NCBI RefSeq assembly: GCF_031583595.1
Contig: NZ_CP134145.1
Coordinates: 310,001 to 374,000, forward strand
Source of the DNA: Thalassotalea psychrophila
GTDB taxonomy: Bacteria; Pseudomonadota; Gammaproteobacteria; Enterobacterales; Alteromonadaceae
Length of the DNA stretch: 64,000 bases
Direction of reading: 5' to 3'
In this document: positions 1-64,000 of the stretch, in pieces
Numbering within the stretch: the stretch's first letter is position 1
How the letters are laid out: each line of letters starts with the position of its first letter
Translations under genes and position numbers: made by a program
The notes under the pieces: model-generated
The model's input: only the letters and a program-made list of their open reading frames with translations
What the model was told of the DNA's origin: nothing
Database searches by the model: none

Positions 1-526
1 CAGAGGGGGAGTCGTACATGCCCGCTGATTGACGTTGGCGTTGTGCCTCATAGAGTGTTACTGCACATGCAACTGATACATTCAACGACTGCACCATACC
101 TACCATTGGAATAACAATATCTTGATCTGCTAAGGCGAGTGCTTCATCAGAAGCTCCGAATTTTTCTTGGCCGAGAATAATAGCCGTCGGTTTGGTGTAA
201 TCTATTTCTCTAAAGTCTACTGCGGTGTCTGATAAGTTGGTTACCAGTACCTGCATACCTTGCTCTTTTAAACGAGTTATCGCTTCTTTTGTTGATTCGT
301 GGCTATGAATATTAACCCAGTTTTGTGAGCCCACAGAAGTACCACCACCAACACGCATTACATCGTTTTTCCAAATGGCGTGTACATCATTAACACCTAT
401 CGCGTCACAAGTTCTAACCACAGCAGCTAAGTTATGCGGTTTATGCACACCTTCCATACAAACTGTTAAGTCTACTTGGCGTTTATTTAACATTTCAAGA
501 ATGCGTTGGTGTCTTTCAGGAGTCAT
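1..526 (-). CDS. trmH: tRNA (guanosine(18)-2'-O)-methyltransferase TrmH, 3' end cut by window edge
   Basis: SPOUT-class methyltransferase that 2'-O-methylates G18 in the D-loop of tRNA. The reading frame starts at the ATG complementary to 524-526 and is open to base 1, giving about 175 residues of an expected 230 or so. The N-terminus begins MTPERHQRILEMLNKRQ, and the trefoil-knot SAM motifs are visible near the cut end (ILGQEKFGASDEAL and IPMVGMVQSLNVSVA). It lies downstream of spoT and ridA, matching the conserved gmk-rpoZ-spoT-trmH order of gammaproteobacteria; recG would be expected next, outside the window. Identity rests on strong recall of the E. coli TrmH sequence. Confidence 0.93.
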   Translation of the reverse strand, partial: MTPERHQRILEMLNKRQVDLTVCMEGVHKPHNLAAVVRTCDAIGVNDVHAIWKNDVMRVGGGTSVGSQNWVNIHSHESTKEAITRLKEQGMQVLVTNLSDTAVDFREIDYTKPTAIILGQEKFGASDEALALADQDIVIPMVGMVQSLNVSVACAVTLYEAQRQRQSAGMYDSPS

Positions 527-578
527 AATTATCCTTATGATTCAATATGAGCATTTTCTGTATTTATATGAGTGTAGA

Positions 579-968
579 TTAATTTGTATTTGGAAGTTCT
601 ACTATGCCGTCAATTTCTATATCAACACCTTTAGGTAACTGACTAACACCAATTGCGGCGCGTGCAGGGTAAGGTTGAGTGAAATACTTACTCATAATCT
701 CATTAACTGTGGCAAAGTTAGCTAGGTCAGTCATAAAAATATTTACTTTCACCATATTATTGATGTCACCGCCAGCGGCTTCACAAACAGCACATAAGTT
801 TTTGAATACTTGCTCAGCTTGTTCAGCAAAGTCTTGGCTAACAACTTCCATTGTTTTTGGGTCTAGTGGTATTTGACCTGATAAATATACGGTATTACTA
901 ACTTTAACTGCTTGGCTGTATGTACCGATTGCGCTTGGTGCATTGTCGGTAGAAATAATTGTTTTCAT
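579..968 (-). CDS. ridA: RidA/YjgF family 2-iminobutanoate/2-iminopropanoate deaminase
   Basis: Small trimeric enzyme (129 residues, normal for the family) that hydrolyses reactive enamine/imine intermediates released by PLP enzymes such as threonine dehydratase. Family features are the N-terminal [10 protein letters not shown] segment, the [10 protein letters not shown] loop and the conserved arginine in the PARAAIGV stretch near the C-terminus. It sits 11 bases after spoT on the same strand, so it is probably co-transcribed. The window is rich in PLP enzymes that release imines, including bhcB-type dehydratase, which gives this protein an obvious local role, although that link is inference. 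Confidence 0.9.
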
Positions 969-979
969 AAAAGTCTCTT

Positions 980-3109
980 CTATTTTCTTGGTCTGAACAC
1001 ACGTTGAACATCCGGCATAATTTTTATTTGGCGGATAATGTTGGCAATATGAATGCGATCACGACAGGTTACTTCTAAACTGATTAAGTATAAATTTGAA
1101 TCTTTTTCTTCAGTTGTTAAGGTGCGAATATTTGATTCATTTTTTGTGATGACAGAGGTTAACTTAGATAATGCGCCTTGATGATTAATTATCTCAACTC
1201 TTAAGGCCGCGATAAACTCTTTATCAATATCTTTGTCCCATTTTACCGGAAAGAATTTTCCGAGCTCTTTTTCACGGCCACCAATGTTTCGACAACCATG
1301 TTGGTGCACCATTAAACCTTTACCAGAACTTATGTAAGCCGTTATCTCGTCCCCAGGAATTGGGTGACAACATTTTCCATAAGTAACCAGCATACCCTCA
1401 GAGCCTTTTATCGGCATTTTTGCTTTACCGTAGTTCGGTTCTTCTGAGTCGCTAGTGAATTCACCGGTTAAGCGGCGAGCAATACCTATGCTAAGTGCAT
1501 TACCTAAACCAATATTAATCATTAATTCATCTAATGTTTCATAACCAGTTTCAACAACTACTTGTTGAATTCTGTCTGAGTCAATGTCTTCTAGTTTGGT
1601 TTGACCTAAGGCATGATTTAATAAACGATTACCTAAATTAAGCGATTCGTTTTGCTCCATTGAACGCAAATAATTGCGTATTTGCAGTCGAGCTTTGGCG
1701 GTAACAACAAAGTTTAACCATGTTGCGTTTGGACGAGCACCGGTTGAAGTAATAACTTCAATGGTTTGTCCTGACAATAACGGTTTTCTGAGAGGGTAAG
1801 GTTTGCGTTCAACTTTAGCGCCAACACAACTATTGCCAACATCTGTATGAACCGCATAAGCGAAATCTACAGCCGTTGCGCCCATTGGCAATTCGATGAT
1901 TTTTCCATCAGGAGTAAATACATAGATTTCTTCAGGAAAAAGATCCGTTTTAACGTTTTCAATAAATTCAAATGAGCTACCTGCGCTTTGCTGCAGCTCC
2001 ATTAAGCTCTGCATCCATTTACGCGCTCGCACTTGTGCGGCAGTGCCTGCAGAATCCTCACCCTTTTGTTTGTAAACCCAATGCGCGGCAACACCTTTGT
2101 CAGCCATTTGGTCCATTTCCCAAGTTCTTATTTGGATTTCTACAGGAATACCGTGTGGGCCAATTAATGAGGTATGCAAGGACTGATAGCCATTGGTTTT
2201 TGGTATAGCAATGTAATCTTTAAAGCGAGTTTCAATTGGTTTAAATAGGTTGTGAACGGCACCAAGAGCGCGATAGCAAGTATCAAATTCGTTGTCGACA
2301 ATGATCCTAAATGCATAAATGTCCATTACTTCATTGAACATTAATTCTTTATTAAGCATTTTACGGTAAATTGAGTACAAGTGTTTTTCGCGGCCAATAA
2401 CTTCAGCCTGAATGCCGGATTCAGCTAAACGCGTTTGTATTTCTTCGCGAATATTATCGATGATTTCTTTGCGGTTACCACGAGCTTGGCTTACTGCTTC
2501 TTTTAAAGCGCGCGAACGCATCGGGTATAGGCCTTCAAAACCGAGCACTTCTAATTCACTCTTTATGCCATGAATACCTAAACGGTTTGCTATTGGAGCA
2601 TATATTTCCAGTGTTTCTTTGGCAATACGGCGACGTTTCTCAGGACGTAAAGAACCTAATGTGCGCATGTTATGAGTACGGTCAGCAAGTTTGATCAAGA
2701 TTACGCGTATATCTTGCACCATGGCCATGATCATTTTACGGAAGTTCTCGGCCTGCATTTCTTGCTTGTCACTAAAGCTTACTTTATCAAGCTTACTCAC
2801 ACCTTCTACTAGTTCTGCAACGGTACTGCCAAATAACTCGGCCAATTCATCGCCGGTTACTTCGGTATCTTCAATAACATCATGTAATAAAGCAGCCATT
2901 AACGTTTCATGATCAAGGTGCATGTCGGCAAGATTACGTGCTACGGCAACAGGGTGAGTGATATAAGGATCACCACTTGAGCGCATTTGGCCATCATGGG
3001 CATCATGGGCAACGACAAAAGCCTGCTTCAGCAATTCAATTTGCTCTGCCGGTAGGTAGGTTTCAGCTTGTTTCTTTAGTGGTTCAAAAAGGTACACCCA
3101 CTGCTCCAA
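980..3109 (-). CDS. spoT: Bifunctional (p)ppGpp synthetase/hydrolase SpoT
   Basis: Stringent-response enzyme of 709 residues, about the usual SpoT length. Domains in order: N-terminal HD hydrolase with the intact HDVIED metal motif at residues 76-81 (so hydrolase-competent, unlike RelA); a synthetase domain with [11 protein letters not shown] around residue 310; a TGS domain around 390-450; a helical and zinc-finger-like region ([11 protein letters not shown]); and a C-terminal ACT domain from about 635. It lies between rpoZ and ridA on the minus strand. A strong hairpin separates it from rpoZ, so part of its expression may depend on its own promoter or on read-through. Confidence 0.97.
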
Positions 3110-3173
3110 TGCTTAATGAAAATATGGTGTTGATAAGATCTTAGTTTATGGTATTAATGCTTAAATTAAAAGA

Positions 3174-3202
3174 AAAGCCAATGGTAAAATACCATTGGCT
3201 TT
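3174..3202 (-). terminator. Intrinsic terminator between rpoZ and spoT
   Basis: Perfect 13-bp stem (AAAGCCAATGGTA, 3-base loop, TACCATTGGCTTT). Read on the minus strand it is followed by TTTTCTTTTAATTT. It sits just after the rpoZ stop and before spoT. Confidence 0.8.
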
Positions 3203-3239
3203 CTATATAAATCTAATTTGGTAAGATTTACCCTTAAGT

Positions 3240-3515
3240 TTAAGCGTGATCACCAACAATTGCAGCGACAGCTGCAAGTTCAGCAGATTCTTGTTGAACC
3301 TGTGATTGACGATCTGCGTTATCCATAATGTCATTATCGATAAGGCCTTCTTCTATTTCACGAAGTGCTAGAACGGTAGGTTTATCATTCTCAATATCAA
3401 CTAATGCATCTTTACCGCCAGTGGCGATTTGACGTGCACGACGTGATGCAACTAATACTAAATCGAAACGATTTCCAACTTTTTCAACTGCATCTTCAAC
3501 AGTAACACGAGCCAT
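3240..3515 (-). CDS. rpoZ: RNA polymerase omega subunit
   Basis: Omega subunit of RNA polymerase, 91 residues as in other gammaproteobacteria. It begins [23 protein letters not shown], contains the SRRARQI core that contacts the beta' subunit, and has the usual acidic, variable C-terminal tail. Omega helps assemble beta' and forms part of a ppGpp-binding site in E. coli, which fits its conserved place next to spoT. It lies between gmk and spoT on the minus strand, and its transcript probably ends largely at the hairpin just downstream. Confidence 0.97.
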
Positions 3516-3630
3516 TAAACTACTCCAGAGAACAAAATTTTTTAAATAAGTCGCATAGTTTACTAAATGCTTAAACTTTATGCTAGCAATTTGATCAAAT
3601 CAGCTAATGTTTTGATCCTTAAACGGGGAA

Positions 3631-4263
3631 CTAGATAGCTTTACCTGCTAGCTTTGTTAATAACTCGTTATGTTTTTCTACTTGCTGAGATTGTTTTAAG
3701 CGTTGATTATTAATTATGGTATTTAAATCAGTAACCGCTGCATCAAAATCATTATTAATAACTATGTAATCAAATTCTTGAAAATGAGAACATTCAGATT
3801 CTGCTTTTTCCATACGATCGGCAATTATTTCTTCGCTGTCCTGGCCGCGATTACGTAAACGTTGTTCTAGTTCTTCTCTGCTTGGAGGGCAAATGAAAAT
3901 AGTAGTTACTTGTGGCTTTTTCAGGCGTACTTGCTGTGCACCTTGCCAATCAATATCTAAAAATACATCTATACCTTGTTGAAGCTGATGATCTATGGCT
4001 GTTTCAGAGGTGCCGTAATAATTACCAAACACTTCTGCCCATTCATAAAATGCACCATCGGCGATTAATTTTTTGAATTGTTCAACACTGACGAAATGGT
4101 AATGAACACCATCAACTTCACCAGGGCGAGGTGCTCGAGTAGTATGCGACACTGAAACTTGCAGTGGGCGAGGGTTGTTTTGCTCAAGTAATCCTTTGAT
4201 TAAGCTTGATTTTCCAGCTCCACTAGGTGCTGATAAAATAAATAAATTGCCGATAATAGCCAC
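3631..4263 (-). CDS. gmk: Guanylate kinase
   Basis: Phosphorylates GMP to GDP using ATP. The Walker A loop [10 protein letters not shown] is at the N-terminus and the GMP-binding region [19 protein letters not shown] follows, as expected for Gmk. The frame is open to a TTG at 4275, but I prefer the GTG at 4263: it gives a 210-residue protein starting [15 protein letters not shown], close to the usual length, with a GGA about seven bases upstream. It is the first gene of the gmk-rpoZ-spoT group. The family assignment is certain; the start is a judgement. Confidence 0.95.
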
Positions 4264-4398
4264 AACAGATTCCAAATGTTTAATACTTTAGATGGTATAG
4301 GCGAGCTATTCTAACTGAAAACAGACGATTTAATAAATTATTCTTTTATTATAAAACTGGATTTTAAATTTTCCGCCTACGCTTTACTAGCAATTTGA

Positions 4399-5127
4399 TC
4401 AACTTGATATTATTCGTTTTTGGTATAACTGTTGATAATAGTAATCGTTCTCTTGGGCTAGTTGCCTTTGTTGTTCGCTAAGTTTTATCAATGGCTTTTT
4501 GTAGGGAGCAAATGAATTTGAAGCTTCGACATTCTCATACCAATGCTCAGCCCAAACACCGTCAGAAACACGTGTTCCTTTTGGCCAATTAAGCATGTTT
4601 TCATCAAAATCTATACCTAGAGTTTCACATAACTTGCTTAGAATTCCTTTCGGATTGATTAGCACATCCTTACTATCGATAATGGGAATATCTTGACCAG
4701 TAATATCAGTTATTTGTTGATATAACTGCAACTGACGTTTAATGCCAATATCGTCACTGTTTACCGATGGCATCTTTTTAACATAAGAATTGATCACACA
4801 CATAGGATCACGAATTAAAAAGCAATGACTTAACTTTTTCGTCCAGGTTAAATCAATATCATCGAGCATATGATGAGTCATATGTTTTTGATAAAAAATA
4901 CTCTGTTGATAATTTGTTTGGCTCAATTGCTCGCTAACTTGTTGCCAACTATTTGACTGGCTAGCTAACACTTCTTTAGCCATCGGATGATCCACTTTAG
5001 TCTGTGCTAAATAATAAGCATAGAATGGTTCGTCAACAACTTGGGTGTCCTGACGATTTTCCCATGAGCGCATCATTGCGGTAGAGATATTTCTTGGACC
5101 CGACCACATAGCAATCTTTAATGTCAT
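4399..5127 (-). CDS. P-loop sulfotransferase-like protein
   Basis: A 242-residue protein with the two PAPS-binding signatures of sulfotransferases: a 5'-phosphosulfate loop at the N-terminus (MWSGPRNISTAMMRSW) and a 3'-phosphate motif near the middle (FLIRDPMCVINSY). The acceptor substrate is unknown. Its stop-to-start neighbour, 27 bases upstream on the same strand, is a class IV aminotransferase, so the two are probably one operon and may act on the same small molecule. It could instead be a kinase-like P-loop enzyme that has lost sulfotransferase activity. The fold is likely; the function is not known. Confidence 0.7.
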   Translation of the reverse strand: MTLKIAMWSGPRNISTAMMRSWENRQDTQVVDEPFYAYYLAQTKVDHPMAKEVLASQSNSWQQVSEQLSQTNYQQSIFYQKHMTHHMLDDIDLTWTKKLSHCFLIRDPMCVINSYVKKMPSVNSDDIGIKRQLQLYQQITDITGQDIPIIDSKDVLINPKGILSKLCETLGIDFDENMLNWPKGTRVSDGVWAEHWYENVEASNSFAPYKKPLIKLSEQQRQLAQENDYYYQQLYQKRIISS

Positions 5128-5154
5128 GTTGCTTCCTTCGTTTTATCGTTGTTA

Positions 5155-6078
5155 TTAACCGAAATCTGTGGCGATCATGTTTTTATAAAGTTCTTGTAAA
5201 CGAGCGACCATTTCGCCTTTACCTTGCCTTTGTGGGTAGTCACCAATATCTCTGCCATCAACACATTTAACTGGCGTAACTCCAGCAAATGTTCCGGTAA
5301 TAAAGGCTTCTTCGGCGCCGTACACTTCAGATAGGGTAAAGTTTTTTTGATAAACCTTAATATCATTCTCTTCGCATAATTTAATGATGTTAGAGCGAGT
5401 AATCCCTGAAAGACAGTAATCACCTGTGGATGTCCAAACTTCACCATTACGGACGATGAAAAAATGAGTCGAATTACAGGTAGCAACAAAGCCATGAGGG
5501 TCGAGCATTAACGCTTCATCTGCCCCTGCCTTGGTTGCTTGTATACAGCCAAAAATACAATTGAGTTTAGAATGACTATTTAGTTTTTGATCTTGAACGT
5601 CGGGGTAGCCTCTTCGTACATAGACGGTATAAAGGTTTAAGCCTTTATCAAGAGAGTCTTTTGATGGCATTTTATATTCAGGAATAATAACAATGGTAGC
5701 TGGCGTAATAGTTACTCTTGGATCTTGATAAGGGGTCGATTTAACCCCCCGACTTACCATTAATCTAATATGCACGTTATTTTGCATTTCATTAGCTTGG
5801 CAGGTATCAAATATTCGATTGATCAGTTCTACTTTACTAATACCTATATCCATATCTAACGCTTTAGCACCTTCATAAAGGCGTTGCATATGTTGGTTAA
5901 TAAAAGGTAATTTTCCATGGTGCAACCGCAGGCCTTCCCAAACACCATCACCCAGAATAAAGCCGGAATCGAATACCGAAACTTTTGCCTGATCGCGATG
6001 AAATAATTCGCCATTAATATTTATCTGTATATCAGCATTACGAGGATCGTCATTGCTGTGGTGGCTACCAGTTGTCAT
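5155..6078 (-). CDS. Class IV PLP aminotransferase (branched-chain/D-amino acid transaminase-like)
   Basis: A 307-residue fold-type IV PLP enzyme. It contains the FDSGFILGDGVWEGLR segment near residue 40, a lysine in DQKLNSHSKLN that is the likely Schiff-base residue, the E-A-LMLD strand, and TGTFAGVTPV near the end, which matches the phosphate-binding turn. Family members include IlvE, D-amino acid transaminase and aminodeoxychorismate lyase, and the sequence does not decide between them. It has no ilv neighbours. It precedes the sulfotransferase-like gene by 27 bases, suggesting a two-gene operon with a specialised substrate. Confidence 0.8.
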   Translation of the reverse strand: MTTGSHHSNDDPRNADIQININGELFHRDQAKVSVFDSGFILGDGVWEGLRLHHGKLPFINQHMQRLYEGAKALDMDIGISKVELINRIFDTCQANEMQNNVHIRLMVSRGVKSTPYQDPRVTITPATIVIIPEYKMPSKDSLDKGLNLYTVYVRRGYPDVQDQKLNSHSKLNCIFGCIQATKAGADEALMLDPHGFVATCNSTHFFIVRNGEVWTSTGDYCLSGITRSNIIKLCEENDIKVYQKNFTLSEVYGAEEAFITGTFAGVTPVKCVDGRDIGDYPQRQGKGEMVARLQELYKNMIATDFG

Positions 6079-6150
6079 AAGTTACCTTAATTTAGAATAG
6101 TGATAACTTAACTTAGCAATAAATATTTATTTAAGCCATATAAAGAAAAA

Positions 6151-6172
6151 TGGCCACTCAAAAGAGTGGCCA
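6151..6172 (-). terminator. Hairpin with T-run on the minus strand
   Basis: TGGCCACTC, loop AAAA, GAGTGGCCA. On the minus strand it is followed by TTTTTCTTTA, the form of an intrinsic terminator. It lies about 70 bases upstream of the class IV aminotransferase, so it may end a leader transcript or back up the terminator at 6430. Confidence 0.6.
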
Positions 6173-6429
6173 AAGACAGATCTGCTGCTAATTACTTCTT
6201 AGGTTAACTTTCAGCTAATTAAAAGTTTAGCAATTGGTCAAGAGCACTTTTAACATAAAGGAATAGGGAGTAAACCTTAGGACTGGATAATAAAGCAACA
6301 ATTCATGGTCAGCAATGCAGTGATGGTTGATTTTTTCTCCAATATTTATTAATTAGTTATTAATTTTATTAATAATTTATTTATAATAACTGTAATTGCT
6401 TAAATTTCAGTATGTTAGGGTATTTCAAT

Positions 6430-6461
6430 AAAAAAGGCTTCAATGAATAGAAGCCTTTTTT
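6430..6461. terminator. Bidirectional intrinsic terminator after the aspartate aminotransferase gene
   Basis: AAAAAAGGCTTC, 8-base loop, GAAGCCTTTTTT: a 12-bp perfect stem with T-runs on both strands, about 70 bases after the end of the minus-strand aminotransferase gene. Confidence 0.8.
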
Positions 6462-6533
6462 CGGGTGGAAATGTTCAGTTTTCCCAATTAGATCTTACTT
6501 CTAATGTAGGATTAATGGCATTTTGTTGCTTTG

Positions 6534-7721
6534 TTATAAAACTTTGGCAATAGATTGAGCCAAGTATTCAACATTACTATTAGCAATGCCGGCAATGCTC
6601 ATACGGCTTGAACCAACCATATAAATACTGTATTCATCTTGCAATTGCTGTACTTGCTCAGGGGTAACACCTAAGAACGAGAACATACCCTTTTGCTGAG
6701 TGATGAAATCAAAGTCACGAGTAACACCCTGTGCTTTTAAATTATCTACAAGCAATTGACGGTTGCCATTGATGCGATTACGCATAACGGCTAATTCTTC
6801 ATGCCATTGGTTACGTAATTCATCAGACGCTAAAATGGTTTCAACAATTGCTGCACCATGTGCAGGAGGCATAGAGTAGATACAACGTACAACACTTAAT
6901 AATACTGAATTAGCTATATCAGTGGTGGCTACGTCTTTACCGATAATTGTACACGCACCAATGCGCTCGCGGTATAAGCCAAAGTTTTTAGAACATGAAC
7001 TACATAAGATCATTTCTTCAACACTAGCAGCCATTAAACGAACACCGTAAGCATCTTCTTCTAAGCCGTCACCAAAACCTTGATAAGCCATATCAATTAA
7101 AGGTGTAAAACCATTTTCTGAAGCTAAGGCACAAACCTGTTGCCATTGCTCTTGGTTTAAATCCATACCGCTTGGGTTATGACAACATGCGTGCAGTAAT
7201 ACCACATCTTCTTTACCTACATTGGCAAGAGTTGATAGCATTTCTTCAAACTTTAATGATTTATTGTCGTAATCGTAATAAGGGTAGGTTTTTACTGTTA
7301 AGCCTGCAGCTTGAAATAAACCGGTGTGGTTTGCCCAAGTAGGGTCGCTTACCCAAATTGTAGCGCCTGGTTTACAGGCTTTTATAAATTCAGCTGCAAC
7401 ACGAAGTGCGCCAGTTCCACCTGGTGTAGATACGGTACGAACTCGATTTTGTGCAATAACATCATGTTCACCAAAAGCGAGCTTGGCCATCTCATCATTA
7501 AAAGACGCTGAACCTGTAGGACCAATATATACCTTTGTATCTTCAGTATCTAAACGAAATTTTTCAGCAGTTTTTACACAATCTAAAATTGCAGTATGAC
7601 CTGCTTCGTTTTTATAGACGCCAACACCTAAATCAATCTTATTTGGGTTTTGATCAATTCTATATTTTGCCAATAAACCTAAGATAGGATCGGCTGGTAG
7701 AGCTGTTAGATTACCGAACAT
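6534..7721 (-). CDS. Aspartate/aromatic amino acid aminotransferase (class I, AspC/TyrB type)
   Basis: PLP transaminase of 395 residues, the normal size for AspC/TyrB. The Schiff-base lysine is residue 245 in SCSKNFGLYRERIG. NPSGMD and the Asp-Met-Ala-Tyr-Gln turn that hold PLP are also present, and the C-terminus carries the arginine region SSRMSIAGI. The frame is open 60 bases further, but the ATG at 7721 has an AAGGA five bases upstream and matches the family N-terminus. It interconverts aspartate and oxaloacetate. A TTCCACAATGTGG half-palindrome at 7852 resembles the operators at the bhc operon, so a role in supplying the beta-hydroxyaspartate cycle with amino groups is possible (inference). 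Confidence 0.92.
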   Translation of the reverse strand: MFGNLTALPADPILGLLAKYRIDQNPNKIDLGVGVYKNEAGHTAILDCVKTAEKFRLDTEDTKVYIGPTGSASFNDEMAKLAFGEHDVIAQNRVRTVSTPGGTGALRVAAEFIKACKPGATIWVSDPTWANHTGLFQAAGLTVKTYPYYDYDNKSLKFEEMLSTLANVGKEDVVLLHACCHNPSGMDLNQEQWQQVCALASENGFTPLIDMAYQGFGDGLEEDAYGVRLMAASVEEMILCSSCSKNFGLYRERIGACTIIGKDVATTDIANSVLLSVVRCIYSMPPAHGAAIVETILASDELRNQWHEELAVMRNRINGNRQLLVDNLKAQGVTRDFDFITQQKGMFSFLGVTPEQVQQLQDEYSIYMVGSSRMSIAGIANSNVEYLAQSIAKVL

Positions 7722-7851
7722 TGTTCCTTTTACCTTTTTATGATGAGCATCCGGTTTGAATGCTTTTGTGTTAAAGGGCAAGCATATATTAGTTGGCGGT
7801 TAAAATTAAGGCAAAACTGTATAAATTTTACATCTTTCTTATAAGATTTTA

Positions 7852-7866
7852 TTCCACAATGTGGTT
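7852..7866. promoter_or_regulatory. Possible IclR-type operator upstream of the aspartate aminotransferase
   Basis: TTCCACAATGTGGTT matches the 15-bp TTYCACA-N-TGTGRAA palindrome found at the bhc operon, with the outer two pairs lost. It lies 130 bases upstream of the aminotransferase start. This is the weakest of the six sites. Confidence 0.35.
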
Positions 7867-7911
7867 TTTGGAATCGATTTTTTATGATGTGATAAATATA
7901 AGTCATAAAAA

Positions 7912-7939
7912 AGCCTGAATACGGAATGCAATTCAGGCT
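7912..7939 (-). terminator. Terminator of the DUF445 gene
   Basis: AGCCTGAAT, 10-base loop, ATTCAGGCT, followed on the minus strand by TTTTTTATGAC. It lies 39 bases after the stop of the minus-strand gene. Confidence 0.75.
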
Positions 7940-7977
7940 ATTAAGTTAATGTTTTATAAAGATTATATTTTTATAGG

Positions 7978-8682
7978 TTACATTATATATGATGAAATTA
8001 AACCAATAATTCCACCAAATACACCACCCCAAACGACCAACCAACCAAGATGCTTTTTAATCATTTCTTGAATGATTTCTTTAACCAATTGTGGTGTTAG
8101 CTCTTCCAAACGCTTGTTGATGATGTCTTCGACTTTCTCTTTCATCGAACCAACAACACTTGGTTGCTCTAATTCATTACGAACAAGTTCGTTAAAATTA
8201 TCGCTTTGGGTAATATCAATAATAGAAGCTTTCATCTTTTCGATAAAAGGTTCTTTTAATGGAGTAAGAGCCTCTGTGCCACCAAACATTGCCAACATAC
8301 TACCAAATGAAGATTCTTCAATAGTGGTAACTAATGAGTTAAATGCAGGTTCAAGATCGACTTTTTTAATTACCGGGGCTAAATCAAAATGACTGGCCGC
8401 ACCGCTTTTCTCTGATAGAAACTTATCAATATTTTCATTGGTAAAAAATTGCTTCATCATTAAGTCGCGAATACCGGCTTTAAAATCTTCAAATCGGGCA
8501 GGAATTACACCGGAGCCATATAACCCCGGTACTTTTTCAAAAAGCATATGGATAGCTACGGCATTAGTAATGGCGCCTGATACGGCAAAAATACCGACGG
8601 AAAACAGAATACTGTTACTTAACACATAGCCAGCAACTGCAATCGCAAGAGCAATTAAATTAGTGATGGTACTTTTATTCAC
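7978..8682 (-). CDS. DUF445 family membrane protein (YheB-like)
   Basis: A 234-residue protein with a hydrophobic pair of segments at the N-terminus (LIALAIAVAGYVLSNSILF and the following FAVSGAITNAVAIHMLF) and another membrane segment at the extreme C-terminus (WLVVWGGVFGGIIGLISSYIM). The middle is a charged helical region. The AVAIHMLFEKVPGLYGSGVIPARFEDFK block is typical of DUF445 proteins. The biochemical function of the family is unknown. It stands alone on the minus strand with its own terminator. Confidence 0.8.
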   Translation of the reverse strand: MNKSTITNLIALAIAVAGYVLSNSILFSVGIFAVSGAITNAVAIHMLFEKVPGLYGSGVIPARFEDFKAGIRDLMMKQFFTNENIDKFLSEKSGAASHFDLAPVIKKVDLEPAFNSLVTTIEESSFGSMLAMFGGTEALTPLKEPFIEKMKASIIDITQSDNFNELVRNELEQPSVVGSMKEKVEDIINKRLEELTPQLVKEIIQEMIKKHLGWLVVWGGVFGGIIGLISSYIM

Positions 8683-8754
8683 AATAAAACCATTTTAATA
8701 ATATGGGAGAAACGTTGGCGCTATGGTAACGGGTATAAGCACAATATTGAAATA

Positions 8755-9216
8755 TTAATTACCTAAATACTTAAGGGTTTGGTTATTGACGCATTGAGTA
8801 AAGCTTTTCTGCCTTTCTGCGCGTGGTAATTTGGCTAATACGGCTTCAACTTGTTCAATGTTTTTCTGTTGCTCGCTCTCTGTTAGGTGGCTCATTTGAT
8901 CACTGAAGCATGCTTTTATGCCGAAATTAAGGGCATTATCCGATGCTAAATTTTCTTCACCTAAACATTCGCTTAGTTTTGTCGCTAATAAATTTCTATC
9001 CATGTCATTAATTAAGAAATTCAATGCGTATTGTTCTTGAGGTTTATTTAAATGACAACCGTAAAACATATCAGCAACAGCAACTATAGGCATTAATTGT
9101 TGATGCATTTCAGAAAACTGTTTAACCATCTCATCTGGGTTTGCTGGTTTTGTTTGGCTAGCGGCAACTAGTAGATTACTAAATATAAGCGTGGTGAAGA
9201 ATAAAAATAAACGCAT
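8755..9216 (-). CDS. Small secreted protein of unknown function
   Basis: A 153-residue protein with a clear signal peptide (MRLFLFFTTLIFSNLLVAAS, cleavage likely after about residue 18). The mature part is helical and charged and has four cysteines (YGCHLN, SECLG, KACFSD, TQCVNN), consistent with two disulfides in the periplasm. I do not recognise the family. It is a single gene on the minus strand, 72 bases upstream of the DUF445 gene, and could share a transcript with it. Confidence 0.65.
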   Translation of the reverse strand: MRLFLFFTTLIFSNLLVAASQTKPANPDEMVKQFSEMHQQLMPIVAVADMFYGCHLNKPQEQYALNFLINDMDRNLLATKLSECLGEENLASDNALNFGIKACFSDQMSHLTESEQQKNIEQVEAVLAKLPRAERQKSFTQCVNNQTLKYLGN

Positions 9217-9669
9217 AGCAAAGGTTCAATTAATAAATTTGCTTATAGTTTATCGCAGTTTATTGATATGGGGAACAACGAGAGGATTATAACTACACCG
9301 GTATCTAGTTATTATGTATTACAAACTTTTTACCATTACCCATGGCTGTTTTGGGCATGGATGCCCTATATAACGCGGATACAGGAGTATGGAGCGTATT
9401 GCATTCCATCATCCCTGAAGTAAAAAAAAAGCTCTACAGCAAAAGCGTAGAGCCTAAAGGGATATCTCAGGGAGAGAAAATGAATGAAATGTTCATTCAA
9501 TAGTTGTCATTATAAAGCGCTGTAATTTTAAAGCTGTTACCAAGGTGTAATTGTTCGGGCTAGTTTGTTACTTGCTAAAATATACTATGAGAAATGGCAT
9601 TTTAGATTAAATGCATCAATACTATTTACTGAGTGAAAAATTCAATGAAAACAAAGAGAATATTTTAAT
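9217..9669. other. Gene-free interval with a minus-strand terminator lacking an upstream gene
   Basis: About 450 bases between divergently transcribed genes. The main object is the hairpin at 9431-9453, oriented for minus-strand transcripts. A seven-codon frame (ATG at 9480, after GGGAGAG) lies on the plus strand, too short to support as a gene. The promoter of the APC permease gene should be in the last 150 bases. Confidence 0.5.
9431..9453 (-). terminator. Orphan intrinsic terminator
   Basis: GCTCTAC, 9-base loop, GTAGAGC. On the minus strand the stem is followed by nine T residues. No minus-strand coding sequence lies upstream of it (the next gene, from 9670, runs the other way), so it may end a small non-coding transcript starting at about 9500-9650. 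Confidence 0.55.
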
Positions 9670-11025
9670 ATGTCGGGCGAAAGTTTAGTACGAACGTTAT
9701 CGCGCAGAGAAGTGTTTGTTTTAGCTGTAGGCGCCATGATCGGCTGGAGTTGGGTGATCATGACTGGCGTTTGGCTAACTTCGGCAGGCACTTTAGGGAC
9801 ATTACTCGCTTTCGTAGTTGGCGGCTTTGCCATATTACTTATCAGTTTAACTTACGCTGAATTAGTTTCAGCTATGCCGAAAGTTGGTGGAGAACATGTT
9901 TATACAGAGCGTGCTTTTGGCCGAACAGGTTCATTTATTTGTACTTGGGCAATTATTATGGCCTATGTCACGGTACCCACGTTTGAATCTGCCGCATTAC
10001 CTGTAGCTATCGAGTATTTATTCCCTAATTTAGAATCTGGTTATTTATGGTCGGTATTTGATGCAGATGTATATATTAGTTATGCCATTATTGGTGTTAT
10101 CGCCGCAATAGCAATGACAATAATTAATGTTTTAGGCATTAAATTTATGGCTGTTGTACAAACAACAGTCACAGCTGGTTTTTTATTTGTTGGTTGGATG
10201 TTTTTGATGGGGGTGGCAAGTGAGTTTAATCTAACTTACTTGACCCCGTTATTCGTTGATGACTATAAAGGTTTTTTTGCTGTTTTAGCAATGATCCCGG
10301 CATTAATGATTGGCTTTGATGTGATTCCTCAGTCGGCGGAGGAAATAAACTTAGACCCGAAAGTTATCGGTAAAGTATTGGTTTTTTCTGTAGCAATGGC
10401 AATATTGTGGTACTGCTTAATCAGTTTAGGTGTCGCTTTATCAATGACTTCAGAAGAGCTAAATAATAGCACCATGGCTACAGCCGATGCTCATGCAAAT
10501 GTTTGGCACGGCCAATGGGCTGGAAATTTAACGGTACTTGGTGGTGTTGCCGGAATTATTACTAGTTGGAATGCTTTCATTTTAGGGGGCAGCCGGGCAA
10601 TTTACGCGTTGGCAAAAGCAGGACAACTTCCAACAGCTTTTGCAAAGCTACATCCTAAATATAACACTCCCTATATTGCTATTATCTTTATTGGGTTATT
10701 GTGTTGTATATCGCCATTTTTTGGAAAAACAATACTGGTTTGGTTAATTAATGCTGGTAGTTTTGCTGTCGTTATTGGTTATGGCATGGTGGCATATGCA
10801 TTTCTTAAATTACGTCAGATTGAACCAGACATGCCAAGGCCATTTAGGGTAAAGCATGGTCAAATCGTAGGTTGGAGCGCACTTGTGGTTAGCGTTTGTC
10901 TTGGATGGATTTATTTGCCATGGGGACCCAGTTCACTACTTTGGCCTTATGAATGGGTAATGATTATAGGTTGGTCTATTCTTGGCTTAATTTTGTTTTT
11001 AATGGCGAAAAGAAAGCAAGCATAA
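9670..11025 (+). CDS. APC superfamily amino acid permease
   Basis: A 451-residue integral membrane protein with about 12 hydrophobic segments, the usual APC count. The first helix carries the unwound substrate-binding motif region (AVGAMIGWSWVIMTG, matching the G-A/S-G-I-G pattern loosely), followed by LTYAELVSAMPKVGGEHVYTERAFG, which is characteristic of APC transporters. It imports amino acids or amines by cation symport or exchange; the substrate cannot be read from sequence. It is transcribed alone on the plus strand. Confidence 0.88.
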   Translation: MSGESLVRTLSRREVFVLAVGAMIGWSWVIMTGVWLTSAGTLGTLLAFVVGGFAILLISLTYAELVSAMPKVGGEHVYTERAFGRTGSFICTWAIIMAYVTVPTFESAALPVAIEYLFPNLESGYLWSVFDADVYISYAIIGVIAAIAMTIINVLGIKFMAVVQTTVTAGFLFVGWMFLMGVASEFNLTYLTPLFVDDYKGFFAVLAMIPALMIGFDVIPQSAEEINLDPKVIGKVLVFSVAMAILWYCLISLGVALSMTSEELNNSTMATADAHANVWHGQWAGNLTVLGGVAGIITSWNAFILGGSRAIYALAKAGQLPTAFAKLHPKYNTPYIAIIFIGLLCCISPFFGKTILVWLINAGSFAVVIGYGMVAYAFLKLRQIEPDMPRPFRVKHGQIVGWSALVVSVCLGWIYLPWGPSSLLWPYEWVMIIGWSILGLILFLMAKRKQA

Positions 11026-11049
11026 ACATTGGTTCTTTCCACTTCATAG

Positions 11050-11361
11050 TCACATTTGGTAATCTCTTTCAACTTTACTGATACGAGTTATATAGTGGCT
11101 ATACCATTGCTGTTTGCCTTTCGATTGGGCCACTTGATGATCTGTTTGCGCTTTCCACTGTTTAATAGCATTTAAGTCGCGCCAATATGAAACACTAATC
11201 CCGACTTCTGAACGTGCTGACTCAATACCTAAAAAACCATCCTGTTCGTTTGCCAAAGTCACCATTAAATCAGCCATTTTGTCATATTCAGGATCTTCTT
11301 CGTTTAGTGTTGAGGTAAAAATTACCGCGTAATAAGGGGGCTTCGGTGTGTTAGCAAACAT
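11050..11361 (-). CDS. Antibiotic biosynthesis monooxygenase (ABM)-fold protein
   Basis: A 103-residue ferredoxin-like alpha/beta barrel protein of the ABM/YczJ type. The pattern YYAVIFTS, then FLGIESARSEVGISVSYWRDLNAIKQW and WYSHYITRISKVERDY is typical of this family, which includes heme-degrading and quinone-forming enzymes as well as many of unknown role. Its start overlaps the end of the upstream DUF938 methyltransferase gene by 11 bases, so the two are translationally coupled. Confidence 0.8.
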   Translation of the reverse strand: MFANTPKPPYYAVIFTSTLNEEDPEYDKMADLMVTLANEQDGFLGIESARSEVGISVSYWRDLNAIKQWKAQTDHQVAQSKGKQQWYSHYITRISKVERDYQM

Positions 11362-12010
11362 TGTTCTTTTTCCATATTAAAAGTTGATTATTGGCTGGCA
11401 TATTAATGTCTTTTATTAATTTTAGATCAATGCTTTCGGCGAGCCTATTTATTGATTCGAAATCTCTTATGCCACTAACAGGATCTCTATCGAGTAGCCA
11501 TTGTTGAAAATTTTCATTACTTGCGCTGGTGTATTGGCCATCATATTTAAATGGACCGTAGATACACAAATAGCTATTTTCATTCAGGCACTTTGGTAAA
11601 TTATTGAACAGTGCGACAACATGTTGCCAAGACATTATGTGCAGTGTATTGGCGCTAAATATTAAATCAAAAGTGTGTAGTGGCCAATCATCTTCGATAG
11701 CAACATCTAATTTTAAAGCGGCTTTTAAATTATTAATATTATGCAGTTGAATGTTTTTATTTAAAGAAGCGAGTAAGTCTAGTTGATCACTTGGCTGCCA
11801 AGTTAAATTTGGTACTAATGGGCAAATGTGTAATGCATGTTGACCCGAATAACTGCCAATTTCTAAAACAGAGCGAACCGATGATAAAAAAGGTAAAAGC
11901 TGTTCAAAAATGACATCTTTATTGCGCTCACATGATGGCGAGTAATTTAGTGTGTTTTCTACGTTTATTAGCGGCACAATATATTTTGACTGTAGTTGTT
12001 CGATAGCCAA
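11351..12010 (-). CDS. DUF938 SAM-dependent methyltransferase-like protein
   Basis: A 219-residue class I methyltransferase fold. Motif I is seen as VLEIGSYSGQHALHI near residue 45, with WQPSD as motif II and FDLIFSANTLHIMSW as the motif IV region. The start of the mature core (SPSCERNKDVI) is the family hallmark of DUF938. The substrate is unknown. The gene overlaps the following ABM-fold gene by 11 bases. The upstream neighbour, the MscS gene, ends at a terminator about 20 bases away, so this pair starts from its own promoter. Confidence 0.8.
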   Translation of the reverse strand: MAIEQLQSKYIVPLINVENTLNYSPSCERNKDVIFEQLLPFLSSVRSVLEIGSYSGQHALHICPLVPNLTWQPSDQLDLLASLNKNIQLHNINNLKAALKLDVAIEDDWPLHTFDLIFSANTLHIMSWQHVVALFNNLPKCLNENSYLCIYGPFKYDGQYTSASNENFQQWLLDRDPVSGIRDFESINRLAESIDLKLIKDINMPANNQLLIWKKNNVC

Positions 12011-12034
12011 TATAGTATAAGATTAAAAATAAAG

Positions 12035-12054
12035 CAGCCACTAAAAAGTGGCTG
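12035..12054 (-). terminator. Terminator of the MscS channel gene
   Basis: CAGCCACT, loop AAAA, AGTGGCTG, then CTTTATTTTT on the minus strand, directly after the MscS stop codon at 12076. Confidence 0.75.
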
Positions 12055-12075
12055 TTTGTCAATTAACTAATCTTA

Positions 12076-12945
12076 TTATGATTTGTTTTGAACCGGGATC
12101 ATATGTACATCGCGTTGTGGGAATGGGATGCTAATGCCTTCACGATCAAATGCTAATTTCATCTCTTCATGAATGCCAAAATAGGCTGGCCAGTAATCAT
12201 CACTTTTTACCCAAGGACGAACAAAAAAGTTAATTGAACTATCACCATGTTCAGCTAGCCAAATATCAGGTGCTGGTTTTTTAAGAACGCGTTCGTCGGC
12301 GTCGAGTACACTTTTAATAACCTCTTTTACTTTTGGTATTGAGTCGGAATAACTTACGCCAAATTTCATATCAACACGGCGTACTCTTTGGGTAAAATCA
12401 TTTACTAAACAGCCATTCGATAGTAACCCGTTAGGAATAAATACTTTACGGTTATCATAGGTGATCATGATGGTGTTAAAGATTTGGATCTCATGAATTG
12501 TACCTTCAAAACCCTGTGCTTCTATTACATCACCAGCTTTAAATGGACGGAAGAATAAGATAATAATACCTCCGGCAAAGTTGGCTAAACTGCCTTGTAA
12601 GGCCAAGCCAATAGCTAAACCAGCGGCACCTAATAAGGCGATAAGAGATGCTGTTTCAATACCTATCATCGAGGCAAAGATAATAATTGAAATTGTTCTT
12701 AGGGCGATACTTATAATGCTTAATAAGAACTTATGTAAAGTAACTTCAACTTTACGAGCGGTCATTCCTATCTCTACAAGTCTAACAATACGTTTAACAA
12801 TCCAAGTTGTTATCCATAAAACTAATACCGCAACCAATATTTTTGTGGTGAATGTGATGGCTAAATCGATAAAGGTATCCAAATGTTTTTGGATTACTTC
12901 CATATCAATGTTTTCTAAAACCTCGGCGGATTCAATTGCATCCAT
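12076..12945 (-). CDS. mscS: Small-conductance mechanosensitive channel MscS
   Basis: A 289-residue channel, the size of E. coli MscS. It has three N-terminal membrane helices. The pore-lining third helix is visible as LIALLGAAGLAIGLALQGSLANFAGGIIIL, with the Gly/Ala packing pattern and the QGSLANFAGG kink. The beta domain follows (FKAGDVIEAQGFEGTIHEI, FIPNGLLSNG), then the alpha/beta vestibule. It opens under membrane tension to release solutes during hypo-osmotic shock. Single gene with its own terminator. Confidence 0.94.
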   Translation of the reverse strand: MDAIESAEVLENIDMEVIQKHLDTFIDLAITFTTKILVAVLVLWITTWIVKRIVRLVEIGMTARKVEVTLHKFLLSIISIALRTISIIIFASMIGIETASLIALLGAAGLAIGLALQGSLANFAGGIIILFFRPFKAGDVIEAQGFEGTIHEIQIFNTIMITYDNRKVFIPNGLLSNGCLVNDFTQRVRRVDMKFGVSYSDSIPKVKEVIKSVLDADERVLKKPAPDIWLAEHGDSSINFFVRPWVKSDDYWPAYFGIHEEMKLAFDREGISIPFPQRDVHMIPVQNKS

Positions 12946-13114
12946 TAGCTGGCCCTTTTTATTTTTAAATCAATGAACTCATACCAACTATTGCAACTTT
13001 GGTATTACTCTATTGAATATAGTAGAAAAATAAAAAAAGTGATGAATGCTTTTGTTAATTAATGATATTTTTATTGGCTGAACTGTGGCGTTTTATCATA
13101 AATTTGAATTTAAA

Positions 13115-13142
13115 AGACCGTTAATCGTGATATTAACGGCCT
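13115..13142 (-). terminator. Terminator of the acyl-CoA dehydrogenase gene
   Basis: AGACCGTTAA, 8-base loop, TTAACGGCCT. On the minus strand it ends in TCTTTTAAATT, just after the stop at 13174. Confidence 0.65.
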
Positions 13143-13173
13143 TTAGTTTTAGCTGATTTGGTAAAAAATTTAA

Positions 13174-14970
13174 TTAAAAAATAAAATCTTCACTATCCAA
13201 TGTCATCATACTTTCGCCGCCATTTACCATACAAGCGGCATGACCTTTAGCTCTGGGTAATATACGATCAAAATAAAATTTAGCTGTTTTAAGTTTTGCC
13301 TGATAAAAGTTTGTTTCATCAGTTCCTTCGGCAAGTTTTTGTTGAGCCACTTTTGCCATTTTTACCCAGAAATAAGCTAAAGTTACATACCCCGCATACA
13401 TTAAGTAATCAACCGAAGCTGCACCTACTTCATCAGGGTTTTGCATCGCTTTTACGCCAATATCTTGAGTGTGTTTTGCTAATTCTTCGGTATATTTGCC
13501 GAGGGTAATACAATAGCTTGTTAAATCTGGATTTTGGCTATTCAGATGACAGAATGTGCCAATTTCAGTGGCAAAACCTTTTAATAATTCGCCTTTTGAA
13601 CCTAATATTTTACGACCTAAAAGGTCAAGCGCTTGAATACCTGTTGTGCCTTCATATAAACAGCTAATTTTAGCGTCACGCATCAATTGTTCCATGCCCC
13701 ATTCTTGAACATAACCATGACCACCAAAAATTTGTACACCATGGCCTGCACATTCTAACCCTAGCTCGGTTAGAAACGCTTTACCTATTGGGGTTAATAG
13801 CGCCAAGTTAGCTTCAGCCTTTGCTATTTCTGTTTCATCTTTGCTGACATGAACAATATCCACCAATTGCGCTAAATAACCTATTAATGCTCGGCCACCC
13901 TCGCTGATCGACTTTTGGGTAAGTAACATACGACGCACATCAGGGTGAACAATGATTGGATCTGCAGGGCCATCTGGATTTTTAGGTCCAGACATAGATC
14001 GCATTTGTAAGCGATCTTTGGCATAAGCCAATGAACCTTGAAAAGCAGCATCTGCATGGGCGACACCTTCGTTTGCAACACCTAATCTTGCAGCATTCAT
14101 GAAAGTAAACATGCAGTTTAAACCACGATTAACATCACCAATTAAATGGCCAGTAGCATTATCAAAATTAATGACACAAGTTGCGCTGCCGTTTATACCC
14201 ATCTTATGTTCAATTGAACCACAAGTAACGCCGTTTTGATCACTCAAAGTACCATCTTCATTAACGCTAAACTTAGGCACTATAAATAGAGAAATACCAC
14301 GAGTACCTTCTGGAGAACCTGGTATGCGAGCGATAACCACATGAACAATATTGTCTGATAAGTCATGCTCACCGGCGGAGATAAAAATCTTGCTGCCATT
14401 TAAACGGTAAGTGCCGTCTTCATTTAATTCAGCTTTAGTGCGTAATAATCCTAAATCAGTGCCACAATGTGCCTCAGTTAAACACATAGTTCCGGTCCAA
14501 GTGCCTTCAACCAACTTAGGAAGAAACATTTTTTGGAGTAGTTCACTACCATGGGCTTCCAGTGTCGCCATACAGCCATGACTTAACCCTGGATACATAG
14601 CAAAACTATGATTTGCTGCAGAGGTATATTCGCCGATAGCAGTGTTTAAAGAGTGAGGTAATCCTTGCCCGCCAAACTTTATAGGTTGAGATAGGGTCGG
14701 CCAACCACCTTCTACGTACTGTTGATATGCTTCTTTAAAACCATCCGCTGTGGTAACTTTTCCATCAGTCCAAGTACACCCTTGCTGGTCACCAATTTGG
14801 TTAATAGGAGCAATTACTTGCTCATTAAATTTTGCCGCTTCACTGATAATGGCATCAACCATTTCTATACTGGCATCTTCATATCCTAGACGTTGGTAAT
14901 GTTCATCACAGTTTAATAATTCTTGCATGACAAATTTTGTGTCACGAATTGGTGCTTTATATTCTGGCAT
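13174..14970 (-). CDS. Acyl-CoA dehydrogenase with C-terminal extension (DmdC/AcdA-like)
   Basis: A 598-residue flavoprotein, longer than classical 380-residue acyl-CoA dehydrogenases, of the subgroup with an extra C-terminal domain. FAD-binding features are CLTEAHCGTDLGLLRTKA and SGEH-type loops near residues 165-200. The catalytic glutamate is in SCLYEGTTGIQALDLLGRK near residue 435. It oxidises acyl-CoA to enoyl-CoA and passes electrons to ETF. Members include 3-methylmercaptopropionyl-CoA dehydrogenase (DmdC) and fatty acyl-CoA enzymes; the sequence alone does not tell which. No beta-oxidation or DMSP genes are adjacent. Confidence 0.9.
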   Translation of the reverse strand: MPEYKAPIRDTKFVMQELLNCDEHYQRLGYEDASIEMVDAIISEAAKFNEQVIAPINQIGDQQGCTWTDGKVTTADGFKEAYQQYVEGGWPTLSQPIKFGGQGLPHSLNTAIGEYTSAANHSFAMYPGLSHGCMATLEAHGSELLQKMFLPKLVEGTWTGTMCLTEAHCGTDLGLLRTKAELNEDGTYRLNGSKIFISAGEHDLSDNIVHVVIARIPGSPEGTRGISLFIVPKFSVNEDGTLSDQNGVTCGSIEHKMGINGSATCVINFDNATGHLIGDVNRGLNCMFTFMNAARLGVANEGVAHADAAFQGSLAYAKDRLQMRSMSGPKNPDGPADPIIVHPDVRRMLLTQKSISEGGRALIGYLAQLVDIVHVSKDETEIAKAEANLALLTPIGKAFLTELGLECAGHGVQIFGGHGYVQEWGMEQLMRDAKISCLYEGTTGIQALDLLGRKILGSKGELLKGFATEIGTFCHLNSQNPDLTSYCITLGKYTEELAKHTQDIGVKAMQNPDEVGAASVDYLMYAGYVTLAYFWVKMAKVAQQKLAEGTDETNFYQAKLKTAKFYFDRILPRAKGHAACMVNGGESMMTLDSEDFIF

Positions 14971-15166
14971 GGTTCACTCAAAAAAAAGTTTAGTTAATTT
15001 TATCCTTGGCCTGTTTCGGAGTAAAAAATATTAACTCTCGACTCGTCCGACCACCGACCTGTATAGCTACCATAAAACTTAGTTTTCAATAAATCAAATG
15101 AATTTGCATATTACTGCTGCTATCATTTAATTAACTAGGTGCTTACTGTTTATTTAAGGTTGTTAA

Positions 15167-15535
15167 GTGGATTTTATTTTAGGTTTCGTCCTGCTGTTAA
15201 TATTTCAGCTATTGGGTGAAATGGTAGTTATTTTATTTGAATTACCAGTTTCAGGACCTGTCGTTGGTATAGTTCTGTTACTGACCGCTCTCATTATAAA
15301 AGGCAGTGTTGGTAAATCATTAAATACAGCGTCAACGACTCTGTTGGGGCACCTGTCAATAATGTTTGTCCCGGTCAGTGTTGGTTTGATGGCTCATTAT
15401 GAATTGTTGGTGAATGAATGGTTACCAATTACTGCTACTCTGATTTTAAGTACCATTATTATGTTGGCGAGCACAGCGTTAATCATGGCTTTTACAAGTA
15501 AATTCTTGGTAAAAGAGACAAAACATGACGTTTAA
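15167..15535 (+). CDS. lrgA: LrgA/CidA-type membrane protein
   Basis: A 122-residue, four-helix membrane protein of the holin-like LrgA family. The FQLLGEMVVILFELPVSGPVVGIVLLL block is the family signature (the L-P-x-P-G-x-V-x-G loop). It starts with GTG; an AAGG about seven bases upstream supports this. The final codons overlap lrgB by 11 bases, so the two are coupled. In several bacteria LrgAB-type pairs act as pyruvate or small organic acid carriers, and the plant homologue PLGG1 carries glycolate and glycerate. That makes the position just before a glyoxylate-producing pathway suggestive, but only that. Confidence 0.85.
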   Translation: MDFILGFVLLLIFQLLGEMVVILFELPVSGPVVGIVLLLTALIIKGSVGKSLNTASTTLLGHLSIMFVPVSVGLMAHYELLVNEWLPITATLILSTIIMLASTALIMAFTSKFLVKETKHDV

Positions 15536-16256
15536 CGAAAAACTTTCAGCTATCTGGCTAATGATCCAAGCGTCACCATTAACAGGGATTATTTTGACAT
15601 TGTTGGCCTATGTATTAGCCATGTATTTGTATAAAAAGTCGAACTACAAACCTATTTTAAGCCCTTTTATTACCTGTATGGTCGTAGTAGTCAGTGTGCT
15701 ATTAATTACCGGAATTAGTTATCAGGATTATTTTGCTGGCGGAAAATTCATCCATTTTTTACTTGGGCCTGCAACTGTTGCATTAGCTGTTCCTTTGTAT
15801 CACCAACTACATCGAATTAAACAGTTGTTAATTCCTATTTTGATTACCTTAATCGCTTCAGTGTTTATTGGTGCGTTAAGCGCTATTGGTATTGCAGACT
15901 TATTTGGAGCGAGCCTCGCAACTCAAATATCCTTAGCGCCTAAATCAGTGACTACTCCGGTTGCTATGGGGATATCTGAACAAATCGGTGGCATAGTTTC
16001 TTTGTCTGCTGGCTTAGCGGCTACCACAGGAGTTTTGGGTGGAGTTATTGGCTTAAAGATATTCTCATTAGTAGGAGTTAAAGACGATCGCTTTAGAGGG
16101 TTTGCTATGGGCTTAACCTCACATGGGTTAGGTACCGCAGTTGCCTTTAAAGAAAGTAATACTATGGGAGCCTTCTCTGGCTTAGGAATGGCCTTAGCTT
16201 CATTTACTACTGCATTTATGCTGCCTTGGTTGCTGAGCTTTTTGGCAATTATATAA
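15525..16256 (+). CDS. lrgB: LrgB-type membrane protein
   Basis: A 243-residue polytopic protein of the LrgB/CidB family. Key blocks are ATVALAVPLYHQ, LAPKSVTTPVAMGISEQIGG (the conserved K-S-V-T-T-P loop) and GLTSHGLGTAVAFKESNTMGAFSGLGMAL near the end. It overlaps lrgA by 11 bases, and a terminator follows 40 bases after the stop, so lrgAB is a closed two-gene operon, separate from the purine cluster downstream. Confidence 0.9.
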   Translation: MTFNEKLSAIWLMIQASPLTGIILTLLAYVLAMYLYKKSNYKPILSPFITCMVVVVSVLLITGISYQDYFAGGKFIHFLLGPATVALAVPLYHQLHRIKQLLIPILITLIASVFIGALSAIGIADLFGASLATQISLAPKSVTTPVAMGISEQIGGIVSLSAGLAATTGVLGGVIGLKIFSLVGVKDDRFRGFAMGLTSHGLGTAVAFKESNTMGAFSGLGMALASFTTAFMLPWLLSFLAII

Positions 16257-16295
16257 AAGCTAAATATTCACAGCTAACAATCTTAATTACGAAAC

Positions 16296-16326
16296 AAAGA
16301 GCTAATAGGCCAATTATTAGCTCTTT
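16296..16326 (+). terminator. Terminator of lrgAB
   Basis: AAAGAGCTAATA, 7-base loop, TATTAGCTCTTT followed by TT, a 12-bp perfect stem ending in a T-run on the plus strand. Confidence 0.8.
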
Positions 16327-16756
16327 TTGTATGTGCACCAATACCATTAAACACTTCATTATTGTCATCTCAATAGCAATTGAGCATGCCTGCATTTAGC
16401 CAAATTAGTACTTTTATGCATTAGTAATCCTCATCTAAATAAAATAATCGACGTAATATTTGGCAATATGGTTATTGCAATAAAATTGCCAATATTAAAA
16501 TTTAAAAAGCAACCTATAATAAGCTGATATCCACATATGCATCTGTTTTATAAGTAATTTAAATTGCATTTAACATTCAAAAAGCTAATTTTACAAACTA
16601 ATTGAAGTAATTTTTGAGTAGTTCTTTTTGAATGTTTTTCAGCAAAATGTAACTATTTTGTAAAATTGACACTTGTGTCAACTTTTTAATCTGATATATT
16701 TAGATTATCGAGAATTAATCATTCACCATTTCCAAAGCTCGACAACGGAACAAATT
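16327..16756 (+). promoter_or_regulatory. Control region upstream of the xanthine dehydrogenase operon
   Basis: About 430 gene-free, AT-rich bases with several inverted repeats. Arms AACATTCAAAAAG (16572-16584) and CTTTTTGAATGTT (16624-16636) are a perfect 13-bp pair. AATTTTACAAA (16587-16597) and TTTGTAAAATT (16657-16667) are a perfect 11-bp pair interlocked with it. Further upstream TTGGCAAT near 16460 and ATTGCCAA near 16486 form another pair. The operator at 16666-16681 is at the downstream end. A possible promoter is TTGTGT (16673-16678), 16-base spacer, TATATT (16695-16700). Confidence 0.6.
16666..16681. promoter_or_regulatory. RutR-like operator overlapping the xdhA promoter
   Basis: TTGACACTTGTGTCAA is a perfect 16-bp palindrome (two central bases). 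From memory, the E. coli RutR site is TTGACCA-NN-TGGTCAA, so outer halves and spacing match. It overlaps a plausible -35 element, the position expected for a repressor. The RutR-like TetR gene at 30746, at the far end of the same cluster, is the natural candidate regulator (inference). Confidence 0.7.
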
Positions 16757-18217
16757 ATGACAAATAGTACAGTTCGTTTTTTATTAAACAATGACGTTGT
16801 GACCATAGAAAACATCGACCCAAATTTAACGGTCCTGCAATATTTACGCGAAATAGAATTTAATACTGGCACCAAAGAAGGTTGCGCTTCAGGTGATTGT
16901 GGTGCTTGTACCGTAGTACTTGCGGAGTTAGACAGAGAAAATGCCGATCAACTTAATTATATTTCAATTAACTCGTGTATTACCTTTGTTGGTAACTTAC
17001 ATGGTAAACAATTGATCACTGTTGAAGATTTGAAAGATGGGGCTAAGTTACATCACGCCCAACAAACACTAGTTGATAACCACGGTACACAATGTGGTTT
17101 CTGTACACCAGGTTTTGTTATGTCGTCTTTTGCTTTACACAAGCATAATAAAAAGCCAACTCGTGCACAGGTGCTTGAAGCTCTAGCGGGTAACTTATGT
17201 CGCTGTACAGGTTATCGTTCGATTATTGAAGCCGCGATCACTTCAAGTGAAGGTGTTGAAGAAGATTCTTTTGCCAAGCATTACCAAGAAACAGTTACAA
17301 CGCTTACTGACCTACAAAAATTACCTGCTCCTACATTAACCGGCAATGGTCATAATTTTATTGCACCCAAAAATATCGATGAATTAGCTTACGAGTTAAA
17401 AAGTGAGCCTAGCTCAACTCTAGTTGCGGGCGGTACCGATTTAGCACTTTCAGTTACACAAAACTTAGCAACCATAGATAAACTTGTTTATGTTGGTAAC
17501 GTTGAAGAATTAACAACTATTCAAGAAACAGAAACCGAAATCATTATCGGCTCAGCTCTTCCATACAGTAAATTTATTGATACTTTGCATCATTACTACC
17601 CTGACTTAGGTGACATGATTGAGCGCATTGGTTCAAAACAGGTTCGCAACAATGGTACCTTAGGTGGCAACATTGGCAACGCATCTCCTATTGGTGACAT
17701 GCCACCAGCGCTTATTGCCCTTGGCGCAACCATGACTTTGCATGTAAATGGTGTTGAACGCACAATTTTAGTAGAAGACTATTTTGTTGACTACAAAAAG
17801 ACAGTTCTCAAACCTTCAGAGTTTATCAAGTCAGTGCAAATTCCTAAACCAATTGCTGGTCAAACCTTGAAACTCTACAAAATATCTAAACGTATCGATG
17901 ACGATATCTCTGCCGTACTCGCGGCAATCTTTATTGAGCAACAAGGTCAAGTGATTACTAATATTCGAATGGCTTTTGGTGGCATGGCTGCTATTCCTAA
18001 ACGGGCTCCTGCAGCTGAAGCTGTTCTACAAGGTAACACCTTTACTAAAGACTCAGTTGTTCAAGCAAAAGCAGCTTTGGCTACCGATTTTCAACCTATG
18101 TCTGATGTTCGTGCCTCAGACAAATACCGTATGCGCGTTGCTCAAAACCTAATTGAAAAATGTTATTTAGAGCTGCAAAGCAAAGTGATAGAAACACGAG
18201 TGGTAAATTATGCGTAG
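16757..18217 (+). CDS. xdhA: Xanthine dehydrogenase, iron-sulfur/FAD subunit XdhA
   Basis: Small subunit of the molybdenum hydroxylase that oxidises hypoxanthine to xanthine and xanthine to urate. The first 2Fe-2S cluster ligands are in GCASGDCGACTVV and the second in CGFCTPGF and NLCRCTGYRSI. The FAD domain follows from about residue 190 with VAGGTDLALSV and RNNGTLGGNIGNASPIGDMPPAL. I start at the ATG at 16757, with GGA nine bases upstream, giving 486 residues. The frame is open 84 bases further into the promoter. Its end overlaps xdhB by 8 bases. An operator palindrome lies 75 bases upstream. Confidence 0.95.
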   Translation: MTNSTVRFLLNNDVVTIENIDPNLTVLQYLREIEFNTGTKEGCASGDCGACTVVLAELDRENADQLNYISINSCITFVGNLHGKQLITVEDLKDGAKLHHAQQTLVDNHGTQCGFCTPGFVMSSFALHKHNKKPTRAQVLEALAGNLCRCTGYRSIIEAAITSSEGVEEDSFAKHYQETVTTLTDLQKLPAPTLTGNGHNFIAPKNIDELAYELKSEPSSTLVAGGTDLALSVTQNLATIDKLVYVGNVEELTTIQETETEIIIGSALPYSKFIDTLHHYYPDLGDMIERIGSKQVRNNGTLGGNIGNASPIGDMPPALIALGATMTLHVNGVERTILVEDYFVDYKKTVLKPSEFIKSVQIPKPIAGQTLKLYKISKRIDDDISAVLAAIFIEQQGQVITNIRMAFGGMAAIPKRAPAAEAVLQGNTFTKDSVVQAKAALATDFQPMSDVRASDKYRMRVAQNLIEKCYLELQSKVIETRVVNYA

Positions 18218-20600
18218 TCTTATTGATGTAAAAAAAGCCCAAACACAAAAAATACAAACGAACACTGATAAAAGTGTTGTTAATGGACAAAAAAATGTTG
18301 GTTTAGGCGGTGTAGGTCGTTCTAAAAAACATGAAAGTTCTGATAAGCAAGTTGCAGGTGAGGCTATTTATGTTGATGACCGTCCTGCATTACGTGGTGA
18401 ATTACATGCTGCTGTAGGTCAGAGTACTATTGCTCACGGCAACATTAAAAGCATAGATTTATCAGCGGTGAAAGCTGCTGAAGGTGTTGTTGCGGTCATT
18501 ACCGTTGAAGATGTGCCAGGCCATACAGATATTGGCCCTGTTTTCCCCGGAGACCCAGTACTTGCTATCGGTAAAGTAGAGTTTATCGGCCAGCCAATTT
18601 TTGCCGTTGCGGCAACAAGTTACGATCTTGCCCGCAAAGCAGCAAAGCTTGCAAAAATTGAGTATCAAGAGCTTGAAGCAGTATTAACGGTAAAAGATGC
18701 GTTAACTAAACAAAGTTTCGTTCGACCACCCTTTACAATGAAACGTGGTGATTCGGCATCGGCTATTGCTTCTGCACAGCATCAATTATCAGGTGAAATC
18801 CAAGTTGGTGGTCAAGAACACATGTATCTTGAAGGTCAAGTTTCAACTGCTGAACCAACAGAAGATGGTGGCATGAGTATTTACACTTCATCACAGCATC
18901 CAAGTGAAGTACAAAAACTAGTTGCTGAAGTTTTAGATATTCCATTAAACAAAGTGCTGGTTGATATGCGCCGTATGGGTGGTGGTTTCGGTGGTAAAGA
19001 AACTCAAGCCGCACCTTGGGCATGTATTGCTGCGTTACTTGCTAACGTTACCAAACGTCCAGTTAAATTTAAATTAGGTCGTATGGACGATATGATCATG
19101 ACAGGTAAGCGTCATCCATTTGAAAATAACTACACTGTTGGTTTTGACAATGAAGGTCAGATCAAAGGTATCAACATTGAAGTAAATGGTAACTGTGGTT
19201 ACTCTCCTGATTTATCTGATGCCATAGTTGATCGAGCAATGTTCCATTCAGATAATGCTTATTTCTTAGACCAAGCTACCGTTACTGGTAATCGATGTAA
19301 ATTAAACACAGTTTCTCACACAGCTTACCGTGGCTTTGGTGGTCCTCAAGGTATGATGACGATTGAAATGGTCATGGACGAAATAGCTCGTCATTTAGGT
19401 AAAGACCCGTTAGAAATTAGAAAGGTGAATTTATATGGTCATGAAGACCGTAACGAAACACATTATCATCAAGAAGTTGAACATAATAACTTACCTGAAA
19501 TCATTGCAACATTAGAGCAAAGTTCTGATTATCAAGCCCGTCGTAAAGCAGTTACTGAATTTAATGAAAACAACAGCATACTGAAAAAAGGCATAGCTTT
19601 AACGCCGGTTAAATTTGGTATTTCATTTACTGTTCAACATTTGAACCAAGCCGGGGCGCTTGTTCATATCTATACCGATGGTACGATTCACTTAAGCCAT
19701 GGTGGTAGTGAAATGGGCCAAGGCTTAAACACTAAAGTTGCGCAAATTGTCGCAGAAGAATTTCAAGTTGACGTTGATACGGTTGCCTGCTCTGCTGCGC
19801 GTACTGACAAGGTGCCAAATTCGTCACCAACGGCAGCGTCATCTGGTACCGACTTAAATGGTAAAGCCGCGGAAGCCGCTGCAAAAACCATTAAGCAACG
19901 TTTAATAGATTTTGCTTGTGAAAAATACCAAGTAAAAGCTGAACAAGTTAAATTTGAAAATAACAACATCATTGTTGGTGAGCAAACCTTTAGCTTTGCC
20001 GAGTTTTCACAAATCGCATATATGGGCCGCGTTTCTTTATCTTCTACTGGTTTCTACAAAACACCTAAGATTCATTTTGATCGCGCAACAGGTAAAGGTC
20101 GTCCGTTCTTCTACTACGCAACAGGTGCATCAGTATCTGAAGTATTAATAGATACGCTAACGGGTGAATATAAAAATTTACGTACAGACATACTGCAAGA
20201 TGTTGGTCATTCAATTAACCCTGCAATTGATATTGGCCAAATTGAAGGTGCTTTCATTCAAGGTCAGGGTTGGTTAACTACTGAAGAGTTAGTTTGGAAT
20301 GAGCAAGGACGCTTACTTTCAAATAACCCCGCAACGTACAAAATACCTGCAATCAATGATGCGCCAGAAGATTTTCGCGTAGCACTAGTACCAGATGCAC
20401 CAAACCGTGAACATACTATTTACAACTCAAAAGCTGTTGGTGAACCACCATTTATGCTTGGTATGTCAGTTTGGTCAGCATTAAAAGATGCCGTTGCCAG
20501 CGTGTCAAATTATAAAGTAAGCCCACAACTTGATACGCCTGCAACACCTGAGCGAGTGCTTTGGGCGGTTGAATCTGTAAAAGCACAAGCTCAAGATTAA
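18210..20600 (+). CDS. xdhB: Xanthine dehydrogenase, molybdopterin-binding subunit XdhB
   Basis: Large subunit (796 residues) that holds the molybdenum cofactor. Recognisable blocks are GEAIYVDD near the N-terminus, MRRMGGGFGGKE and AYRGFGGPQG (cofactor contacts), SHGGSEMGQGLNTKVAQIVAEEF, and the C-terminal VGEPPFMLG whose glutamate is the catalytic base of the family. It starts inside xdhA (8-base overlap), and xdhC follows after 21 bases. The N-terminal 35 residues are a charged, lysine-rich stretch before the conserved domain, somewhat longer than usual. Confidence 0.96.
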   Translation: MRSLIDVKKAQTQKIQTNTDKSVVNGQKNVGLGGVGRSKKHESSDKQVAGEAIYVDDRPALRGELHAAVGQSTIAHGNIKSIDLSAVKAAEGVVAVITVEDVPGHTDIGPVFPGDPVLAIGKVEFIGQPIFAVAATSYDLARKAAKLAKIEYQELEAVLTVKDALTKQSFVRPPFTMKRGDSASAIASAQHQLSGEIQVGGQEHMYLEGQVSTAEPTEDGGMSIYTSSQHPSEVQKLVAEVLDIPLNKVLVDMRRMGGGFGGKETQAAPWACIAALLANVTKRPVKFKLGRMDDMIMTGKRHPFENNYTVGFDNEGQIKGINIEVNGNCGYSPDLSDAIVDRAMFHSDNAYFLDQATVTGNRCKLNTVSHTAYRGFGGPQGMMTIEMVMDEIARHLGKDPLEIRKVNLYGHEDRNETHYHQEVEHNNLPEIIATLEQSSDYQARRKAVTEFNENNSILKKGIALTPVKFGISFTVQHLNQAGALVHIYTDGTIHLSHGGSEMGQGLNTKVAQIVAEEFQVDVDTVACSAARTDKVPNSSPTAASSGTDLNGKAAEAAAKTIKQRLIDFACEKYQVKAEQVKFENNNIIVGEQTFSFAEFSQIAYMGRVSLSSTGFYKTPKIHFDRATGKGRPFFYYATGASVSEVLIDTLTGEYKNLRTDILQDVGHSINPAIDIGQIEGAFIQGQGWLTTEELVWNEQGRLLSNNPATYKIPAINDAPEDFRVALVPDAPNREHTIYNSKAVGEPPFMLGMSVWSALKDAVASVSNYKVSPQLDTPATPERVLWAVESVKAQAQD

Positions 20601-20621
20601 GCAAGAGTATAGGAGAAACAG

Positions 20622-21554
20622 ATGACTACTAAAATGAACTGGAATAGCGCCTCATATCAATTAAGCAAGCAAGGCCAGGCCTATGTGTTGGTAACATTGG
20701 TTGGTGTCTCTGGTTCAACGCCAAGAAACAGTGGTACAAAAATGGTTATCACCGCTGATGACATTTTTGACACCATTGGTGGTGGTCATCTTGAACACAA
20801 AACCATAAAACATGCCAAAGCAATGCTCGCTGGTGGTAAAAATGCGCAACACTTAGAACACTTTCAATTAGGCAGTAATTTAGGCCAATGTTGCGGTGGC
20901 AACGCCACCGTTTTGTTTGAATGTTTTTCAGCGGTTGGCGTGAATATTATGCTTTTTGGTGCAGGTCATGTTGGTAAAGCTTTAGTGCCAATTTTGGCGC
21001 AATTACCTTGCCAAGTGACCTGGGTTGATAGTCGCGAAGAACAATTTCCGAGTGATGTAGAAACTTATCATAACGTTCGCAAAGTGGTTGCTGAAGAGCC
21101 TGAACTTGAAGTGAACAGTATGCCAGAAAACAGCTACTACATTGTGATGACTCATAATCATCAAATGGACTTTGAAATTTCTCAGGCAATTTTAAAGCGC
21201 AGCGACTTTTCTTACTTAGGCTTAATTGCTTCTGACACCAAAAAACGTCGTTTTGAACAACGCTTTAAACACCGTGAAATCGACCCTGTGCAAGTGGCAC
21301 GTATGAACTGTCCTATTGGTCTTGAGCAAGTAGGTGGCAAGCTGCCAATGGAAGTTGCTGTATCGATTGCAGGTGAGGTTATCCACTGCTATCAACAAGC
21401 AAATAAACAAAAAGAAGCGCTGCAAAGCCAGCATCAATCTATCGCTGCCAATGATGCAAATACGAAAGTATCAAAAAAACGTCCTGTTTCGCAACAGGGT
21501 ATTCATTGGCAAGAATTCAAGCAGCTTTTGACTACCGAAGAGTCAAATAGTTAG
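20622..21554 (+). CDS. xdhC: Xanthine dehydrogenase accessory protein XdhC
   Basis: Chaperone that binds the molybdenum cofactor, supports its sulfuration and inserts it into XdhB. The N-terminal XdhC/CoxI domain has VGVSGSTPRNSGTKM and GGGHLEH. The Rossmann domain has MLFGAGHVGKALVPIL, and MTHNHQMDFEI and LGLIASDTKKRRFEQR follow, all family hallmarks. At 310 residues it is a little long: the last 40 residues are a low-complexity hydrophilic tail. It starts 21 bases after xdhB with AGGAG upstream, within the same operon. Confidence 0.94.
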   Translation: MTTKMNWNSASYQLSKQGQAYVLVTLVGVSGSTPRNSGTKMVITADDIFDTIGGGHLEHKTIKHAKAMLAGGKNAQHLEHFQLGSNLGQCCGGNATVLFECFSAVGVNIMLFGAGHVGKALVPILAQLPCQVTWVDSREEQFPSDVETYHNVRKVVAEEPELEVNSMPENSYYIVMTHNHQMDFEISQAILKRSDFSYLGLIASDTKKRRFEQRFKHREIDPVQVARMNCPIGLEQVGGKLPMEVAVSIAGEVIHCYQQANKQKEALQSQHQSIAANDANTKVSKKRPVSQQGIHWQEFKQLLTTEESNS

Positions 21555-21578
21555 TCGCTAAACAATAGGAGAAGCAAA

Positions 21579-22934
21579 GTGTCTCATTTTGCCCTACAAA
21601 GTAACAATGTCATTATCGACGGTGAAATGATCGCCGCTTGTGTCGAAATAAAAGATGAACTTACCCATGCCATCCATCCACATGGTCAAGCCTTGTCATG
21701 TCCAGTACAAGATTTTGGCGACAAAGTGATCATGCCTGGTTTGGTTGACTCACATGTACATATTAATGAACCTGGCCGCACCGAATGGGAAGGATTTAAT
21801 ACAGCAACTCAAGCCGCAGCAGCAGGTGGTATAACTGCGCTAGTTGATATGCCGCTTAATTGTATTCCAGTCACCACCACGAAAGCGGCGTTTCAAGAAA
21901 AGCTTGACTCAGTTGACGATAAATTATGGGTTGATTGTGGTTTTTGGGGCGGGGTTATTCCACAAAATATTGACGATTTAGATGAGCTGTTATGCGCTGG
22001 TGTATTGGGTGTTAAATCATTTTTAATTGACTCTGGTATTGAAGAGTTTCCGCCTGTTGAAGCTAAAGATATGCGCGCTGCAATGCCTATTCTTGCTAAG
22101 CATGACGTACCATACTTGATTCATGCCGAATTAGATTGTGGCAGCTTCAATGATGTTGTTATTACTAAAGAATACAACTCGTTCTTAGAGTCTCGTCCAA
22201 AAAGTTGGGAAAACGATGCTATTTCACTAATGGTGGATATGGCTCGTGAGTCAAAAGAACAGGGTGACAACTGTAAAGTTCATATCGTGCATTTATCTTC
22301 AGATGAAGCATTAGACACTATTGCTCAGGCAAAGCAAGAAGGCTTACGTTTTACTGCTGAAACCTGTCCTCATTACTTAACACTTGCCTCTGAACAAATT
22401 CCTGATGGAAAAACATTATTTAAATGTTGTCCACCAATTCGTGAAAACAAAAATCGCGAACACTTATGGCAAGCAGTTACAGATGGTCGATTAGATTTCA
22501 TCGTATCTGATCATTCACCTTGTACACCTGAGCTTAAGCACATTGATACCGGTGATATTGAGAAAGCTTGGGGTGGAATTTCAGCATTGCAGTTTGGCTT
22601 ACCACTTATTTGGACTGAAGCGAAAGAGCGCGGTTTTACCTTAATCGACTTAGCCCGCTTAATGTCGAGTGAAACGGCTAAGTTTGCTGGATTAGACTCA
22701 GTTAAAGGCAAAATTGCCATCGGTCATCATGCCGATTTTTTAGTGTTTGATCCGACCGTGAGATACACAATTACTAATGACATGATTAAGCACCGTCACA
22801 ATATAACGCCATACGCAGGTCGTCAGGTTGTAGGTCAAGTAGAGCACACTTTTGTTCGTGGCCATCATGTATATCAACAGGACGAATTCATCAATGCGCC
22901 CAAAGGGCGCCCTTTATTAAAAGGAAAGCTGTAA
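21579..22934 (+). CDS. allB: Allantoinase
   Basis: Zinc amidohydrolase that opens allantoin to allantoate; 451 residues as in AllB. Metal ligands are visible: HVHINEPGRTEWEGF (first His pair), the carboxylated lysine in GVKSFLIDSG near residue 147, LIHAE, IVHLSS, and the catalytic Asp in SDHSPC. The start is GTG at 21579, supported by AGGAG eight bases upstream. It lies 24 bases after xdhC. Dihydropyrimidinase or dihydroorotase are excluded by the neighbourhood and by DHSPC, which is typical of allantoinases. Confidence 0.94.
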   Translation: MSHFALQSNNVIIDGEMIAACVEIKDELTHAIHPHGQALSCPVQDFGDKVIMPGLVDSHVHINEPGRTEWEGFNTATQAAAAGGITALVDMPLNCIPVTTTKAAFQEKLDSVDDKLWVDCGFWGGVIPQNIDDLDELLCAGVLGVKSFLIDSGIEEFPPVEAKDMRAAMPILAKHDVPYLIHAELDCGSFNDVVITKEYNSFLESRPKSWENDAISLMVDMARESKEQGDNCKVHIVHLSSDEALDTIAQAKQEGLRFTAETCPHYLTLASEQIPDGKTLFKCCPPIRENKNREHLWQAVTDGRLDFIVSDHSPCTPELKHIDTGDIEKAWGGISALQFGLPLIWTEAKERGFTLIDLARLMSSETAKFAGLDSVKGKIAIGHHADFLVFDPTVRYTITNDMIKHRHNITPYAGRQVVGQVEHTFVRGHHVYQQDEFINAPKGRPLLKGKL

Positions 22935-23015
22935 TTCTCAGTTGCCAAAGTAGGTAGCAACAATTATTGCAAATATTGAATCATTAACAAATTTTAGATG
23001 TAGGAAAGAAAAGCT

Positions 23016-24086
23016 ATGATGCTAGATATAGATACTCAAGAACAGAACAAGCTAGAAGGCGCTGCTCTTGAATTAGAACAAAAATTAAAAACTCATTGTG
23101 TTGATTTGGCCAATGAACGCGTAGGCGGTGAAACACTGTCTTGTAGTGATGATTTTTTTGCTGAAATGGAAAATTTAATCAAACCTGGTCGCGGCATTTT
23201 TATCGACGATAAATTTACCGATCGTGGCAAATGGATGGACGGTTGGGAATCTCGTCGTAGTTATGGTCGTGACAATGGTCGTGAATTTGACTGGTGCATC
23301 ATTCGTCTAGGCATTAAAGGTGTTATTCGTGGCTTTGATATCGATACTAACTACTTCCGTGGTAACGCACCAGAGTCAGTATCTGTTGAGGCATGTGTGA
23401 GTGAAGTTGAACCTAATGCCGACACCATTTGGGAAACTGTGTTAGAGCAAGCGGGTGTTGATGCTCACAGCCAAAATATTTTTACCATCAATAATGATAA
23501 AGCTTATACCCATATTCGTTTAAACATGTTCCCAGATGGTGGTGTTGCCCGTATCCGTGTTTATGGTGAAGCCGAAGTAAATTGGAATCAATTTATAGAC
23601 GGTGAGTTAATCGATTTAGCCTACATTAAAAATGGCGGTAAAGCGTTATTAGTAAGCGACATGTTCTTTAGTGATAAAAATAATTTAATTATGCCTGGTC
23701 GTGGTAAAGATATGGGAGATGGTTGGGAAACTAAGCGTCGTCGTGATCCAGGACCAGATTGGTCTATCGTTAAACTAGCCAGTCGTGGCAGCATTGAAAA
23801 AGTTATCGTAGATACTTGCCACTTTAAAGGTAATTTCCCAGACACCTTCACCTTAGAAGGTATGGTGTCCGACAGTGATGACTTCAGCGATGGTCAACAA
23901 GAAGATAAATGGCAGCCGATTATTGCGCGCACTAAACTATATGCACATCGTGAACATTTATTTATTAATGAAATTGCTGTTAATAACGAACAAAGCTTCA
24001 CCCACGTGCGTTTAAATATCTTCCCTGACGGCGGTATTTCTCGTATGCGCGTCTTTGGGAAAATGCTTGGCAAAGTTAACTCATAA
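23016..24086 (+). CDS. alc: Allantoicase
   Basis: Hydrolyses allantoate to ureidoglycolate and urea. The 356-residue protein is a tandem of two related jelly-roll domains. The repeat is visible in paired segments: GWESRRSYGRDNG with GWETKRRRDPGPD, DTNYFRGNAPESVSVE with DTCHFKGNFPDTFTLE, and HIRLNMFPDGGVARIRVYG with HVRLNIFPDGGISRMRVFG. The last motif is the family signature. It follows allantoinase by 80 bases. Use of allantoicase rather than allantoate amidohydrolase means nitrogen leaves as urea, not ammonia. Confidence 0.96.
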   Translation: MMLDIDTQEQNKLEGAALELEQKLKTHCVDLANERVGGETLSCSDDFFAEMENLIKPGRGIFIDDKFTDRGKWMDGWESRRSYGRDNGREFDWCIIRLGIKGVIRGFDIDTNYFRGNAPESVSVEACVSEVEPNADTIWETVLEQAGVDAHSQNIFTINNDKAYTHIRLNMFPDGGVARIRVYGEAEVNWNQFIDGELIDLAYIKNGGKALLVSDMFFSDKNNLIMPGRGKDMGDGWETKRRRDPGPDWSIVKLASRGSIEKVIVDTCHFKGNFPDTFTLEGMVSDSDDFSDGQQEDKWQPIIARTKLYAHREHLFINEIAVNNEQSFTHVRLNIFPDGGISRMRVFGKMLGKVNS

Positions 24087-24097
24087 GTGGTGCAGAT

Positions 24098-24607
24098 ATG
24101 AATTTAGAACAATTAAATAGTTTCTCCGTTGAGCAAGCAACACATACGTTTATGCAATGCTGTACTTCATCAACTTGGGTAAACTCTATGGTTAAGGCAC
24201 GTCCTTTCGTTGATGAAAGAGCAATTGCCAATCAAGCTGATTTAGCCTGGCAAGAGTTGACTGAACCAGACTACATGGAAGCTTTTGAAGGACACCCAAA
24301 AATTGGTGACGTCAGCAGTTTACGTGCTAAGTATGCCAATACAAAAGAATTAGCGGGTAACGAGCAAGGCTTAGTTAAAGAAGCGAACGAAGATGTTCTG
24401 CAAGTATTGTCTCAAGGTAATGCAGATTATGAAGAGAAGTTCGGTTTTATCTTTATCGTTTGTGCGACGGGTAAAAGTGCCAAGCAAATGTCAGACTTAC
24501 TGCAAGCACGTTTACCAAATAACAAAGCACAAGAATTAATCAATGCTGCTGAAGAGCAAAGAAAAATATTTCAACTTCGCATCGATAAAGCATTAGCTGA
24601 AGGTTAG
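24098..24607 (+). CDS. uraD: 2-oxo-4-hydroxy-4-carboxy-5-ureidoimidazoline (OHCU) decarboxylase
   Basis: Decarboxylates OHCU to (S)-allantoin. It has 169 residues, the usual size. The catalytic histidine is in AFEGHPKIGDVSSLRAKY near residue 66, and the second signature is YEEKFGFIFIVCATGKS. It starts 11 bases after allantoicase. Together with the HIU hydrolase gene next to it, it completes the stereospecific urate-to-allantoin route. Confidence 0.96.
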   Translation: MNLEQLNSFSVEQATHTFMQCCTSSTWVNSMVKARPFVDERAIANQADLAWQELTEPDYMEAFEGHPKIGDVSSLRAKYANTKELAGNEQGLVKEANEDVLQVLSQGNADYEEKFGFIFIVCATGKSAKQMSDLLQARLPNNKAQELINAAEEQRKIFQLRIDKALAEG

Positions 24608-24640
24608 TACTAAGTGGACAATTGTTTTGTCCACTTAGTA
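24608..24640 (+). other. Perfect 14-bp hairpin between uraD and uraH
   Basis: TACTAAGTGGACAA, loop TTGTT, TTGTCCACTTAGTA. It begins directly after the uraD stop. No T-run follows, so it is more likely an mRNA-stabilising or partial-attenuation element than a full terminator. Its core GGACAA/TTGTCC slightly resembles the TGACA/TGTCA operators, but the spacing differs. Confidence 0.6.
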
Positions 24641-24674
24641 TAAAATTTAAGGCCAATTATTTTAAGGAATCTGA

Positions 24675-25016
24675 ATGAGTCAAATTACTACTCACATACT
24701 GGACACGACGCGTGGTTTACCCGCAAAAAATGTTCCTATCACTTTGTTTGCCCAGCAGGGTGATGAATGGCAAAAAATCAATGGTGGCGTTACAAATGAT
24801 GATGGCCGTTTACCAGGGTTATTAGCTGAGGATAAAAAGTTACCTGCAGGTGTTTATCGCATGCACTTTGCTACTTCTGTTTATTTTAAAGCAAACAGCG
24901 AAGAAGGTTTTTACCCATATGTTGATATCGTTTTTGAAATCGACGCGAGTGGTACGCATTATCATATTCCATTGCTATTAACTGCATATGGTTATTCAAC
25001 TTACCGTGGCAGTTAA
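24675..25016 (+). CDS. uraH: 5-hydroxyisourate hydrolase (transthyretin-like)
   Basis: Converts 5-hydroxyisourate, the product of urate oxidation, to OHCU. At 113 residues with no signal peptide it is cytoplasmic. The family signature is complete: ITTHILDTTRGLPAKNVPI at the N-terminus, the FYPYVDIVFEI strand, and the C-terminal tetrapeptide YRGS that closes the active site. An AAGGA lies upstream of the start. The ureidoglycolate lyase gene follows. Confidence 0.97.
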   Translation: MSQITTHILDTTRGLPAKNVPITLFAQQGDEWQKINGGVTNDDGRLPGLLAEDKKLPAGVYRMHFATSVYFKANSEEGFYPYVDIVFEIDASGTHYHIPLLLTAYGYSTYRGS

Positions 25017-25038
25017 CCACCTTTTAATGGGAAAGCTA

Positions 25039-25557
25039 ATGGACACTACAATGACTGATAATATCCAAACCATTACACCAAAACCGTTAACTGCAGATGC
25101 TTTTAGTATTTTTGGTGATGTAATAGAAGCCAATACAGATGCAAAAAACTTTGCGATTAACGATGGCTTTACCCAGCGTTATCACGATTTAGCTAAGGTT
25201 GATGTTAATGATAATAATGGTCATGCCTTGATCAGTATCTTTCGCTCAACCCCATTAGTACAACCAATCGCCATTAAAATGATGGAGCGTCATCCTCATG
25301 GCAGCCAAGCATTTATTCCTATGGGGGAGAACCCGTATTTAGTGGTCGCTGCCCCTGCTGGCGAATTTGATGTGAACAACATAGAAGTGTTTATCGCCAA
25401 AGCTAGCCAAGGCATAAATTATCACAAAGGTACTTGGCACCATTTTTGTTTAGCTTTGAATAGTGAGAGTGACTTTCTAGTAGTAGATAGAGGCGGCGAG
25501 GGTGACAACTGTGACGTGCTTGAATTAGATGGTTCTTTGGTAATAGCACAAAGCTAA
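25039..25557 (+). CDS. allA: Ureidoglycolate lyase
   Basis: Splits (S)-ureidoglycolate into glyoxylate and urea, the last step of the pathway. Conserved blocks are ERHPHGSQAFIPM and INYHKGTWHHFCLAL, containing the metal- and substrate-binding histidines. The frame is open back to 24988, overlapping uraH, but GGGAAA five bases before the ATG at 25039 decides for that start, giving 172 residues. The alternative enzyme ureidoglycolate amidohydrolase is unrelated in sequence. The product glyoxylate feeds the malate synthase and bhc genes in this window. Confidence 0.93.
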   Translation: MDTTMTDNIQTITPKPLTADAFSIFGDVIEANTDAKNFAINDGFTQRYHDLAKVDVNDNNGHALISIFRSTPLVQPIAIKMMERHPHGSQAFIPMGENPYLVVAAPAGEFDVNNIEVFIAKASQGINYHKGTWHHFCLALNSESDFLVVDRGGEGDNCDVLELDGSLVIAQS

Positions 25558-25583
25558 GAGCACACATTAAGAACACCAAATAG

Positions 25584-25700
25584 ATGAATAGATTTAACCG
25601 ATCGAAAAGAAAGCTTGTAACTAGTCAACGTTGCCAAAAAGCAAGAGTAAAAAGACAGCAAGCTCGAAACAAATTAACTTGGTTTACAGCAGTAAACTAA
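25584..25700 (+). CDS. Possible 38-residue highly basic small protein
   Basis: An open frame of 39 codons between allA and the guanine deaminase gene, starting at the ATG at 25584 and ending with TAA at 25698-25700. The product is very basic, with eleven Lys/Arg among 38 residues (for example RFNRSKRKL and KARVKRQQARNK). No convincing ribosome site precedes it. It may be a small RNA-binding protein or chance. I do not recognise a family. Confidence 0.25.
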   Translation: MNRFNRSKRKLVTSQRCQKARVKRQQARNKLTWFTAVN

Positions 25701-25767
25701 ATTAGATACATAAAAATATCGCAACTAAAAATATAAAATAGCCGATATAAAGTAAAAGGTGAAGAAC

Positions 25768-27054
25768 ATGTTAAAAGCATATCGTGGCGAATTATTACAC
25801 TTTTTGGCTGACCCAGCCAAAGTCGCTCTCGAAGACAGCTATCAATACTTAGAAGATGGTTTGTTAATTATTAAAGACGGCTTAGTTGAACAAATTGGTG
25901 ATGCCTCTGAATTATTGCCAACATTAGCAGAGGGTGTTGAAGTAACTCAATATGAGAATGGCTTAATTATGCCAGGGTTTATCGATACCCATGTGCATTA
26001 CCCGCAAACTGAAATGATAGCTTCTTATGGCGAGCAATTGCTTGAATGGTTAGAAAATTATACGTTTCCATTTGAACGTAAATTTTCGGATTTAGAACAT
26101 GGTAAAAAGGTTGCAGAATTCTTTTTAACACAACTGCTTGATGCGGGCACTACAACCGCTTTAGTGTTTGGTACGGTACATAAAGAATCGGTTGAAGCTT
26201 TCTTTACTGTTGCTCAGCAGAAAAAACTACGAATGATTTGTGGCAAGGTATTAATGGACCAAAATTGTCCCGATTACTTGTCTGATACTGCACAAACTGG
26301 CTATGACGACAGCAAGGCCTTAATAGAAAAATGGCACAAAACTGATCGTTTACAATATGCTATTACTCCACGATTTGCCCCTACATGTTCAAGCGAACAA
26401 TTAAATAAGGCAGGGCAGTTACTTGCTGAAAACCCAAGCGTTTACTTACATACTCATTTAAGTGAAAACAAAGCTGAAATTGCCTGGGTAAATGAACTTT
26501 TTCCAGATAGTGAAGGTTATCTGGATGTGTATGATCAAAGTAAATTACTTGGTCGTCGTAGTGTTTTTGCTCATGGTGTGCATTTGCATGACAGTGAGTG
26601 TCAACGGTTAGGTGAGACCGACTCTGCCATTGCTTTTTGTCCAAGCTCTAATTTGTTTTTAGGCAGTGGTTTGTTTAACTTGCAACAGGCACAAAAATTT
26701 GACGTTAATGTTGGTTACGGTACTGATATTGGCGCCGGGACAACATTTTCAATGTTGAGTACGCTAAATGAAGGCTATAAAACTCAACAACTTCGCTCAG
26801 AAAAACTCAGCCCATTCCAATCGTTTTATTTGGCCACATTAGGAGGCGCCATTGCGTTAGATCTTGAGGGCACTATCGGTAACTTCACTAAAGGTGCAGA
26901 AGCAGACTTTATCGTTCTTGACTATCATGCCACGCCGCTGATGGATAGACGTATGCAGCATTGCACCCACTTAGAAGAAAAGCTTTTTATTCTTAGTATG
27001 TTGGGTGATGAACGCCATGTTAAAGCAACTCATATCATGGGCGAGCGTGTTTAA
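25768..27054 (+). CDS. guaD: Guanine deaminase
   Basis: Zinc amidohydrolase converting guanine to xanthine and ammonia. It has 428 residues from the ATG at 25768, chosen because AGGTGA sits six bases upstream; a GTG nine bases earlier is also in frame. Metal and substrate motifs are PGFIDTHVHYPQTEMIASYG, the helix LLEWLENYTFPFE typical of guanine deaminases, LHTHLSEN, FAHGVHL and GTDIGAGTTFSML. It feeds guanine into the xanthine dehydrogenase step and lies in the same orientation, 45 bases before the urate hydroxylase gene. Confidence 0.95.
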   Translation: MLKAYRGELLHFLADPAKVALEDSYQYLEDGLLIIKDGLVEQIGDASELLPTLAEGVEVTQYENGLIMPGFIDTHVHYPQTEMIASYGEQLLEWLENYTFPFERKFSDLEHGKKVAEFFLTQLLDAGTTTALVFGTVHKESVEAFFTVAQQKKLRMICGKVLMDQNCPDYLSDTAQTGYDDSKALIEKWHKTDRLQYAITPRFAPTCSSEQLNKAGQLLAENPSVYLHTHLSENKAEIAWVNELFPDSEGYLDVYDQSKLLGRRSVFAHGVHLHDSECQRLGETDSAIAFCPSSNLFLGSGLFNLQQAQKFDVNVGYGTDIGAGTTFSMLSTLNEGYKTQQLRSEKLSPFQSFYLATLGGAIALDLEGTIGNFTKGAEADFIVLDYHATPLMDRRMQHCTHLEEKLFILSMLGDERHVKATHIMGERV

Positions 27055-27099
27055 CTCAGTTAACCCCGCCCACGCAATTATAAGAATTAAGGAATTATT

Positions 27100-28293
27100 A
27101 TGGATCCGTATATTAATGAATGGCTAAACTTAGTTATTCGCTTTGCTCATCTTATTACTGGTATCGCCTGGATCGGTGCCTCATTTTACTTTGTTTGGTT
27201 AGATAACCAGTTAGAAAATCCTCCGCAATGGAAAACCGATAAAGGCATTGGCGGTGATTTGTGGGCCATCCATGGAGGTGGTTTTTACGAAGTAGCAAAA
27301 TACAAATTGGCACCAGAGAAAATGCCAACAACGTTGCATTGGTTTAAATGGGAAGCTTATACCACTTGGATCACTGGCTTCTTACTATTGTCATTAATGT
27401 TTTATGTTGGCGCTGAATCGTATTTAATCGACAAGCGCGTTGCAGATATAACACAGCTGCAAGCGATTGCTTTAGGCCTAGGTTCTATTGTTGTGGGTGT
27501 TGGTAGTTATGAATTCTTAGTTCGTACTAAATTAAAAGACCATGGTTTAATTTTAGGTGTTATTTTAATTATTGTTGCCACTGCTTTGTCTTATGGTTTA
27601 ACACAAGTATTTAGTGCTCGTGGTGCTTACATGCACATGGGCGCTATCATTGGTACCATTATGGCAGGTAACGTGTTTTTTGGTATTATGCCTTCACAAC
27701 GTGCGCTAGTTAATGCTGTTAAAGAGGGGACAACTCCTGATGCTAAATTTGGCTTAAATGCTAAGTTACGTTCTACTCATAACACTTACACTACTTTGCC
27801 AATCATTTTTATAATGATCTCAAATCATTACCCAATGACTTATAATCACAGTGCTAACTGGTTGGTGTTAATTGCTATTATTTTAATTACCGCTGCGGTT
27901 CGTCAGTATTTTGTACTGCGTCATTTTGGTAAACAAAAACCAATGGTTTTAGTTGGTTCAGTTGTCGCTACTATTATTCTTGCTTTTGCCATAGCACCGC
28001 GCTCAACAGAGTTAACTGCAGAGCAAAAACAACAGACAGTCGATATTGCCCAAGTGCAAAGCATCATTGATCAACGGTGTGGTAGTTGTCACGCTGATGC
28101 GCCAACGGACGATATTTTTAAAATAGCTCCTGCGGGGATTATTTTCTCAGATGAAGCTAGTATTAAACAATGGGCTCCACGTATTAAAGCTCGGGTGATT
28201 GACGCTAAAGACATGCCGTTTATGAATAAAACTCAAATGACAGAAGATGAGCGTAATACAGTTGCTATTTGGCTAGCGAGTAATAACAGTTAA
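27100..28293 (+). CDS. puuD: Membrane urate hydroxylase PuuD with C-terminal cytochrome c domain
   Basis: Oxidises urate to 5-hydroxyisourate at the inner membrane, replacing soluble uricase. The N-terminal 310 residues form about eight membrane helices, beginning IRFAHLITGIAWIGASFYFVWLDN, which is the PuuD signature. The last 80 residues carry a heme c site, CGSCH around residue 328, with a likely methionine ligand in DAKDMPFMNK. So electrons probably go to the respiratory chain and no hydrogen peroxide is made. An AAGGA precedes the start. It sits between guanine deaminase and malate synthase. Confidence 0.94.
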   Translation: MDPYINEWLNLVIRFAHLITGIAWIGASFYFVWLDNQLENPPQWKTDKGIGGDLWAIHGGGFYEVAKYKLAPEKMPTTLHWFKWEAYTTWITGFLLLSLMFYVGAESYLIDKRVADITQLQAIALGLGSIVVGVGSYEFLVRTKLKDHGLILGVILIIVATALSYGLTQVFSARGAYMHMGAIIGTIMAGNVFFGIMPSQRALVNAVKEGTTPDAKFGLNAKLRSTHNTYTTLPIIFIMISNHYPMTYNHSANWLVLIAIILITAAVRQYFVLRHFGKQKPMVLVGSVVATIILAFAIAPRSTELTAEQKQQTVDIAQVQSIIDQRCGSCHADAPTDDIFKIAPAGIIFSDEASIKQWAPRIKARVIDAKDMPFMNKTQMTEDERNTVAIWLASNNS

Positions 28294-28321
28294 TTAGCAC
28301 AATATCTTCACCCAATAAACA

Positions 28322-28348
28322 CAGCAAAATAGTGGCACTATTTTGCTG
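28322..28348 (+). other. 12-bp hairpin between puuD and glcB
   Basis: CAGCAAAATAGT, loop GGC, ACTATTTTGCTG. There is no T-run after it, so it may lower read-through or protect the puuD mRNA end rather than stop transcription. Confidence 0.5.
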
Positions 28349-28377
28349 AACTTGATCAAAGACTTACAGATTAAAAT

Positions 28378-30567
28378 ATGAATAAACGAGTAATGAAACA
28401 CGGCTATAAAGTAGCCGAATCCCTATATAATCTAGTAGAACACGAAGTACTACCGGGCACAGGTATAGATGCTGATGGTTTTTGGCAAGCAATGGCGAAT
28501 ATTTTTGATGAGTTCACCCCAAAAAATCAAAAATTATTAGCAATTCGCGAACAGTTTCAAACACAAATTGACGCTTGGCACTTAGACCCAAATAACCAAC
28601 CTTTTGAGCAAGAAAAATATCAACATTTTTTAATGGATATTGGTTATATCGTTGCTGAAAAACCAGACTTTTCTATTACTACCAACTACGTTGATGAAGA
28701 GGTTGCGACAGTAGCTGGACCACAACTTGTTGTGCCATTAATGAATGCTCGTTTTGCTTTAAATGCCGCTAATGCTCGTTGGGGAAGTATGTACGATGCC
28801 CTTTATGGCACAGATGTTATTAGTGATGAAGGTGGCGCAGAAGTTAACAAAACTTATAATCCGGTTCGTGGCGAAAAAGTACAAACCTATGCTCGTCAAT
28901 TTTTAGACAATGTGATCCCACTTTCTGGAGGTAGTTACAAAGATGCCGTTAGTTATCAGGTTGCCAAAGGTAAGTTAATAGTCACTACTAAACTCGGCGA
29001 ACAGTTAGGTTTAGTTGATGAAAACAAATTTGTCGCTTTTAATGGTGCAGAGCAAAATCCAAGTGCAATTTTATTCAAAAATAACGGTTTGCATATCGAA
29101 ATTAAAATCGATCCAAGTACACCTGTTGCTAAAACTGATCCCGCATCGGTTGCTGACATCATTCTTGAATCAGCACTGAGTACCATTCAAGATTGTGAAG
29201 ATTCAATTGCTGCAGTAGATGCGGAAGATAAAACGGCGGTGTATCGAAACTGGTTAGGGTTAATGAAAGGTGACTTAAAGGAAACCTTGAAAAAGAATGA
29301 TGTCACTATCACTCGCCAGCTTAACGGCGATAGAGTATACACTGCTGCTGATAATCAAGAACTAACTCTGCCAGGTCGAAGTTTGTTATTTGTTCGCAAT
29401 GTTGGCCATCTTATGACTAATGATGCTGTGCTAACCAATGATAACAAAGAAGTACCTGAAGGTATTTTAGATGGTTTGATCACTACCTTAATTTCATTGC
29501 ATGACTTGAAAGGTAATTCTCCTTATAAGAATTCACGCCAAGGTAGTATTTACATAGTAAAACCGAAAATGCATGGCCCAGATGAAGTAGCCTTTAGTAA
29601 TGAGTTATTCACCCGCATAGAGTCTTGTTTAGGGCTGGCAACTAATACCATTAAAATGGGTATTATGGATGAAGAACGCCGCACATCGGTAAATTTAAAA
29701 GAATGTATACGCGCTGCTAGAAATCGTCTGGCATTCATCAATACCGGGTTTTTAGACCGAACCGGTGATGAAATTCATACCAGTATGCAAGCAGGCGCTA
29801 TGGCTCGAAAAGAGCTGATGAAAAATGAGAAATGGATCAGTGCCTATGAAAACCGCAATGTGCGAATTGGTTTGCAAGCTGGCCTTAAAGGTAAAGCACA
29901 AATAGGCAAGGGCATGTGGGCAATTCCTGATGAAATGTCAGCGATGGTTGATACTAAAGTTGCTCACCCCAAATCCGGTGCAAATTGTGCGTGGGTACCT
30001 TCACCAACAGCGGCTACCTTACATGTTATGCACTATCATCAAGTCAATGTCAGTGCTATCCAAGAAAATATGCTTAAGCAATTTGTCGCTAATGGTGACA
30101 ATGATGATTTAACTGACTTATTAACCATTCCGTTGTTGAAAAATCAACATGAGCTGAGCAAGCAAGATATTCAAAATGAATTGGACAACAATGTTCAAGG
30201 GCTTTTGGGATATGTTGTGCGCTGGATCGACCAAGGCACAGGTTGTTCAAAAGTACCTGATATTAACAATGTTGGCCGTATGGAAGACAGAGCTACACTA
30301 CGAATTTCAAGCCAGCACATTTGCAATTGGTTACATCATGGCATTTTAACCAAAGAGCAAGTGTTAGAATCGCTACAGCGGATGGCACAAGTGGTTGATC
30401 TACAAAACATAACTGATGCTAGTTATTTACCAATGGCCCCTGATTTTGACAATAACATTGCATTCAAAGCAGCTGTTGATTTAATTTTCAAAGGCAAAGA
30501 GCAACCAAGTGGTTATACAGAACCATTATTGCATCAGCGCCGCATTGAATTAAAAGCGGTAAATTAA
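28378..30567 (+). CDS. glcB: Malate synthase G
   Basis: Condenses glyoxylate with acetyl-CoA to malate. At 729 residues it is close to E. coli GlcB (723). Visible blocks include [18 protein letters not shown], the loop [36 protein letters not shown] (metal-binding Glu/Asp region) and [18 protein letters not shown]. The ribosome site before the ATG at 28378 is weak; a second ATG five codons on is possible. Its place at the end of the purine operon shows that glyoxylate from ureidoglycolate is assimilated. A terminator follows. Confidence 0.97.
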
Positions 30568-30650
30568 AATGAAAGTAAGCTTTTTCTGGCTCGAAACATT
30601 ACTAATTAATGGACTTGATATGAAGTAACTTTTATTATCTAATAATTGAA

Positions 30651-30693
30651 AAATCAGTGGCTTGGTCTCAAAGCACCTACACCACTGATTTTT
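30651..30693 (+). terminator. Terminator after glcB
   Basis: AAATCAGTGG, 21-base loop, CCACTGATTT followed by TT. The 10-bp stem with T-run lies between glcB and the TetR regulator, so the regulator has its own promoter. Confidence 0.65.
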
Positions 30694-30745
30694 ACTATTA
30701 GTCTTGGCATTAAGCTTAGGTTAGCTATTTTCAATAGGAGTTTTT

Positions 30746-31372
30746 GTGGCAAAAGCTAAAGCCTCAGAAGGCAATGTTAGACAAAAAAATAAATCGTTAA
30801 TCTTTAATGCAGCCAAAAAAGAGTTTGTTACCTACGGCTTTAAAGGTGCATCAATTAAGCGTATTGCCGAACGGGCGAATATTGCTCGTGCGAATATCCA
30901 TTATTATTTTCAAGACAAAACCGATCTCTATCAGCAACTGCTGAGCAATATCATTGAAGTGTGGAATAGAGACTACGATACTTTAAATGCTGATCAAGAA
31001 CCAAAAGCTGCTCTAAGTTCCTATATTAGAGCAAAAGTAATGCATTCAAAGAATGATCCCGACTCATCGAGAATCTTCGCCAGCGAGCTAATTCATGGCG
31101 CACCGGTATTGGAAGAATATCTCAATACCGACTTTAGAGAGTGGCTACAAAGTAAAGTTGCTGTTATTGAAGCTTGGATTGAGCAAGGACAAATTGATCA
31201 ACTAAATCCACATCATCTATTATTTTTAATTTGGAGTTCGACCCAACATTACGCCGACTTTAATGTGCAAGTTGTCGCAGCTTTAAACAAAGAAGAAATG
31301 AACGATGAAGATTTTGAAGAAGTTGTAAGCTCATTAACGCAAATTATTCTAAAGGGTTGTGGCATCAACTAA
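30746..31372 (+). CDS. TetR family regulator, RutR-like
   Basis: A 208-residue repressor with an N-terminal TetR helix-turn-helix (residues 16-62; FKGASIKRIAERANIARANIHYYFQDKTDLY). Its C-terminal domain resembles RutR/YcdC (SRIFASELIHGAPVLEEYL and WIEQGQIDQLNPHHLLFLIWSSTQHYADF). RutR senses uracil or thymine in E. coli and also controls purine-related genes. The start is GTG, with GGAG five bases upstream. By position it is the likely regulator of the purine cluster, acting at the TTGACA-type palindromes at 16666, 50698 and 50777. That link is inference. Confidence 0.85.
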   Translation: MAKAKASEGNVRQKNKSLIFNAAKKEFVTYGFKGASIKRIAERANIARANIHYYFQDKTDLYQQLLSNIIEVWNRDYDTLNADQEPKAALSSYIRAKVMHSKNDPDSSRIFASELIHGAPVLEEYLNTDFREWLQSKVAVIEAWIEQGQIDQLNPHHLLFLIWSSTQHYADFNVQVVAALNKEEMNDEDFEEVVSSLTQIILKGCGIN

Positions 31373-31599
31373 ATGTAACACTTTAAAATCACTGTGTTTT
31401 TTTTCCGATTTTTAAGGGCACTTTGCCGCCGTACGATAGTATAAAAAATACTCCGTCATCCCGTTATGCTTTTGAACGGGATCTCCTCCCGCGTATTGTG
31501 TATCGAGAAACTAGATTTTTTGGGATTGAATTTAATCTTTCAATTGATCAGCTTGTGCCAACAGCCGAAGTACCGGGGTAACGTACTCTCTGAGGAGTG
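31373..31599. repeat. Intergenic region with dispersed repeat copy A (31454-31510)
   Basis: The segment starting CGTCATCCCGTT folds with AACGGG just downstream, and its continuation CGGGATCTCCTCCCGCGTAT and following bases (31477-31507) recur in inverted orientation at 48553-48583 with 4 mismatches in 31. It is a REP-like dispersed element. No gene was seen in this gap. Confidence 0.6.
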
Positions 31600-32181
31600 T
31601 TATGAAATATAGAAAAAATAAGCGAACATTAATAAGGGAAATATTAATATAGAATAATGTACATTATTCGTTTCCTGGGGGGATTCATCGCCTTCTTCAA
31701 GTCTGACTAATTCTTGAAAATTTACATTTTCAATATCTAACTTATCACCAGTAAAGATAACAACATCTCGTGCACCTGCACCAAGCGCTAACTCTTTAAA
31801 AGCCCGAATCTCAATCTGACTTAAGCCACCATCAAGCTTTTCCATCGGATGCATTATGATTAAAGGTGATGCAGTTAAAAAATGCTTACCCAAAATCTTA
31901 TAAACAGCATGCTGAAGCAGCTTTTCAGCTACAAAAAAATTACTTAATAGAAATCTTGGATGAGAAAAAGGGTTGATTGATTCTTCGTTGAAAGAAGTAG
32001 GATACTCAGCCTTGCTACCAAATTCCTCTATAATTTTTTCACCTTTTTCTGTTTTCTTTAATAGAACAAATGGCTTCTCATCAAAAGTGATTTTTGTTTT
32101 AGTGTCTACTACTCTAATTCTATTTTCCCAAACTTGAACGTAAATAGTATGGCTAAATTTATTTAAAAGGCTTCGGAGCAT
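31600..32181 (-). CDS. Truncated MreB/actin-like protein with C-terminal membrane anchor
   Basis: A 193-residue protein that looks like the N-terminal part of an MreB-type actin. It begins MLRSLLNKFSHTIYVQVWENRIRV (compare the MreB start and phosphate-1 strand, but without the D-L-G-T-A-N nucleotide loop). It has a long middle insert and then SQIEIRAFKELALGAGARDVVIF, close to the MreB E-R-R-A-I-x-E-S-A-x-G-A-G-A-R segment. It stops before the second actin half and ends in a hydrophobic tail (YSILIFPLLMFAYFFYIS). ATP binding is unlikely. It may be a membrane-bound partner of MreB. Downstream of a small membrane protein gene. Confidence 0.6.
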   Translation of the reverse strand: MLRSLLNKFSHTIYVQVWENRIRVVDTKTKITFDEKPFVLLKKTEKGEKIIEEFGSKAEYPTSFNEESINPFSHPRFLLSNFFVAEKLLQHAVYKILGKHFLTASPLIIMHPMEKLDGGLSQIEIRAFKELALGAGARDVVIFTGDKLDIENVNFQELVRLEEGDESPQETNNVHYSILIFPLLMFAYFFYIS

Positions 32182-32251
32182 TTTTTATTCTTATTAAGTA
32201 TATATACAAAGGATAATGGTGAATTATCACTCTTAAGATACAGCAGGTTTA

Positions 32252-32506
32252 TTAATTTCTACCATCAATTTCAGGGTTACCCATAAGCTTCCCTAAAAAC
32301 GCGGATAACCCGATTGTTTTTCTAATTCGTTCAGCCCAAGCGGCACCCGTAACAAACCCTAAGCCTAAACAAATAGGCAATGCTATTGAATCTAAGCTAC
32401 CTAAATATAAACTTAAAAAGAAACCGACAATACCACCAACAAGAGCTGGAGACACTGCAATAGATAGCCACAATAAAGTTTGAACTAAAATAGCTGTAAA
32501 TTTCAT
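32252..32506 (-). CDS. Small two-helix membrane protein
   Basis: An 84-residue protein with two hydrophobic segments (residues about 5-33 and 40-60) and a short polar tail ending NPEIDGRN. No recognised family. It lies 70 bases upstream of the MreB-like gene on the same strand, so the two may form an operon and act at the membrane together. AGAGAGAA precedes the start on the minus strand. Confidence 0.55.
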   Translation of the reverse strand: MKFTAILVQTLLWLSIAVSPALVGGIVGFFLSLYLGSLDSIALPICLGLGFVTGAAWAERIRKTIGLSAFLGKLMGNPEIDGRN

Positions 32507-32688
32507 CTGATTCTCTCTTTATGCAATTACGAAACTGTTTGGTTATAGCACAATATGGCTCGTGAAAAACTTAATAATTTGTACATCAACAATACATGAT
32601 GTTATTGTTTAAACACAAGTTTTTCGTAATCACAAGCTATTTTTAGATCGTTCACCAGACCTTAGTCTTAATAATTAGAGAAGATACA

Positions 32689-33117
32689 ATGGACGTACAA
32701 CTATTAAAATCTGAAACAGAATTACCTTTAATTGCAAAGGTTCTTTTACAATTGAGACCTCAATTCACAATATCATCATTAATAGAGCAAATTAAGAAAC
32801 AACAAAAAATGGGCTATCAGATAGCTTACGTTACCTCAGGAGAAAATATCCTATGTGTAGCTGGGTTTGTCATAAGTGAAAAAATTGCGTGGGGTAAGCA
32901 CATTTATGTTGATGATTTGGTAACGGATGAAAAATACCGCTCGACTGGTGCGGGCTCATTGCTAATTAATTGGCTTAAAGCTTATTCCTTAGAGAACGGT
33001 TGTAAACAATTACATTTAGACTCAGGAGTTCAAAGATTTCCAGCGCATAGGTTCTACCTGAGGGAGAAGTTTGAAATAGCTAGTCATCACTTTTCAATTA
33101 CTGATATTGAACAGTAA
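32689..33117 (+). CDS. GNAT family N-acetyltransferase
   Basis: A 142-residue acetyltransferase of the Gcn5 fold. The acetyl-CoA binding block is YVDDLVTDEKYRSTGAGSLL (the R/Q-x-x-G-x-G/A loop appears as R-S-T-G-A-G), followed by LHLDSGVQRFPAHRFYLREKFEIASHHF, the usual C-terminal half with the catalytic tyrosine region. The substrate is unknown. A GAGAAG precedes the start. It has no clear functional partner among its neighbours. Confidence 0.85.
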   Translation: MDVQLLKSETELPLIAKVLLQLRPQFTISSLIEQIKKQQKMGYQIAYVTSGENILCVAGFVISEKIAWGKHIYVDDLVTDEKYRSTGAGSLLINWLKAYSLENGCKQLHLDSGVQRFPAHRFYLREKFEIASHHFSITDIEQ

Positions 33118-33208
33118 TAGACGATAAAAGCGATTTATAGTCCGTTGAAAACCTTTCTTATTCACTATTCAACGAGCAGCTGACAATAAAAATTAGGGAC
33201 AATATTTT

Positions 33209-33994
33209 ATGATTTGCATCTACGAAGCTTCGAGTGCTGTTGAAGCTCACATGATTAGTAATTTACTTGAACAATCGAATATTGAAGCACAAATTCACGG
33301 TGAGCACCTTCAAGGTGGCGTAGGAGAATTACAAGCTGTTGGTATTGTGCGGGTAATGGTTAATGATGAAGATGTATCTAAAGCAAAAGAAATTGTAATC
33401 GAATGGGATAGAAAGCAACCTGAATCAGATACAGAAGTGCCTGTGTTAGCAAAAACCTCTAATGGTTTGGGTAAGTTGTTTTTAGGTTTTATTGTTGGTG
33501 CTATATCGGTAGGTCTCTACTACAACACGCCTGTTAGTTATGACGGCATAGATTTCAACAATGATGGTACTCTTGATGAAAGATGGACATATAGGAACTA
33601 TCGTTTAGTAAAGACCGAAATTGACCGTAATTTAGATGGCAAGATTGATACTATTCATAATTTCAATAGTAAGGGTTGGGTTAAAAAGACTGTCACGGAT
33701 GAAGATTTTAATGGTTCTTTTGAAACCAAACTATCATTCGTTAAAGGCAATGTTTCACTACAGGAAACAGATATAGATGAGGACGGGTTTAATGAGTATC
33801 GGATTGAGTTTAAAGACGGAGTTTTATCTAAAGCAAAGTTCCTAAACCCTGCCACCAAAAGTGTTGTTAAAATTCAATATTTCAAACTCGGAAAGCTAGT
33901 GAGTGCTGAATACGATTCAAACAAGGACAGTATCATTGATACAGAAATTAAGTACGATGAATATGAAGAAATAGTTAGCTCTACTTCTAAATAG
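33209..33994 (+). CDS. DUF2007-domain membrane protein with calcium-binding-like repeats
   Basis: A 261-residue protein of three parts. Residues 1-75 are a DUF2007 (putative signal-transducing) domain: MICIYEASSAVEAHMISNLLEQ, then a mixed alpha/beta fold. One membrane helix follows at about 88-105. The rest has five degenerate Asp-rich loops of EF-hand or dockerin type, such as DFNNDGTLDERW, DRNLDGKIDTIH, DIDEDGFNEYR and DSNKDSIIDTEI. This suggests a membrane-anchored sensor with a cytoplasmic head and an extracytoplasmic calcium-binding tail. The topology and function are inference. Confidence 0.65.
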   Translation: MICIYEASSAVEAHMISNLLEQSNIEAQIHGEHLQGGVGELQAVGIVRVMVNDEDVSKAKEIVIEWDRKQPESDTEVPVLAKTSNGLGKLFLGFIVGAISVGLYYNTPVSYDGIDFNNDGTLDERWTYRNYRLVKTEIDRNLDGKIDTIHNFNSKGWVKKTVTDEDFNGSFETKLSFVKGNVSLQETDIDEDGFNEYRIEFKDGVLSKAKFLNPATKSVVKIQYFKLGKLVSAEYDSNKDSIIDTEIKYDEYEEIVSSTSK

Positions 33995-34391
33995 GGTAAG
34001 GCAACAGTTTGCACGGTTGCGATATTTGGCGTAAGTTATTGAAAATGAACGGCTCCGATGAGCGAATTGCAGTCCTACCCAATTTAAGAAAATACACACC
34101 GTCATCCTGTGCGAGCCAAAGCGAGACACGGGACCTTCTGACGCAAGCTGTGATTCGAAAAATTAATAATATCAACCTCTTGTAAGCACACTGTTACTGG
34201 AGGAGGTCCCCGATGTCGCTTGAGCTCCTCGAGGATGACGTTGTACTTTCTCTACTTCCGCTTTTGGCACAAATCAGTCCCATAGTAGATTCTAAATAAG
34301 TTCAGAATGTGGATTTTGTAGAAGATGTTATATTAGGTGGGTTCGTTAAGAGAAAGCTTATCGTTAATACCTTCCCTTAACTAGTTCTTGA
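33995..34391. repeat. Inverted-repeat element B (34100-34240) in a gene-free interval
   Basis: A 141-base element bounded by CGTCATCC (34100-34107) and GGATGACG (34233-34240), with inner pairs GGGACCT (34130-34136) and AGGTCCC (34204-34210). It resembles the start of repeat copy A at 31454. It has no coding content; the short frames reported across it are unsupported. The stretch 34241-34391 contains nothing I can name. Confidence 0.6.
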
Positions 34392-35384
34392 CTAAAAATT
34401 GATATAGCTTGCTTGGCCTTTAGCTTCTGCTAAATCTGCTGCAGCAGATGCAACAGCTAAATCTTGTAAACCAACGCCAGTTCCGTCAAATAGCGTAATT
34501 TCATCTGCAGAGCTACGTCCTGGTTTTGTGCCATTGATCACCTCACCAATAGGAGTAATGTCAGCTTCTTTTATTAACCCTTGAATAACAGCGTGTTGTG
34601 CTTCACCAATGGTAATTGATTGCGCTAGCTCATCAGTGAAAACAGTTGCTTTTTTCAATAAGTTCGCATCTACTTCTTGTTTACCCTTAGTGTCTGTACC
34701 CATACACGCAATGTGAGTACCAGGTTTTATCCAGTCAACGTTTAGTAATGGTTCAAAGGCTGAAGTGATGGTAATAATTACATCTGCTTGAGCACCTAAT
34801 TCTTCTCGAGTTACTGACTCAAAAGGTAATGATAATTCAGCACAAATATCAGCTAAGTTATCAAGTTTGTCGGGGTCGATGTTCCAAGCAACTATCTTTT
34901 CAAAGTTACGTTGCTCAACAGCCGCTCTTAATTGGAATGTTGATTGATGGCCTGCGCCGACCATACCCAATACTTTTGCATCTTTTCGGGCTAAATGGGC
35001 AATAGATACCGCAGAAGAGGCTGCAGTTCTCACCGCAGTTAAATAGTTACCACCAACAAGAGATTTTAATTTTCCGGTATCGGGATCAAATAAAATAACC
35101 GTTGATTGGTGATTGGTTAGGTCTTTTTTAACATTACCTGGCCAATAGCCACCTGATTTTAAGCCTAATACCATGCCGTCACGATCAAAGCCCGATTTAA
35201 ACCCATAAAGGGCATCTTCATGGCCAATGGCTTCACGGATCACAGGGAAGTTATAGGCAGTATTTTTTGCCATCGCAGCAAATACATTTTCGACGGCAGT
35301 AAAGGATTCACTTCGTCCCATTATTTGTTGGCATACTTCTTCAGATACTACGGTAACGCCTTTGTTTATATTGTTAACACTCAT
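34392..35384 (-). CDS. bhcD: Iminosuccinate reductase BhcD (ornithine cyclodeaminase/mu-crystallin family)
   Basis: A 330-residue NAD(P)-binding enzyme of the OCD/mu-crystallin family. It shows FKSGFDRDGMVLGLKSGGYWPGN (substrate-binding lysine region), the Rossmann motif VLGMVGAGHQSTFQLRA and PGTHIACMGTDTKGKQEVD. In the beta-hydroxyaspartate cycle BhcD reduces iminosuccinate to L-aspartate. The family also contains ornithine cyclodeaminase and other imine reductases; the specific call depends on the bhcB and bhcC genes directly upstream in one operon (gaps of about 60 and 40 bases). AGGAAC lies five bases before the start. Confidence 0.85.
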   Translation of the reverse strand: MSVNNINKGVTVVSEEVCQQIMGRSESFTAVENVFAAMAKNTAYNFPVIREAIGHEDALYGFKSGFDRDGMVLGLKSGGYWPGNVKKDLTNHQSTVILFDPDTGKLKSLVGGNYLTAVRTAASSAVSIAHLARKDAKVLGMVGAGHQSTFQLRAAVEQRNFEKIVAWNIDPDKLDNLADICAELSLPFESVTREELGAQADVIITITSAFEPLLNVDWIKPGTHIACMGTDTKGKQEVDANLLKKATVFTDELAQSITIGEAQHAVIQGLIKEADITPIGEVINGTKPGRSSADEITLFDGTGVGLQDLAVASAAADLAEAKGQASYINF

Positions 35385-35445
35385 ATTTTGTTCCTAAGGT
35401 GGAGATAAGCCCCTCAGTGAATACTAAGGGGAGGAAGAATAGTGA

Positions 35446-36594
35446 TTAGTAAGCTTTACCACGAGCCGATACTGGCCATAGCTTTTCAACTTTACCGTTA
35501 CGAACACCAACATAGTAATCATGTACGTTACATGTAGGATCGCAATGCCCTGGCACTAATTTTAATTTTTCATTAACTTTTAGTGCACCAGATGGATCAG
35601 AAATTACACCATGTTCATCAGAACATTTAACGTATTCAACATCATCACGGCCGAAAATGTATGGTAATCCACTATCTACAGATTGCGCTTTTAGGCCCGC
35701 ATCACATATAGCTTTATCAGCCTTTGAATGGCTCATTACCGACGTTAAAATGAATAAAGAATTTTCAAATTCTGAAATTCTCTCGCCGTTCTCATCATGA
35801 ATACGTTGGTAATCAGCATCCATAAATGCATAAGAGCCACATTGCAATTCATTGAAAACACCAGAATTACCTTCAAAGTAGTATGAACCTGTACCACCAC
35901 CACCAACGATGTCACACTCAAGACCTTCAGTTTTTAGCATGTCGATTGTGCGAGCAACCATACCAATAGCAATATCTATTTTTTCTTTACGCTCTTGGTA
36001 GTTTTCCATGTGCTGCATTGCACCTTGGTAAGCTTGAATACCCGCAAATTTTAAACCTGGAGTTGCCGCAATTGCTTTAGCAATGTCTACAACCGGTTGA
36101 CCTTCGCTAACACCACAACGACCAGCACCACAGTCAATTTCAACTAAACACTCAATTTCAGTACCGTGCTTTTTAACTGCGGCTGCTAATTCAGCAACGT
36201 TATCTATGTCATCAACACAACAAAGTGTACGAGCGCCTAATTTAGGCATACGCGCTAAGCGATCAATTTTTGCTGGATCACGCACTTGGTTAGACACTAA
36301 AACATCTTTAATACCACCACGTGCAAATACTTCAGCTTCTGAAACCTTTTGACAACATACACCGCAACTGTCACCCAACTGTTCTTGTAACAACGCTATA
36401 TCAACAGATTTGTGCATTTTTCCATGTACACGATGACGAACGCCCATGTCTTTAGCGTATTGTCCCATGGTCTTTATATTGCGCTCTAGAGCGTCGAGAT
36501 CTACCACTAAACATGGGGTTTGAATATCGGCTTCATCCATACCTGGTACTGCAGGCACGTCAAAACCCACTTCTAAATTACTTCCTCTAGCCAT
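35446..36594 (-). CDS. bhcC: Beta-hydroxyaspartate aldolase BhcC (D-threonine aldolase-like)
   Basis: PLP-dependent alanine-racemase-fold aldolase that joins glycine and glyoxylate to (2R,3S)-beta-hydroxyaspartate. The PLP lysine is about residue 59 in RVHGKMHKS, and the PLP phosphate site is in IVGGGGTGSYYF. The C-terminal divalent-metal ligands are in PGHCDPTCNVHDYY. It has 382 residues from the ATG at 36594, which has GGAG six bases upstream; the frame also reads from a TTG four codons earlier. D-threonine/D-serine enzymes are relatives, but the operon context favours BhcC. Confidence 0.87.
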   Translation of the reverse strand: MARGSNLEVGFDVPAVPGMDEADIQTPCLVVDLDALERNIKTMGQYAKDMGVRHRVHGKMHKSVDIALLQEQLGDSCGVCCQKVSEAEVFARGGIKDVLVSNQVRDPAKIDRLARMPKLGARTLCCVDDIDNVAELAAAVKKHGTEIECLVEIDCGAGRCGVSEGQPVVDIAKAIAATPGLKFAGIQAYQGAMQHMENYQERKEKIDIAIGMVARTIDMLKTEGLECDIVGGGGTGSYYFEGNSGVFNELQCGSYAFMDADYQRIHDENGERISEFENSLFILTSVMSHSKADKAICDAGLKAQSVDSGLPYIFGRDDVEYVKCSDEHGVISDPSGALKVNEKLKLVPGHCDPTCNVHDYYVGVRNGKVEKLWPVSARGKAY

Positions 36595-36634
36595 TTTATT
36601 CTCCAAATTTTAAATTTAAGTTTTAGTATTCGTT

Positions 36635-37612
36635 TTATTTGTTCATCCATGGAAGTTTGTCTAAATCAACATTACCTCCAGTAATAATTACCCCGATACG
36701 TTTACCTTTAAATACCTCAGGGTTTTTTAATATGATTGCCAAAGTGACTGCACTGCTTGGCTCTATTACTAACTTCATGCGCAACCAAATAAGTTTCATC
36801 GCCGCCACGATCTCTTCCTCTGTGGCAGTTAAAATATCGGTCACATGGTTTTTAACAAAATGCCAAGTAAGATCTTTTAATGGTACTTTTAGCCCATCAG
36901 CAATTGTGTTTGGTGCATCATCGGCAATAATATGCCCTGCCTTAAATGAGCGAGCTGCATCATCGGCATTAACAGGCTCAGCAGCATATATATTTATATT
37001 TGGTGCAATGGTCGATAGCGTTAAACATGTACCAGATATCATGCCACCGCCACCAATAGGTGCTACTACGGTATCTAAATTTGGTACTTGCTTAACCAGT
37101 TCTTTTGAACAGGTAGCTTGGCCTGCAATAACACGTGGATCATTATAAGGGTGTACAAAATCTGCCCCTGATTCAGCTACTACATCGGCAAAAACGGCTT
37201 CTCTTGAACTCGTAGAAGGTTCACATTCAACAATGCTACCGCCATAACCAATTACGGCATCTTTTTTCGCTTGTGGAGCCGTTCGTGGCATCACCACTGT
37301 TACTGGAATACCACGCTGTCCTGCCGCATACGACAACGATAAGGCGTGATTACCTGAAGAATGAGTAGCTACGCCAATTTTCGCTTCTTCATCGGTTAAT
37401 CCAAACACGGCATTACAAGCGCCTCGTACTTTAAATGCTGCAGCTTTTTGCAAGTTTTCACATTTAAAAAATAATTCTGCCCCTGTTAATTCATTTAAAA
37501 AACGAGAAGTTAACACTGGTGTCTCATGAATATAGGGTTGGATGCGTTCATGGGCTACTAGCACATCATCATAAGTTGGTATGTACATAGTCGATTTGGT
37601 TGAACTGCTCAT
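36635..37612 (-). CDS. bhcB: Beta-hydroxyaspartate dehydratase BhcB (threonine/serine dehydratase family)
   Basis: Fold-type II PLP enzyme of 325 residues. The Schiff-base lysine is residue 61 in KAAAFKVRGA, the asparagine loop is THSSGNHALSL, and the PLP phosphate loop is IGGGGMISG. In the beta-hydroxyaspartate cycle it removes water from beta-hydroxyaspartate to form iminosuccinate. Threonine dehydratase and serine racemase are close relatives. It is first in the minus-strand bhcB-bhcC-bhcD operon, with AGAGGAT before its ATG. Three operator palindromes lie 100-260 bases upstream, in the region shared with the divergent IclR-type gene. Confidence 0.87.
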   Translation of the reverse strand: MSSSTKSTMYIPTYDDVLVAHERIQPYIHETPVLTSRFLNELTGAELFFKCENLQKAAAFKVRGACNAVFGLTDEEAKIGVATHSSGNHALSLSYAAGQRGIPVTVVMPRTAPQAKKDAVIGYGGSIVECEPSTSSREAVFADVVAESGADFVHPYNDPRVIAGQATCSKELVKQVPNLDTVVAPIGGGGMISGTCLTLSTIAPNINIYAAEPVNADDAARSFKAGHIIADDAPNTIADGLKVPLKDLTWHFVKNHVTDILTATEEEIVAAMKLIWLRMKLVIEPSSAVTLAIILKNPEVFKGKRIGVIITGGNVDLDKLPWMNK

Positions 37613-37711
37613 ATTATCCTCTCAATATTGATCAAGGTACTGGCTTATCATGGTCAGTAGTTTTCCTTGACGATATGCTTACTATTAATTTGTTTTAAAT
37701 TTCAAAATCAA

Positions 37712-37726
37712 TTTCACCTTATGAAA
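37712..37726. promoter_or_regulatory. IclR-type operator, site 1
   Basis: TTTCACCTTATGAAA: seven-base arms around one base, five of seven pairs matched. Nearest of the three sites to bhcB. Confidence 0.6.
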
Positions 37727-37754
37727 TGTTGCAGTGTTACTCAAACGAAGTGGA

Positions 37755-37769
37755 TTCCACATTGTGAAA
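37755..37769. promoter_or_regulatory. IclR-type operator, site 2
   Basis: TTCCACATTGTGAAA: six of seven pairs matched. It lies 143 bases upstream of bhcB. Confidence 0.7.
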
Positions 37770-37856
37770 TTAATGTCAGGTGATATTGCATGGATATTAA
37801 GGAAGTCATTGGATTAAAAGAGGTTTATTTGGTTTTTAACGATTCACAATATAAAA

Positions 37857-37871
37857 TTTCACAATGTGAAA
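37857..37871. promoter_or_regulatory. IclR-type operator, site 3
   Basis: TTTCACAATGTGAAA: a perfect palindrome with a one-base centre, 86 bases upstream of the IclR-type gene and the likely autoregulatory site. Confidence 0.75.
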
Positions 37872-37957
37872 TTAATAAACATCTTCCATCATATGGTTTT
37901 TTTGTGCTTTTAGATTTATATTCGAACTAAGCGCAGTCTCAACGAGTAGCAAAAAAT

Positions 37958-38734
37958 ATGAAAAAAGCCAAACCAGAATCTAGAATTCAAGTGATCGACA
38001 GAGCAGCAATGTTACTTGATGCTATATCACGCTATTCAATGCCGGTAACGCTAAAAGCGCTTAGTGCGGACACCAATTTGGCGCCTTCTACAGCATTTCG
38101 TATTTTGCATTCGTTAATTGATAACCGCTTTGTCGATAGAGATGACACAGGAAAATATCAGTTAAGTGGTCGCTTAATACGATTAAGTAATTCGCAATAT
38201 ATTAATATCGATTTTCGTAAAGTAGCTAAACCTTATATGGAAAAGCTACGTGATAAATTTGGTGAAACCATTAATCTCACTACTCGTGAGGGTGACGTGG
38301 TTATTTACGTAGAAAAAGCGATCCCCAATCGAATGATGCACGTTCAACAAATTATTGGTAGTCGAGCTCCTTTACATGTAACCGGAGTGGGTAAAATGAT
38401 GTTGGGTATGGAAGGTAAAGATGGCATTCACGGCTATGCTCAACGTACTAATTTACCTGGTTATACGCGCAAAACGTTTTCAACAATAGACACCTTAGAG
38501 CATGAATGTATGAAATGTGTTGAACAAGGCTTTGCTTATGACAATGAGGAAGCTGAAATAGGGGTGGGCTGTATTGGTGTACTTTTGTATGACCGATACG
38601 GCGAAGTCGTTGCAGGATTATCTGTTTCTGCTCCAATTGAGCGACGCAAAGAAGAATGGATTAATGACCTAGTTGCAGCTGGAAGGTCACTATCAGCTGA
38701 ACTTGGTTATGTAGAAAATCAAGTTTCAAATTAA
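37958..38734 (+). CDS. bhcR: IclR family transcriptional regulator (BhcR-like)
   Basis: A 258-residue regulator with an N-terminal winged helix (about residues 8-65; VIDRAAMLLDAISRY and LAPSTAFRILHSLIDNRFV). The C-terminal IclR effector domain includes GSRAPLHVTGVGKMML and IGVGCIGVLLYDRYGEVVAGLSVSAP. It is divergent from bhcBCD, the same arrangement as bhcR and bhcABCD in Paracoccus, where the regulator responds to glyoxylate (established for that system, recalled from memory). It probably binds the TTYCACA-N-TGTGRAA palindromes here and elsewhere in the window. Confidence 0.82.
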   Translation: MKKAKPESRIQVIDRAAMLLDAISRYSMPVTLKALSADTNLAPSTAFRILHSLIDNRFVDRDDTGKYQLSGRLIRLSNSQYINIDFRKVAKPYMEKLRDKFGETINLTTREGDVVIYVEKAIPNRMMHVQQIIGSRAPLHVTGVGKMMLGMEGKDGIHGYAQRTNLPGYTRKTFSTIDTLEHECMKCVEQGFAYDNEEAEIGVGCIGVLLYDRYGEVVAGLSVSAPIERRKEEWINDLVAAGRSLSAELGYVENQVSN

Positions 38735-38854
38735 ATAACGTGCTCGTTATTTAAGATCATACAAGTAAATAATCAGACGTCTCTCCTTAAATTAACCGTC
38801 ATTATGTTTAGTCTTGTTTGATCCGCAAGTTTTAAAAACTAAAGAGTGTAAATT

Positions 38855-39289
38855 ATGTTAACAATAGATAGATTAAATCAATCGGAAGCAAAATTAATTA
38901 TTGACGGAGCGGTACAAAAAGCAAGTGACCTGGGTGTACCTATGTGTATATCTGTGGTCGATGAATCAGGTAGCTTAATTGCTTTTGAACGCATGGATGG
39001 CGGAAAAATTCACAGTATCACCATTTCTCAGGATAAGGCTTTTACAGCTGCATCTGCACGCAAGGGCACACATGAATTTAATCAGGCCTGTATTCCGGGG
39101 CATGAAAATAATTTATTTGGTATTCATACGGCCTTAGGTGGGCGTATGTGTATCGTCGGTGGTGGCTTGCCAATTCTGTCTAACGGCAAAGTTGTTGGAG
39201 GTATAGGGGTGAGCTCAGGATCTCCAGAGCAGGATTTAGGTTGCGCTCAAGCCGGGGTTGATGCTTTTAGCCATCTCCTTGCAAGTTAA
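38855..39289 (+). CDS. GlcG/HbpS-like protein (DUF336)
   Basis: A 144-residue protein of the GlcG/HbpS (former DUF336) fold. Signature blocks are MCISVVDESGSLIAFERMDG, SQDKAFTAASARKGT and the glycine-rich C-terminal part LPILSNGKVVGGIGVSSGSPEQD. Some family members bind heme or corrinoid, and glcG sits in glycolate operons, so its occurrence beside glyoxylate genes is familiar. No signal peptide, so cytoplasmic. It follows the IclR-type gene by 120 bases in the same direction. Its exact function is unknown. Confidence 0.85.
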   Translation: MLTIDRLNQSEAKLIIDGAVQKASDLGVPMCISVVDESGSLIAFERMDGGKIHSITISQDKAFTAASARKGTHEFNQACIPGHENNLFGIHTALGGRMCIVGGGLPILSNGKVVGGIGVSSGSPEQDLGCAQAGVDAFSHLLAS

Positions 39290-39401
39290 TTGTAACAAAA
39301 ACTAATCAAATTTAACGTACAGTCGCAATACTAATCTTGATTAGTGCTGTGTTTGTCGTTGTCATTTTCAATCTATAAAAACAGCAATACAGGACGCAAT
39401 T

Positions 39402-39842
39402 ATGGAATTAAATGTATATCTCTCAGGTGAAATTCATACTGATTGGCGAGAGCAAATTATTAAAGGCTGTCAAAGCTATGACTTAAATATTGTGTTTTGT
39501 TCAGCCAATACAGATCATGACACAAGTGATAGTGCCGGCGATATTCTTGGTGCTGAACAACAATCATTTTGGCGAGATCATAAATCAGCAAAAGTTAATG
39601 CTATCAGAACGAAAACATTAATTGAACGATGTGATATTGCCATCATTCGCTTTGGTGACAAGTACAAGCAATGGAATGCGGCATTTGATGCAGGCTATTG
39701 TGCAGCTCTTAGTAAGCCTTACATCACACTTCATCGTGAAGACATAGTTCATCCGCTTAAAGAGGTCGATGCAGCGGCTCACGCATGGGCTACAACACCT
39801 ATGCAAGTAGTGGAAACTTTAAAATATCTAGCAAGTAAATAG
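39402..39842 (+). CDS. YtoQ family protein (nucleoside deoxyribosyltransferase-like fold)
   Basis: A 146-residue protein with the look of the YtoQ family, related to nucleoside 2-deoxyribosyltransferases. It begins with LNVYLSGEIHTDWREQI, has an acidic middle (HDTSDSAGDILGAEQ), and IERCDIAIIRFGDKYKQWNAAFDAGYCAALSKPYITL, which matches the D-x-x-x-x-x-F-G-x-x-x-x-W-N-x-x-F-D-x-G-Y-A pattern of that fold. No biochemical role is established to my knowledge. It stands between GlcG-like and urea transporter genes, 56 bases before the latter. Confidence 0.75.
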   Translation: MELNVYLSGEIHTDWREQIIKGCQSYDLNIVFCSANTDHDTSDSAGDILGAEQQSFWRDHKSAKVNAIRTKTLIERCDIAIIRFGDKYKQWNAAFDAGYCAALSKPYITLHREDIVHPLKEVDAAAHAWATTPMQVVETLKYLASK

Positions 39843-39897
39843 TTAACTATTTACTAAGCTTAAGTTGAGTGCCAATTTATGATCACAGTAAGACTAA

Positions 39898-40773
39898 ATG
39901 AGACTTCCTGTTAATCATTTTATCAACAGTTTCCTGCGCAGCTTTTCTCAAATTATGCTGCAAGGAAACTCTGTCACTGGCTTTTTATTCATTGTTGGCA
40001 TTGGTCTAAACTCTCCAATAATGCTTCTTGGGGCAAGTATTGCAATATTGTCGAGCTTAATGATCGCTAAGCTTTTTAAATATGACTTGAACTCGACTCA
40101 AAGTGGTCTTTATGGCTTTAACTCTGCACTTGTTGGCATAGCTGTCTTTTTCATTTTACCTGCCAATGGGTTTTCATTCGTATTAATCCTCTTTATAAGT
40201 GCATTTTGCACTGTAGTTATGCACTTTATGTTGCATCGACTATCAGGTCTTCCTGCCTTTACTACGCCATTTATTGTGTCTACATGGTTGCTATTTATTT
40301 TTATTGATACTGTTGCAATCGATACCGTAGCTAATCCATTTGCAGAACAAATTAGCGGTGATTTTTACGTTGTTATGCGTGGAGTTGGGCAAGTGATGTT
40401 GCAAAATAATTGGCTATCTGGAGTCGTTTTTGTTGTTGGTATACTCGCTCATTCACACAAAAGCGCATTTTGGGCCATCATTGGTTCTGTAGGGGGAATG
40501 ATTATTGCTCGTGCTTTTAACTTTTCAGAAGATGTGGTGTTTATCGGGCTCTATGGATTTAACGCTAGCCTGGTAGCAATCGCCTTAGCAGAACGATACG
40601 CTAAAAAGCAATGGTTGATATTCCTTGGCATGGCATTATCGGTTGTGATCACTAGAGCGTTCGAGCAGTTACCTATACCAGCATTAACCGCTCCTTTTGT
40701 TTTAGCTAGCTGGATAATTATTGGCTTAGTGAAAATAAATTCTAAAAGGGTATCTAACGAATCACAAATATGA
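39898..40773 (+). CDS. Urea transporter (UT family)
   Basis: A 291-residue membrane protein with two homologous halves, as in bacterial UT channels. The repeated blocks GLYGFNSALVGIAVFF and GLYGFNASLVAIALAE, and the paired PAFTTPFIVSTWL and PALTAPFVLASWI, are diagnostic of UT-B type transporters. About ten membrane helices. It passes urea down its gradient. Allantoicase and ureidoglycolate lyase in this window each release urea, and no urease genes are visible, so export of waste urea is a reasonable reading. Uptake for a urease elsewhere is equally possible. Confidence 0.9.
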   Translation: MRLPVNHFINSFLRSFSQIMLQGNSVTGFLFIVGIGLNSPIMLLGASIAILSSLMIAKLFKYDLNSTQSGLYGFNSALVGIAVFFILPANGFSFVLILFISAFCTVVMHFMLHRLSGLPAFTTPFIVSTWLLFIFIDTVAIDTVANPFAEQISGDFYVVMRGVGQVMLQNNWLSGVVFVVGILAHSHKSAFWAIIGSVGGMIIARAFNFSEDVVFIGLYGFNASLVAIALAERYAKKQWLIFLGMALSVVITRAFEQLPIPALTAPFVLASWIIIGLVKINSKRVSNESQI

Positions 40774-40832
40774 ACTTACTTGCCACTCAACGAAAATTAA
40801 TTATCGTTGGTGCCAAGTAAGTTAAAAACGGG

Positions 40833-42443
40833 TTATTTTGCAAGCTTTTGCTTTAAGTAATTAAGTGCATCTAACCTTGAATCAAAAATATGTTCTGCTG
40901 AGATTTTGTCGATCAATTTTAATTTTTCAAAATCATCACGTACTCTATCACAGACACTCGATAACAATATTTCGCGTCCCTGATTTTGATAACTAACAAT
41001 AATCTCTTCTATGGCAATGGTACTTGTAATACCAACAAAGCGAGCATCAGTTAAATCTATCAATAAAGCTTTATTTTGATCCGACTGTGAAACACTCTGC
41101 TTCAATCCTCTTGCAACACCAAAACCAATTGGACCTGAAATATTGAGCAAAATTACACTATCATCCATCGATTCTAATAACTGTTTTTCAGCGGCCGACA
41201 GATGCTCAGCATCTTTAGCCGTGAATAGATTAATATTGTCTAATTGAATTTCTGATAAACGGCGAATTGTCACTAAGTTGGCGATGAAAGTTCCTATCAA
41301 TACCGCGGTTACTAGATCAAAAGCCACCGACATAATCATGGTTGATATCATTAAACCAACACTAAATAATGGTACTTGATGGCTGCGTTTAAGGAAGTTC
41401 CAATCAATGATACTAATACCAACATGAATTAATATAGCAGCTAGTACTGCCACCGGAATATAGGTAGTGTACTCTCCGGCCCATAGCACTATAGCCAAGA
41501 TGAAAAGCGCATGAAACATGCCTGACAAAGGTGTTGTACCACCAGCTCTTAAGTTAGTTACGGTACGCATGGTTGCACCACCACCTGGCAATGCACCGAA
41601 AAAACCAGCGATAATATTACCAATGCCTTGGCCTACAAGTTCTTGATCTGAGTCATGCAATTCATTACTGATACTATCAACTGTTAGTGAGGTCATTAAT
41701 GAGTCTAATGTACTTAATGTAGCAATTAATAACGCAGATTTAATCAGTTCTCCGGCTAAGTCACTTTCCCATACCGGCATATTAAATGAAGGAAGCTCAC
41801 TGGCAATGGCATCAACAACGGGTATATTAACGCCGGCGAAAATATAAAATATAGTTGCGCCAATCACTGCGATGATACTAGCGGGTACCACCCGGCTATA
41901 TTTTTGCGGCCATAAAAAAAGCATCAATAAACATGCAAAACCAAGTAGCGTGTTAGTGCTGGTTAATGTAGTGAATGACACTTGCAGTTCAGGCAAAGTG
42001 TGGCCAAATAAAGGTTCAATTTGTGAGAGGATGATCAACACCCCAATACCCGAAGTAAAGCCAGATATAACAGGGTAAGGAACTAGGGTAAAATATTTAC
42101 CTAACTTAAAAAAGCCAAAGAGCATTTGGAATAGGCCAGCCAAACTAACCACTGTAAATGCTAAGGCAATGCCGTTTTCAGGTGACTGAGCAACGAAGCT
42201 AGTTAATATTGCTACCATTGCTACAGTCAACCCTGTATTTGGCCCAGATATTTGCTGATTAGTGCCACCAAATAGTGAGGCAAACAAACCAGTAATAATG
42301 GCACAATAAATACCTGCACTGGCACCAGCACCAGATGTAACCCCAAATGCCAAGGCAAACGGTAATGCGACTATTGTTGATGTCAGTGCACCAAAAATAT
42401 CGCCCTTAATGGTATGTCGATTAAAGTGTGATAAAGAAAGCAT
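40833..42443 (-). CDS. SulP family anion transporter with STAS domain
   Basis: A 536-residue SLC26/SulP transporter. The membrane part starts KGDIFGALTSTIVALPFALAFGVTSGAGASAGIYCAIITG and includes the signature region GGTNQQISGPNTGLTVAMVA. From about residue 410 a STAS domain follows (DSVILLNISGPIGFGVARGLK and KALLIDLTDARFVGITSTIAIEE). Substrates in the family include sulfate, bicarbonate and dicarboxylates; the sequence does not decide. It runs opposite to both neighbours. The ribosome site is weak (GGTAGCT). Confidence 0.92.
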   Translation of the reverse strand: MLSLSHFNRHTIKGDIFGALTSTIVALPFALAFGVTSGAGASAGIYCAIITGLFASLFGGTNQQISGPNTGLTVAMVAILTSFVAQSPENGIALAFTVVSLAGLFQMLFGFFKLGKYFTLVPYPVISGFTSGIGVLIILSQIEPLFGHTLPELQVSFTTLTSTNTLLGFACLLMLFLWPQKYSRVVPASIIAVIGATIFYIFAGVNIPVVDAIASELPSFNMPVWESDLAGELIKSALLIATLSTLDSLMTSLTVDSISNELHDSDQELVGQGIGNIIAGFFGALPGGGATMRTVTNLRAGGTTPLSGMFHALFILAIVLWAGEYTTYIPVAVLAAILIHVGISIIDWNFLKRSHQVPLFSVGLMISTMIMSVAFDLVTAVLIGTFIANLVTIRRLSEIQLDNINLFTAKDAEHLSAAEKQLLESMDDSVILLNISGPIGFGVARGLKQSVSQSDQNKALLIDLTDARFVGITSTIAIEEIIVSYQNQGREILLSSVCDRVRDDFEKLKLIDKISAEHIFDSRLDALNYLKQKLAK

Positions 42444-43233
42444 AGCTACCCAATTTTAAAAATATTGCTAGTCGCATTATTTAAATAGTAAATGCCACTA
42501 GAAAAACTCTTGTTAAATGACTGATCCCAAACGTAAGTGTGGAACGAAATATAACCAGAGGTGATGTATTTCAATATAAACCAGACACCTGAGTCGTTGA
42601 CAGATTTTTCAGATTTAAAAACAAAGAAATTATGAAGAGCATCAAATAAGTTGATACTTAATTGATGTATTAATTATAATAAAAATAACGGTTAATAACT
42701 AGCCACATAGTTCTATGAAAAAGCTGGCAAGTAAAATTTGTGGACTATTCCCCCCGATTTTTCACTGATAAATTAGCATAACAAATGTGCTTAAAACATC
42801 ACAAAAAACGGCACTTTTATTTTACCCAAAAGTATTGGACGATACATTTCAAAATCTAAATAGGTCCTGCTGTTCTGGGCCTTGCAGCGATTTATATTAG
42901 TTTAATATTTTAATAGCAAAAGTATTTTAGTATGTGAAATTTTATGTGTGTCATTAATCATTGCTCTTTGGTGATTGGCCTACTATATCTACTGTTGCGC
43001 ATATCGTTTTCACCATGTGAAATCATAAAAAACCTTAATTTGTTAACATTGAGTTATTTTTATGCTTTATTTAATTAGCTACACAGAAACAGGGTTAAAC
43101 ACAGCCTCTTTCTTACAACTAGCAACAGCTGTTATTACCGGTGCAATTGGTAGTTCGGCAAATAATCAGGTCACACTTTACAATCATAAAAATAAACGAC
43201 CTTATTTATCAATCAACGAGAGAAACTGTAGTT
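42444..43233. other. Long gene-free interval upstream of the purine permease
   Basis: About 790 AT-rich bases between divergent transporter genes. One operator-like palindrome is at 43008-43022, and a degenerate half-site (TATGTGAAA) lies near 42932. A 61-codon frame at 43062-43247 lacks a ribosome site and overlaps the permease start, so I do not count it. I looked for a purine riboswitch and saw no convincing three-way junction by eye. Confidence 0.5.
43008..43022. promoter_or_regulatory. IclR-type operator upstream of the purine permease
   Basis: TTTCACCATGTGAAA: six of seven pairs matched with a one-base centre, identical in plan to the bhc sites. It lies 211 bases upstream of the permease start. 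Confidence 0.6.
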
Positions 43234-44673
43234 ATGGAACAGGTTAACGAAACTTACGAAAACCCAGCGAAGAAAGAGGTCGGTCTGTTAGAACGTCTTT
43301 TCAAGCTATCTGAACATAATACTAATGTAAAAACTGAGGTGATGGCAGGACTTACTACCTTTGTGACCATGTCTTACATTATGTTTTTAAACCCTATTAT
43401 CATGTCTAAAACGGGGATGCCTTTTGACGGGTTATTCTTGGCGACTTGTCTTGGTGCTGCTATCGCAACCATCTTAATGGGTCTTTACGCTAATTGGCCT
43501 GTAGGTCTTGCTCCTGGCATGGGATTAAATGCTTTCTTTACCTTTTCCGTTGTTGGCGCAATGGGGTATAGCTGGCAAATTGCACTAGGTGCAGTATTCC
43601 TATCAGGTGTCATCTTTGTATTAATGAGTGTCACCCGATTGCGGGAATGGATGTTAGATAGTATCCCCATGAGCTTACGACTTGCTATGACTGCAGGTGT
43701 TGGTCTCTTTCTTGGTTTTATTGGCTTACGTTTCACAGGAATCGTAGTTCCTGACCCTGATAACGTAGTTGCTATTGCAGACCTGACTCATTTTGGTTTC
43801 GGTAAATTTGGTCCTGAAGCACCTGCTCTTGGTTTTTTAAGTTTCTTACTGATTGCTGTACTTAGTTACCGTAAGGTGTTTGGTGCAGTTCTTATTGGGA
43901 TAGGTGTAACAACTTTAGTTGCTTTTGTCATGACTTGGGTTTTACCTGCTGATTTCTTCGTAATTGCTGAAGAAGCTAAAGCTTGGGCACCTGCTTCTGG
44001 TTTTGTTAGTTACAACGGTCTACTAGCTGTTCCTGAATTTTCTGCTCTTGAACCAATCTTCTGGAAAGCAGATATTGCTGGCGCTTTTCAAGTAGCTTTG
44101 ATCCCAGTAATTGTTACTTTCTTATTTGTTAATATTTTTGATACTGCAGGTACTTTAATGGGTGTTGCTGAACGCGCAAACCTGCAAGATAAAAATGGTA
44201 AAATTCACGGTTTAAGCAAATCGTTAAAAGCTGACTCAATTTCTTCAGTTATTGGTACTGGTTTTGGTTGTCCTCCTGTTACCTCTTACGTTGAATCTGC
44301 TGCCGGTGTTTCTGTTGGTGGTCGTACGGGCTTAACAGCAGTTACAATCGGCTTACTATTTGCTGCAGGTATGTTCTTCTTACCACTTGCGCAAATGCTA
44401 CCTGGCTTTGCTGTTGACGGTGCTCTTATCTACGTAGCAATGTTGATGATGAGTTCATTAAAAAGTTTAGACTGGGAAGATTTAACTGAGTACGCACCTG
44501 CGGTATGTACAACTATTATGATGGCGTTCACTTTCTCTATCGCCAATGGTATTGCTTTCGGCTTCATCACTTACACAGTTTTAAAAGTAGGTGCGGGTAA
44601 GTCAAAGGAAATATCTGGTGGTGTTTGGGCGCTTACAGCTCTGTTCGTTGCTAAGTTTATTTTCTTAACTTAA
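43234..44673 (+). CDS. Purine permease, AzgA-type (NCS2/NAT-related)
   Basis: A 479-residue transporter for adenine, guanine or hypoxanthine by proton symport. Family blocks are EVMAGLTTFVTMSYIMFLNPIIM, NWPVGLAPGMGLNAFFTFSVV (substrate-site loop), FLFVNIFDTAGTLMGVAERANL and GTGFGCPPVTSYVESAAGVSVGGRTGLTA. I start at the ATG at 43234; the frame is open a further 93 bases but the extension is not family-like. It supplies substrates both for Hpt salvage and for the guanine deaminase/xanthine dehydrogenase route. A strong terminator follows. Confidence 0.94.
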   Translation: MEQVNETYENPAKKEVGLLERLFKLSEHNTNVKTEVMAGLTTFVTMSYIMFLNPIIMSKTGMPFDGLFLATCLGAAIATILMGLYANWPVGLAPGMGLNAFFTFSVVGAMGYSWQIALGAVFLSGVIFVLMSVTRLREWMLDSIPMSLRLAMTAGVGLFLGFIGLRFTGIVVPDPDNVVAIADLTHFGFGKFGPEAPALGFLSFLLIAVLSYRKVFGAVLIGIGVTTLVAFVMTWVLPADFFVIAEEAKAWAPASGFVSYNGLLAVPEFSALEPIFWKADIAGAFQVALIPVIVTFLFVNIFDTAGTLMGVAERANLQDKNGKIHGLSKSLKADSISSVIGTGFGCPPVTSYVESAAGVSVGGRTGLTAVTIGLLFAAGMFFLPLAQMLPGFAVDGALIYVAMLMMSSLKSLDWEDLTEYAPAVCTTIMMAFTFSIANGIAFGFITYTVLKVGAGKSKEISGGVWALTALFVAKFIFLT

Positions 44674-44742
44674 TTGACGCATTAAACTTTTGTAAAAGAG
44701 CCTTGCTTATGGGTAAGTTAATTACCTAATCTGGCCAACATT

Positions 44743-44778
44743 AAAACCACTAGATTATTTACTTAATCTGGTGGTTTT
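44743..44778 (+). terminator. Terminator of the purine permease gene
   Basis: AAAACCACTAGATTA pairs with TAATCTGGTGGTTTT (one T-G wobble) and is followed by TTATTTC. Confidence 0.8.
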
Positions 44779-44973
44779 TTATTTCAGCATGGGTGAAGCT
44801 ACGAGCTAATATATGAAGGAACACAAGGCATTTAAGCCTAAGCGGTCTATTGTTTTTTTAGTTTGATATTAAGAATCAATTGTAAATGGCACGTTTGCGT
44901 CAGTTGATAAAATAACGTAAGTTAAATCGAAAGCCTAACGACGGCTTAGAGCGATAACCAGCCCCTGAATAAT

Positions 44974-45279
44974 ATGACTGAGACTTTATATAACATCGGA
45001 AAATTTATAATATTGCTCCCATTTTTGGTGGGCTTTATATACTTCCTTGTAGGTTCAATATCGTCATTCAGCAAATCTTTAAATAGTTGCTCTTCACCAA
45101 TAGCCGTTCGCACATTACCTTTCTTATTTGCCCTAAATTCTTTGTTCACAAATGAAGGTGTTCAACACAGAAATGTGGCATTTAAGAAACTGACTTTATC
45201 TATTGTTTGCTGGTTTCTTGGTGGGTGCATCCTAATAACAGTTAGTGGTGCATGGAGCGATATTTTAAGTAACTTTTAA
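44974..45279 (+). CDS. Possible small membrane protein
   Basis: A 101-residue frame with two good hydrophobic segments (FIILLPFLVGFIYFLVGSI near the N-terminus and LSIVCWFLGGCILITVSGAW near the C-terminus) joined by a polar loop. This pattern is unlikely by chance, but no ribosome site precedes the ATG and no family is recognised. A shorter frame on the opposite strand overlaps it and looks less protein-like. Confidence 0.4.
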   Translation: MTETLYNIGKFIILLPFLVGFIYFLVGSISSFSKSLNSCSSPIAVRTLPFLFALNSLFTNEGVQHRNVAFKKLTLSIVCWFLGGCILITVSGAWSDILSNF

Positions 45280-45515
45280 AATTAACACTAAGCTTATAAG
45301 TTTACGTAACCACCTGAAAATTTTGATGTTTTTTTAAGATCGAACAACAGCCGCTCAAACGTTTTTAAAGAAGGCGTACTTAGTGCAGAAATTAATTGAT
45401 GCTTAAGATATGTGTCTGCTAGTGTTGTTTGCGAATGAATTATTCTTTTATTGAATATTGATTTGCTTGTGATAAAGTCGTTGCTAAATCGTTAATGATA
45501 ATAAGAGGGTCAAAC

Positions 45516-48203
45516 ATGATCTCATTGCAACGTATCGCTTTATTTTTATTCACATCCTTCCTGCTAACCGGCTGCCCCTCAGATAGCTCAGACCCTGAGA
45601 ATTTACCACCTGAAATTCAATTGTTAACCGAAAAGCTTGAGTATCAGGAAGGTGAAATAATTTCGCTAGCTGCAGTAGTTTCTGATGAGGATGGTGATGA
45701 GCTTCAAATCTTATGGGAGGTAATTGATGCACCGTTTCAAATTACACTCGAAAAGATCAGTGATCAAGAAGTTCAACTTATTGTTGCTAAGCCACTAGAG
45801 CAGAGCGTAGTTGTGACCGTTCAGGTCACTGTGTCAGATGGTAATATTGACATTGTTCGAGAAGCTCAAGTGACGATCACACCAAATTTAGAGCCAACAA
45901 TCACCTATGATTCTGACACTTATACCTTTCAGCTAGGTGAGGCGTTAAGCTTTCCTGTTACGATCATTGACAGTGATAGCGAAAATTTAGACATTTCATG
46001 GTCGATAATAGGCTCTCCTAAAGGATATGGTATTTCAAGTAGCAGCAGTTTGGTGCAACTCACAGCGCCTGATGTTATTGAAGATCCTGTTAATTTAACT
46101 GCTCAAGTTCAAGTGAGTGATGGTTATAATTCTTTGACTAAAGAGTTTGCTATTTCAATTTTACCTAAAGATATTATTCAGGTCTCATTAGTTTACCCAC
46201 CCGCTAAAGCATTGACAGATGCGAGATCGACGGTAATTAGAGGTGTGAGCTCATCAGAGTTATCCAGTTTGACTGTTAATGGGCAGTCTGTCACTAGTTC
46301 AGATAATTTTCTCAGCTGGACGGTAAGCTTAGCTATCGAAGAGTTCGACACGCTAGTGATCACCCCTGACTCGACAATACAAGCCACACAAGTGGTTGAG
46401 TACAACAACTTTTCTAGAACAATCAAACATACTAAACCGTTCATTTTAGAAAATGAAAGCCTTACTGTTTCTGGTGATATGGTTTACCTTGTTAATGACA
46501 GTAGCAAGCAAATCGTTAAACAAAATTTATTAACGGATGAACGAACGATTATATTTCAGGCGACAGCCGATTTTGATTTTGAACCTGAACAGGCCATTGT
46601 TGATGAAGCTAACAACCGATTAGTTATCGCAGGCTCTTTAGATGCCGATGGCCAGAGTTATGGGCTAACGATAGTCGCATTAGACTTATCAAGTTTAACA
46701 ACAACAGTGCTATTTCAAGATCTCGTTTATGAAGCCTATGAATCCATTGCGTTTAATGGAGATAATAACAAACTGCTTATTCCTGATTGGCATTCGGATG
46801 GTTCGATATTCGAAATTGACCTGACTACAGGGGTTAAATCAATGCTTTATAATGCCAAAGCTGATTTTGGTATAGTAGTAGATAGAGGTTATAAGCTTAA
46901 GTATCACAATGGTGACTTGCTTTGGGGAGATGTGGACACTCCAACACTATATAAAATTAATCAAACGACCGATCAGATGAGTGTGCTATGGCAGGAAACT
47001 GATTATCAGGCCGAGATTGATGATTTAGACCTTTCATTAAGGTTTTTTGAAGAATTTATCTATGACGAAGGGCTCAATAAACTGACTTTGATTTTAGATG
47101 AAGGGGTTATCACGTTTAACCTAACTCAATTAACCATCGAGAGTTTTGTCGACTTCAACAGCGTAATCTCACCTTTTCAGGAAGTTGAGGCGGCATATGT
47201 CTCTGGTCGAAATGTTCATATTTGGGATGACGATGGTAAGATGCTTATTACCTATAACTTAGATAGCGGAGAATATGTCTCTACAGGTAATGAAAATATC
47301 AATATTGGTTTACCAAGCCGACCAAGAAGCATTGGCCTATCAAATGATGAAAAGTCACTTTATTATACCAGTGATGACACCTCTGTTATGTATCGATTCC
47401 CGATTGATGCTGCCGATAATAGCCAGTTAGAATCGCCTTTTGATCTATCAATTAATAATGCTACCGATGGGCAGCCATATTTTCAACTTGAAGCGTATGC
47501 GCCTATAAACCCAACTGAGTCAGGGTTTTATATGAACAAGATGTATAGCGATGCAGGTGTTTATTTTTTCGAGTTCGATACATTGGCTATTACTAATATT
47601 GCTCTTTTTGAGGATATTGAGTCTCAGTTAGCTATCGATTTTGACAGTAATTTAGCTTATACGCTAACCAAAAATAGTAACTATAATGGATCAGAATGGA
47701 TTACAGAAATTATTTGGAAGAGAGTTAACCTTGATAGTGGCGAGGTTACTGACTTCAGCACTAATTTAGATCACAATGATACAGAGTTTGAATATGACAG
47801 TATTGATTCATTAACCCTCACGCCAGATGGTACGACAATCATTGCCGAAGTAGATGATAACCTATTAAAAATTGCGACGAGCGATGGTGCTGTAAGTTGG
47901 TTATCTAAAGATAAGGTTATGCCAAACTTGTTATCTAACAATATTCAAAACTATATTTGGGCAAACGATGAACTTATTGCCATCAACAGTAACTCTAACT
48001 CTGGCATATATAAATTGGATCAGCTAACAGGAGAGTTTACTGAACTCTCTGGCAAATATGAAGGAAGTGGTGCCACGCCATTTGATTTTGAAAATGGTGT
48101 TTACTTAAGCGACTTACAGCAGTTCTTTATTGTCGATAATGATCTTGACGCTATTTACGCGATTGATGAAGTCACTGGTGAGCGGCTAATAATTCACAAG
48201 TAA
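45516..48203 (+). CDS. Large surface lipoprotein: two cadherin/PKD-like domains plus predicted beta-propeller
   Basis: An 895-residue lipoprotein. The signal peptide ends in the lipobox LLTGC with the acylated cysteine at residue 20. Two Ig-like domains follow (about 30-125 and 125-215), each ending in a V-x-V-S-D-G strand (VTVSDGNIDIVREA and VQVSDGYNSLTKEF). From about residue 310 there are repeated strands such as GDMVYLVND, NNRLVIAGS, NKLLIPDWH and KSLYYTSDD, typical of a propeller of YVTN/NHL type. The start at 45516 has AGAGGG five bases upstream; 21 more bases are open. Probable ligand-binding surface protein of unknown target. Confidence 0.7.
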   Translation: MISLQRIALFLFTSFLLTGCPSDSSDPENLPPEIQLLTEKLEYQEGEIISLAAVVSDEDGDELQILWEVIDAPFQITLEKISDQEVQLIVAKPLEQSVVVTVQVTVSDGNIDIVREAQVTITPNLEPTITYDSDTYTFQLGEALSFPVTIIDSDSENLDISWSIIGSPKGYGISSSSSLVQLTAPDVIEDPVNLTAQVQVSDGYNSLTKEFAISILPKDIIQVSLVYPPAKALTDARSTVIRGVSSSELSSLTVNGQSVTSSDNFLSWTVSLAIEEFDTLVITPDSTIQATQVVEYNNFSRTIKHTKPFILENESLTVSGDMVYLVNDSSKQIVKQNLLTDERTIIFQATADFDFEPEQAIVDEANNRLVIAGSLDADGQSYGLTIVALDLSSLTTTVLFQDLVYEAYESIAFNGDNNKLLIPDWHSDGSIFEIDLTTGVKSMLYNAKADFGIVVDRGYKLKYHNGDLLWGDVDTPTLYKINQTTDQMSVLWQETDYQAEIDDLDLSLRFFEEFIYDEGLNKLTLILDEGVITFNLTQLTIESFVDFNSVISPFQEVEAAYVSGRNVHIWDDDGKMLITYNLDSGEYVSTGNENINIGLPSRPRSIGLSNDEKSLYYTSDDTSVMYRFPIDAADNSQLESPFDLSINNATDGQPYFQLEAYAPINPTESGFYMNKMYSDAGVYFFEFDTLAITNIALFEDIESQLAIDFDSNLAYTLTKNSNYNGSEWITEIIWKRVNLDSGEVTDFSTNLDHNDTEFEYDSIDSLTLTPDGTTIIAEVDDNLLKIATSDGAVSWLSKDKVMPNLLSNNIQNYIWANDELIAINSNSNSGIYKLDQLTGEFTELSGKYEGSGATPFDFENGVYLSDLQQFFIVDNDLDAIYAIDEVTGERLIIHK

Positions 48204-48211
48204 AAACAGAA

Positions 48212-48236
48212 AAATGGCCGCTGTTAGCGGCCATTT
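48212..48236 (+). terminator. Terminator of the large lipoprotein gene
   Basis: AAATGGCCGC, loop TGTTA, GCGGCCATTT: a GC-rich 10-bp stem nine bases after the stop codon, followed by AAATTTTC. Confidence 0.8.
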
Positions 48237-48277
48237 AAATTTTCTAGGTATTCAGTGTTGTTAAACAGTGTAATTAT

Positions 48278-48424
48278 CTATTCAATTTTCTGGATACGTT
48301 CGTTTGATAATATACATTTAAATATAAAATTCAAAAACTTAATTTGGTAAGTTTCTATAAATACATCATAAATAATTGCAGGCACCCACTCATAATAATT
48401 AACCTTTTTCTTTACTTTAGTCAT
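48278..48424 (-). CDS. Possible 48-residue small protein
   Basis: A frame from ATG (complement of 48422-48424) to TAG, preceded by AAAGGG eight bases upstream. The product begins MTKVKKKVNYYEWVPAII and is basic and aromatic-rich. It lies between the lipoprotein terminator and the repeat. No family is recognised; the ribosome site is the only positive evidence. Confidence 0.3.
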   Translation of the reverse strand: MTKVKKKVNYYEWVPAIIYDVFIETYQIKFLNFIFKCILSNERIQKIE

Positions 48425-48552
48425 TAAGTTTACCCTTTCATCTTTTTAATCTTAAGCCAAAAACCCTCACATAGTTTTCGATCACTGGGTGTTTGCTAAT
48501 GGCACTGAACGGACCAATTGAAGGATTCAATTAAAGCTAAAAAAGCTATTTT

Positions 48553-48583
48553 ATCGATGCACAATACGCAGGATGAGATCCCG
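48553..48583. repeat. Dispersed repeat copy C
   Basis: The 31 bases from ATCGATGCACAATACGC to GATCCCG match the reverse complement of 31477-31507 with 4 differences. Further right, GGAGATCTCAT near 48703 may be the other arm of the same element. Confidence 0.6.
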
Positions 48584-48799
48584 CCCAACAGCAAGACGGT
48601 GTTTTTTCTCTATTTCCAGTTTTGTTACAGCGTTTTTTCTGATTTTGTGAGTGACTATAAGTGGCACGAAGCAGCCGGATATATACAACTTTAAACTGGA
48701 GGAGATCTCATTCAAATACATGATGAGATGAGTGGTTAATTGTTTCTGAAGATTGCCCTGGCATTCGCAGCTTTTCGTCACTGGTTGGCACTATTAGAA

Positions 48800-48832
48800 A
48801 AAAGCCTAAACTGAAATTCAGTTTAGGCTTTT
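48800..48832. terminator. Bidirectional hairpin terminator downstream of hpt
   Basis: AAAAGCCTAAACTGAA, one base, TTCAGTTTAGGCTTTT: a perfect 16-bp arm pair with A- and T-runs on both sides. It ends minus-strand transcripts from hpt. Confidence 0.75.
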
Positions 48833-48918
48833 GATTAATGCGCGAGCATTTAATATTTTTATTAAATTAAGCTTTTTTATGTTTCAAACATAAAAGCTTA
48901 ATTAGGATAAACAAGACA

Positions 48919-49452
48919 CTAAGTTTCTATAGGAACTACTTTACCAATATAGGGCAAGTGACGGTATTTTTGTGCGTAATCAATGCCAACACCTACGACA
49001 AACTCATCGGGTATTTCAAAGCCTACCCACTTAACATCTACTGTTTTTTCCCTACGTGTAGGCTTGTCCAATAAGGTGCATATTTGAATAGAGTTTGGCT
49101 CTCGTAAGCTCAAAATTTGCAACACTTTACTTAACGTATTGCCAGTATCAATGATATCTTCAACCAGCAATACATCTTTGCCTTCAATATTGTCATCCAG
49201 GTCTTTTAGGATATGAACATCACGAGAGCTTTCCATGTTATTGCCGTAGCTAGAGGCGGTCATAAAATCAACACTATGGTTAACTTTGATAGCTCTTGCT
49301 AAGTCAGCCATAAAAACAAATGAACCACGTAATAAACCAACCATTACTAAATTATCACTAGCTTTATAGTGGTCGCTTATTTGTTGTCCTAATTGTACAA
49401 CTCTATCCTTAATAACTTGTTCTGAGATCATTACCTCAATGTTATGTTCCAT
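48919..49452 (-). CDS. hpt: Hypoxanthine phosphoribosyltransferase
   Basis: Salvages hypoxanthine (and guanine) to the nucleotide using PRPP. It has 177 residues, the usual size. The PRPP-binding motif is [18 protein letters not shown] near residue 100, the base-specificity region is [31 protein letters not shown], and the flexible loop contains TASSYGNN. It lies 65 bases after the aminotransferase gene on the same strand. A perfect 15-bp palindrome sits 18 bases before its start, so it probably has its own regulated promoter. Confidence 0.96.
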
Positions 49453-49469
49453 ATTAATCTCTTTATCAA

Positions 49470-49484
49470 TTCCACATTGTGGAA
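49470..49484. promoter_or_regulatory. IclR-type operator just upstream of hpt
   Basis: TTCCACATTGTGGAA is a perfect palindrome (seven-base arms, one-base centre) of the bhc type. At 18 bases from the hpt start codon it would block transcription or read-through from the aminotransferase gene. Confidence 0.65.
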
Positions 49485-49517
49485 GTTATTATCAGTAATT
49501 TTTCAAATAATTTGGGT

Positions 49518-50639
49518 TTATTGGTTTAATGCATCTTCAAGAGCGGCTAAACACAAAGCTACGTTTTCACTTCTAGCAGCGTAACCCATAAGCCCAATTC
49601 GCCATGCTTTACCTGCCAAGTCACCTAAACCAGCACCAATTTCTAGGTTGTAATGTTCAAGTAAATAGTTGCGAACTTTCGCATCATCAACGCCTTCTGG
49701 AATGTAAATAGCATTCAACTGTGGTAAGCGTTCTTCTTCTGGAACGATAAACTCAATACCTAATTTAGCTAAGCCTTTGGCTAACATTTCATACTGCGCT
49801 TTGTGGCGTGCTATACGGTTCTCAAGGCCTTCATTTTGTAGTTGTACTAATGATTCGTGTAAACCATATAGTGAATTAACTGGGGCGGTATGATGGTAGC
49901 TACGTTTGCCGGCACCCGACCAATAACTCATTACTAAAGACTGATCTAAGAACCAACTTTGAACTAACGATTTGCGATTTTTAATAACATTTACCGCTTT
50001 TTCACTAAACGAAAGAGGAGATAGTCCAGGCACACAAGATAAACATTTTTGTGAACCAGAATAAATAGCGTCAATACCCCAGTCATCTACCTTAAGTTCA
50101 ATGCCACCAAGGGATGTAACGGCATCAACAATAGATAAACAGTCATGTTGTTGCGCTAAGGCACATAAGGCTTTTGCGTCAGATACTGCGCCTGTTGAGG
50201 TTTCAGCATGTACAAATGCTAAACATTTAGCATCAGGGTTAGCAATTAAAGCTTGCTCTACTTTGTCTACTTCAACTGCTCGGCCCCATGGTGAATCAAC
50301 TATAATTGCTTCACCACCACTACGTATCACATTTTGGATCATACGGTCGCCAAACACGCCATTACGACACACTATTACCTTATCACCAGCCTCAACCAAG
50401 TTTACAAAACAAGCTTCCATACCTGCAGAGCCTGGCGCTGAAAGTGCGATAGTAAATTCGTTTTTAGTTTGAAAAGCATATTGAAGTAACGCTTTCATTT
50501 CATCCATCATACCGACAAATAGTGGATCTAAATGTCCAATTACTGGTCTTGATAATGCCGCTAATACTTCTGGGCTGATGTCTGATGGACCAGGGCCCAT
50601 TAAGATCCTTCTTGGAGGATTAAAAGATTGAAAATTCAT
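49518..50639 (-). CDS. Class V aminotransferase: alanine/serine/aspartate-glyoxylate type (BhcA candidate)
   Basis: A 373-residue PLP transaminase closely resembling human alanine-glyoxylate aminotransferase along its length. It has RRILMGPGPSDISPEVL at the start, the PLP lysine in IYSGSQKCLSCVPGLSP near residue 196, YHHTAPVNSLYGLHESL and GLGDLAGKAWRIGLMG at the end. It should convert glyoxylate to glycine using an amino donor (alanine, serine or aspartate). The bhc operon here lacks bhcA, whose Paracoccus product does this with aspartate, so this is the best candidate. The ureidoglycine transaminase PucG is a relative, but allantoicase makes that role unnecessary. Two TGACA/TGTCA palindromes lie upstream. 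Confidence 0.85.
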   Translation of the reverse strand: MNFQSFNPPRRILMGPGPSDISPEVLAALSRPVIGHLDPLFVGMMDEMKALLQYAFQTKNEFTIALSAPGSAGMEACFVNLVEAGDKVIVCRNGVFGDRMIQNVIRSGGEAIIVDSPWGRAVEVDKVEQALIANPDAKCLAFVHAETSTGAVSDAKALCALAQQHDCLSIVDAVTSLGGIELKVDDWGIDAIYSGSQKCLSCVPGLSPLSFSEKAVNVIKNRKSLVQSWFLDQSLVMSYWSGAGKRSYHHTAPVNSLYGLHESLVQLQNEGLENRIARHKAQYEMLAKGLAKLGIEFIVPEEERLPQLNAIYIPEGVDDAKVRNYLLEHYNLEIGAGLGDLAGKAWRIGLMGYAARSENVALCLAALEDALNQ

Positions 50640-50697
50640 ATTAGTTTATGCCTTTATTTAATGAAATGAGGATTGCTTTACTATTTGATAGCAAAAC

Positions 50698-50713
50698 CTG
50701 ACACTTCTGTCAA
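50698..50713. promoter_or_regulatory. RutR-like operator near the glyoxylate aminotransferase gene
   Basis: CTGACACTTCTGTCAA shares outer halves and spacing with the xdhA operator TTGACACTTGTGTCAA (two differences). It lies 59 bases upstream of the aminotransferase start. Confidence 0.6.
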
Positions 50714-50776
50714 GTTTGAGGGGTGTCAGAAATATTGTACTTTCATCTCATAAACATTTTATGAAATAAATAATAG

Positions 50777-50792
50777 TTGACAATTGTGTCAG
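50777..50792. promoter_or_regulatory. RutR-like operator near tsx
   Basis: TTGACAATTGTGTCAG: same plan as the xdhA operator (two differences), 165 bases upstream of the porin start. Confidence 0.6.
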
Positions 50793-50957
50793 GATTTGTG
50801 ATTTTAATTTGAGATTTAACTAAAAATTAACCAAAATTTAATGTTCACATTTATCTTTGCAGTGGTTTCTTTGAATAAATCGTTGGTCTAATACAAATGC
50901 AAATAATTATAAAAAGCAAACAAATTTAATAAAACTGAATATAAGTAAGGGTAGAAT

Positions 50958-51797
50958 ATGAAAACGAATAAAATGCTAAATGCTGTAGCAACTACAGTTA
51001 TTGCTTCAACTGCATTAATAAGTGCCACAGCTTCGGCAGAAATTTGGGGCAATACAGAAGTACAACTACAAGCTTTTGGCGAGTTAGAGCGAGTTGGTAC
51101 TGGCGGCACAGCTGATACAACCATTATAACTTTCCAACATGCTGGTGGCTGGGAGTATGGTGATAACTTTTTCTTCGTTGATCATTCTCGATACAGTGTG
51201 AACGATGATGCATTTTTTCCTGTTGAAGACAGCAGCGAATTTTATGGTGAGTGGTATTCTAATTTCAGCTTAGGTGCCATTACAGGCAATGATTTATCTT
51301 TCGGCCCAGTTAAAGACATTGGTATTGTTGCCGGAGCTAACTTTGCACCTGAAGTTGATAGTATGTGGGTATTGCCAGGCGTTAGATTTTCATTAGATTT
51401 ACCAGGCTTCGCTTTTGCTCAAATTGATGTAACAAGTTATATACACCAAGGCGGTGGTAGTGCATCTTCACCAGTGTTTACCGTTATAGATGAAGACTCG
51501 AGTTTTATGGTTGATTTTGCCTGGGCTTACCCTTTTAAAATTGGTTCAACAAGCTGGAGTATTGAAGGTCATTTAGAATATATCGATGGTCGTCAGCAAA
51601 CAAATAATTTTGGCACTACCGAGCTTGAATCATGGTTTTTATTTCAACCACAACTTCGCTTAGATTTAGGTGAAGTGTTAGGTAATAAAGCTGGCCAATT
51701 ATTTGTTGGTATTGAATACCAATACTGGCAAAACAAGCTAGGTGAAGATGGTACAGATGATAATGCTGCACAATTCTTAGCTGTATGGCGATTCTAG
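50958..51797 (+). CDS. Tsx-like nucleoside-specific outer membrane channel
   Basis: A 279-residue outer membrane protein with a signal peptide cleaved at about residue 28 (ATASAEIWGNTEVQ). It is built of amphipathic strands with the final residue phenylalanine (FLAVWRF), as in porin-type barrels. DNFFFVDHSRY and EFYGEWYSNFSLG near the N-terminus match the Tsx family pattern. It probably admits nucleosides or purines to the periplasm. It is divergent from the glyoxylate aminotransferase and shares two RutR-like operators with it, consistent with control by the purine cluster regulator. A terminator follows. Confidence 0.82.
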   Translation: MKTNKMLNAVATTVIASTALISATASAEIWGNTEVQLQAFGELERVGTGGTADTTIITFQHAGGWEYGDNFFFVDHSRYSVNDDAFFPVEDSSEFYGEWYSNFSLGAITGNDLSFGPVKDIGIVAGANFAPEVDSMWVLPGVRFSLDLPGFAFAQIDVTSYIHQGGGSASSPVFTVIDEDSSFMVDFAWAYPFKIGSTSWSIEGHLEYIDGRQQTNNFGTTELESWFLFQPQLRLDLGEVLGNKAGQLFVGIEYQYWQNKLGEDGTDDNAAQFLAVWRF

Positions 51798-51875
51798 TTC
51801 AGCCCTTTTTAAGTATCAAAACTATTACTTCTAGTTCCCAAGAGCCACTTGTTATTGCTTAGCAGGTAGCTCACC

Positions 51876-51908
51876 AAAACCAGCTGTACTGGACATGCAG
51901 CTGGTTTT
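51876..51908 (+). terminator. Terminator of the tsx-like gene
   Basis: AAAACCAGCTG, 11-base loop, CAGCTGGTTTT, followed by ACTTTT on the plus strand. Confidence 0.75.
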
Positions 51909-51982
51909 ACTTTTAGCCCTTTCTACGGGTTGATTACTGACTTATCAGACAACAAACATCTCTATTCATTTAAAGGTCACCT

Positions 51983-53248
51983 ATGAGCGATTTAAAACAA
52001 CGCGCGCTGGATTATCACGCCCAGCCAAAACCAGGCAAAATAGCCATCGAAATAACCAAGTCAGCTGAAACTAGCGAAGATTTATCGTTAGCCTATAGCC
52101 CCGGCGTTGCCGAGCCATGCAGGGAAATTGCCGACAATGTGGAAAATGTTTATAAATACACTGCTAAGGGGAATACTGTTGCAGTTATCTCTAATGGCAG
52201 TGCTGTTTTAGGTTTAGGAAATTTGGGTCCAATGGCTTCAAAGCCTGTAATGGAAGGCAAGGCGCTATTGTTTAAACGCTTTGCCAATATTGATTCTTTC
52301 GATATTGAAGTTGCACACAACACCCCAGAAGAATTTATTAATACGGTGGCAAGTATAGCCGACACGTTTGGTGGTATTAACCTTGAAGACATCAAAGCGC
52401 CAGATTGTTTTGTTATTGAAAAGGCATTACAAGAGCGTTGTAAAATTCCGGTATTTCATGACGATCAGCATGGCACTGCAATAGTTACCGCAGCAGCTAT
52501 GCTTAATGCGTTAGACATACAGGATAAGGCTATTGAAGATGCAGTTATTGTTTGTTTAGGAGCTGGAGCCGCAGCAATTGCTTGCATGGAGTTGCTTATT
52601 CAATGTGGAGCGCAGCGTGAAAAAATATATATGCTTGATACCAAAGGTGTCGTGCATACTCGCCGTTCCGACTTAAACGAATACAAAACCTTATTTGCCA
52701 ACAATACTGATAAACGCACCTTAGATGACGCCATTGAAGGAGCGGATGTGTTTGTTGGTGTGTCGGGGCCTAATTTGCTGTCTGAGCAGCAATTATTAAA
52801 AATGGCAGATAAACCAATTGTGTTTGCCTGCTCAAACCCTGATCCTGAGATTAAACCTGAGCTTGCTCATGCAACACGCAATGATTTGATCATGGCAACT
52901 GGTCGATCAGATTATCCTAACCAAGTAAATAACGTACTATGTTTCCCTTTTATTTTTAGAGGCGCATTAGACGTAAGAGCACGAAAAATAAACAATGAAA
53001 TGAAACTGGCCGCAGTACATGCAATACGCTCACTAGCGAAAGAACCTGTGCCAGAAAGTGTACTTAAAGCCAGTGGTGAAAAGTCGTTAAGCTTTAGTCG
53101 CAACTATATTATTCCGCGCCCTATGGATCCAAGGTTGTGTAACAATGTTGCTAAAGCAGTAGCGCAAGCTGCTGTAGATTCAGGTGTAGCAGCTTTGCCT
53201 ATGCCAAAACAGTATAGCTATGGTAATGAAAGTATTGAGTTTGCTTAA
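51983..53248 (+). CDS. Malic enzyme (short, NAD(P)-dependent)
   Basis: Oxidatively decarboxylates malate to pyruvate. It has 421 residues: the malic N-domain (EDLSLAYSPGVAEPCREIA and NGSAVLGLGNLGPMASKPVMEGK) and the NAD-binding domain (VIVCLGAGAAAIACMELL), without the phosphotransacetylase-like extension of long MaeB. Metal-site residues appear in PVFHDDQHGTAIV. Downstream of malate synthase it would turn glyoxylate-derived malate into pyruvate and reducing power. Single gene with its own terminator region. Confidence 0.92.
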   Translation: MSDLKQRALDYHAQPKPGKIAIEITKSAETSEDLSLAYSPGVAEPCREIADNVENVYKYTAKGNTVAVISNGSAVLGLGNLGPMASKPVMEGKALLFKRFANIDSFDIEVAHNTPEEFINTVASIADTFGGINLEDIKAPDCFVIEKALQERCKIPVFHDDQHGTAIVTAAAMLNALDIQDKAIEDAVIVCLGAGAAAIACMELLIQCGAQREKIYMLDTKGVVHTRRSDLNEYKTLFANNTDKRTLDDAIEGADVFVGVSGPNLLSEQQLLKMADKPIVFACSNPDPEIKPELAHATRNDLIMATGRSDYPNQVNNVLCFPFIFRGALDVRARKINNEMKLAAVHAIRSLAKEPVPESVLKASGEKSLSFSRNYIIPRPMDPRLCNNVAKAVAQAAVDSGVAALPMPKQYSYGNESIEFA

Positions 53249-53294
53249 TCAACTACAACTTTAAGTGTGCCTTTGATGTAACAAACACAAAACA

Positions 53295-53365
53295 ACAAAA
53301 ACCTGTTTATGAAGTGACTCCCAGTAGTTGGATTATCCAATTACTGGGGGCAAAATAGGTTTTGT
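53295..53365 (+). terminator. Nested hairpin after the malic enzyme gene
   Basis: Outer arms ACAAAA-ACCT (53295-53304) and AGGTTTTGT (53357-53365) enclose an inner stem CCCAGTA (53320-53326) with TACTGGG (53342-53348). The T-run is weak, so termination strength is uncertain. Confidence 0.45.
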
Positions 53366-53467
53366 TAATATTATCCTTTAGCTCATAAAGCGATAATAGC
53401 TGTTTTATTAATCTATTTATTAAGCTATGGTTAATTTACTGAGTATGGACAATGGAGTAGTCATGAT

Positions 53468-53665
53468 ATGAAGTATTTACTAAATTCCCCGCTTTTTAGT
53501 GCGCTATTTGCACTTATAGGTTTACTCACTTTTTCTTACAATCCCGAATATCAAAATGCACCTGCAGTTTATTTTTTCGTAACCTTATATATCTTTTTCA
53601 CTTACAGTACCGCTTATTTTACTTTAAAACGGTTGAGAGCCTTTCAGGGTGAAGTTCAAGAATAA
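53468..53665 (+). CDS. Small two-helix inner membrane protein
   Basis: A 65-residue protein with two hydrophobic segments (LFSALFALIGLLTF and APAVYFFVTLYIFFTYSTAYF) and a charged C-terminal tail (KRLRAFQGEVQE), an arrangement expected of a real small membrane protein. GGAG lies about eleven bases before the ATG. No family is recognised, and no partner gene is adjacent. Confidence 0.55.
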   Translation: MKYLLNSPLFSALFALIGLLTFSYNPEYQNAPAVYFFVTLYIFFTYSTAYFTLKRLRAFQGEVQE

Positions 53666-53908
53666 CCCTTTGCCAAATTGATTTACCTATCTGGTACTTG
53701 TTTCTAAGCATGAAACTCTTTGATTTTCTGTTTTTTAATGAACATATTTTAGAATATGTAGAAGATTGCCATTTAAAGCTTCAGTGTTTTCCCTTCAAAT
53801 TATGCTTTTGTATTTATATAACAAGAATTATTTTGTTTATAAAGTGTAAATACTGAGTGATAATGAATCAGTTAAAACAAAAATAATAATAAAAATAAGG
53901 ATACTCCA

Positions 53909-56134
53909 TTGAAAAAGCTTCTTTTTTTGATAGCGGTTATAGCCACATTAAGTGGTTGTCGATATGGTAATGATAAACGTTCAATCTTTTGGGATGATCA
54001 AAACCGAGTTTCTATAACACGTCAAATAGAGGCCGAGTCATCCGATAATTGGACGCTTGCCTCATGTATTGCTGTGCCATCTGCTTGGGATACTCCCCTC
54101 ACGGTTAATATTAATGGCAGCTATCAAGTTGAAAACATAACCACTAAGCTTGATACCATACCTGAAACTTATTCCGATGGTGTTATCGAGATGAGTACTC
54201 ATTATCCAATGCCTGGTTATGACTGGCATTGTTATATTGATGTTGCTCGTGATTTTGCTGATACAGATGAAGGGGAAATAGAATTCTCTTTTGCGCCAGA
54301 AGAAGAAGTTTCAGTGGTATATACCAGTATAGGTGTTGTTAGTGAAGAAAGGCGCAGTGAGCATTATCACGGTAATGTGGTATCGCATCAATTATTGGCC
54401 AGTGATACTTATACAGCATACTGGAAGAAGCAGTACGCCATAGCTGATTTAAGCTATTGGCAAACATTTGCAATTGGCGATGATACGTTAATTTTTGATA
54501 ATACAAATTACTACACTAAAGGAACTGAGTTGTTGCCTTTATATCGTTTTAATCATGATGATGGCTTAAAGCGATTGGCGGATATGCCAAAAACCGAATT
54601 GCTCTATATGGTGAATGGTATCTATATCTCACAAAATAATTTCGACGCTGAAATTGAAGGTAATGAGCAAGCGTGGACTGATATTAGTTTCTCTACGAAC
54701 TTTGAAACTTGGTCATCACCAGTTACCCTGCCACACATAGCTAAAGTTCAGTGGGATCCAAGAGATAAACAATATATAGCAATTAGCAACGATCATAATA
54801 CTCCGATGGTTAACACTACATATCAATCTAAAGATCTTATAACCTGGACTGAAAATCAATGGATAGACATGCAGTCTCCAAATGTTGCTTTTTTAAATGA
54901 TGGAACCGCAGTATTAGAAACCACTAATCCAAGTGACCCTTATAAAATAAGAGATCCACTAACAGATGAGTGGACTTCTTTAAATATTATGCCAACCGAT
55001 GGAGTAACCGGTAGTGTCTTGTTTCTTTCCCATGGCATATTTACTCATAATAACCGTTTATATACCACCGGATTACGACGCATTGATGGCCAAAATGAAA
55101 GTGAGCTTTACGGGTATTCTGATAATGGCCAGGACTGGTTTTGGTCAGTAATTGGTCTATATGAAGATGTTGGGTTTACCTTTGATTTAATATTTCTTCC
55201 TAATGATATTATCATTCATAGTACCAGTGGCGCCTTAATGGTTAGTTCAAATAATGGTAATACTTGGCTGGAAAAAAACAAACCAACTAGTTTATTTAAT
55301 GAAGATAAACTATCAGGTGTTTATCAAAATGGAACAGCAAGAAATATTACCACTTTCGAAGATGGCTACATTGGCACTACTGGTATACATTCAGGTTCAC
55401 CAACAAGAACCACAGCCTTGTTTAAAACTCAAGATTTTGTAACTTATGAGTTTCTCACGTTAAGTGGCAATATCGAGCCTATTACCTCTACTAATAAATT
55501 ACTGTTCTTAGAAGGCACTCTTGATGGCGTAGAAATACAAGCGTTAACGCAGCCTTCACCAGATAATGATCTTGATGGTATAAGTGACTCTGATGATATT
55601 GATGATGATAACGACGGTGTAGCTGATGACGAAGATACTTTTCCGTTAGATGAACATGAGTCAGTTGATACAGATAGCGATGGTACCGGTAATAACAGCG
55701 ATTCAGATGACGACAATGACGGTGTTGCCGATGCAGATGACGCTTTCCCATTGGATGCAACTGAATCGATAGATACCGATAAAGATGGCCAAGGTAATAA
55801 TAGCGATACTGATGATGACAATGACGGTGTTGCCGATGCAGATGACGCTTTCCCATTAGATGCAACTGAATCGATAGATACCGATAAAGATGGCCAAGGC
55901 AATAATAGCGATACAGATGATGATAACGATGGTGTTGCCGATGCAGATGACGCCTTTCCACTAGATGGCTCTATGTCTGCAGACGTTGAAGACAGTAAAT
56001 CAAGTTCTTCGGGTGGTGCATTAAATTTTGGATTACTAATTAGTTTCTTTTTTCTAGTTGTTACTCGAAACAGTAGAATAAGAAATAGTTTCAGGTTTAA
56101 AATAAATGTTCTTTTTAAAGGAGTAACTAGGTAA
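53909..56134 (+). CDS. Lipoprotein with thrombospondin type 3-like calcium repeats and a GlyGly-CTERM-like tail
   Basis: A 741-residue surface protein. It starts at a TTG, decided by AAGGAT seven bases upstream. The lipobox is LSGC with cysteine 17. The large middle has strands and Trp-rich loops of an exo-alpha-sialidase/BNR kind (for example WLEKNKPT and SDNGQDWFW). Residues about 555-695 are 35-residue Asp-rich repeats (DNDGVADADDAFPLD), two of them identical in protein. The end is SSSSGGALNFGLLISFFFLVVTRNSRIRN: a Gly-Gly, membrane helix, basic cluster, as in GlyGly-CTERM sorting signals. A lipid anchor and this tail together are unusual. Confidence 0.7.
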   Translation: MKKLLFLIAVIATLSGCRYGNDKRSIFWDDQNRVSITRQIEAESSDNWTLASCIAVPSAWDTPLTVNINGSYQVENITTKLDTIPETYSDGVIEMSTHYPMPGYDWHCYIDVARDFADTDEGEIEFSFAPEEEVSVVYTSIGVVSEERRSEHYHGNVVSHQLLASDTYTAYWKKQYAIADLSYWQTFAIGDDTLIFDNTNYYTKGTELLPLYRFNHDDGLKRLADMPKTELLYMVNGIYISQNNFDAEIEGNEQAWTDISFSTNFETWSSPVTLPHIAKVQWDPRDKQYIAISNDHNTPMVNTTYQSKDLITWTENQWIDMQSPNVAFLNDGTAVLETTNPSDPYKIRDPLTDEWTSLNIMPTDGVTGSVLFLSHGIFTHNNRLYTTGLRRIDGQNESELYGYSDNGQDWFWSVIGLYEDVGFTFDLIFLPNDIIIHSTSGALMVSSNNGNTWLEKNKPTSLFNEDKLSGVYQNGTARNITTFEDGYIGTTGIHSGSPTRTTALFKTQDFVTYEFLTLSGNIEPITSTNKLLFLEGTLDGVEIQALTQPSPDNDLDGISDSDDIDDDNDGVADDEDTFPLDEHESVDTDSDGTGNNSDSDDDNDGVADADDAFPLDATESIDTDKDGQGNNSDTDDDNDGVADADDAFPLDATESIDTDKDGQGNNSDTDDDNDGVADADDAFPLDGSMSADVEDSKSSSSGGALNFGLLISFFFLVVTRNSRIRNSFRFKINVLFKGVTR
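55625..55965 (+). repeat. Tandem 105-bp coding repeat
   Basis: Period 105 bp: the same GATGCAGATGACGC word starts at 55730, 55835 and 55940 (the third has a silent change). The units from 55730 and 55835 differ at six positions, all synonymous. An older, more diverged unit precedes them. Each encodes a 35-residue calcium-loop repeat. Confidence 0.85.
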
Positions 56135-56143
56135 CAGCTTATT

Positions 56144-56175
56144 AGATAAAAACTCACAACTGTGAGTTTTTATCT
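56144..56175. terminator. Bidirectional terminator between the calcium-repeat lipoprotein and yceH
   Basis: AGATAAAAACTCACA, two bases, TGTGAGTTTTTATCT: a 15-bp perfect stem with T-rich ends on both strands, between convergent genes. Confidence 0.8.
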
Positions 56176-56246
56176 GAACTATTACTAAGTACCCAAAAGA
56201 GGTTACATAAAGTTTATTTCTGAATAGAAAATCTATTTTTGAGAAT

Positions 56247-56915
56247 TTATCTATCTTCAAGTAATTCGGTTAATAGGGCTACGTCATCAATTAATGATGC
56301 AACCTTCAGTTCCAACATCTCTACTCGCTCTACTAATTCTGATTGGCTTTCTCGTACCGGTTGCTCTGTTTGGCTGAATGTATTGGTGTCAATCATGACA
56401 TTGTCTTCAATATCAGCAAATAAGTGTAAATAACGTGAATCACGTTTTCCGGGTTCACGTGCAAGTTTTTTAACTAACTCGACATCATTCAAGTTTTGCA
56501 ATTGGAATAACGTGCTTTCTACCTCATTGACATCACTAAAGTTAGCTAAACGGTTGGTGCGGGTTCTTAATTCGCCAGGTGTTTGTGAACCTCTAAGTAA
56601 CAATACACAGATAATAGCTTTTTGCTGTGGGTTAAATTGCAAGTCACTAAATTGGGTATTACAAAACCGATGCCGATATTTACTCACTCGACTTGAAGCC
56701 ATTTGATCGACCATCACTAGGTTCATTTGAACCAGTTGATCAACTTCATTTTGTACATCACTTTCAGAGAGTGACATTACCGGTTCGCGATTACTTTTTT
56801 GGTTACAACCGCTGGTGAGAGCATTTAATGAAAGGGGATATTGTTCGGGCGTGGTGAGTTCTTTTTCTAACATTACACCAATAACACGACACTGTTGGGC
56901 TGATAATGAGATCAT
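56247..56915 (-). CDS. yceH: YceH family (DUF480) protein
   Basis: A 222-residue protein with two winged-helix-like halves. The start is taken at the ATG at 56915, giving MISLSAQQCRVIGVMLEKE, which fits the family N-terminus; 51 more bases are open upstream. Signature blocks are LTTPEQYPLSLNALTSGCNQKSNREPVM and LLRGSQTPGELRTRTNRLANF. The C-terminus is a predicted coiled coil (RVEMLELKVASLIDDVALL). The function is unknown; DNA binding is plausible from the fold. Confidence 0.92.
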   Translation of the reverse strand: MISLSAQQCRVIGVMLEKELTTPEQYPLSLNALTSGCNQKSNREPVMSLSESDVQNEVDQLVQMNLVMVDQMASSRVSKYRHRFCNTQFSDLQFNPQQKAIICVLLLRGSQTPGELRTRTNRLANFSDVNEVESTLFQLQNLNDVELVKKLAREPGKRDSRYLHLFADIEDNVMIDTNTFSQTEQPVRESQSELVERVEMLELKVASLIDDVALLTELLEDR

Positions 56916-57060
56916 TATAAATAGTATCCTTAGGACAGTAGTACTGCATGTTATAGCAAGCAACATGAAATAATACTATGTAATTTTATTGAAAAACCTA
57001 TTTAGCGATAAATACGAAAAAGCCATGTGTATGCATAGTTTTTAAAGTGAGTGAATTTAA

Positions 57061-57435
57061 TCAAGAAAATAGCAACATCATAAGTAAAACAACTATCAAG
57101 GGAGTTGATCTTGCTAACACTTCTTCCCAAAACTTATGTTTATCAGCTCCGTCTAATTCTTCGTCACCAATTACTAATATATGGATGTTGTTAATTTCAA
57201 CTTCATGCTCTAAACCAATAATTTTATCTTTAGTAACCTGTGAGACAAAGAACTGAAGAGATCGATCATCTTTAGTCATAACTTGAACATAATCTCTTTC
57301 CTTAACTTTTGATATTATTTCATGTTGATAAAGTTCTGGTGAAGAAAATTGATCACTTTCTATGATGAGATTATTGGTTGAAGTACATGAATAAATGAAC
57401 ATAGCTAAGACCATGACCAAAACAAATTTATTCAT
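57061..57435 (-). CDS. Small lipoprotein with C-terminal membrane helix
   Basis: A 124-residue protein. The signal peptide ends in a lipobox-like FIYSC (cysteine 17). The middle is a small beta-rich domain (YVQVMTKDDRSLQFFVSQVTKDKIIGLEHEVEINNIHILVIGDE), similar in style to SH3-like or DUF-type lipoproteins that bind a regulatory ligand. A hydrophobic end follows (TPLIVVLLMMLLFS). No family is recognised with confidence. It is the last minus-strand gene before the accessory island. Confidence 0.6.
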   Translation of the reverse strand: MNKFVLVMVLAMFIYSCTSTNNLIIESDQFSSPELYQHEIISKVKERDYVQVMTKDDRSLQFFVSQVTKDKIIGLEHEVEINNIHILVIGDEELDGADKHKFWEEVLARSTPLIVVLLMMLLFS

Positions 57436-57786
57436 AAACCAATACCATTTGATTAATTTATAAGAAAGTATAGCTAATAGAAGTTACCTTAATGGTTTTG
57501 TCTGCGTACAAGCTAAAAATTTATTGAACAATAAAATAACAAAGCCCTATTTTAAAGAGCTTTGTACATGTTTTTGGATGCTATTCAATATTCTGAATTT
57601 GTATGTAGATTATAAAGCTAAATGTATTATTATTAAAGGGTTTGCGGCTAAATTATTGGGCTTTGTAGCTCTGCCTGTCATCAGGTCTGTCATCTTTTGG
57701 CTGGTTGTTTAAAAAGCTTTAATAATATTTTTCTTAAGATATTATATTATCAAGAATAAGAATAAGAATAAAAATAAATCAAAAAT
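57436..57786. other. Gene-free interval at the probable left edge of the accessory island
   Basis: About 350 very AT-rich bases. A 62-codon frame from a TTG at 57524 lacks a ribosome site and looks like chance. At 57752-57769 there are three AAGAAT hexamers just before the next gene. I could not identify an attachment site or a tRNA gene here. Confidence 0.5.
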
Positions 57787-58653
57787 ATGAAATCTTTAGA
57801 AGATATTGCCTCCTACTGTGGGGCTCCTGCTTTTAGTCTCTGGCTATCAAATAATCAGTATTATCAAAATAATTTAAACTTCTATGTTGATGCAGCTAAC
57901 ATTAATTCACAAGTTAAAGCGTGCTTACTCAACTTCGAAAGTAACTCTCATCTAATCCACGAGAACTTTGATGGTATGGTGCTAACTCATGGTCGTCTCT
58001 CAAATATACATAAAGAAGGTTTAAGAATAATTGTTGAAGCAGATTTTTGGGGATGCTTTTTAGACTTTCTAGCTGAAACTCGAACATCCTTTTTTGTAAA
58101 GCATTTTTACAGGGATGAAACTAGCTACGAAGACGGCTCTATATTAAATCAAAAGAGTTTCGAATATATAGCGTGGAAGGCAGTTCCAAAACAATCACTC
58201 GGCACTAACACTATAAAGCTGGATGAGAAAACTCTAATTGCTTTTAAATCTGATCTCTCAAAGAAAGAGCCTAAACGTAGATTAAAGGTATTGAAGGAAT
58301 TAAGACAAATTGAATTTAACAGGATTAATAATAGAAAAAATTGCGGGAAATTAGGATCATTTCTAATTAAAATCGCGATGATAGATCTTTGCATTGAACA
58401 AAAAAAGTCACCCTCTGATATTAAATTTACTAGATATGCTAAAAGGGTAATTAAATTAATTTTAGAAATAGAGAAGTATCATAAGTATGGATATTTTGAA
58501 ATTGATAAATCAGGTGATGGTATAACTTACACAGGGGATGGTGATTCAATTGACTTATCTGAACGTGAGATACAAACCAAGATTACTTCCTTGCAAAAGA
58601 GATCAAATTTAAGAGCTCTGATTAATGACTTTTATAAAAAAATTCTAGCATGA
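57787..58653 (+). CDS. Unknown island protein
   Basis: A 288-residue cytoplasmic protein I do not recognise. The N-terminal half is mixed (SLEDIASYCGAPAFSLWLSNNQYYQNN; FDGMVLTHGRLSNIHKEGLRIIVEADFWGCFLDFL). The C-terminal half is strongly helical and lysine-rich (LKVLKELRQIEFNRINNRKNCGKL; SLQKRSNLRALINDFYKKILA). Codon use is very AT-rich compared with the core genes to its left, suggesting transfer. It is followed by the AlpA-like and replication genes, so it belongs with the mobile region. No conserved catalytic motif was seen. Confidence 0.6.
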   Translation: MKSLEDIASYCGAPAFSLWLSNNQYYQNNLNFYVDAANINSQVKACLLNFESNSHLIHENFDGMVLTHGRLSNIHKEGLRIIVEADFWGCFLDFLAETRTSFFVKHFYRDETSYEDGSILNQKSFEYIAWKAVPKQSLGTNTIKLDEKTLIAFKSDLSKKEPKRRLKVLKELRQIEFNRINNRKNCGKLGSFLIKIAMIDLCIEQKKSPSDIKFTRYAKRVIKLILEIEKYHKYGYFEIDKSGDGITYTGDGDSIDLSEREIQTKITSLQKRSNLRALINDFYKKILA

Positions 58654-58785
58654 ACTTTATTTATGATAGTAAGTCAAGCTTGAATTACTATCACATTACA
58701 TAACTACTGCCGCTTTATTGCCTCAAAAGCAACAATTTAGCTGATTTAATAGCTCCTGAAGATTAATTAAATATCAGGAGATTAT

Positions 58786-59016
58786 ATGAAGCAGTTACAT
58801 ACCCAACATGAAACCCACAATACAACTCAACAAGAAAAGTTTTTACGCATTTCTTCAGTTGTTGATTTGGTGGGGCTCAGCCGAGCAACAATCTTACGAC
58901 TAGAGAAAGACAAGAAGTTTCCCAAAGCCATACGCATAACAACTAGGTGTGTTGCATATCGACTATCTCAGATACATGACTGGATGTCTGATCCACTGAA
59001 TTTTGAAGTTGGATAA
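58786..59016 (+). CDS. AlpA family excisionase-like regulator
   Basis: A 76-residue MerR-like winged helix-turn-helix protein: KFLRISSVVDLVGLSRATILRLEKDKKFPKAIRI, then VAYRLSQIHDWMSDP, the standard AlpA pattern. Such proteins activate or direct integrase-mediated excision of islands such as CP4-57. AGGAG lies five bases before the ATG. No integrase gene is seen in this window, so it may lie to the right of the restriction genes. It marks this stretch as mobile. Confidence 0.88.
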   Translation: MKQLHTQHETHNTTQQEKFLRISSVVDLVGLSRATILRLEKDKKFPKAIRITTRCVAYRLSQIHDWMSDPLNFEVG

Positions 59017-59133
59017 TACCTCTATTTAATTAGCTGAATTTTGTTTGGGTAAAAAGCAGTTTATTTAGCTGAATTCAGTCTGTACAAAAAATGCTCTTAT
59101 ACAGAGATATGTAAAAAACAATTAGGAAATATT

Positions 59134-60108
59134 ATGAGTAAGTTAGTTATGAAACCTATGTTTGTTATGGGTTTAAAAGAAAAGTCAGATTTACACATCG
59201 CTACTGAAGCAGTAGTTGGTATTATTAACGGTGTAGCTGAAATTCCAGGATTATATTCACAACGAAGGTTTTTCGAATATAACAAAGGCAGTCTGCTGGA
59301 AATCGGAGATATTTTAGCAGACTACAATATGCTGATCCCTTCTCCTAAAGAAGTAACATCAGTGGGTAAAATAAGGAAAACTAGAACGAGATTTTGGCAA
59401 CCATATACTCGTTTTGCTTTTAACTCCTTAAAACAATTTTCAGACATTACCGATAAAGATCTAGCTTCTGTAACATTCCAGTTAAGTGAAGAAGTATCAC
59501 GGCTATTATATCGCTCTGATAATCCTACTAGGGTAATACACAATAAATTGCAGTATTACTTTAAGAAGTACTTTAATGGTCAAGCAAAAGGAGTTTTATC
59601 AATAGAGCGATCTACGGAAAGAGTTATGACAAATGTTATAAATAATCGCGGTCAGATAATCCCTGTGGCTTGTCAATTACATGTTCACATGCTGATTGCA
59701 GGAAACAATTCAGAGTTGAAACGATTCTGTGGTAAGTGTCCAGGTGAGCGCGGCATTAAAAATTTATGCAGTCCTGAAAATAATGCTGTATTAATTAAAT
59801 CCTACTACAAACGCAAAACATTGGATTACACAATTGGTTCTAGAGAGTATAAAACTGTTGATTGTCCTATTGATGCTGGTGCTGCGGATTATATGACTAA
59901 AGAATTTGATCGCCCTATTGTACCGGGAAAAAGGAACTTTTCATTTTTTGGTATTGAGTCATCTGTCAAAGCAAAATGGGAACGGGCCTTTTTACTTCAA
60001 CAAAGGTTACTTTCATTAATTGATGACGTGCGATATCAATTAAAATCTGAAGTAGACCGAGTTAGTGTTTTATTCTCGGTGATCAAAGTCCTAGAAAAAC
60101 CAAGTTAA
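59134..60108 (+). CDS. Replication-type protein, YagK/YfjJ (inovirus Gp2-like) with HUH motif
   Basis: A 324-residue protein. The middle has LHVHMLIAG, whose His183-x-His185 fits the HUH metal motif of rolling-circle initiators. Further on, AADYMTKEFDRP has a tyrosine at 253 in a Y-x-x-K setting expected for the nicking tyrosine. A cysteine set (FCGKC, NLC, VDCP) could bind zinc. The AlpA plus YfjJ/Gp2-like pairing is common in integrated islands and phage satellites. It probably starts island or plasmid-form replication; enzymatic activity is inferred. AGGAAA precedes the start and a terminator follows. Confidence 0.68.
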   Translation: MSKLVMKPMFVMGLKEKSDLHIATEAVVGIINGVAEIPGLYSQRRFFEYNKGSLLEIGDILADYNMLIPSPKEVTSVGKIRKTRTRFWQPYTRFAFNSLKQFSDITDKDLASVTFQLSEEVSRLLYRSDNPTRVIHNKLQYYFKKYFNGQAKGVLSIERSTERVMTNVINNRGQIIPVACQLHVHMLIAGNNSELKRFCGKCPGERGIKNLCSPENNAVLIKSYYKRKTLDYTIGSREYKTVDCPIDAGAADYMTKEFDRPIVPGKRNFSFFGIESSVKAKWERAFLLQQRLLSLIDDVRYQLKSEVDRVSVLFSVIKVLEKPS

Positions 60109-60161
60109 CGCCTACGGCATGGTCATATAAGATACCATTCCTCAATATGCTTCCTTATACT

Positions 60162-60190
60162 AAGGGATAAATCATGGCGATTTATCCCTT
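60162..60190 (+). terminator. Terminator of the replication-type gene
   Basis: AAGGGATAAATC, loop ATGGC, GATTTATCCCTT followed by TTTTG. Confidence 0.8.
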
Positions 60191-60297
60191 TTTTGTTCAA
60201 AACTGCACTAAATTGCACCAAATTCACCTATTTATACACGGAAATAATTTTTCTCATACTTTACACCTTTTGATATGACAACGAGTAATAAAAGGTG

Positions 60298-60327
60298 TGT
60301 CGTATAGCTGTCGTATGTGTGGCGTAT
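60298..60327. repeat. Three iteron-like 8-mers at 11-bp spacing
   Basis: TGTCGTAT at 60298 and 60309 and TGGCGTAT at 60320. The 11-bp step is about one helical turn, so bound proteins would line up on one face of the DNA. Confidence 0.65.
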
Positions 60328-60388
60328 ACAATGGAATAAGTATCTTCGAAAATAGCTTTACTAATTAACTGCAAAAGAGATACTTATA

Positions 60389-60988
60389 ATGGATATGAAA
60401 ATAAATATTAAATTAATTAAAAAACTACGTACGGAAAAGAGTTGGACACAAGATCAGCTTGCCATGATTGCTGGCGTCAGTTTAAGAACAATCCAAAGGC
60501 TTGAAAATAAAGGCACAACGTCTTTAGAGACCCTTAAAGCGATTGCTGTCGTATTTGGTATGGATGCTTCACAATTGAATAAAGAACAGGACGTTTCGGC
60601 AATTAGTGATGGGCAAACAAATAAGTTTTTAACCCGGATAACAAACGGAACTCAATTATCTTCGGTGCTTGATGGTTCATTAGCATTTCGTATCAATCAT
60701 GATGATCCAGAAACTGCAGAGACCGCAGATTTTCTTGCAGAAGCACTATCAACTATTGAAGATTGGGGACAACTATTGTCTAGTTTAGATAGTGGTGAAA
60801 AAGTTAAAGCATCCTTTAGCCTTTCAACTTTAATAAAAAAAATTGAACTACATGGTTTCTGTGTGTTCGGTTTGAAAACTGTTGAAAAAATGGAATTATA
60901 CAATGTTGATAAATGGCCGGTGGCAAACATTTCAATTGTGCGCATCCATAGTGACAAAATAATTAAAGTGGAAGGCTCGAATCAATAA
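60389..60988 (+). CDS. XRE-type helix-turn-helix regulator
   Basis: A 199-residue regulator. Residues about 5-62 are a Cro/C1-type domain (LIKKLRTEKSWTQDQLAMIAGVSLRTIQRLENKG). The remaining 135 residues are a separate acidic domain without a recognised family (RINHDDPETAETADFLAEALSTIEDWGQLL), perhaps for dimerisation or ligand binding. It lies just after the iteron-like repeats and about 180 bases before the restriction-modification genes, so it may control them as a C-protein-like regulator, or control the island. That role is inference. Confidence 0.82.
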   Translation: MDMKINIKLIKKLRTEKSWTQDQLAMIAGVSLRTIQRLENKGTTSLETLKAIAVVFGMDASQLNKEQDVSAISDGQTNKFLTRITNGTQLSSVLDGSLAFRINHDDPETAETADFLAEALSTIEDWGQLLSSLDSGEKVKASFSLSTLIKKIELHGFCVFGLKTVEKMELYNVDKWPVANISIVRIHSDKIIKVEGSNQ

Positions 60989-61170
60989 TCAGAATCATGA
61001 TAAGAGGTGCCCCTAGCACTTGAGGTATATAATTGCTCAGGTGCTTTTAATACATATAAAAAAACAATAAGAAATAAATAGGTTGCCTTTCATCTTTGTC
61101 ATTGAACTTATTCAGTTTAAATGTAAACTTAAGTCTATTATTTTTGACCAAAATGTTCATTGGAGCTTTA

Positions 61171-62985
61171 ATGCCATCGTTAGAATTCAAGGGAAAGCAA
61201 TTCGTATACTCACATCACCTCAGCGTACCATTCAGAGAGCTAAAGGTAGAAAAAGATAAATCTCTACCAATACAAGGGAATAAGGCTTCCCTAGATGACA
61301 ATCTAATTATCCATGGCGATAATTTAGAAGGCCTAAAGGCTTTATTACCTACACACGCAGGAAAAGTAGATTGTATTTTTATAGATCCCCCTTATAACAC
61401 CGGTAGTGAAGGCTGGTGCTACAACGATAATGTACGCTCCCCATTGATGAAAGAATGGCTTAAAAAATCAGCTAATCCTGTTGATAAGGAAGATTTGGAA
61501 CGGCATGATAAATGGCTTTGTATGATGTGGCCTAGGTTACAACTTTTAAAGGAGTTACTTGCAGAAACTGGAAGTATTTGGATCACTTTGGATGACAATG
61601 AAATGCATCGTTTAAAACCAATTTTAGACGAATTGTTCGGTGAGCATAATTTCATTAGTACAATAATCTGGCAAAAAAAATATAGTGTGAAAAGTGATAC
61701 CAAATATTTTTCAGAAGAGCACGATTACATGCTAGTTTATTCTAAAAATAATGGGGATTTTGAACTACATGGGTTGCCTCGGACTGAATCTCAAAACTCC
61801 GCATATAAAAATCAAGATAATGATCCTAGAGGAGATTGGACTTCAGGTGATTTATTAAGAATGGAATCTCGTGATTACGCCATATATGAAATTGTAGCTC
61901 CTAATGGTAAAAAGCATCTCCCACAAAAGGGGAGTAGTTGGCGATTTAATAAAGATAAACTAGAGCAATTAATTGCGGATAATAGAATTTGGTTTGGTGA
62001 TGATGGCAATAGCAAACCTAGACTTAAGAGGTTTTTGTCGGAAGTTCAAAATACAATACCAGCTCAAACAATATGGAAATACAATGAAGTAGGAAGTAGT
62101 GACTCTGCGAAAAAGCATTTAACTGCTATGTTCAAGGATCGGGATTTGCCTTTTGCAACTCCAAAACCTTTGGGGTTAATAGAAAAAATATTAACTGTGA
62201 TTGGTAACAAAGATATTACAATTTTAGACTCATTTGCTGGTTCGGGCACAACAGGCCATGCAGTCATAGCAGCAAATAAGAAAGATAAAGGAAATCGTAA
62301 ATTTATTTTATTAGAGTGCGAAGACTATGCAAACGATCTTACGGCAGAGAGAATTCGTCGTTCAATAAACGGGTACTCTTTTAAAGGAACCTATAAAGAA
62401 GAGTTTTTGAAAGAAAAAATATCTTGGAGATCTTTATCTAAGAAGTTTCAACAGCTACTGGAAAAAGTTGATCATATTGAAAATGAGCAATTGGTAAATT
62501 TCGATAAAATCAAAAAAGAAATAAAAGATAATTTTATAACCGTAACTGGCGAACGAAAAGAAGAAAATACTATGGCTGGTTTAGGGGGCAGCTTCACATA
62601 TTGTACCCTAGGCGACCCTATTCAAGTTGAAAGCTTATTAACCGGTAAAGGCATGCCTAGCTTCGAATCGCTTGCGAAATACGTTTTTTATACCGTTACA
62701 GGATGTTCAATCGATAAGGTTGCCAAAGCTTCAGTCGATGGTCTAATTGGAGAAACAAATTCATACCGTATTCACTTGTTTTATAAACCTGAAGTTAACT
62801 GGTTACGATCAAATGAAGCTGCATTAAATAATGAAAAAGTGGAAGCAATAAAAGCAAGTCGAACTAAAGGTAAACGTACTATAGTCTTTGCCGTTGCGAA
62901 ATTTATGAGCCAAAAAGAGTTGACCAAAAATCGTATAGAATTTTGCCAGTTACCTTATGCTGTGCACAAGATTATGGGGAATTAA
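61171..62985 (+). CDS. mod: Type III restriction-modification system, Mod DNA-methyltransferase subunit
   Basis: A 604-residue beta-class N6-adenine methyltransferase. The catalytic motif IV DPPYNTGSEGW is at residue 72, before the SAM motif I (LDSFAGSGTTGHAV near 352), the order typical of type III Mod. The target-recognition region lies between them (about 150-330). The start is the ATG at 61171 with GGAG five bases upstream; the frame opens further to a TTG. It recognises the target and is needed for both modification and cleavage. Its stop is two bases before the res start. Confidence 0.92.
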   Translation: MPSLEFKGKQFVYSHHLSVPFRELKVEKDKSLPIQGNKASLDDNLIIHGDNLEGLKALLPTHAGKVDCIFIDPPYNTGSEGWCYNDNVRSPLMKEWLKKSANPVDKEDLERHDKWLCMMWPRLQLLKELLAETGSIWITLDDNEMHRLKPILDELFGEHNFISTIIWQKKYSVKSDTKYFSEEHDYMLVYSKNNGDFELHGLPRTESQNSAYKNQDNDPRGDWTSGDLLRMESRDYAIYEIVAPNGKKHLPQKGSSWRFNKDKLEQLIADNRIWFGDDGNSKPRLKRFLSEVQNTIPAQTIWKYNEVGSSDSAKKHLTAMFKDRDLPFATPKPLGLIEKILTVIGNKDITILDSFAGSGTTGHAVIAANKKDKGNRKFILLECEDYANDLTAERIRRSINGYSFKGTYKEEFLKEKISWRSLSKKFQQLLEKVDHIENEQLVNFDKIKKEIKDNFITVTGERKEENTMAGLGGSFTYCTLGDPIQVESLLTGKGMPSFESLAKYVFYTVTGCSIDKVAKASVDGLIGETNSYRIHLFYKPEVNWLRSNEAALNNEKVEAIKASRTKGKRTIVFAVAKFMSQKELTKNRIEFCQLPYAVHKIMGN

Positions 62986-62987
62986 TT

Positions 62988-64000
62988 ATGGAATTGAAGC
63001 ATTACCAAGAAGGTGTATTATTAAAACTTGAAGAATATTTAACTGTGCTTGATGACACTCAAACACAAGCTGAACTTTTTGTTCAATTTCAAAAACAACA
63101 AGGAAGAGAAGCAATAATTGGTAATTACTGTGCTGATACATGGGGAGTATTAAATCAAAATAGATCATTACCTTACTTGCAAGATAAACAAGGTAACAAA
63201 ATCGTTTCACCTTACTTGTCTAGGTATGACGGCTTAGACCGAAGTATTCCTAACGTATGTTACCGGGTACCCACTGGTGGAGGTAAAACTTTATTAGCTG
63301 CAGCAAGTTTAGAGCGAATTCAAACGGATTATTTTAAACAACAAACTGGTTTAGTTCTCTGGGTGGTTCCTTCGGATTCTATCTATCGACAAACATGGAA
63401 GCAACTAGCTAATAGGGAACACCCTTATCGTCAAATGCTTGAACGAGCATCTGGAGGTCGTGTAAAGCTTTTAGAGAAAAATGATTCCTTTACAAAACAA
63501 GATGTAGATCAACAACTTTGTGTGATGATGCTAATGCTTCAGTCTTCGGCAAGAAAATCGAAAGATACATTGAGAATGTTTAGGGATAGTGGCCGATTTA
63601 CGTCATTTTTCCCTATTGAAGATGATGTTTCAAAGAATGAAGAACTGCTAAACCAAGTAAAAAACCTAGATACGAATGATTTATTTGAAGAAGGTTTGTT
63701 TGGTAGTTCAACTTCAATCAAAATGAGTTTAGGGAATGTCTTAAGACTTGCACGTCCTACAATTGTTATTGATGAGGGGCACAAGGCATATAGTGATACA
63801 GCAAGAGAAACCCTGTGTGGTTTTAATCCTAAGTTTATTCTGGAGTTATCTGCTACACCAAACTCTAAAGGAAAGCATCAATCAAATGTTCTTGTAAATG
63901 TTCCCGGCAAAGATTTGAAAGATGAACAAATGATCAAACTTCCAATAAATGTCATCAATGAAGATGGTGCGGATTGGAAGCACACTCTAACAGTTGCTCA
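62988..64000 (+). CDS. res: Type III restriction system, Res (DEAD/DEAH helicase) subunit, cut by right edge
   Basis: The frame starts with the ATG at 62988, two bases after mod, and stays open to the window end: 337 residues of an expected 900 or so. The Walker A loop PTGGGKT is at residues 95-101, and the Walker B box is DEGH at 262-265 (VIDEGHKAYSD), a variant of DEAD/DEAH. Motif III LSATPNSKGK follows. It translocates DNA with ATP and cuts when Mod sites meet; the nuclease domain would be beyond the window. Coupled to mod. Confidence 0.9.
   Translation, partial: MELKHYQEGVLLKLEEYLTVLDDTQTQAELFVQFQKQQGREAIIGNYCADTWGVLNQNRSLPYLQDKQGNKIVSPYLSRYDGLDRSIPNVCYRVPTGGGKTLLAAASLERIQTDYFKQQTGLVLWVVPSDSIYRQTWKQLANREHPYRQMLERASGGRVKLLEKNDSFTKQDVDQQLCVMMLMLQSSARKSKDTLRMFRDSGRFTSFFPIEDDVSKNEELLNQVKNLDTNDLFEEGLFGSSTSIKMSLGNVLRLARPTIVIDEGHKAYSDTARETLCGFNPKFILELSATPNSKGKHQSNVLVNVPGKDLKDEQMIKLPINVINEDGADWKHTLTVA

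Follow-up and report, generated by a model that had tools for sequence, protein, structure and literature searches.

The beta-hydroxyaspartate cycle has been described for glycolate. The island analyzed here resembles bhcRABCD of Paracoccus denitrificans in its bhcB-bhcC-bhcD order, in the curated families that the three products reach and in a divergent IclR-type regulator, and, as in the allantoin/glyoxylate regulon of E. coli (AllR, gcl, allA; PMC11323563), the use of allantoin and glyoxylate would be governed by a regulator of the IclR family. It lies in a stretch of 64,000 nucleotides of Thalassotalea psychrophila, the whole of which is referred to as the window (Table 1). Judging from sequence, the best reading, with a probability of about three in four, is that the island encodes a version of the beta-hydroxyaspartate cycle that is fed by purines, in which an alanine-glyoxylate-type aminotransferase (AGT) would replace BhcA, and which an IclR-type regulator would link with purine uptake or breakdown.

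Table 1. Genes and predicted operators of the purine-bhc island, by position in the window.
Feature	Positions	Strand	Evidence
xdhA, xanthine dehydrogenase small subunit	16757..18217	+	TIGR02963 598 bits, cut-off 467
xdhB, xanthine dehydrogenase molybdopterin subunit	18210..20600	+	TIGR02965 1316 bits, cut-off 850
xdhC, accessory protein	20622..21554	+	TIGR02964 307 bits, cut-off 162
allB, allantoinase	21579..22934	+	TIGR03178 583 bits, cut-off 358
allantoicase	23016..24086	+	TIGR02961 414 bits, cut-off 278
uraD, OHCU decarboxylase	24098..24607	+	TIGR03180 200 bits, cut-off 139
uraH, hydroxyisourate hydrolase	24675..25016	+	TIGR02962 146 bits, cut-off 87
allA, ureidoglycolate lyase (glyoxylate-releasing)	24988..25557	+	NF002954 237 bits, cut-off 212
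guaD, guanine deaminase	25759..27054	+	TIGR02967 621 bits, cut-off 375
puuD, membrane urate hydroxylase	27100..28293	+	Pfam PF06181 (Urate_ox_N) 418 bits, cut-off 27
glcB, malate synthase G	28378..30567	+	TIGR01345 1105 bits, cut-off 989
TetR regulator, RutR-like	30746..31372	+	TIGR03613 192 bits, under cut-off 368; gene conserved in island
bhcD, iminosuccinate reductase	34392..35384	-	NF045643 582 bits, cut-off 500; top PDB match 6rqa
bhcC, 3-hydroxy-D-aspartate aldolase	35446..36606	-	NF045642 725 bits, cut-off 690; PDB 6qkb 635 bits
bhcB, beta-hydroxyaspartate dehydratase	36635..37612	-	NF045641 593 bits, cut-off 550
predicted IclR operator 1	37711..37727	.	palindrome, PWM 23.8
predicted IclR operator 2	37754..37770	.	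palindrome, PWM 25.4
predicted IclR operator 3, perfect palindrome	37856..37872	.	PWM 26.5; within a conserved block of 31 aligned intergenic regions
IclR-type regulator, divergent from bhcB	37958..38734	+	BhcR model 157 bits, under cut-off 350
HbpS-like protein	38855..39289	+	Pfam PF03928; adjoins iclR in most relatives
urea transporter	39898..40773	+	Pfam PF03253 197 bits
predicted IclR operator upstream of purine-type NCS2 permease	43007..43023	.	PWM 23.4
NCS2 xanthine/uracil-type permease	43141..44673	+	Pfam PF00860 163 bits
hypoxanthine phosphoribosyltransferase (PRT)	48919..49452	-	TIGR01203 229 bits, cut-off 150
predicted IclR operator, 16 bp before PRT start	49469..49485	.	PWM 19.9
AGT, alanine-glyoxylate-type aminotransferase, candidate BhcA stand-in	49518..50639	-	PDB 1vjo 334 bits; BhcA model 213 bits, under cut-off 650
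Tsx-like nucleoside channel	50958..51797	+	Pfam PF03502 30 bits, weak
malic enzyme	51983..53248	+	Pfam PF00390 + PF03949

The initial annotation had described a one-strand purine set from xdhA to malate synthase G, and this is what was found, all genes from 16757 to 30567 being on the + strand with their families confirmed. By sequence families, aerobic purine catabolism to glyoxylate is represented by xanthine dehydrogenase, urate oxidation, allantoinase, allantoicase and ureidoglycolate lyase; PuuD is called by Pfam Urate_ox_N only, and the other named purine enzymes exceed curated function cut-offs in NCBIfam scans. The real start of allA is probably near 25066. A search for a RutR-type box for the TetR regulator returned nothing beyond chance (4 matches, 4.06 expected). 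The bhcB-bhcC-bhcD genes, said to follow within 4 kb, occupy 34392-37612 on the - strand, 3.8 kb past malate synthase G, and by NCBIfam and PDB scores their products fit the Bhc families and not D-threonine aldolase, threonine dehydratase or ornithine cyclodeaminase. BhcC scores 635 bits with PDB 6qkb and 344 with the top D-threonine aldolase; BhcB was assigned from its NCBIfam score and operon context only, with no BhcB-named chain among the matches listed (60 of 116 solved relatives). The island runs on to about 53.2 kb, beyond the region first described, and this extension also holds a SulP transporter.

What had been annotated as a beta-hydroxyaspartate cycle operon holds for BhcB, BhcC and BhcD, all over their curated cut-offs, but BhcA is missing and the cycle is incomplete; the operon is thus a variant and not the canonical cycle. 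The best BhcA match in the whole genome has 213 bits against a cut-off of 650, and a bhcA elsewhere in the genome was ruled out, AGT being the sole match at E <= 0.001. A tblastn search of the bhcB-iclR gap for a bhcA remnant gave nothing at E <= 1. In a tree of BhcB, BhcC and BhcD, built without G480 and without other loci whose Bhc genes are broken or partial, the 27 bhcA-less entries from Colwellia, Thalassotalea and Shewanella form one clade (UFBoot 97), nested in bhcA-bearing Bermanella (99), Marinomonas (100) and Amphritea with its kin (100). We infer that bhcA was lost, as opposed to never having been there.

Conservation was addressed at the family level with 395 genomes, because an order-wide sample had BhcC in just 1 of 247 genomes and was too thin. 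BhcC over cut-off was found in 23 genomes, allantoicase in 53 and both in 19 (Fisher p 6e-15, a statistic which ignores shared ancestry); with 19 of the 23 BhcC genomes also having allantoicase, the pairing is not due to chance. A further genome (G262) was excluded from the 23, as it has only a 335-bit aldolase. In the neighbourhood comparison that had been suggested, 21 of the 23 have a purine gene on the contig of bhcC, at a distance of 2-21 kb. In G596 and G435, bhc and allantoicase are on separate contigs. Counting purine genes in 10-kb flanks gave two or more in only 3 of 14 clade loci, and longer stretches were used instead, since AGT and spacer genes often occupy the flank and such flanks understate the linkage. 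Allantoicase was dropped as a constant marker: the g93 genomes searched are without it, and one of them (G442) carries a bifunctional allantoate/ureidoglycine hydrolase in its place. BhcA over cut-off was absent from all 36 family genomes searched, which include all 23 with BhcC, and each of these 23 has a BhcA-model match of AGT strength (in G596, AGT is assigned by this score only). Two loci from Shewanella show the same arrangement, one (L101) with AGT, permease and puuD and the other (L106) with AGT and permease, after which the contig ends. The view of the coupling as a unit is borne out by the joint conservation of purine and bhc genes and by predicted operators in common, and no description of it was found in the literature searched, which did not include the founding Nature 2019 paper.

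The divergent IclR-type gene is present as annotated, and its product, at 157 bits against the BhcR cut-off of 350, is not a curated BhcR. It shares 83% identity with the regulator that adjoins bhcABCD in a Bermanella MAG (L109), which is likewise of a non-curated type (147 bits on the BhcR model), and of the glyoxylate site in the literature it keeps Gly160, Asp212, Ser239 and Ser241 (positions mapped via AllR). Operators were counted when they scored at least 15 and lay no more than 400 bp upstream, the bhcB sites being the PWM training set. In that set all 26 loci have a predicted operator between bhcB and iclR, on the upstream side of bhcB; outside of it, the bhc-bearing loci have one before xdhA (7/12), NCS2 (9/13 assessable) and PRT (5/5 assessable), with the window counted in NCS2 and PRT. 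The palindrome recurs before xdhA in Colwellia and before the purine permease in Thalassotalea, where none of four loci has it before xdhA. Malate synthase (0/17) and the island's own malic enzyme (0/19) have no operator upstream. A predicted operator does precede a malic enzyme gene outside the island, in T. psychrophila as well as in G452, which we take to be T. fonticola, and four operator-like sites, L197 and L198 among them, lie outside the island in the T. psychrophila genome. In G452 and G487 the pattern occurs genome-wide no more often than its reversed control; the signal is where the sites lie, not their genome-wide frequency.

In the pathway that we propose, guanine, hypoxanthine and xanthine would be imported and broken down, by way of urate and allantoin, into glyoxylate and urea. 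The island AGT would transaminate one glyoxylate to glycine, with alanine or serine as the probable donor, and BhcC would condense this glycine with another glyoxylate into beta-hydroxyaspartate. From there BhcB and BhcD would lead to aspartate, and ordinary aminotransferases on to oxaloacetate, so that by these steps two glyoxylates would yield one C4 unit with no loss of CO2. BhcA would thus be replaced and the loop of the cycle closed by general transamination. A glyoxylate- or pyruvate-sensing IclR regulator may tie bhc to purine uptake or breakdown via one operator, which would also tie in the malic enzyme gene outside the island. The enzyme activities, amino donor, ligand, regulator-operator pairing and fluxes in this scheme are what we infer. 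Two assimilation routes had initially been claimed: the Bhc route is retained as a cycle variant, and malate synthase is not retained as a net route of its own. Since malate synthase uses up acetyl-CoA, it does not alone make a second net route of assimilation from glyoxylate; together with malic enzyme and pyruvate dehydrogenase it would oxidise glyoxylate, and malate synthase G with malic enzyme may form a parallel oxidative route.

That the purine and bhc genes are mere neighbours, with bhc serving glycolate or another glyoxylate source and the purines serving for nitrogen, is quite unlikely in our estimate. Purine degradation is indeed commonly for nitrogen, and the four g93 genomes lack an operator before NCS2, and before xdhA in the one where this is readable. 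A GlcD-like protein above 500 bits (an ad hoc line; the curated cut-off of 567.9 is passed by no GlcD-like protein, even in bhcA-bearing genomes) occurs in two purine-type genomes (G247 and G573) but is missing or weak in the other 21 of the 23; all three class genomes with bhcA seen adjoining bhcB have one, and the best match in T. psychrophila has 266 bits against 568 (GlcD type only). Against mere neighbourhood also speak the persistence of the purine-bhc neighbourhood despite gene order that varies between genera, and the operators before xdhA, permease and PRT, of which bhc-free purine clusters have none before xdhA (0/4) or NCS2 (0/2) and one, weak, before PRT (1/1; G511). The latter genome, which is without iclR and bhc, bears likewise on whether these sites serve a regulator other than the IclR protein, which we regard as very unlikely: the two are matched by position only, but sites are present in the bhcB-iclR gap at all 26 loci, Bermanella and Marinomonas have two of three alignment blocks in common with these gaps, stretches of six bhc-free clusters contain no site of score 15 or more, and the TetR gene has no operator upstream (0/22).

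The assignment of AGT is open to a more substantial objection, although still an unlikely one, namely that it is unrelated to bhc and that glycine is supplied by serine hydroxymethyltransferase, by glycine cleavage or by the medium, BhcBCD then being a linear route from glycine plus glyoxylate to aspartate. BhcC should accept any glycine, no operator lies upstream of AGT (0/21), and of 34 genomes with allantoicase but no BhcC, 3 have an island-type AGT (one partial). In one genome without BhcC (G397) a 75% AGT sits 6.4 kb from allantoicase; AGTs of either sort without BhcC indicate that AGT has uses apart from Bhc. Nevertheless, the AGTs of the islands group in a single clade (UFBoot 96; tree without the AGT of G596), separate from those of most purine users that lack bhc, which are 65-77% identical to them, and this clade follows BhcC, being present in 12 of 12 BhcC genomes tested. 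AGT is 13 kb from bhcC in T. psychrophila and within 25 kb in 19 of the 23 BhcC-bearing family genomes; in two of the four g93 genomes it is 0.5-0.8 Mb away. It is highly improbable that AGT serves another purine branch as a ureidoglycine-glyoxylate aminotransferase, in spite of PucG (3isl, 256 bits) and UGXT (3nnk, 242 bits) being among its structural relatives and of the ureidoglycine-pathway hydrolase of G442, as AGT is nearer to 1vjo and, with allantoicase in the window, ureidoglycine should not form.

Replacement of BhcA by AGT in a purine-fed cycle is the reading that we retain. We lean slightly towards a wider one, that Colwelliaceae and some Shewanella have a distinct purine-fed pathway in which a dedicated AGT displaced BhcA and a glyoxylate-responsive IclR would steer the flow from purine uptake or breakdown through to malic enzyme, which would be the first assimilation of purine carbon without CO2 loss from glyoxylate. 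If purines do feed the cycle, marine bacteria may regain carbon plus nitrogen from nucleic-acid debris, and the first step of the cycle would be exchangeable, which is of relevance to metabolic engineers transplanting it.

Among known systems, the alanine-glyoxylate aminotransferase family (1vjo, human AGT1) provides the top structural relatives of the island AGT (Pfam Aminotran_5, class V), which in alignments retains the family's Lys and Arg motif positions; we know of no family member as a partner of BhcBCD. E. coli differs in assimilating glyoxylate by the glycerate pathway, whose carboligase (gcl) was found over cut-off in none of 29 genomes here (best T. psychrophila match 328 bits against 711). 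Rhodobacteraceae and Amphritea also have purine genes near bhcC, but retain bhcA and have another gene order: two or more purine genes lie within 10 kb of bhcC at 9 of 33 mostly alphaproteobacterial loci and 2 of 8 other gammaproteobacterial ones with full flanks (at 7 of 53 mostly alphaproteobacterial loci the upstream sequence is too short for judging bhcA), and these arrangements were probably assembled separately. Compared with bhcRABCD of P. denitrificans, the island is without bhcA, has a regulator under the BhcR cut-off and mostly misses the glycolate oxidase subunit; it is set among purine genes and has predicted operators on these as well.

The window (positions 310001-374000) belongs to a one-contig genome of 4.81 Mb, and its genes were called from ORFs and from NCBIfam and Pfam scans, which bear out the genes named in the initial annotation as a complete purine-to-glyoxylate pathway beside a beta-hydroxyaspartate-cycle operon. 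BhcB, BhcC and BhcD pass their NCBIfam equivalog cut-offs with modest margins (593, 725 and 582 bits against 550, 690 and 500, respectively). Among solved relatives, BhcC is nearer to D-3-hydroxyaspartate aldolase 6qkb (635 bits) than to the best D-threonine aldolase (344 bits), and BhcD nearer to iminosuccinate reductase 6rqa (420 bits) than to alanine dehydrogenase (163 bits). The best solved relatives of BhcB are serine racemases (up to 335 bits) and no chain named BhcB occurs among the 60 of 116 solved relatives listed, so that BhcB is identified from its NCBIfam score and its place in the operon. The window BhcC is 97% identical to a Thalassotalea fonticola protein. The island of purine, bhc and associated genes extends past those of the initial annotation, to 53.2 kb.

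Features of the island and its surroundings (window positions)
Feature	Position	Strand	Remark
Purine genes xdhA to malate synthase G	16757-30567	+	NCBIfam/Pfam
bhcD, bhcC, bhcB	34392-37612	-	NCBIfam
IclR gene	from 37958		divergent from bhc operon
HbpS-like protein, YtoQ protein, urea transporter	beyond iclR		Pfam/NCBIfam
SulP transporter, BicA-related			below cut-off
Predicted operator	43007		before NCS2 permease, score at least 18
NCS2 purine-type permease	island, up to 53.2 kb		Pfam/NCBIfam
Long ORF, 902 aa	45495-48203		no Pfam match at E <= 1e-5
Predicted operator	49469		16 bp before PRT, score at least 18
Hypoxanthine phosphoribosyltransferase (PRT)	island, up to 53.2 kb		Pfam/NCBIfam
Class V aminotransferase (AGT)	49518-50639		sole BhcA-model match in the genome
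Malic enzyme	island, up to 53.2 kb		Pfam/NCBIfam
Tsx-like channel			weak match
Long ORF, 741 aa	53909-56134		no Pfam match at E <= 1e-5

The purine-bhc arrangement is real and conserved. BhcC over cut-off is rare, being found in 1/247 genomes of an order-wide sample, 23/395 of the family and 5/369 of the class, with the T. psychrophila genome included in each count. Allantoicase is present in 53 of the 395 family genomes and in 19 of the 23 with BhcC. According to gene maps, 21 of these 23 have purine genes on the bhcC contig at a distance of 2-21 kb; in G435 and G596 allantoicase is not on the bhc contig. No allantoicase was found in the four BhcC-bearing genomes of group g93, where xdhC, uraD, uraH, allA and guaD still adjoin bhc; one of the four, G442, has a bifunctional allantoate/ureidoglycine hydrolase over cut-off (L064:17886-18722). 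Gene order varies among genomes (in G541, for example, xdhA lies 2.9 kb from bhcC), and the linkage has thus outlasted rearrangement. G452, which we take as T. fonticola, also encodes a second, diverged BhcC-like aldolase of 437 bits, below cut-off (L027, C1:2515282-2516382).

While BhcB, BhcC and BhcD of the proposed operon stand, the initial annotation overlooked that BhcA is missing. The single match to the BhcA model in the T. psychrophila genome reaches 213 bits, where the cut-off is 650; BhcA over cut-off was found in none of 36 family genomes searched, all 23 with BhcC included, and a match of similar strength (192-216 bits) is present in all 23. The T. psychrophila match, an alanine-glyoxylate-type aminotransferase (AGT) and a proposed stand-in for BhcA, has alanine-glyoxylate aminotransferase 1vjo as its best solved relative (334 bits, against 256 for PucG and 242 for ureidoglycine-glyoxylate aminotransferase). 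In alignments it retains the family's Lys and Arg motif residues, which we take to be the lysine that binds PLP and the arginine that binds the carboxylate. The AGT lies within 25 kb of bhcC in 19 of the 23 gene maps; of the other four genomes, G452 has it at about 50 kb, G392 and G426 at 0.5-0.8 Mb, and G596 on a different contig. A search of 46 genomes found an AGT of at least 80% identity in 12/12 with BhcC and in 3/34 allantoicase genomes without it (G511, G283 and G601, the last a partial gene). Most other BhcC-free allantoicase genomes have a relative at 65-77% identity which, when on the same contig as allantoicase, is mostly at least 70 kb from it (only 6.4 kb in G397). The island AGTs form one clade (UFBoot 96) composed of 26 sequences and a second copy from the BhcC-bearing G247. 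The AGT is linked more closely to bhcBCD than to purine use by itself, though not exclusively. G511 (L075-L076) shares the island, AGT and PRT included, and has no bhcBCD, iclR or hbpS between its SulP and TetR genes.

The history of bhcA was addressed in a scan of named genomes, from which the best 80 of at least 571 loci were analyzed. Among these, bhcA lies beside bhcB in 0/17 loci of Colwellia, Thalassotalea and Shewanella, in 8/10 other gammaproteobacterial loci and, of the remaining 53, in 45 of the 46 that could be assessed. The BhcA proteins of L109, L099 and L130 are over cut-off. A tree of BhcB+C+D, with an alphaproteobacterial entry as root, groups the 27 entries without bhcA in a single clade (UFBoot 97); the successive neighbours of this clade are Bermanella L109 (99), then Marinomonas L099 (100), then Amphritea and its kin (100). 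The IclR protein of L109 is 83% identical to that of the window, and its bhcA sits in the gap which is empty of bhcA in the window. Since the bhcA-less clade nests within bhcA-bearing loci and L109 has bhcA in this same gap, parsimony indicates that bhcA was probably lost in the Colwellia/Thalassotalea/Shewanella clade; no remnant of it was found in the bhcB-iclR gap (tblastn, E <= 1). Outside this clade, bhcC loci without bhcA were seen in the Solemya velum symbiont (L139), Rhodovulum adriaticum (L166) and an Oceanospirillaceae MAG (L144). In Bermanella (L109:12558-13421) and Marinomonas (L099:12422-13282) bhcABCD is followed by a gene of the PEP-mutase/isocitrate-lyase superfamily, whose role is perhaps oxaloacetate decarboxylation.

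Outside the clade, 9/33 mostly alphaproteobacterial loci and 2/8 other gammaproteobacterial loci, all with full flanks, have at least two purine genes no more than 10 kb from bhcC; these counts are limited by the use of window proteins as queries. The purine-bhc coupling may have more than one origin. Loci with bhcABCD and at least two purine genes within 10 kb (L110, L112, L121, L123, L126, L129, L147, L155, L160, L161, L165, L168 and L169) come from Rhodobacteraceae, other alphaproteobacteria, and Amphritea and kin.

The gap between bhcB and iclR contains three copies of ATTTCACNNTGTGAAAT, predicted operators of the IclR regulator. The blocks are conserved across an alignment of 31 such gaps, and Bermanella and Marinomonas share two. 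A weight matrix trained solely on these gaps finds five sites scoring at least 18 in the window, three of them within the gap; in first-order random sequence it is expected to find 0.05 such sites per 64 kb. Sites scoring at least 15 within 400 bp upstream were counted at 26 bhc-bearing loci for assessable genes only: they precede bhcB in 26/26, which is the training set, xdhA in 7/12, NCS2 in 9/13, PRT in 5/5 and SulP, which is divergent from NCS2, in 2/11. By the same measure none precedes glcB (0/17), AGT (0/21), the island malic enzyme (0/19), Tsx (0/19), guaD (0/21) or tetR (0/22). Colwellia has its site at the xdhA position, some 280-310 bp upstream, and G596 another on its separate xdhA contig; the NCS2 position is used by Thalassotalea, two Shewanella and three others. 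The four g93 genomes have no site before NCS2, nor has G442, the sole one readable there, before xdhA. Purine clusters free of bhc have none before xdhA (0/4) or NCS2 (0/2), and G511 (87% complete), whose island lacks bhc and iclR, has one weak site (16.0) before PRT. Strong sites in the 3' flank of the Colwellia agt (L035:18448-18516), with no gene start alongside, perhaps remain from a phosphoribosyltransferase gene that has since been lost.

The pattern TTYCAYNNTRTGRAA occurs at nine distinct places in the T. psychrophila genome, five of them inside the island. Forward and reverse matches number 9 + 5 there (reversed control 4 + 4), 5 + 4 in G452 (4 + 5) and 5 + 6 in G487 (5 + 8). Genome-wide totals are uninformative; the signal is that sites concentrate within the island and ahead of the genes named above. 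Outside the island, a site that G452 keeps at 16/17 bases, within partly diverged flanks, precedes a second malic enzyme gene (569 aa) by about 140 bp; another outside site falls within a 188-aa ORF. In G487 a dCache chemoreceptor gene is preceded, at about 195 bp, by a palindrome resembling the operator (L196:4107), which may be due to chance.

Regarding other sources and sinks of glyoxylate, no glyoxylate carboligase over cut-off was found in 29 genomes searched. A GlcD-like protein of more than 500 bits, a line of our own as none reaches the curated cut-off, is present in 2/23 purine-type genomes (G247 and G573) and in 4/5 other class genomes with BhcC (E <= 1e-150); bhcA lies beside bhcB in three of these four (G980, G885 and G775), and G973 has no bhcA within 1.7 kb before bhcB. 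From established reactions we infer a scheme in which two purines would yield two glyoxylate, one of which would be converted to glycine by the AGT; BhcC, followed by BhcB and BhcD, would then give aspartate, and general transamination would turn this into oxaloacetate and regenerate the amino donor. Malate synthase G, malic enzyme and pyruvate dehydrogenase would instead oxidise glyoxylate, with acetyl-CoA used and no net gain.

The literature searched, which took in few subscription journals and did not include the founding paper of 2019, returned no description of a purine-bhc cluster, and none appears in the consulted portions of PMC11166783, PMC10499878 and PMC5343134. Purine-derived glyoxylate is already in print, as the introduction of PMC11323563 names purines and allantoin as possible origins. 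The same paper reports that glyoxylate and pyruvate affect DNA binding by BhcR of P. denitrificans. Mapping the ligand residues of its Table 1 through an AllR alignment places Gly160, Val161, Asp212, Ser239 and Ser241 of the window IclR at these positions, and by this mapping four of the five oxygen-binding residues are retained.
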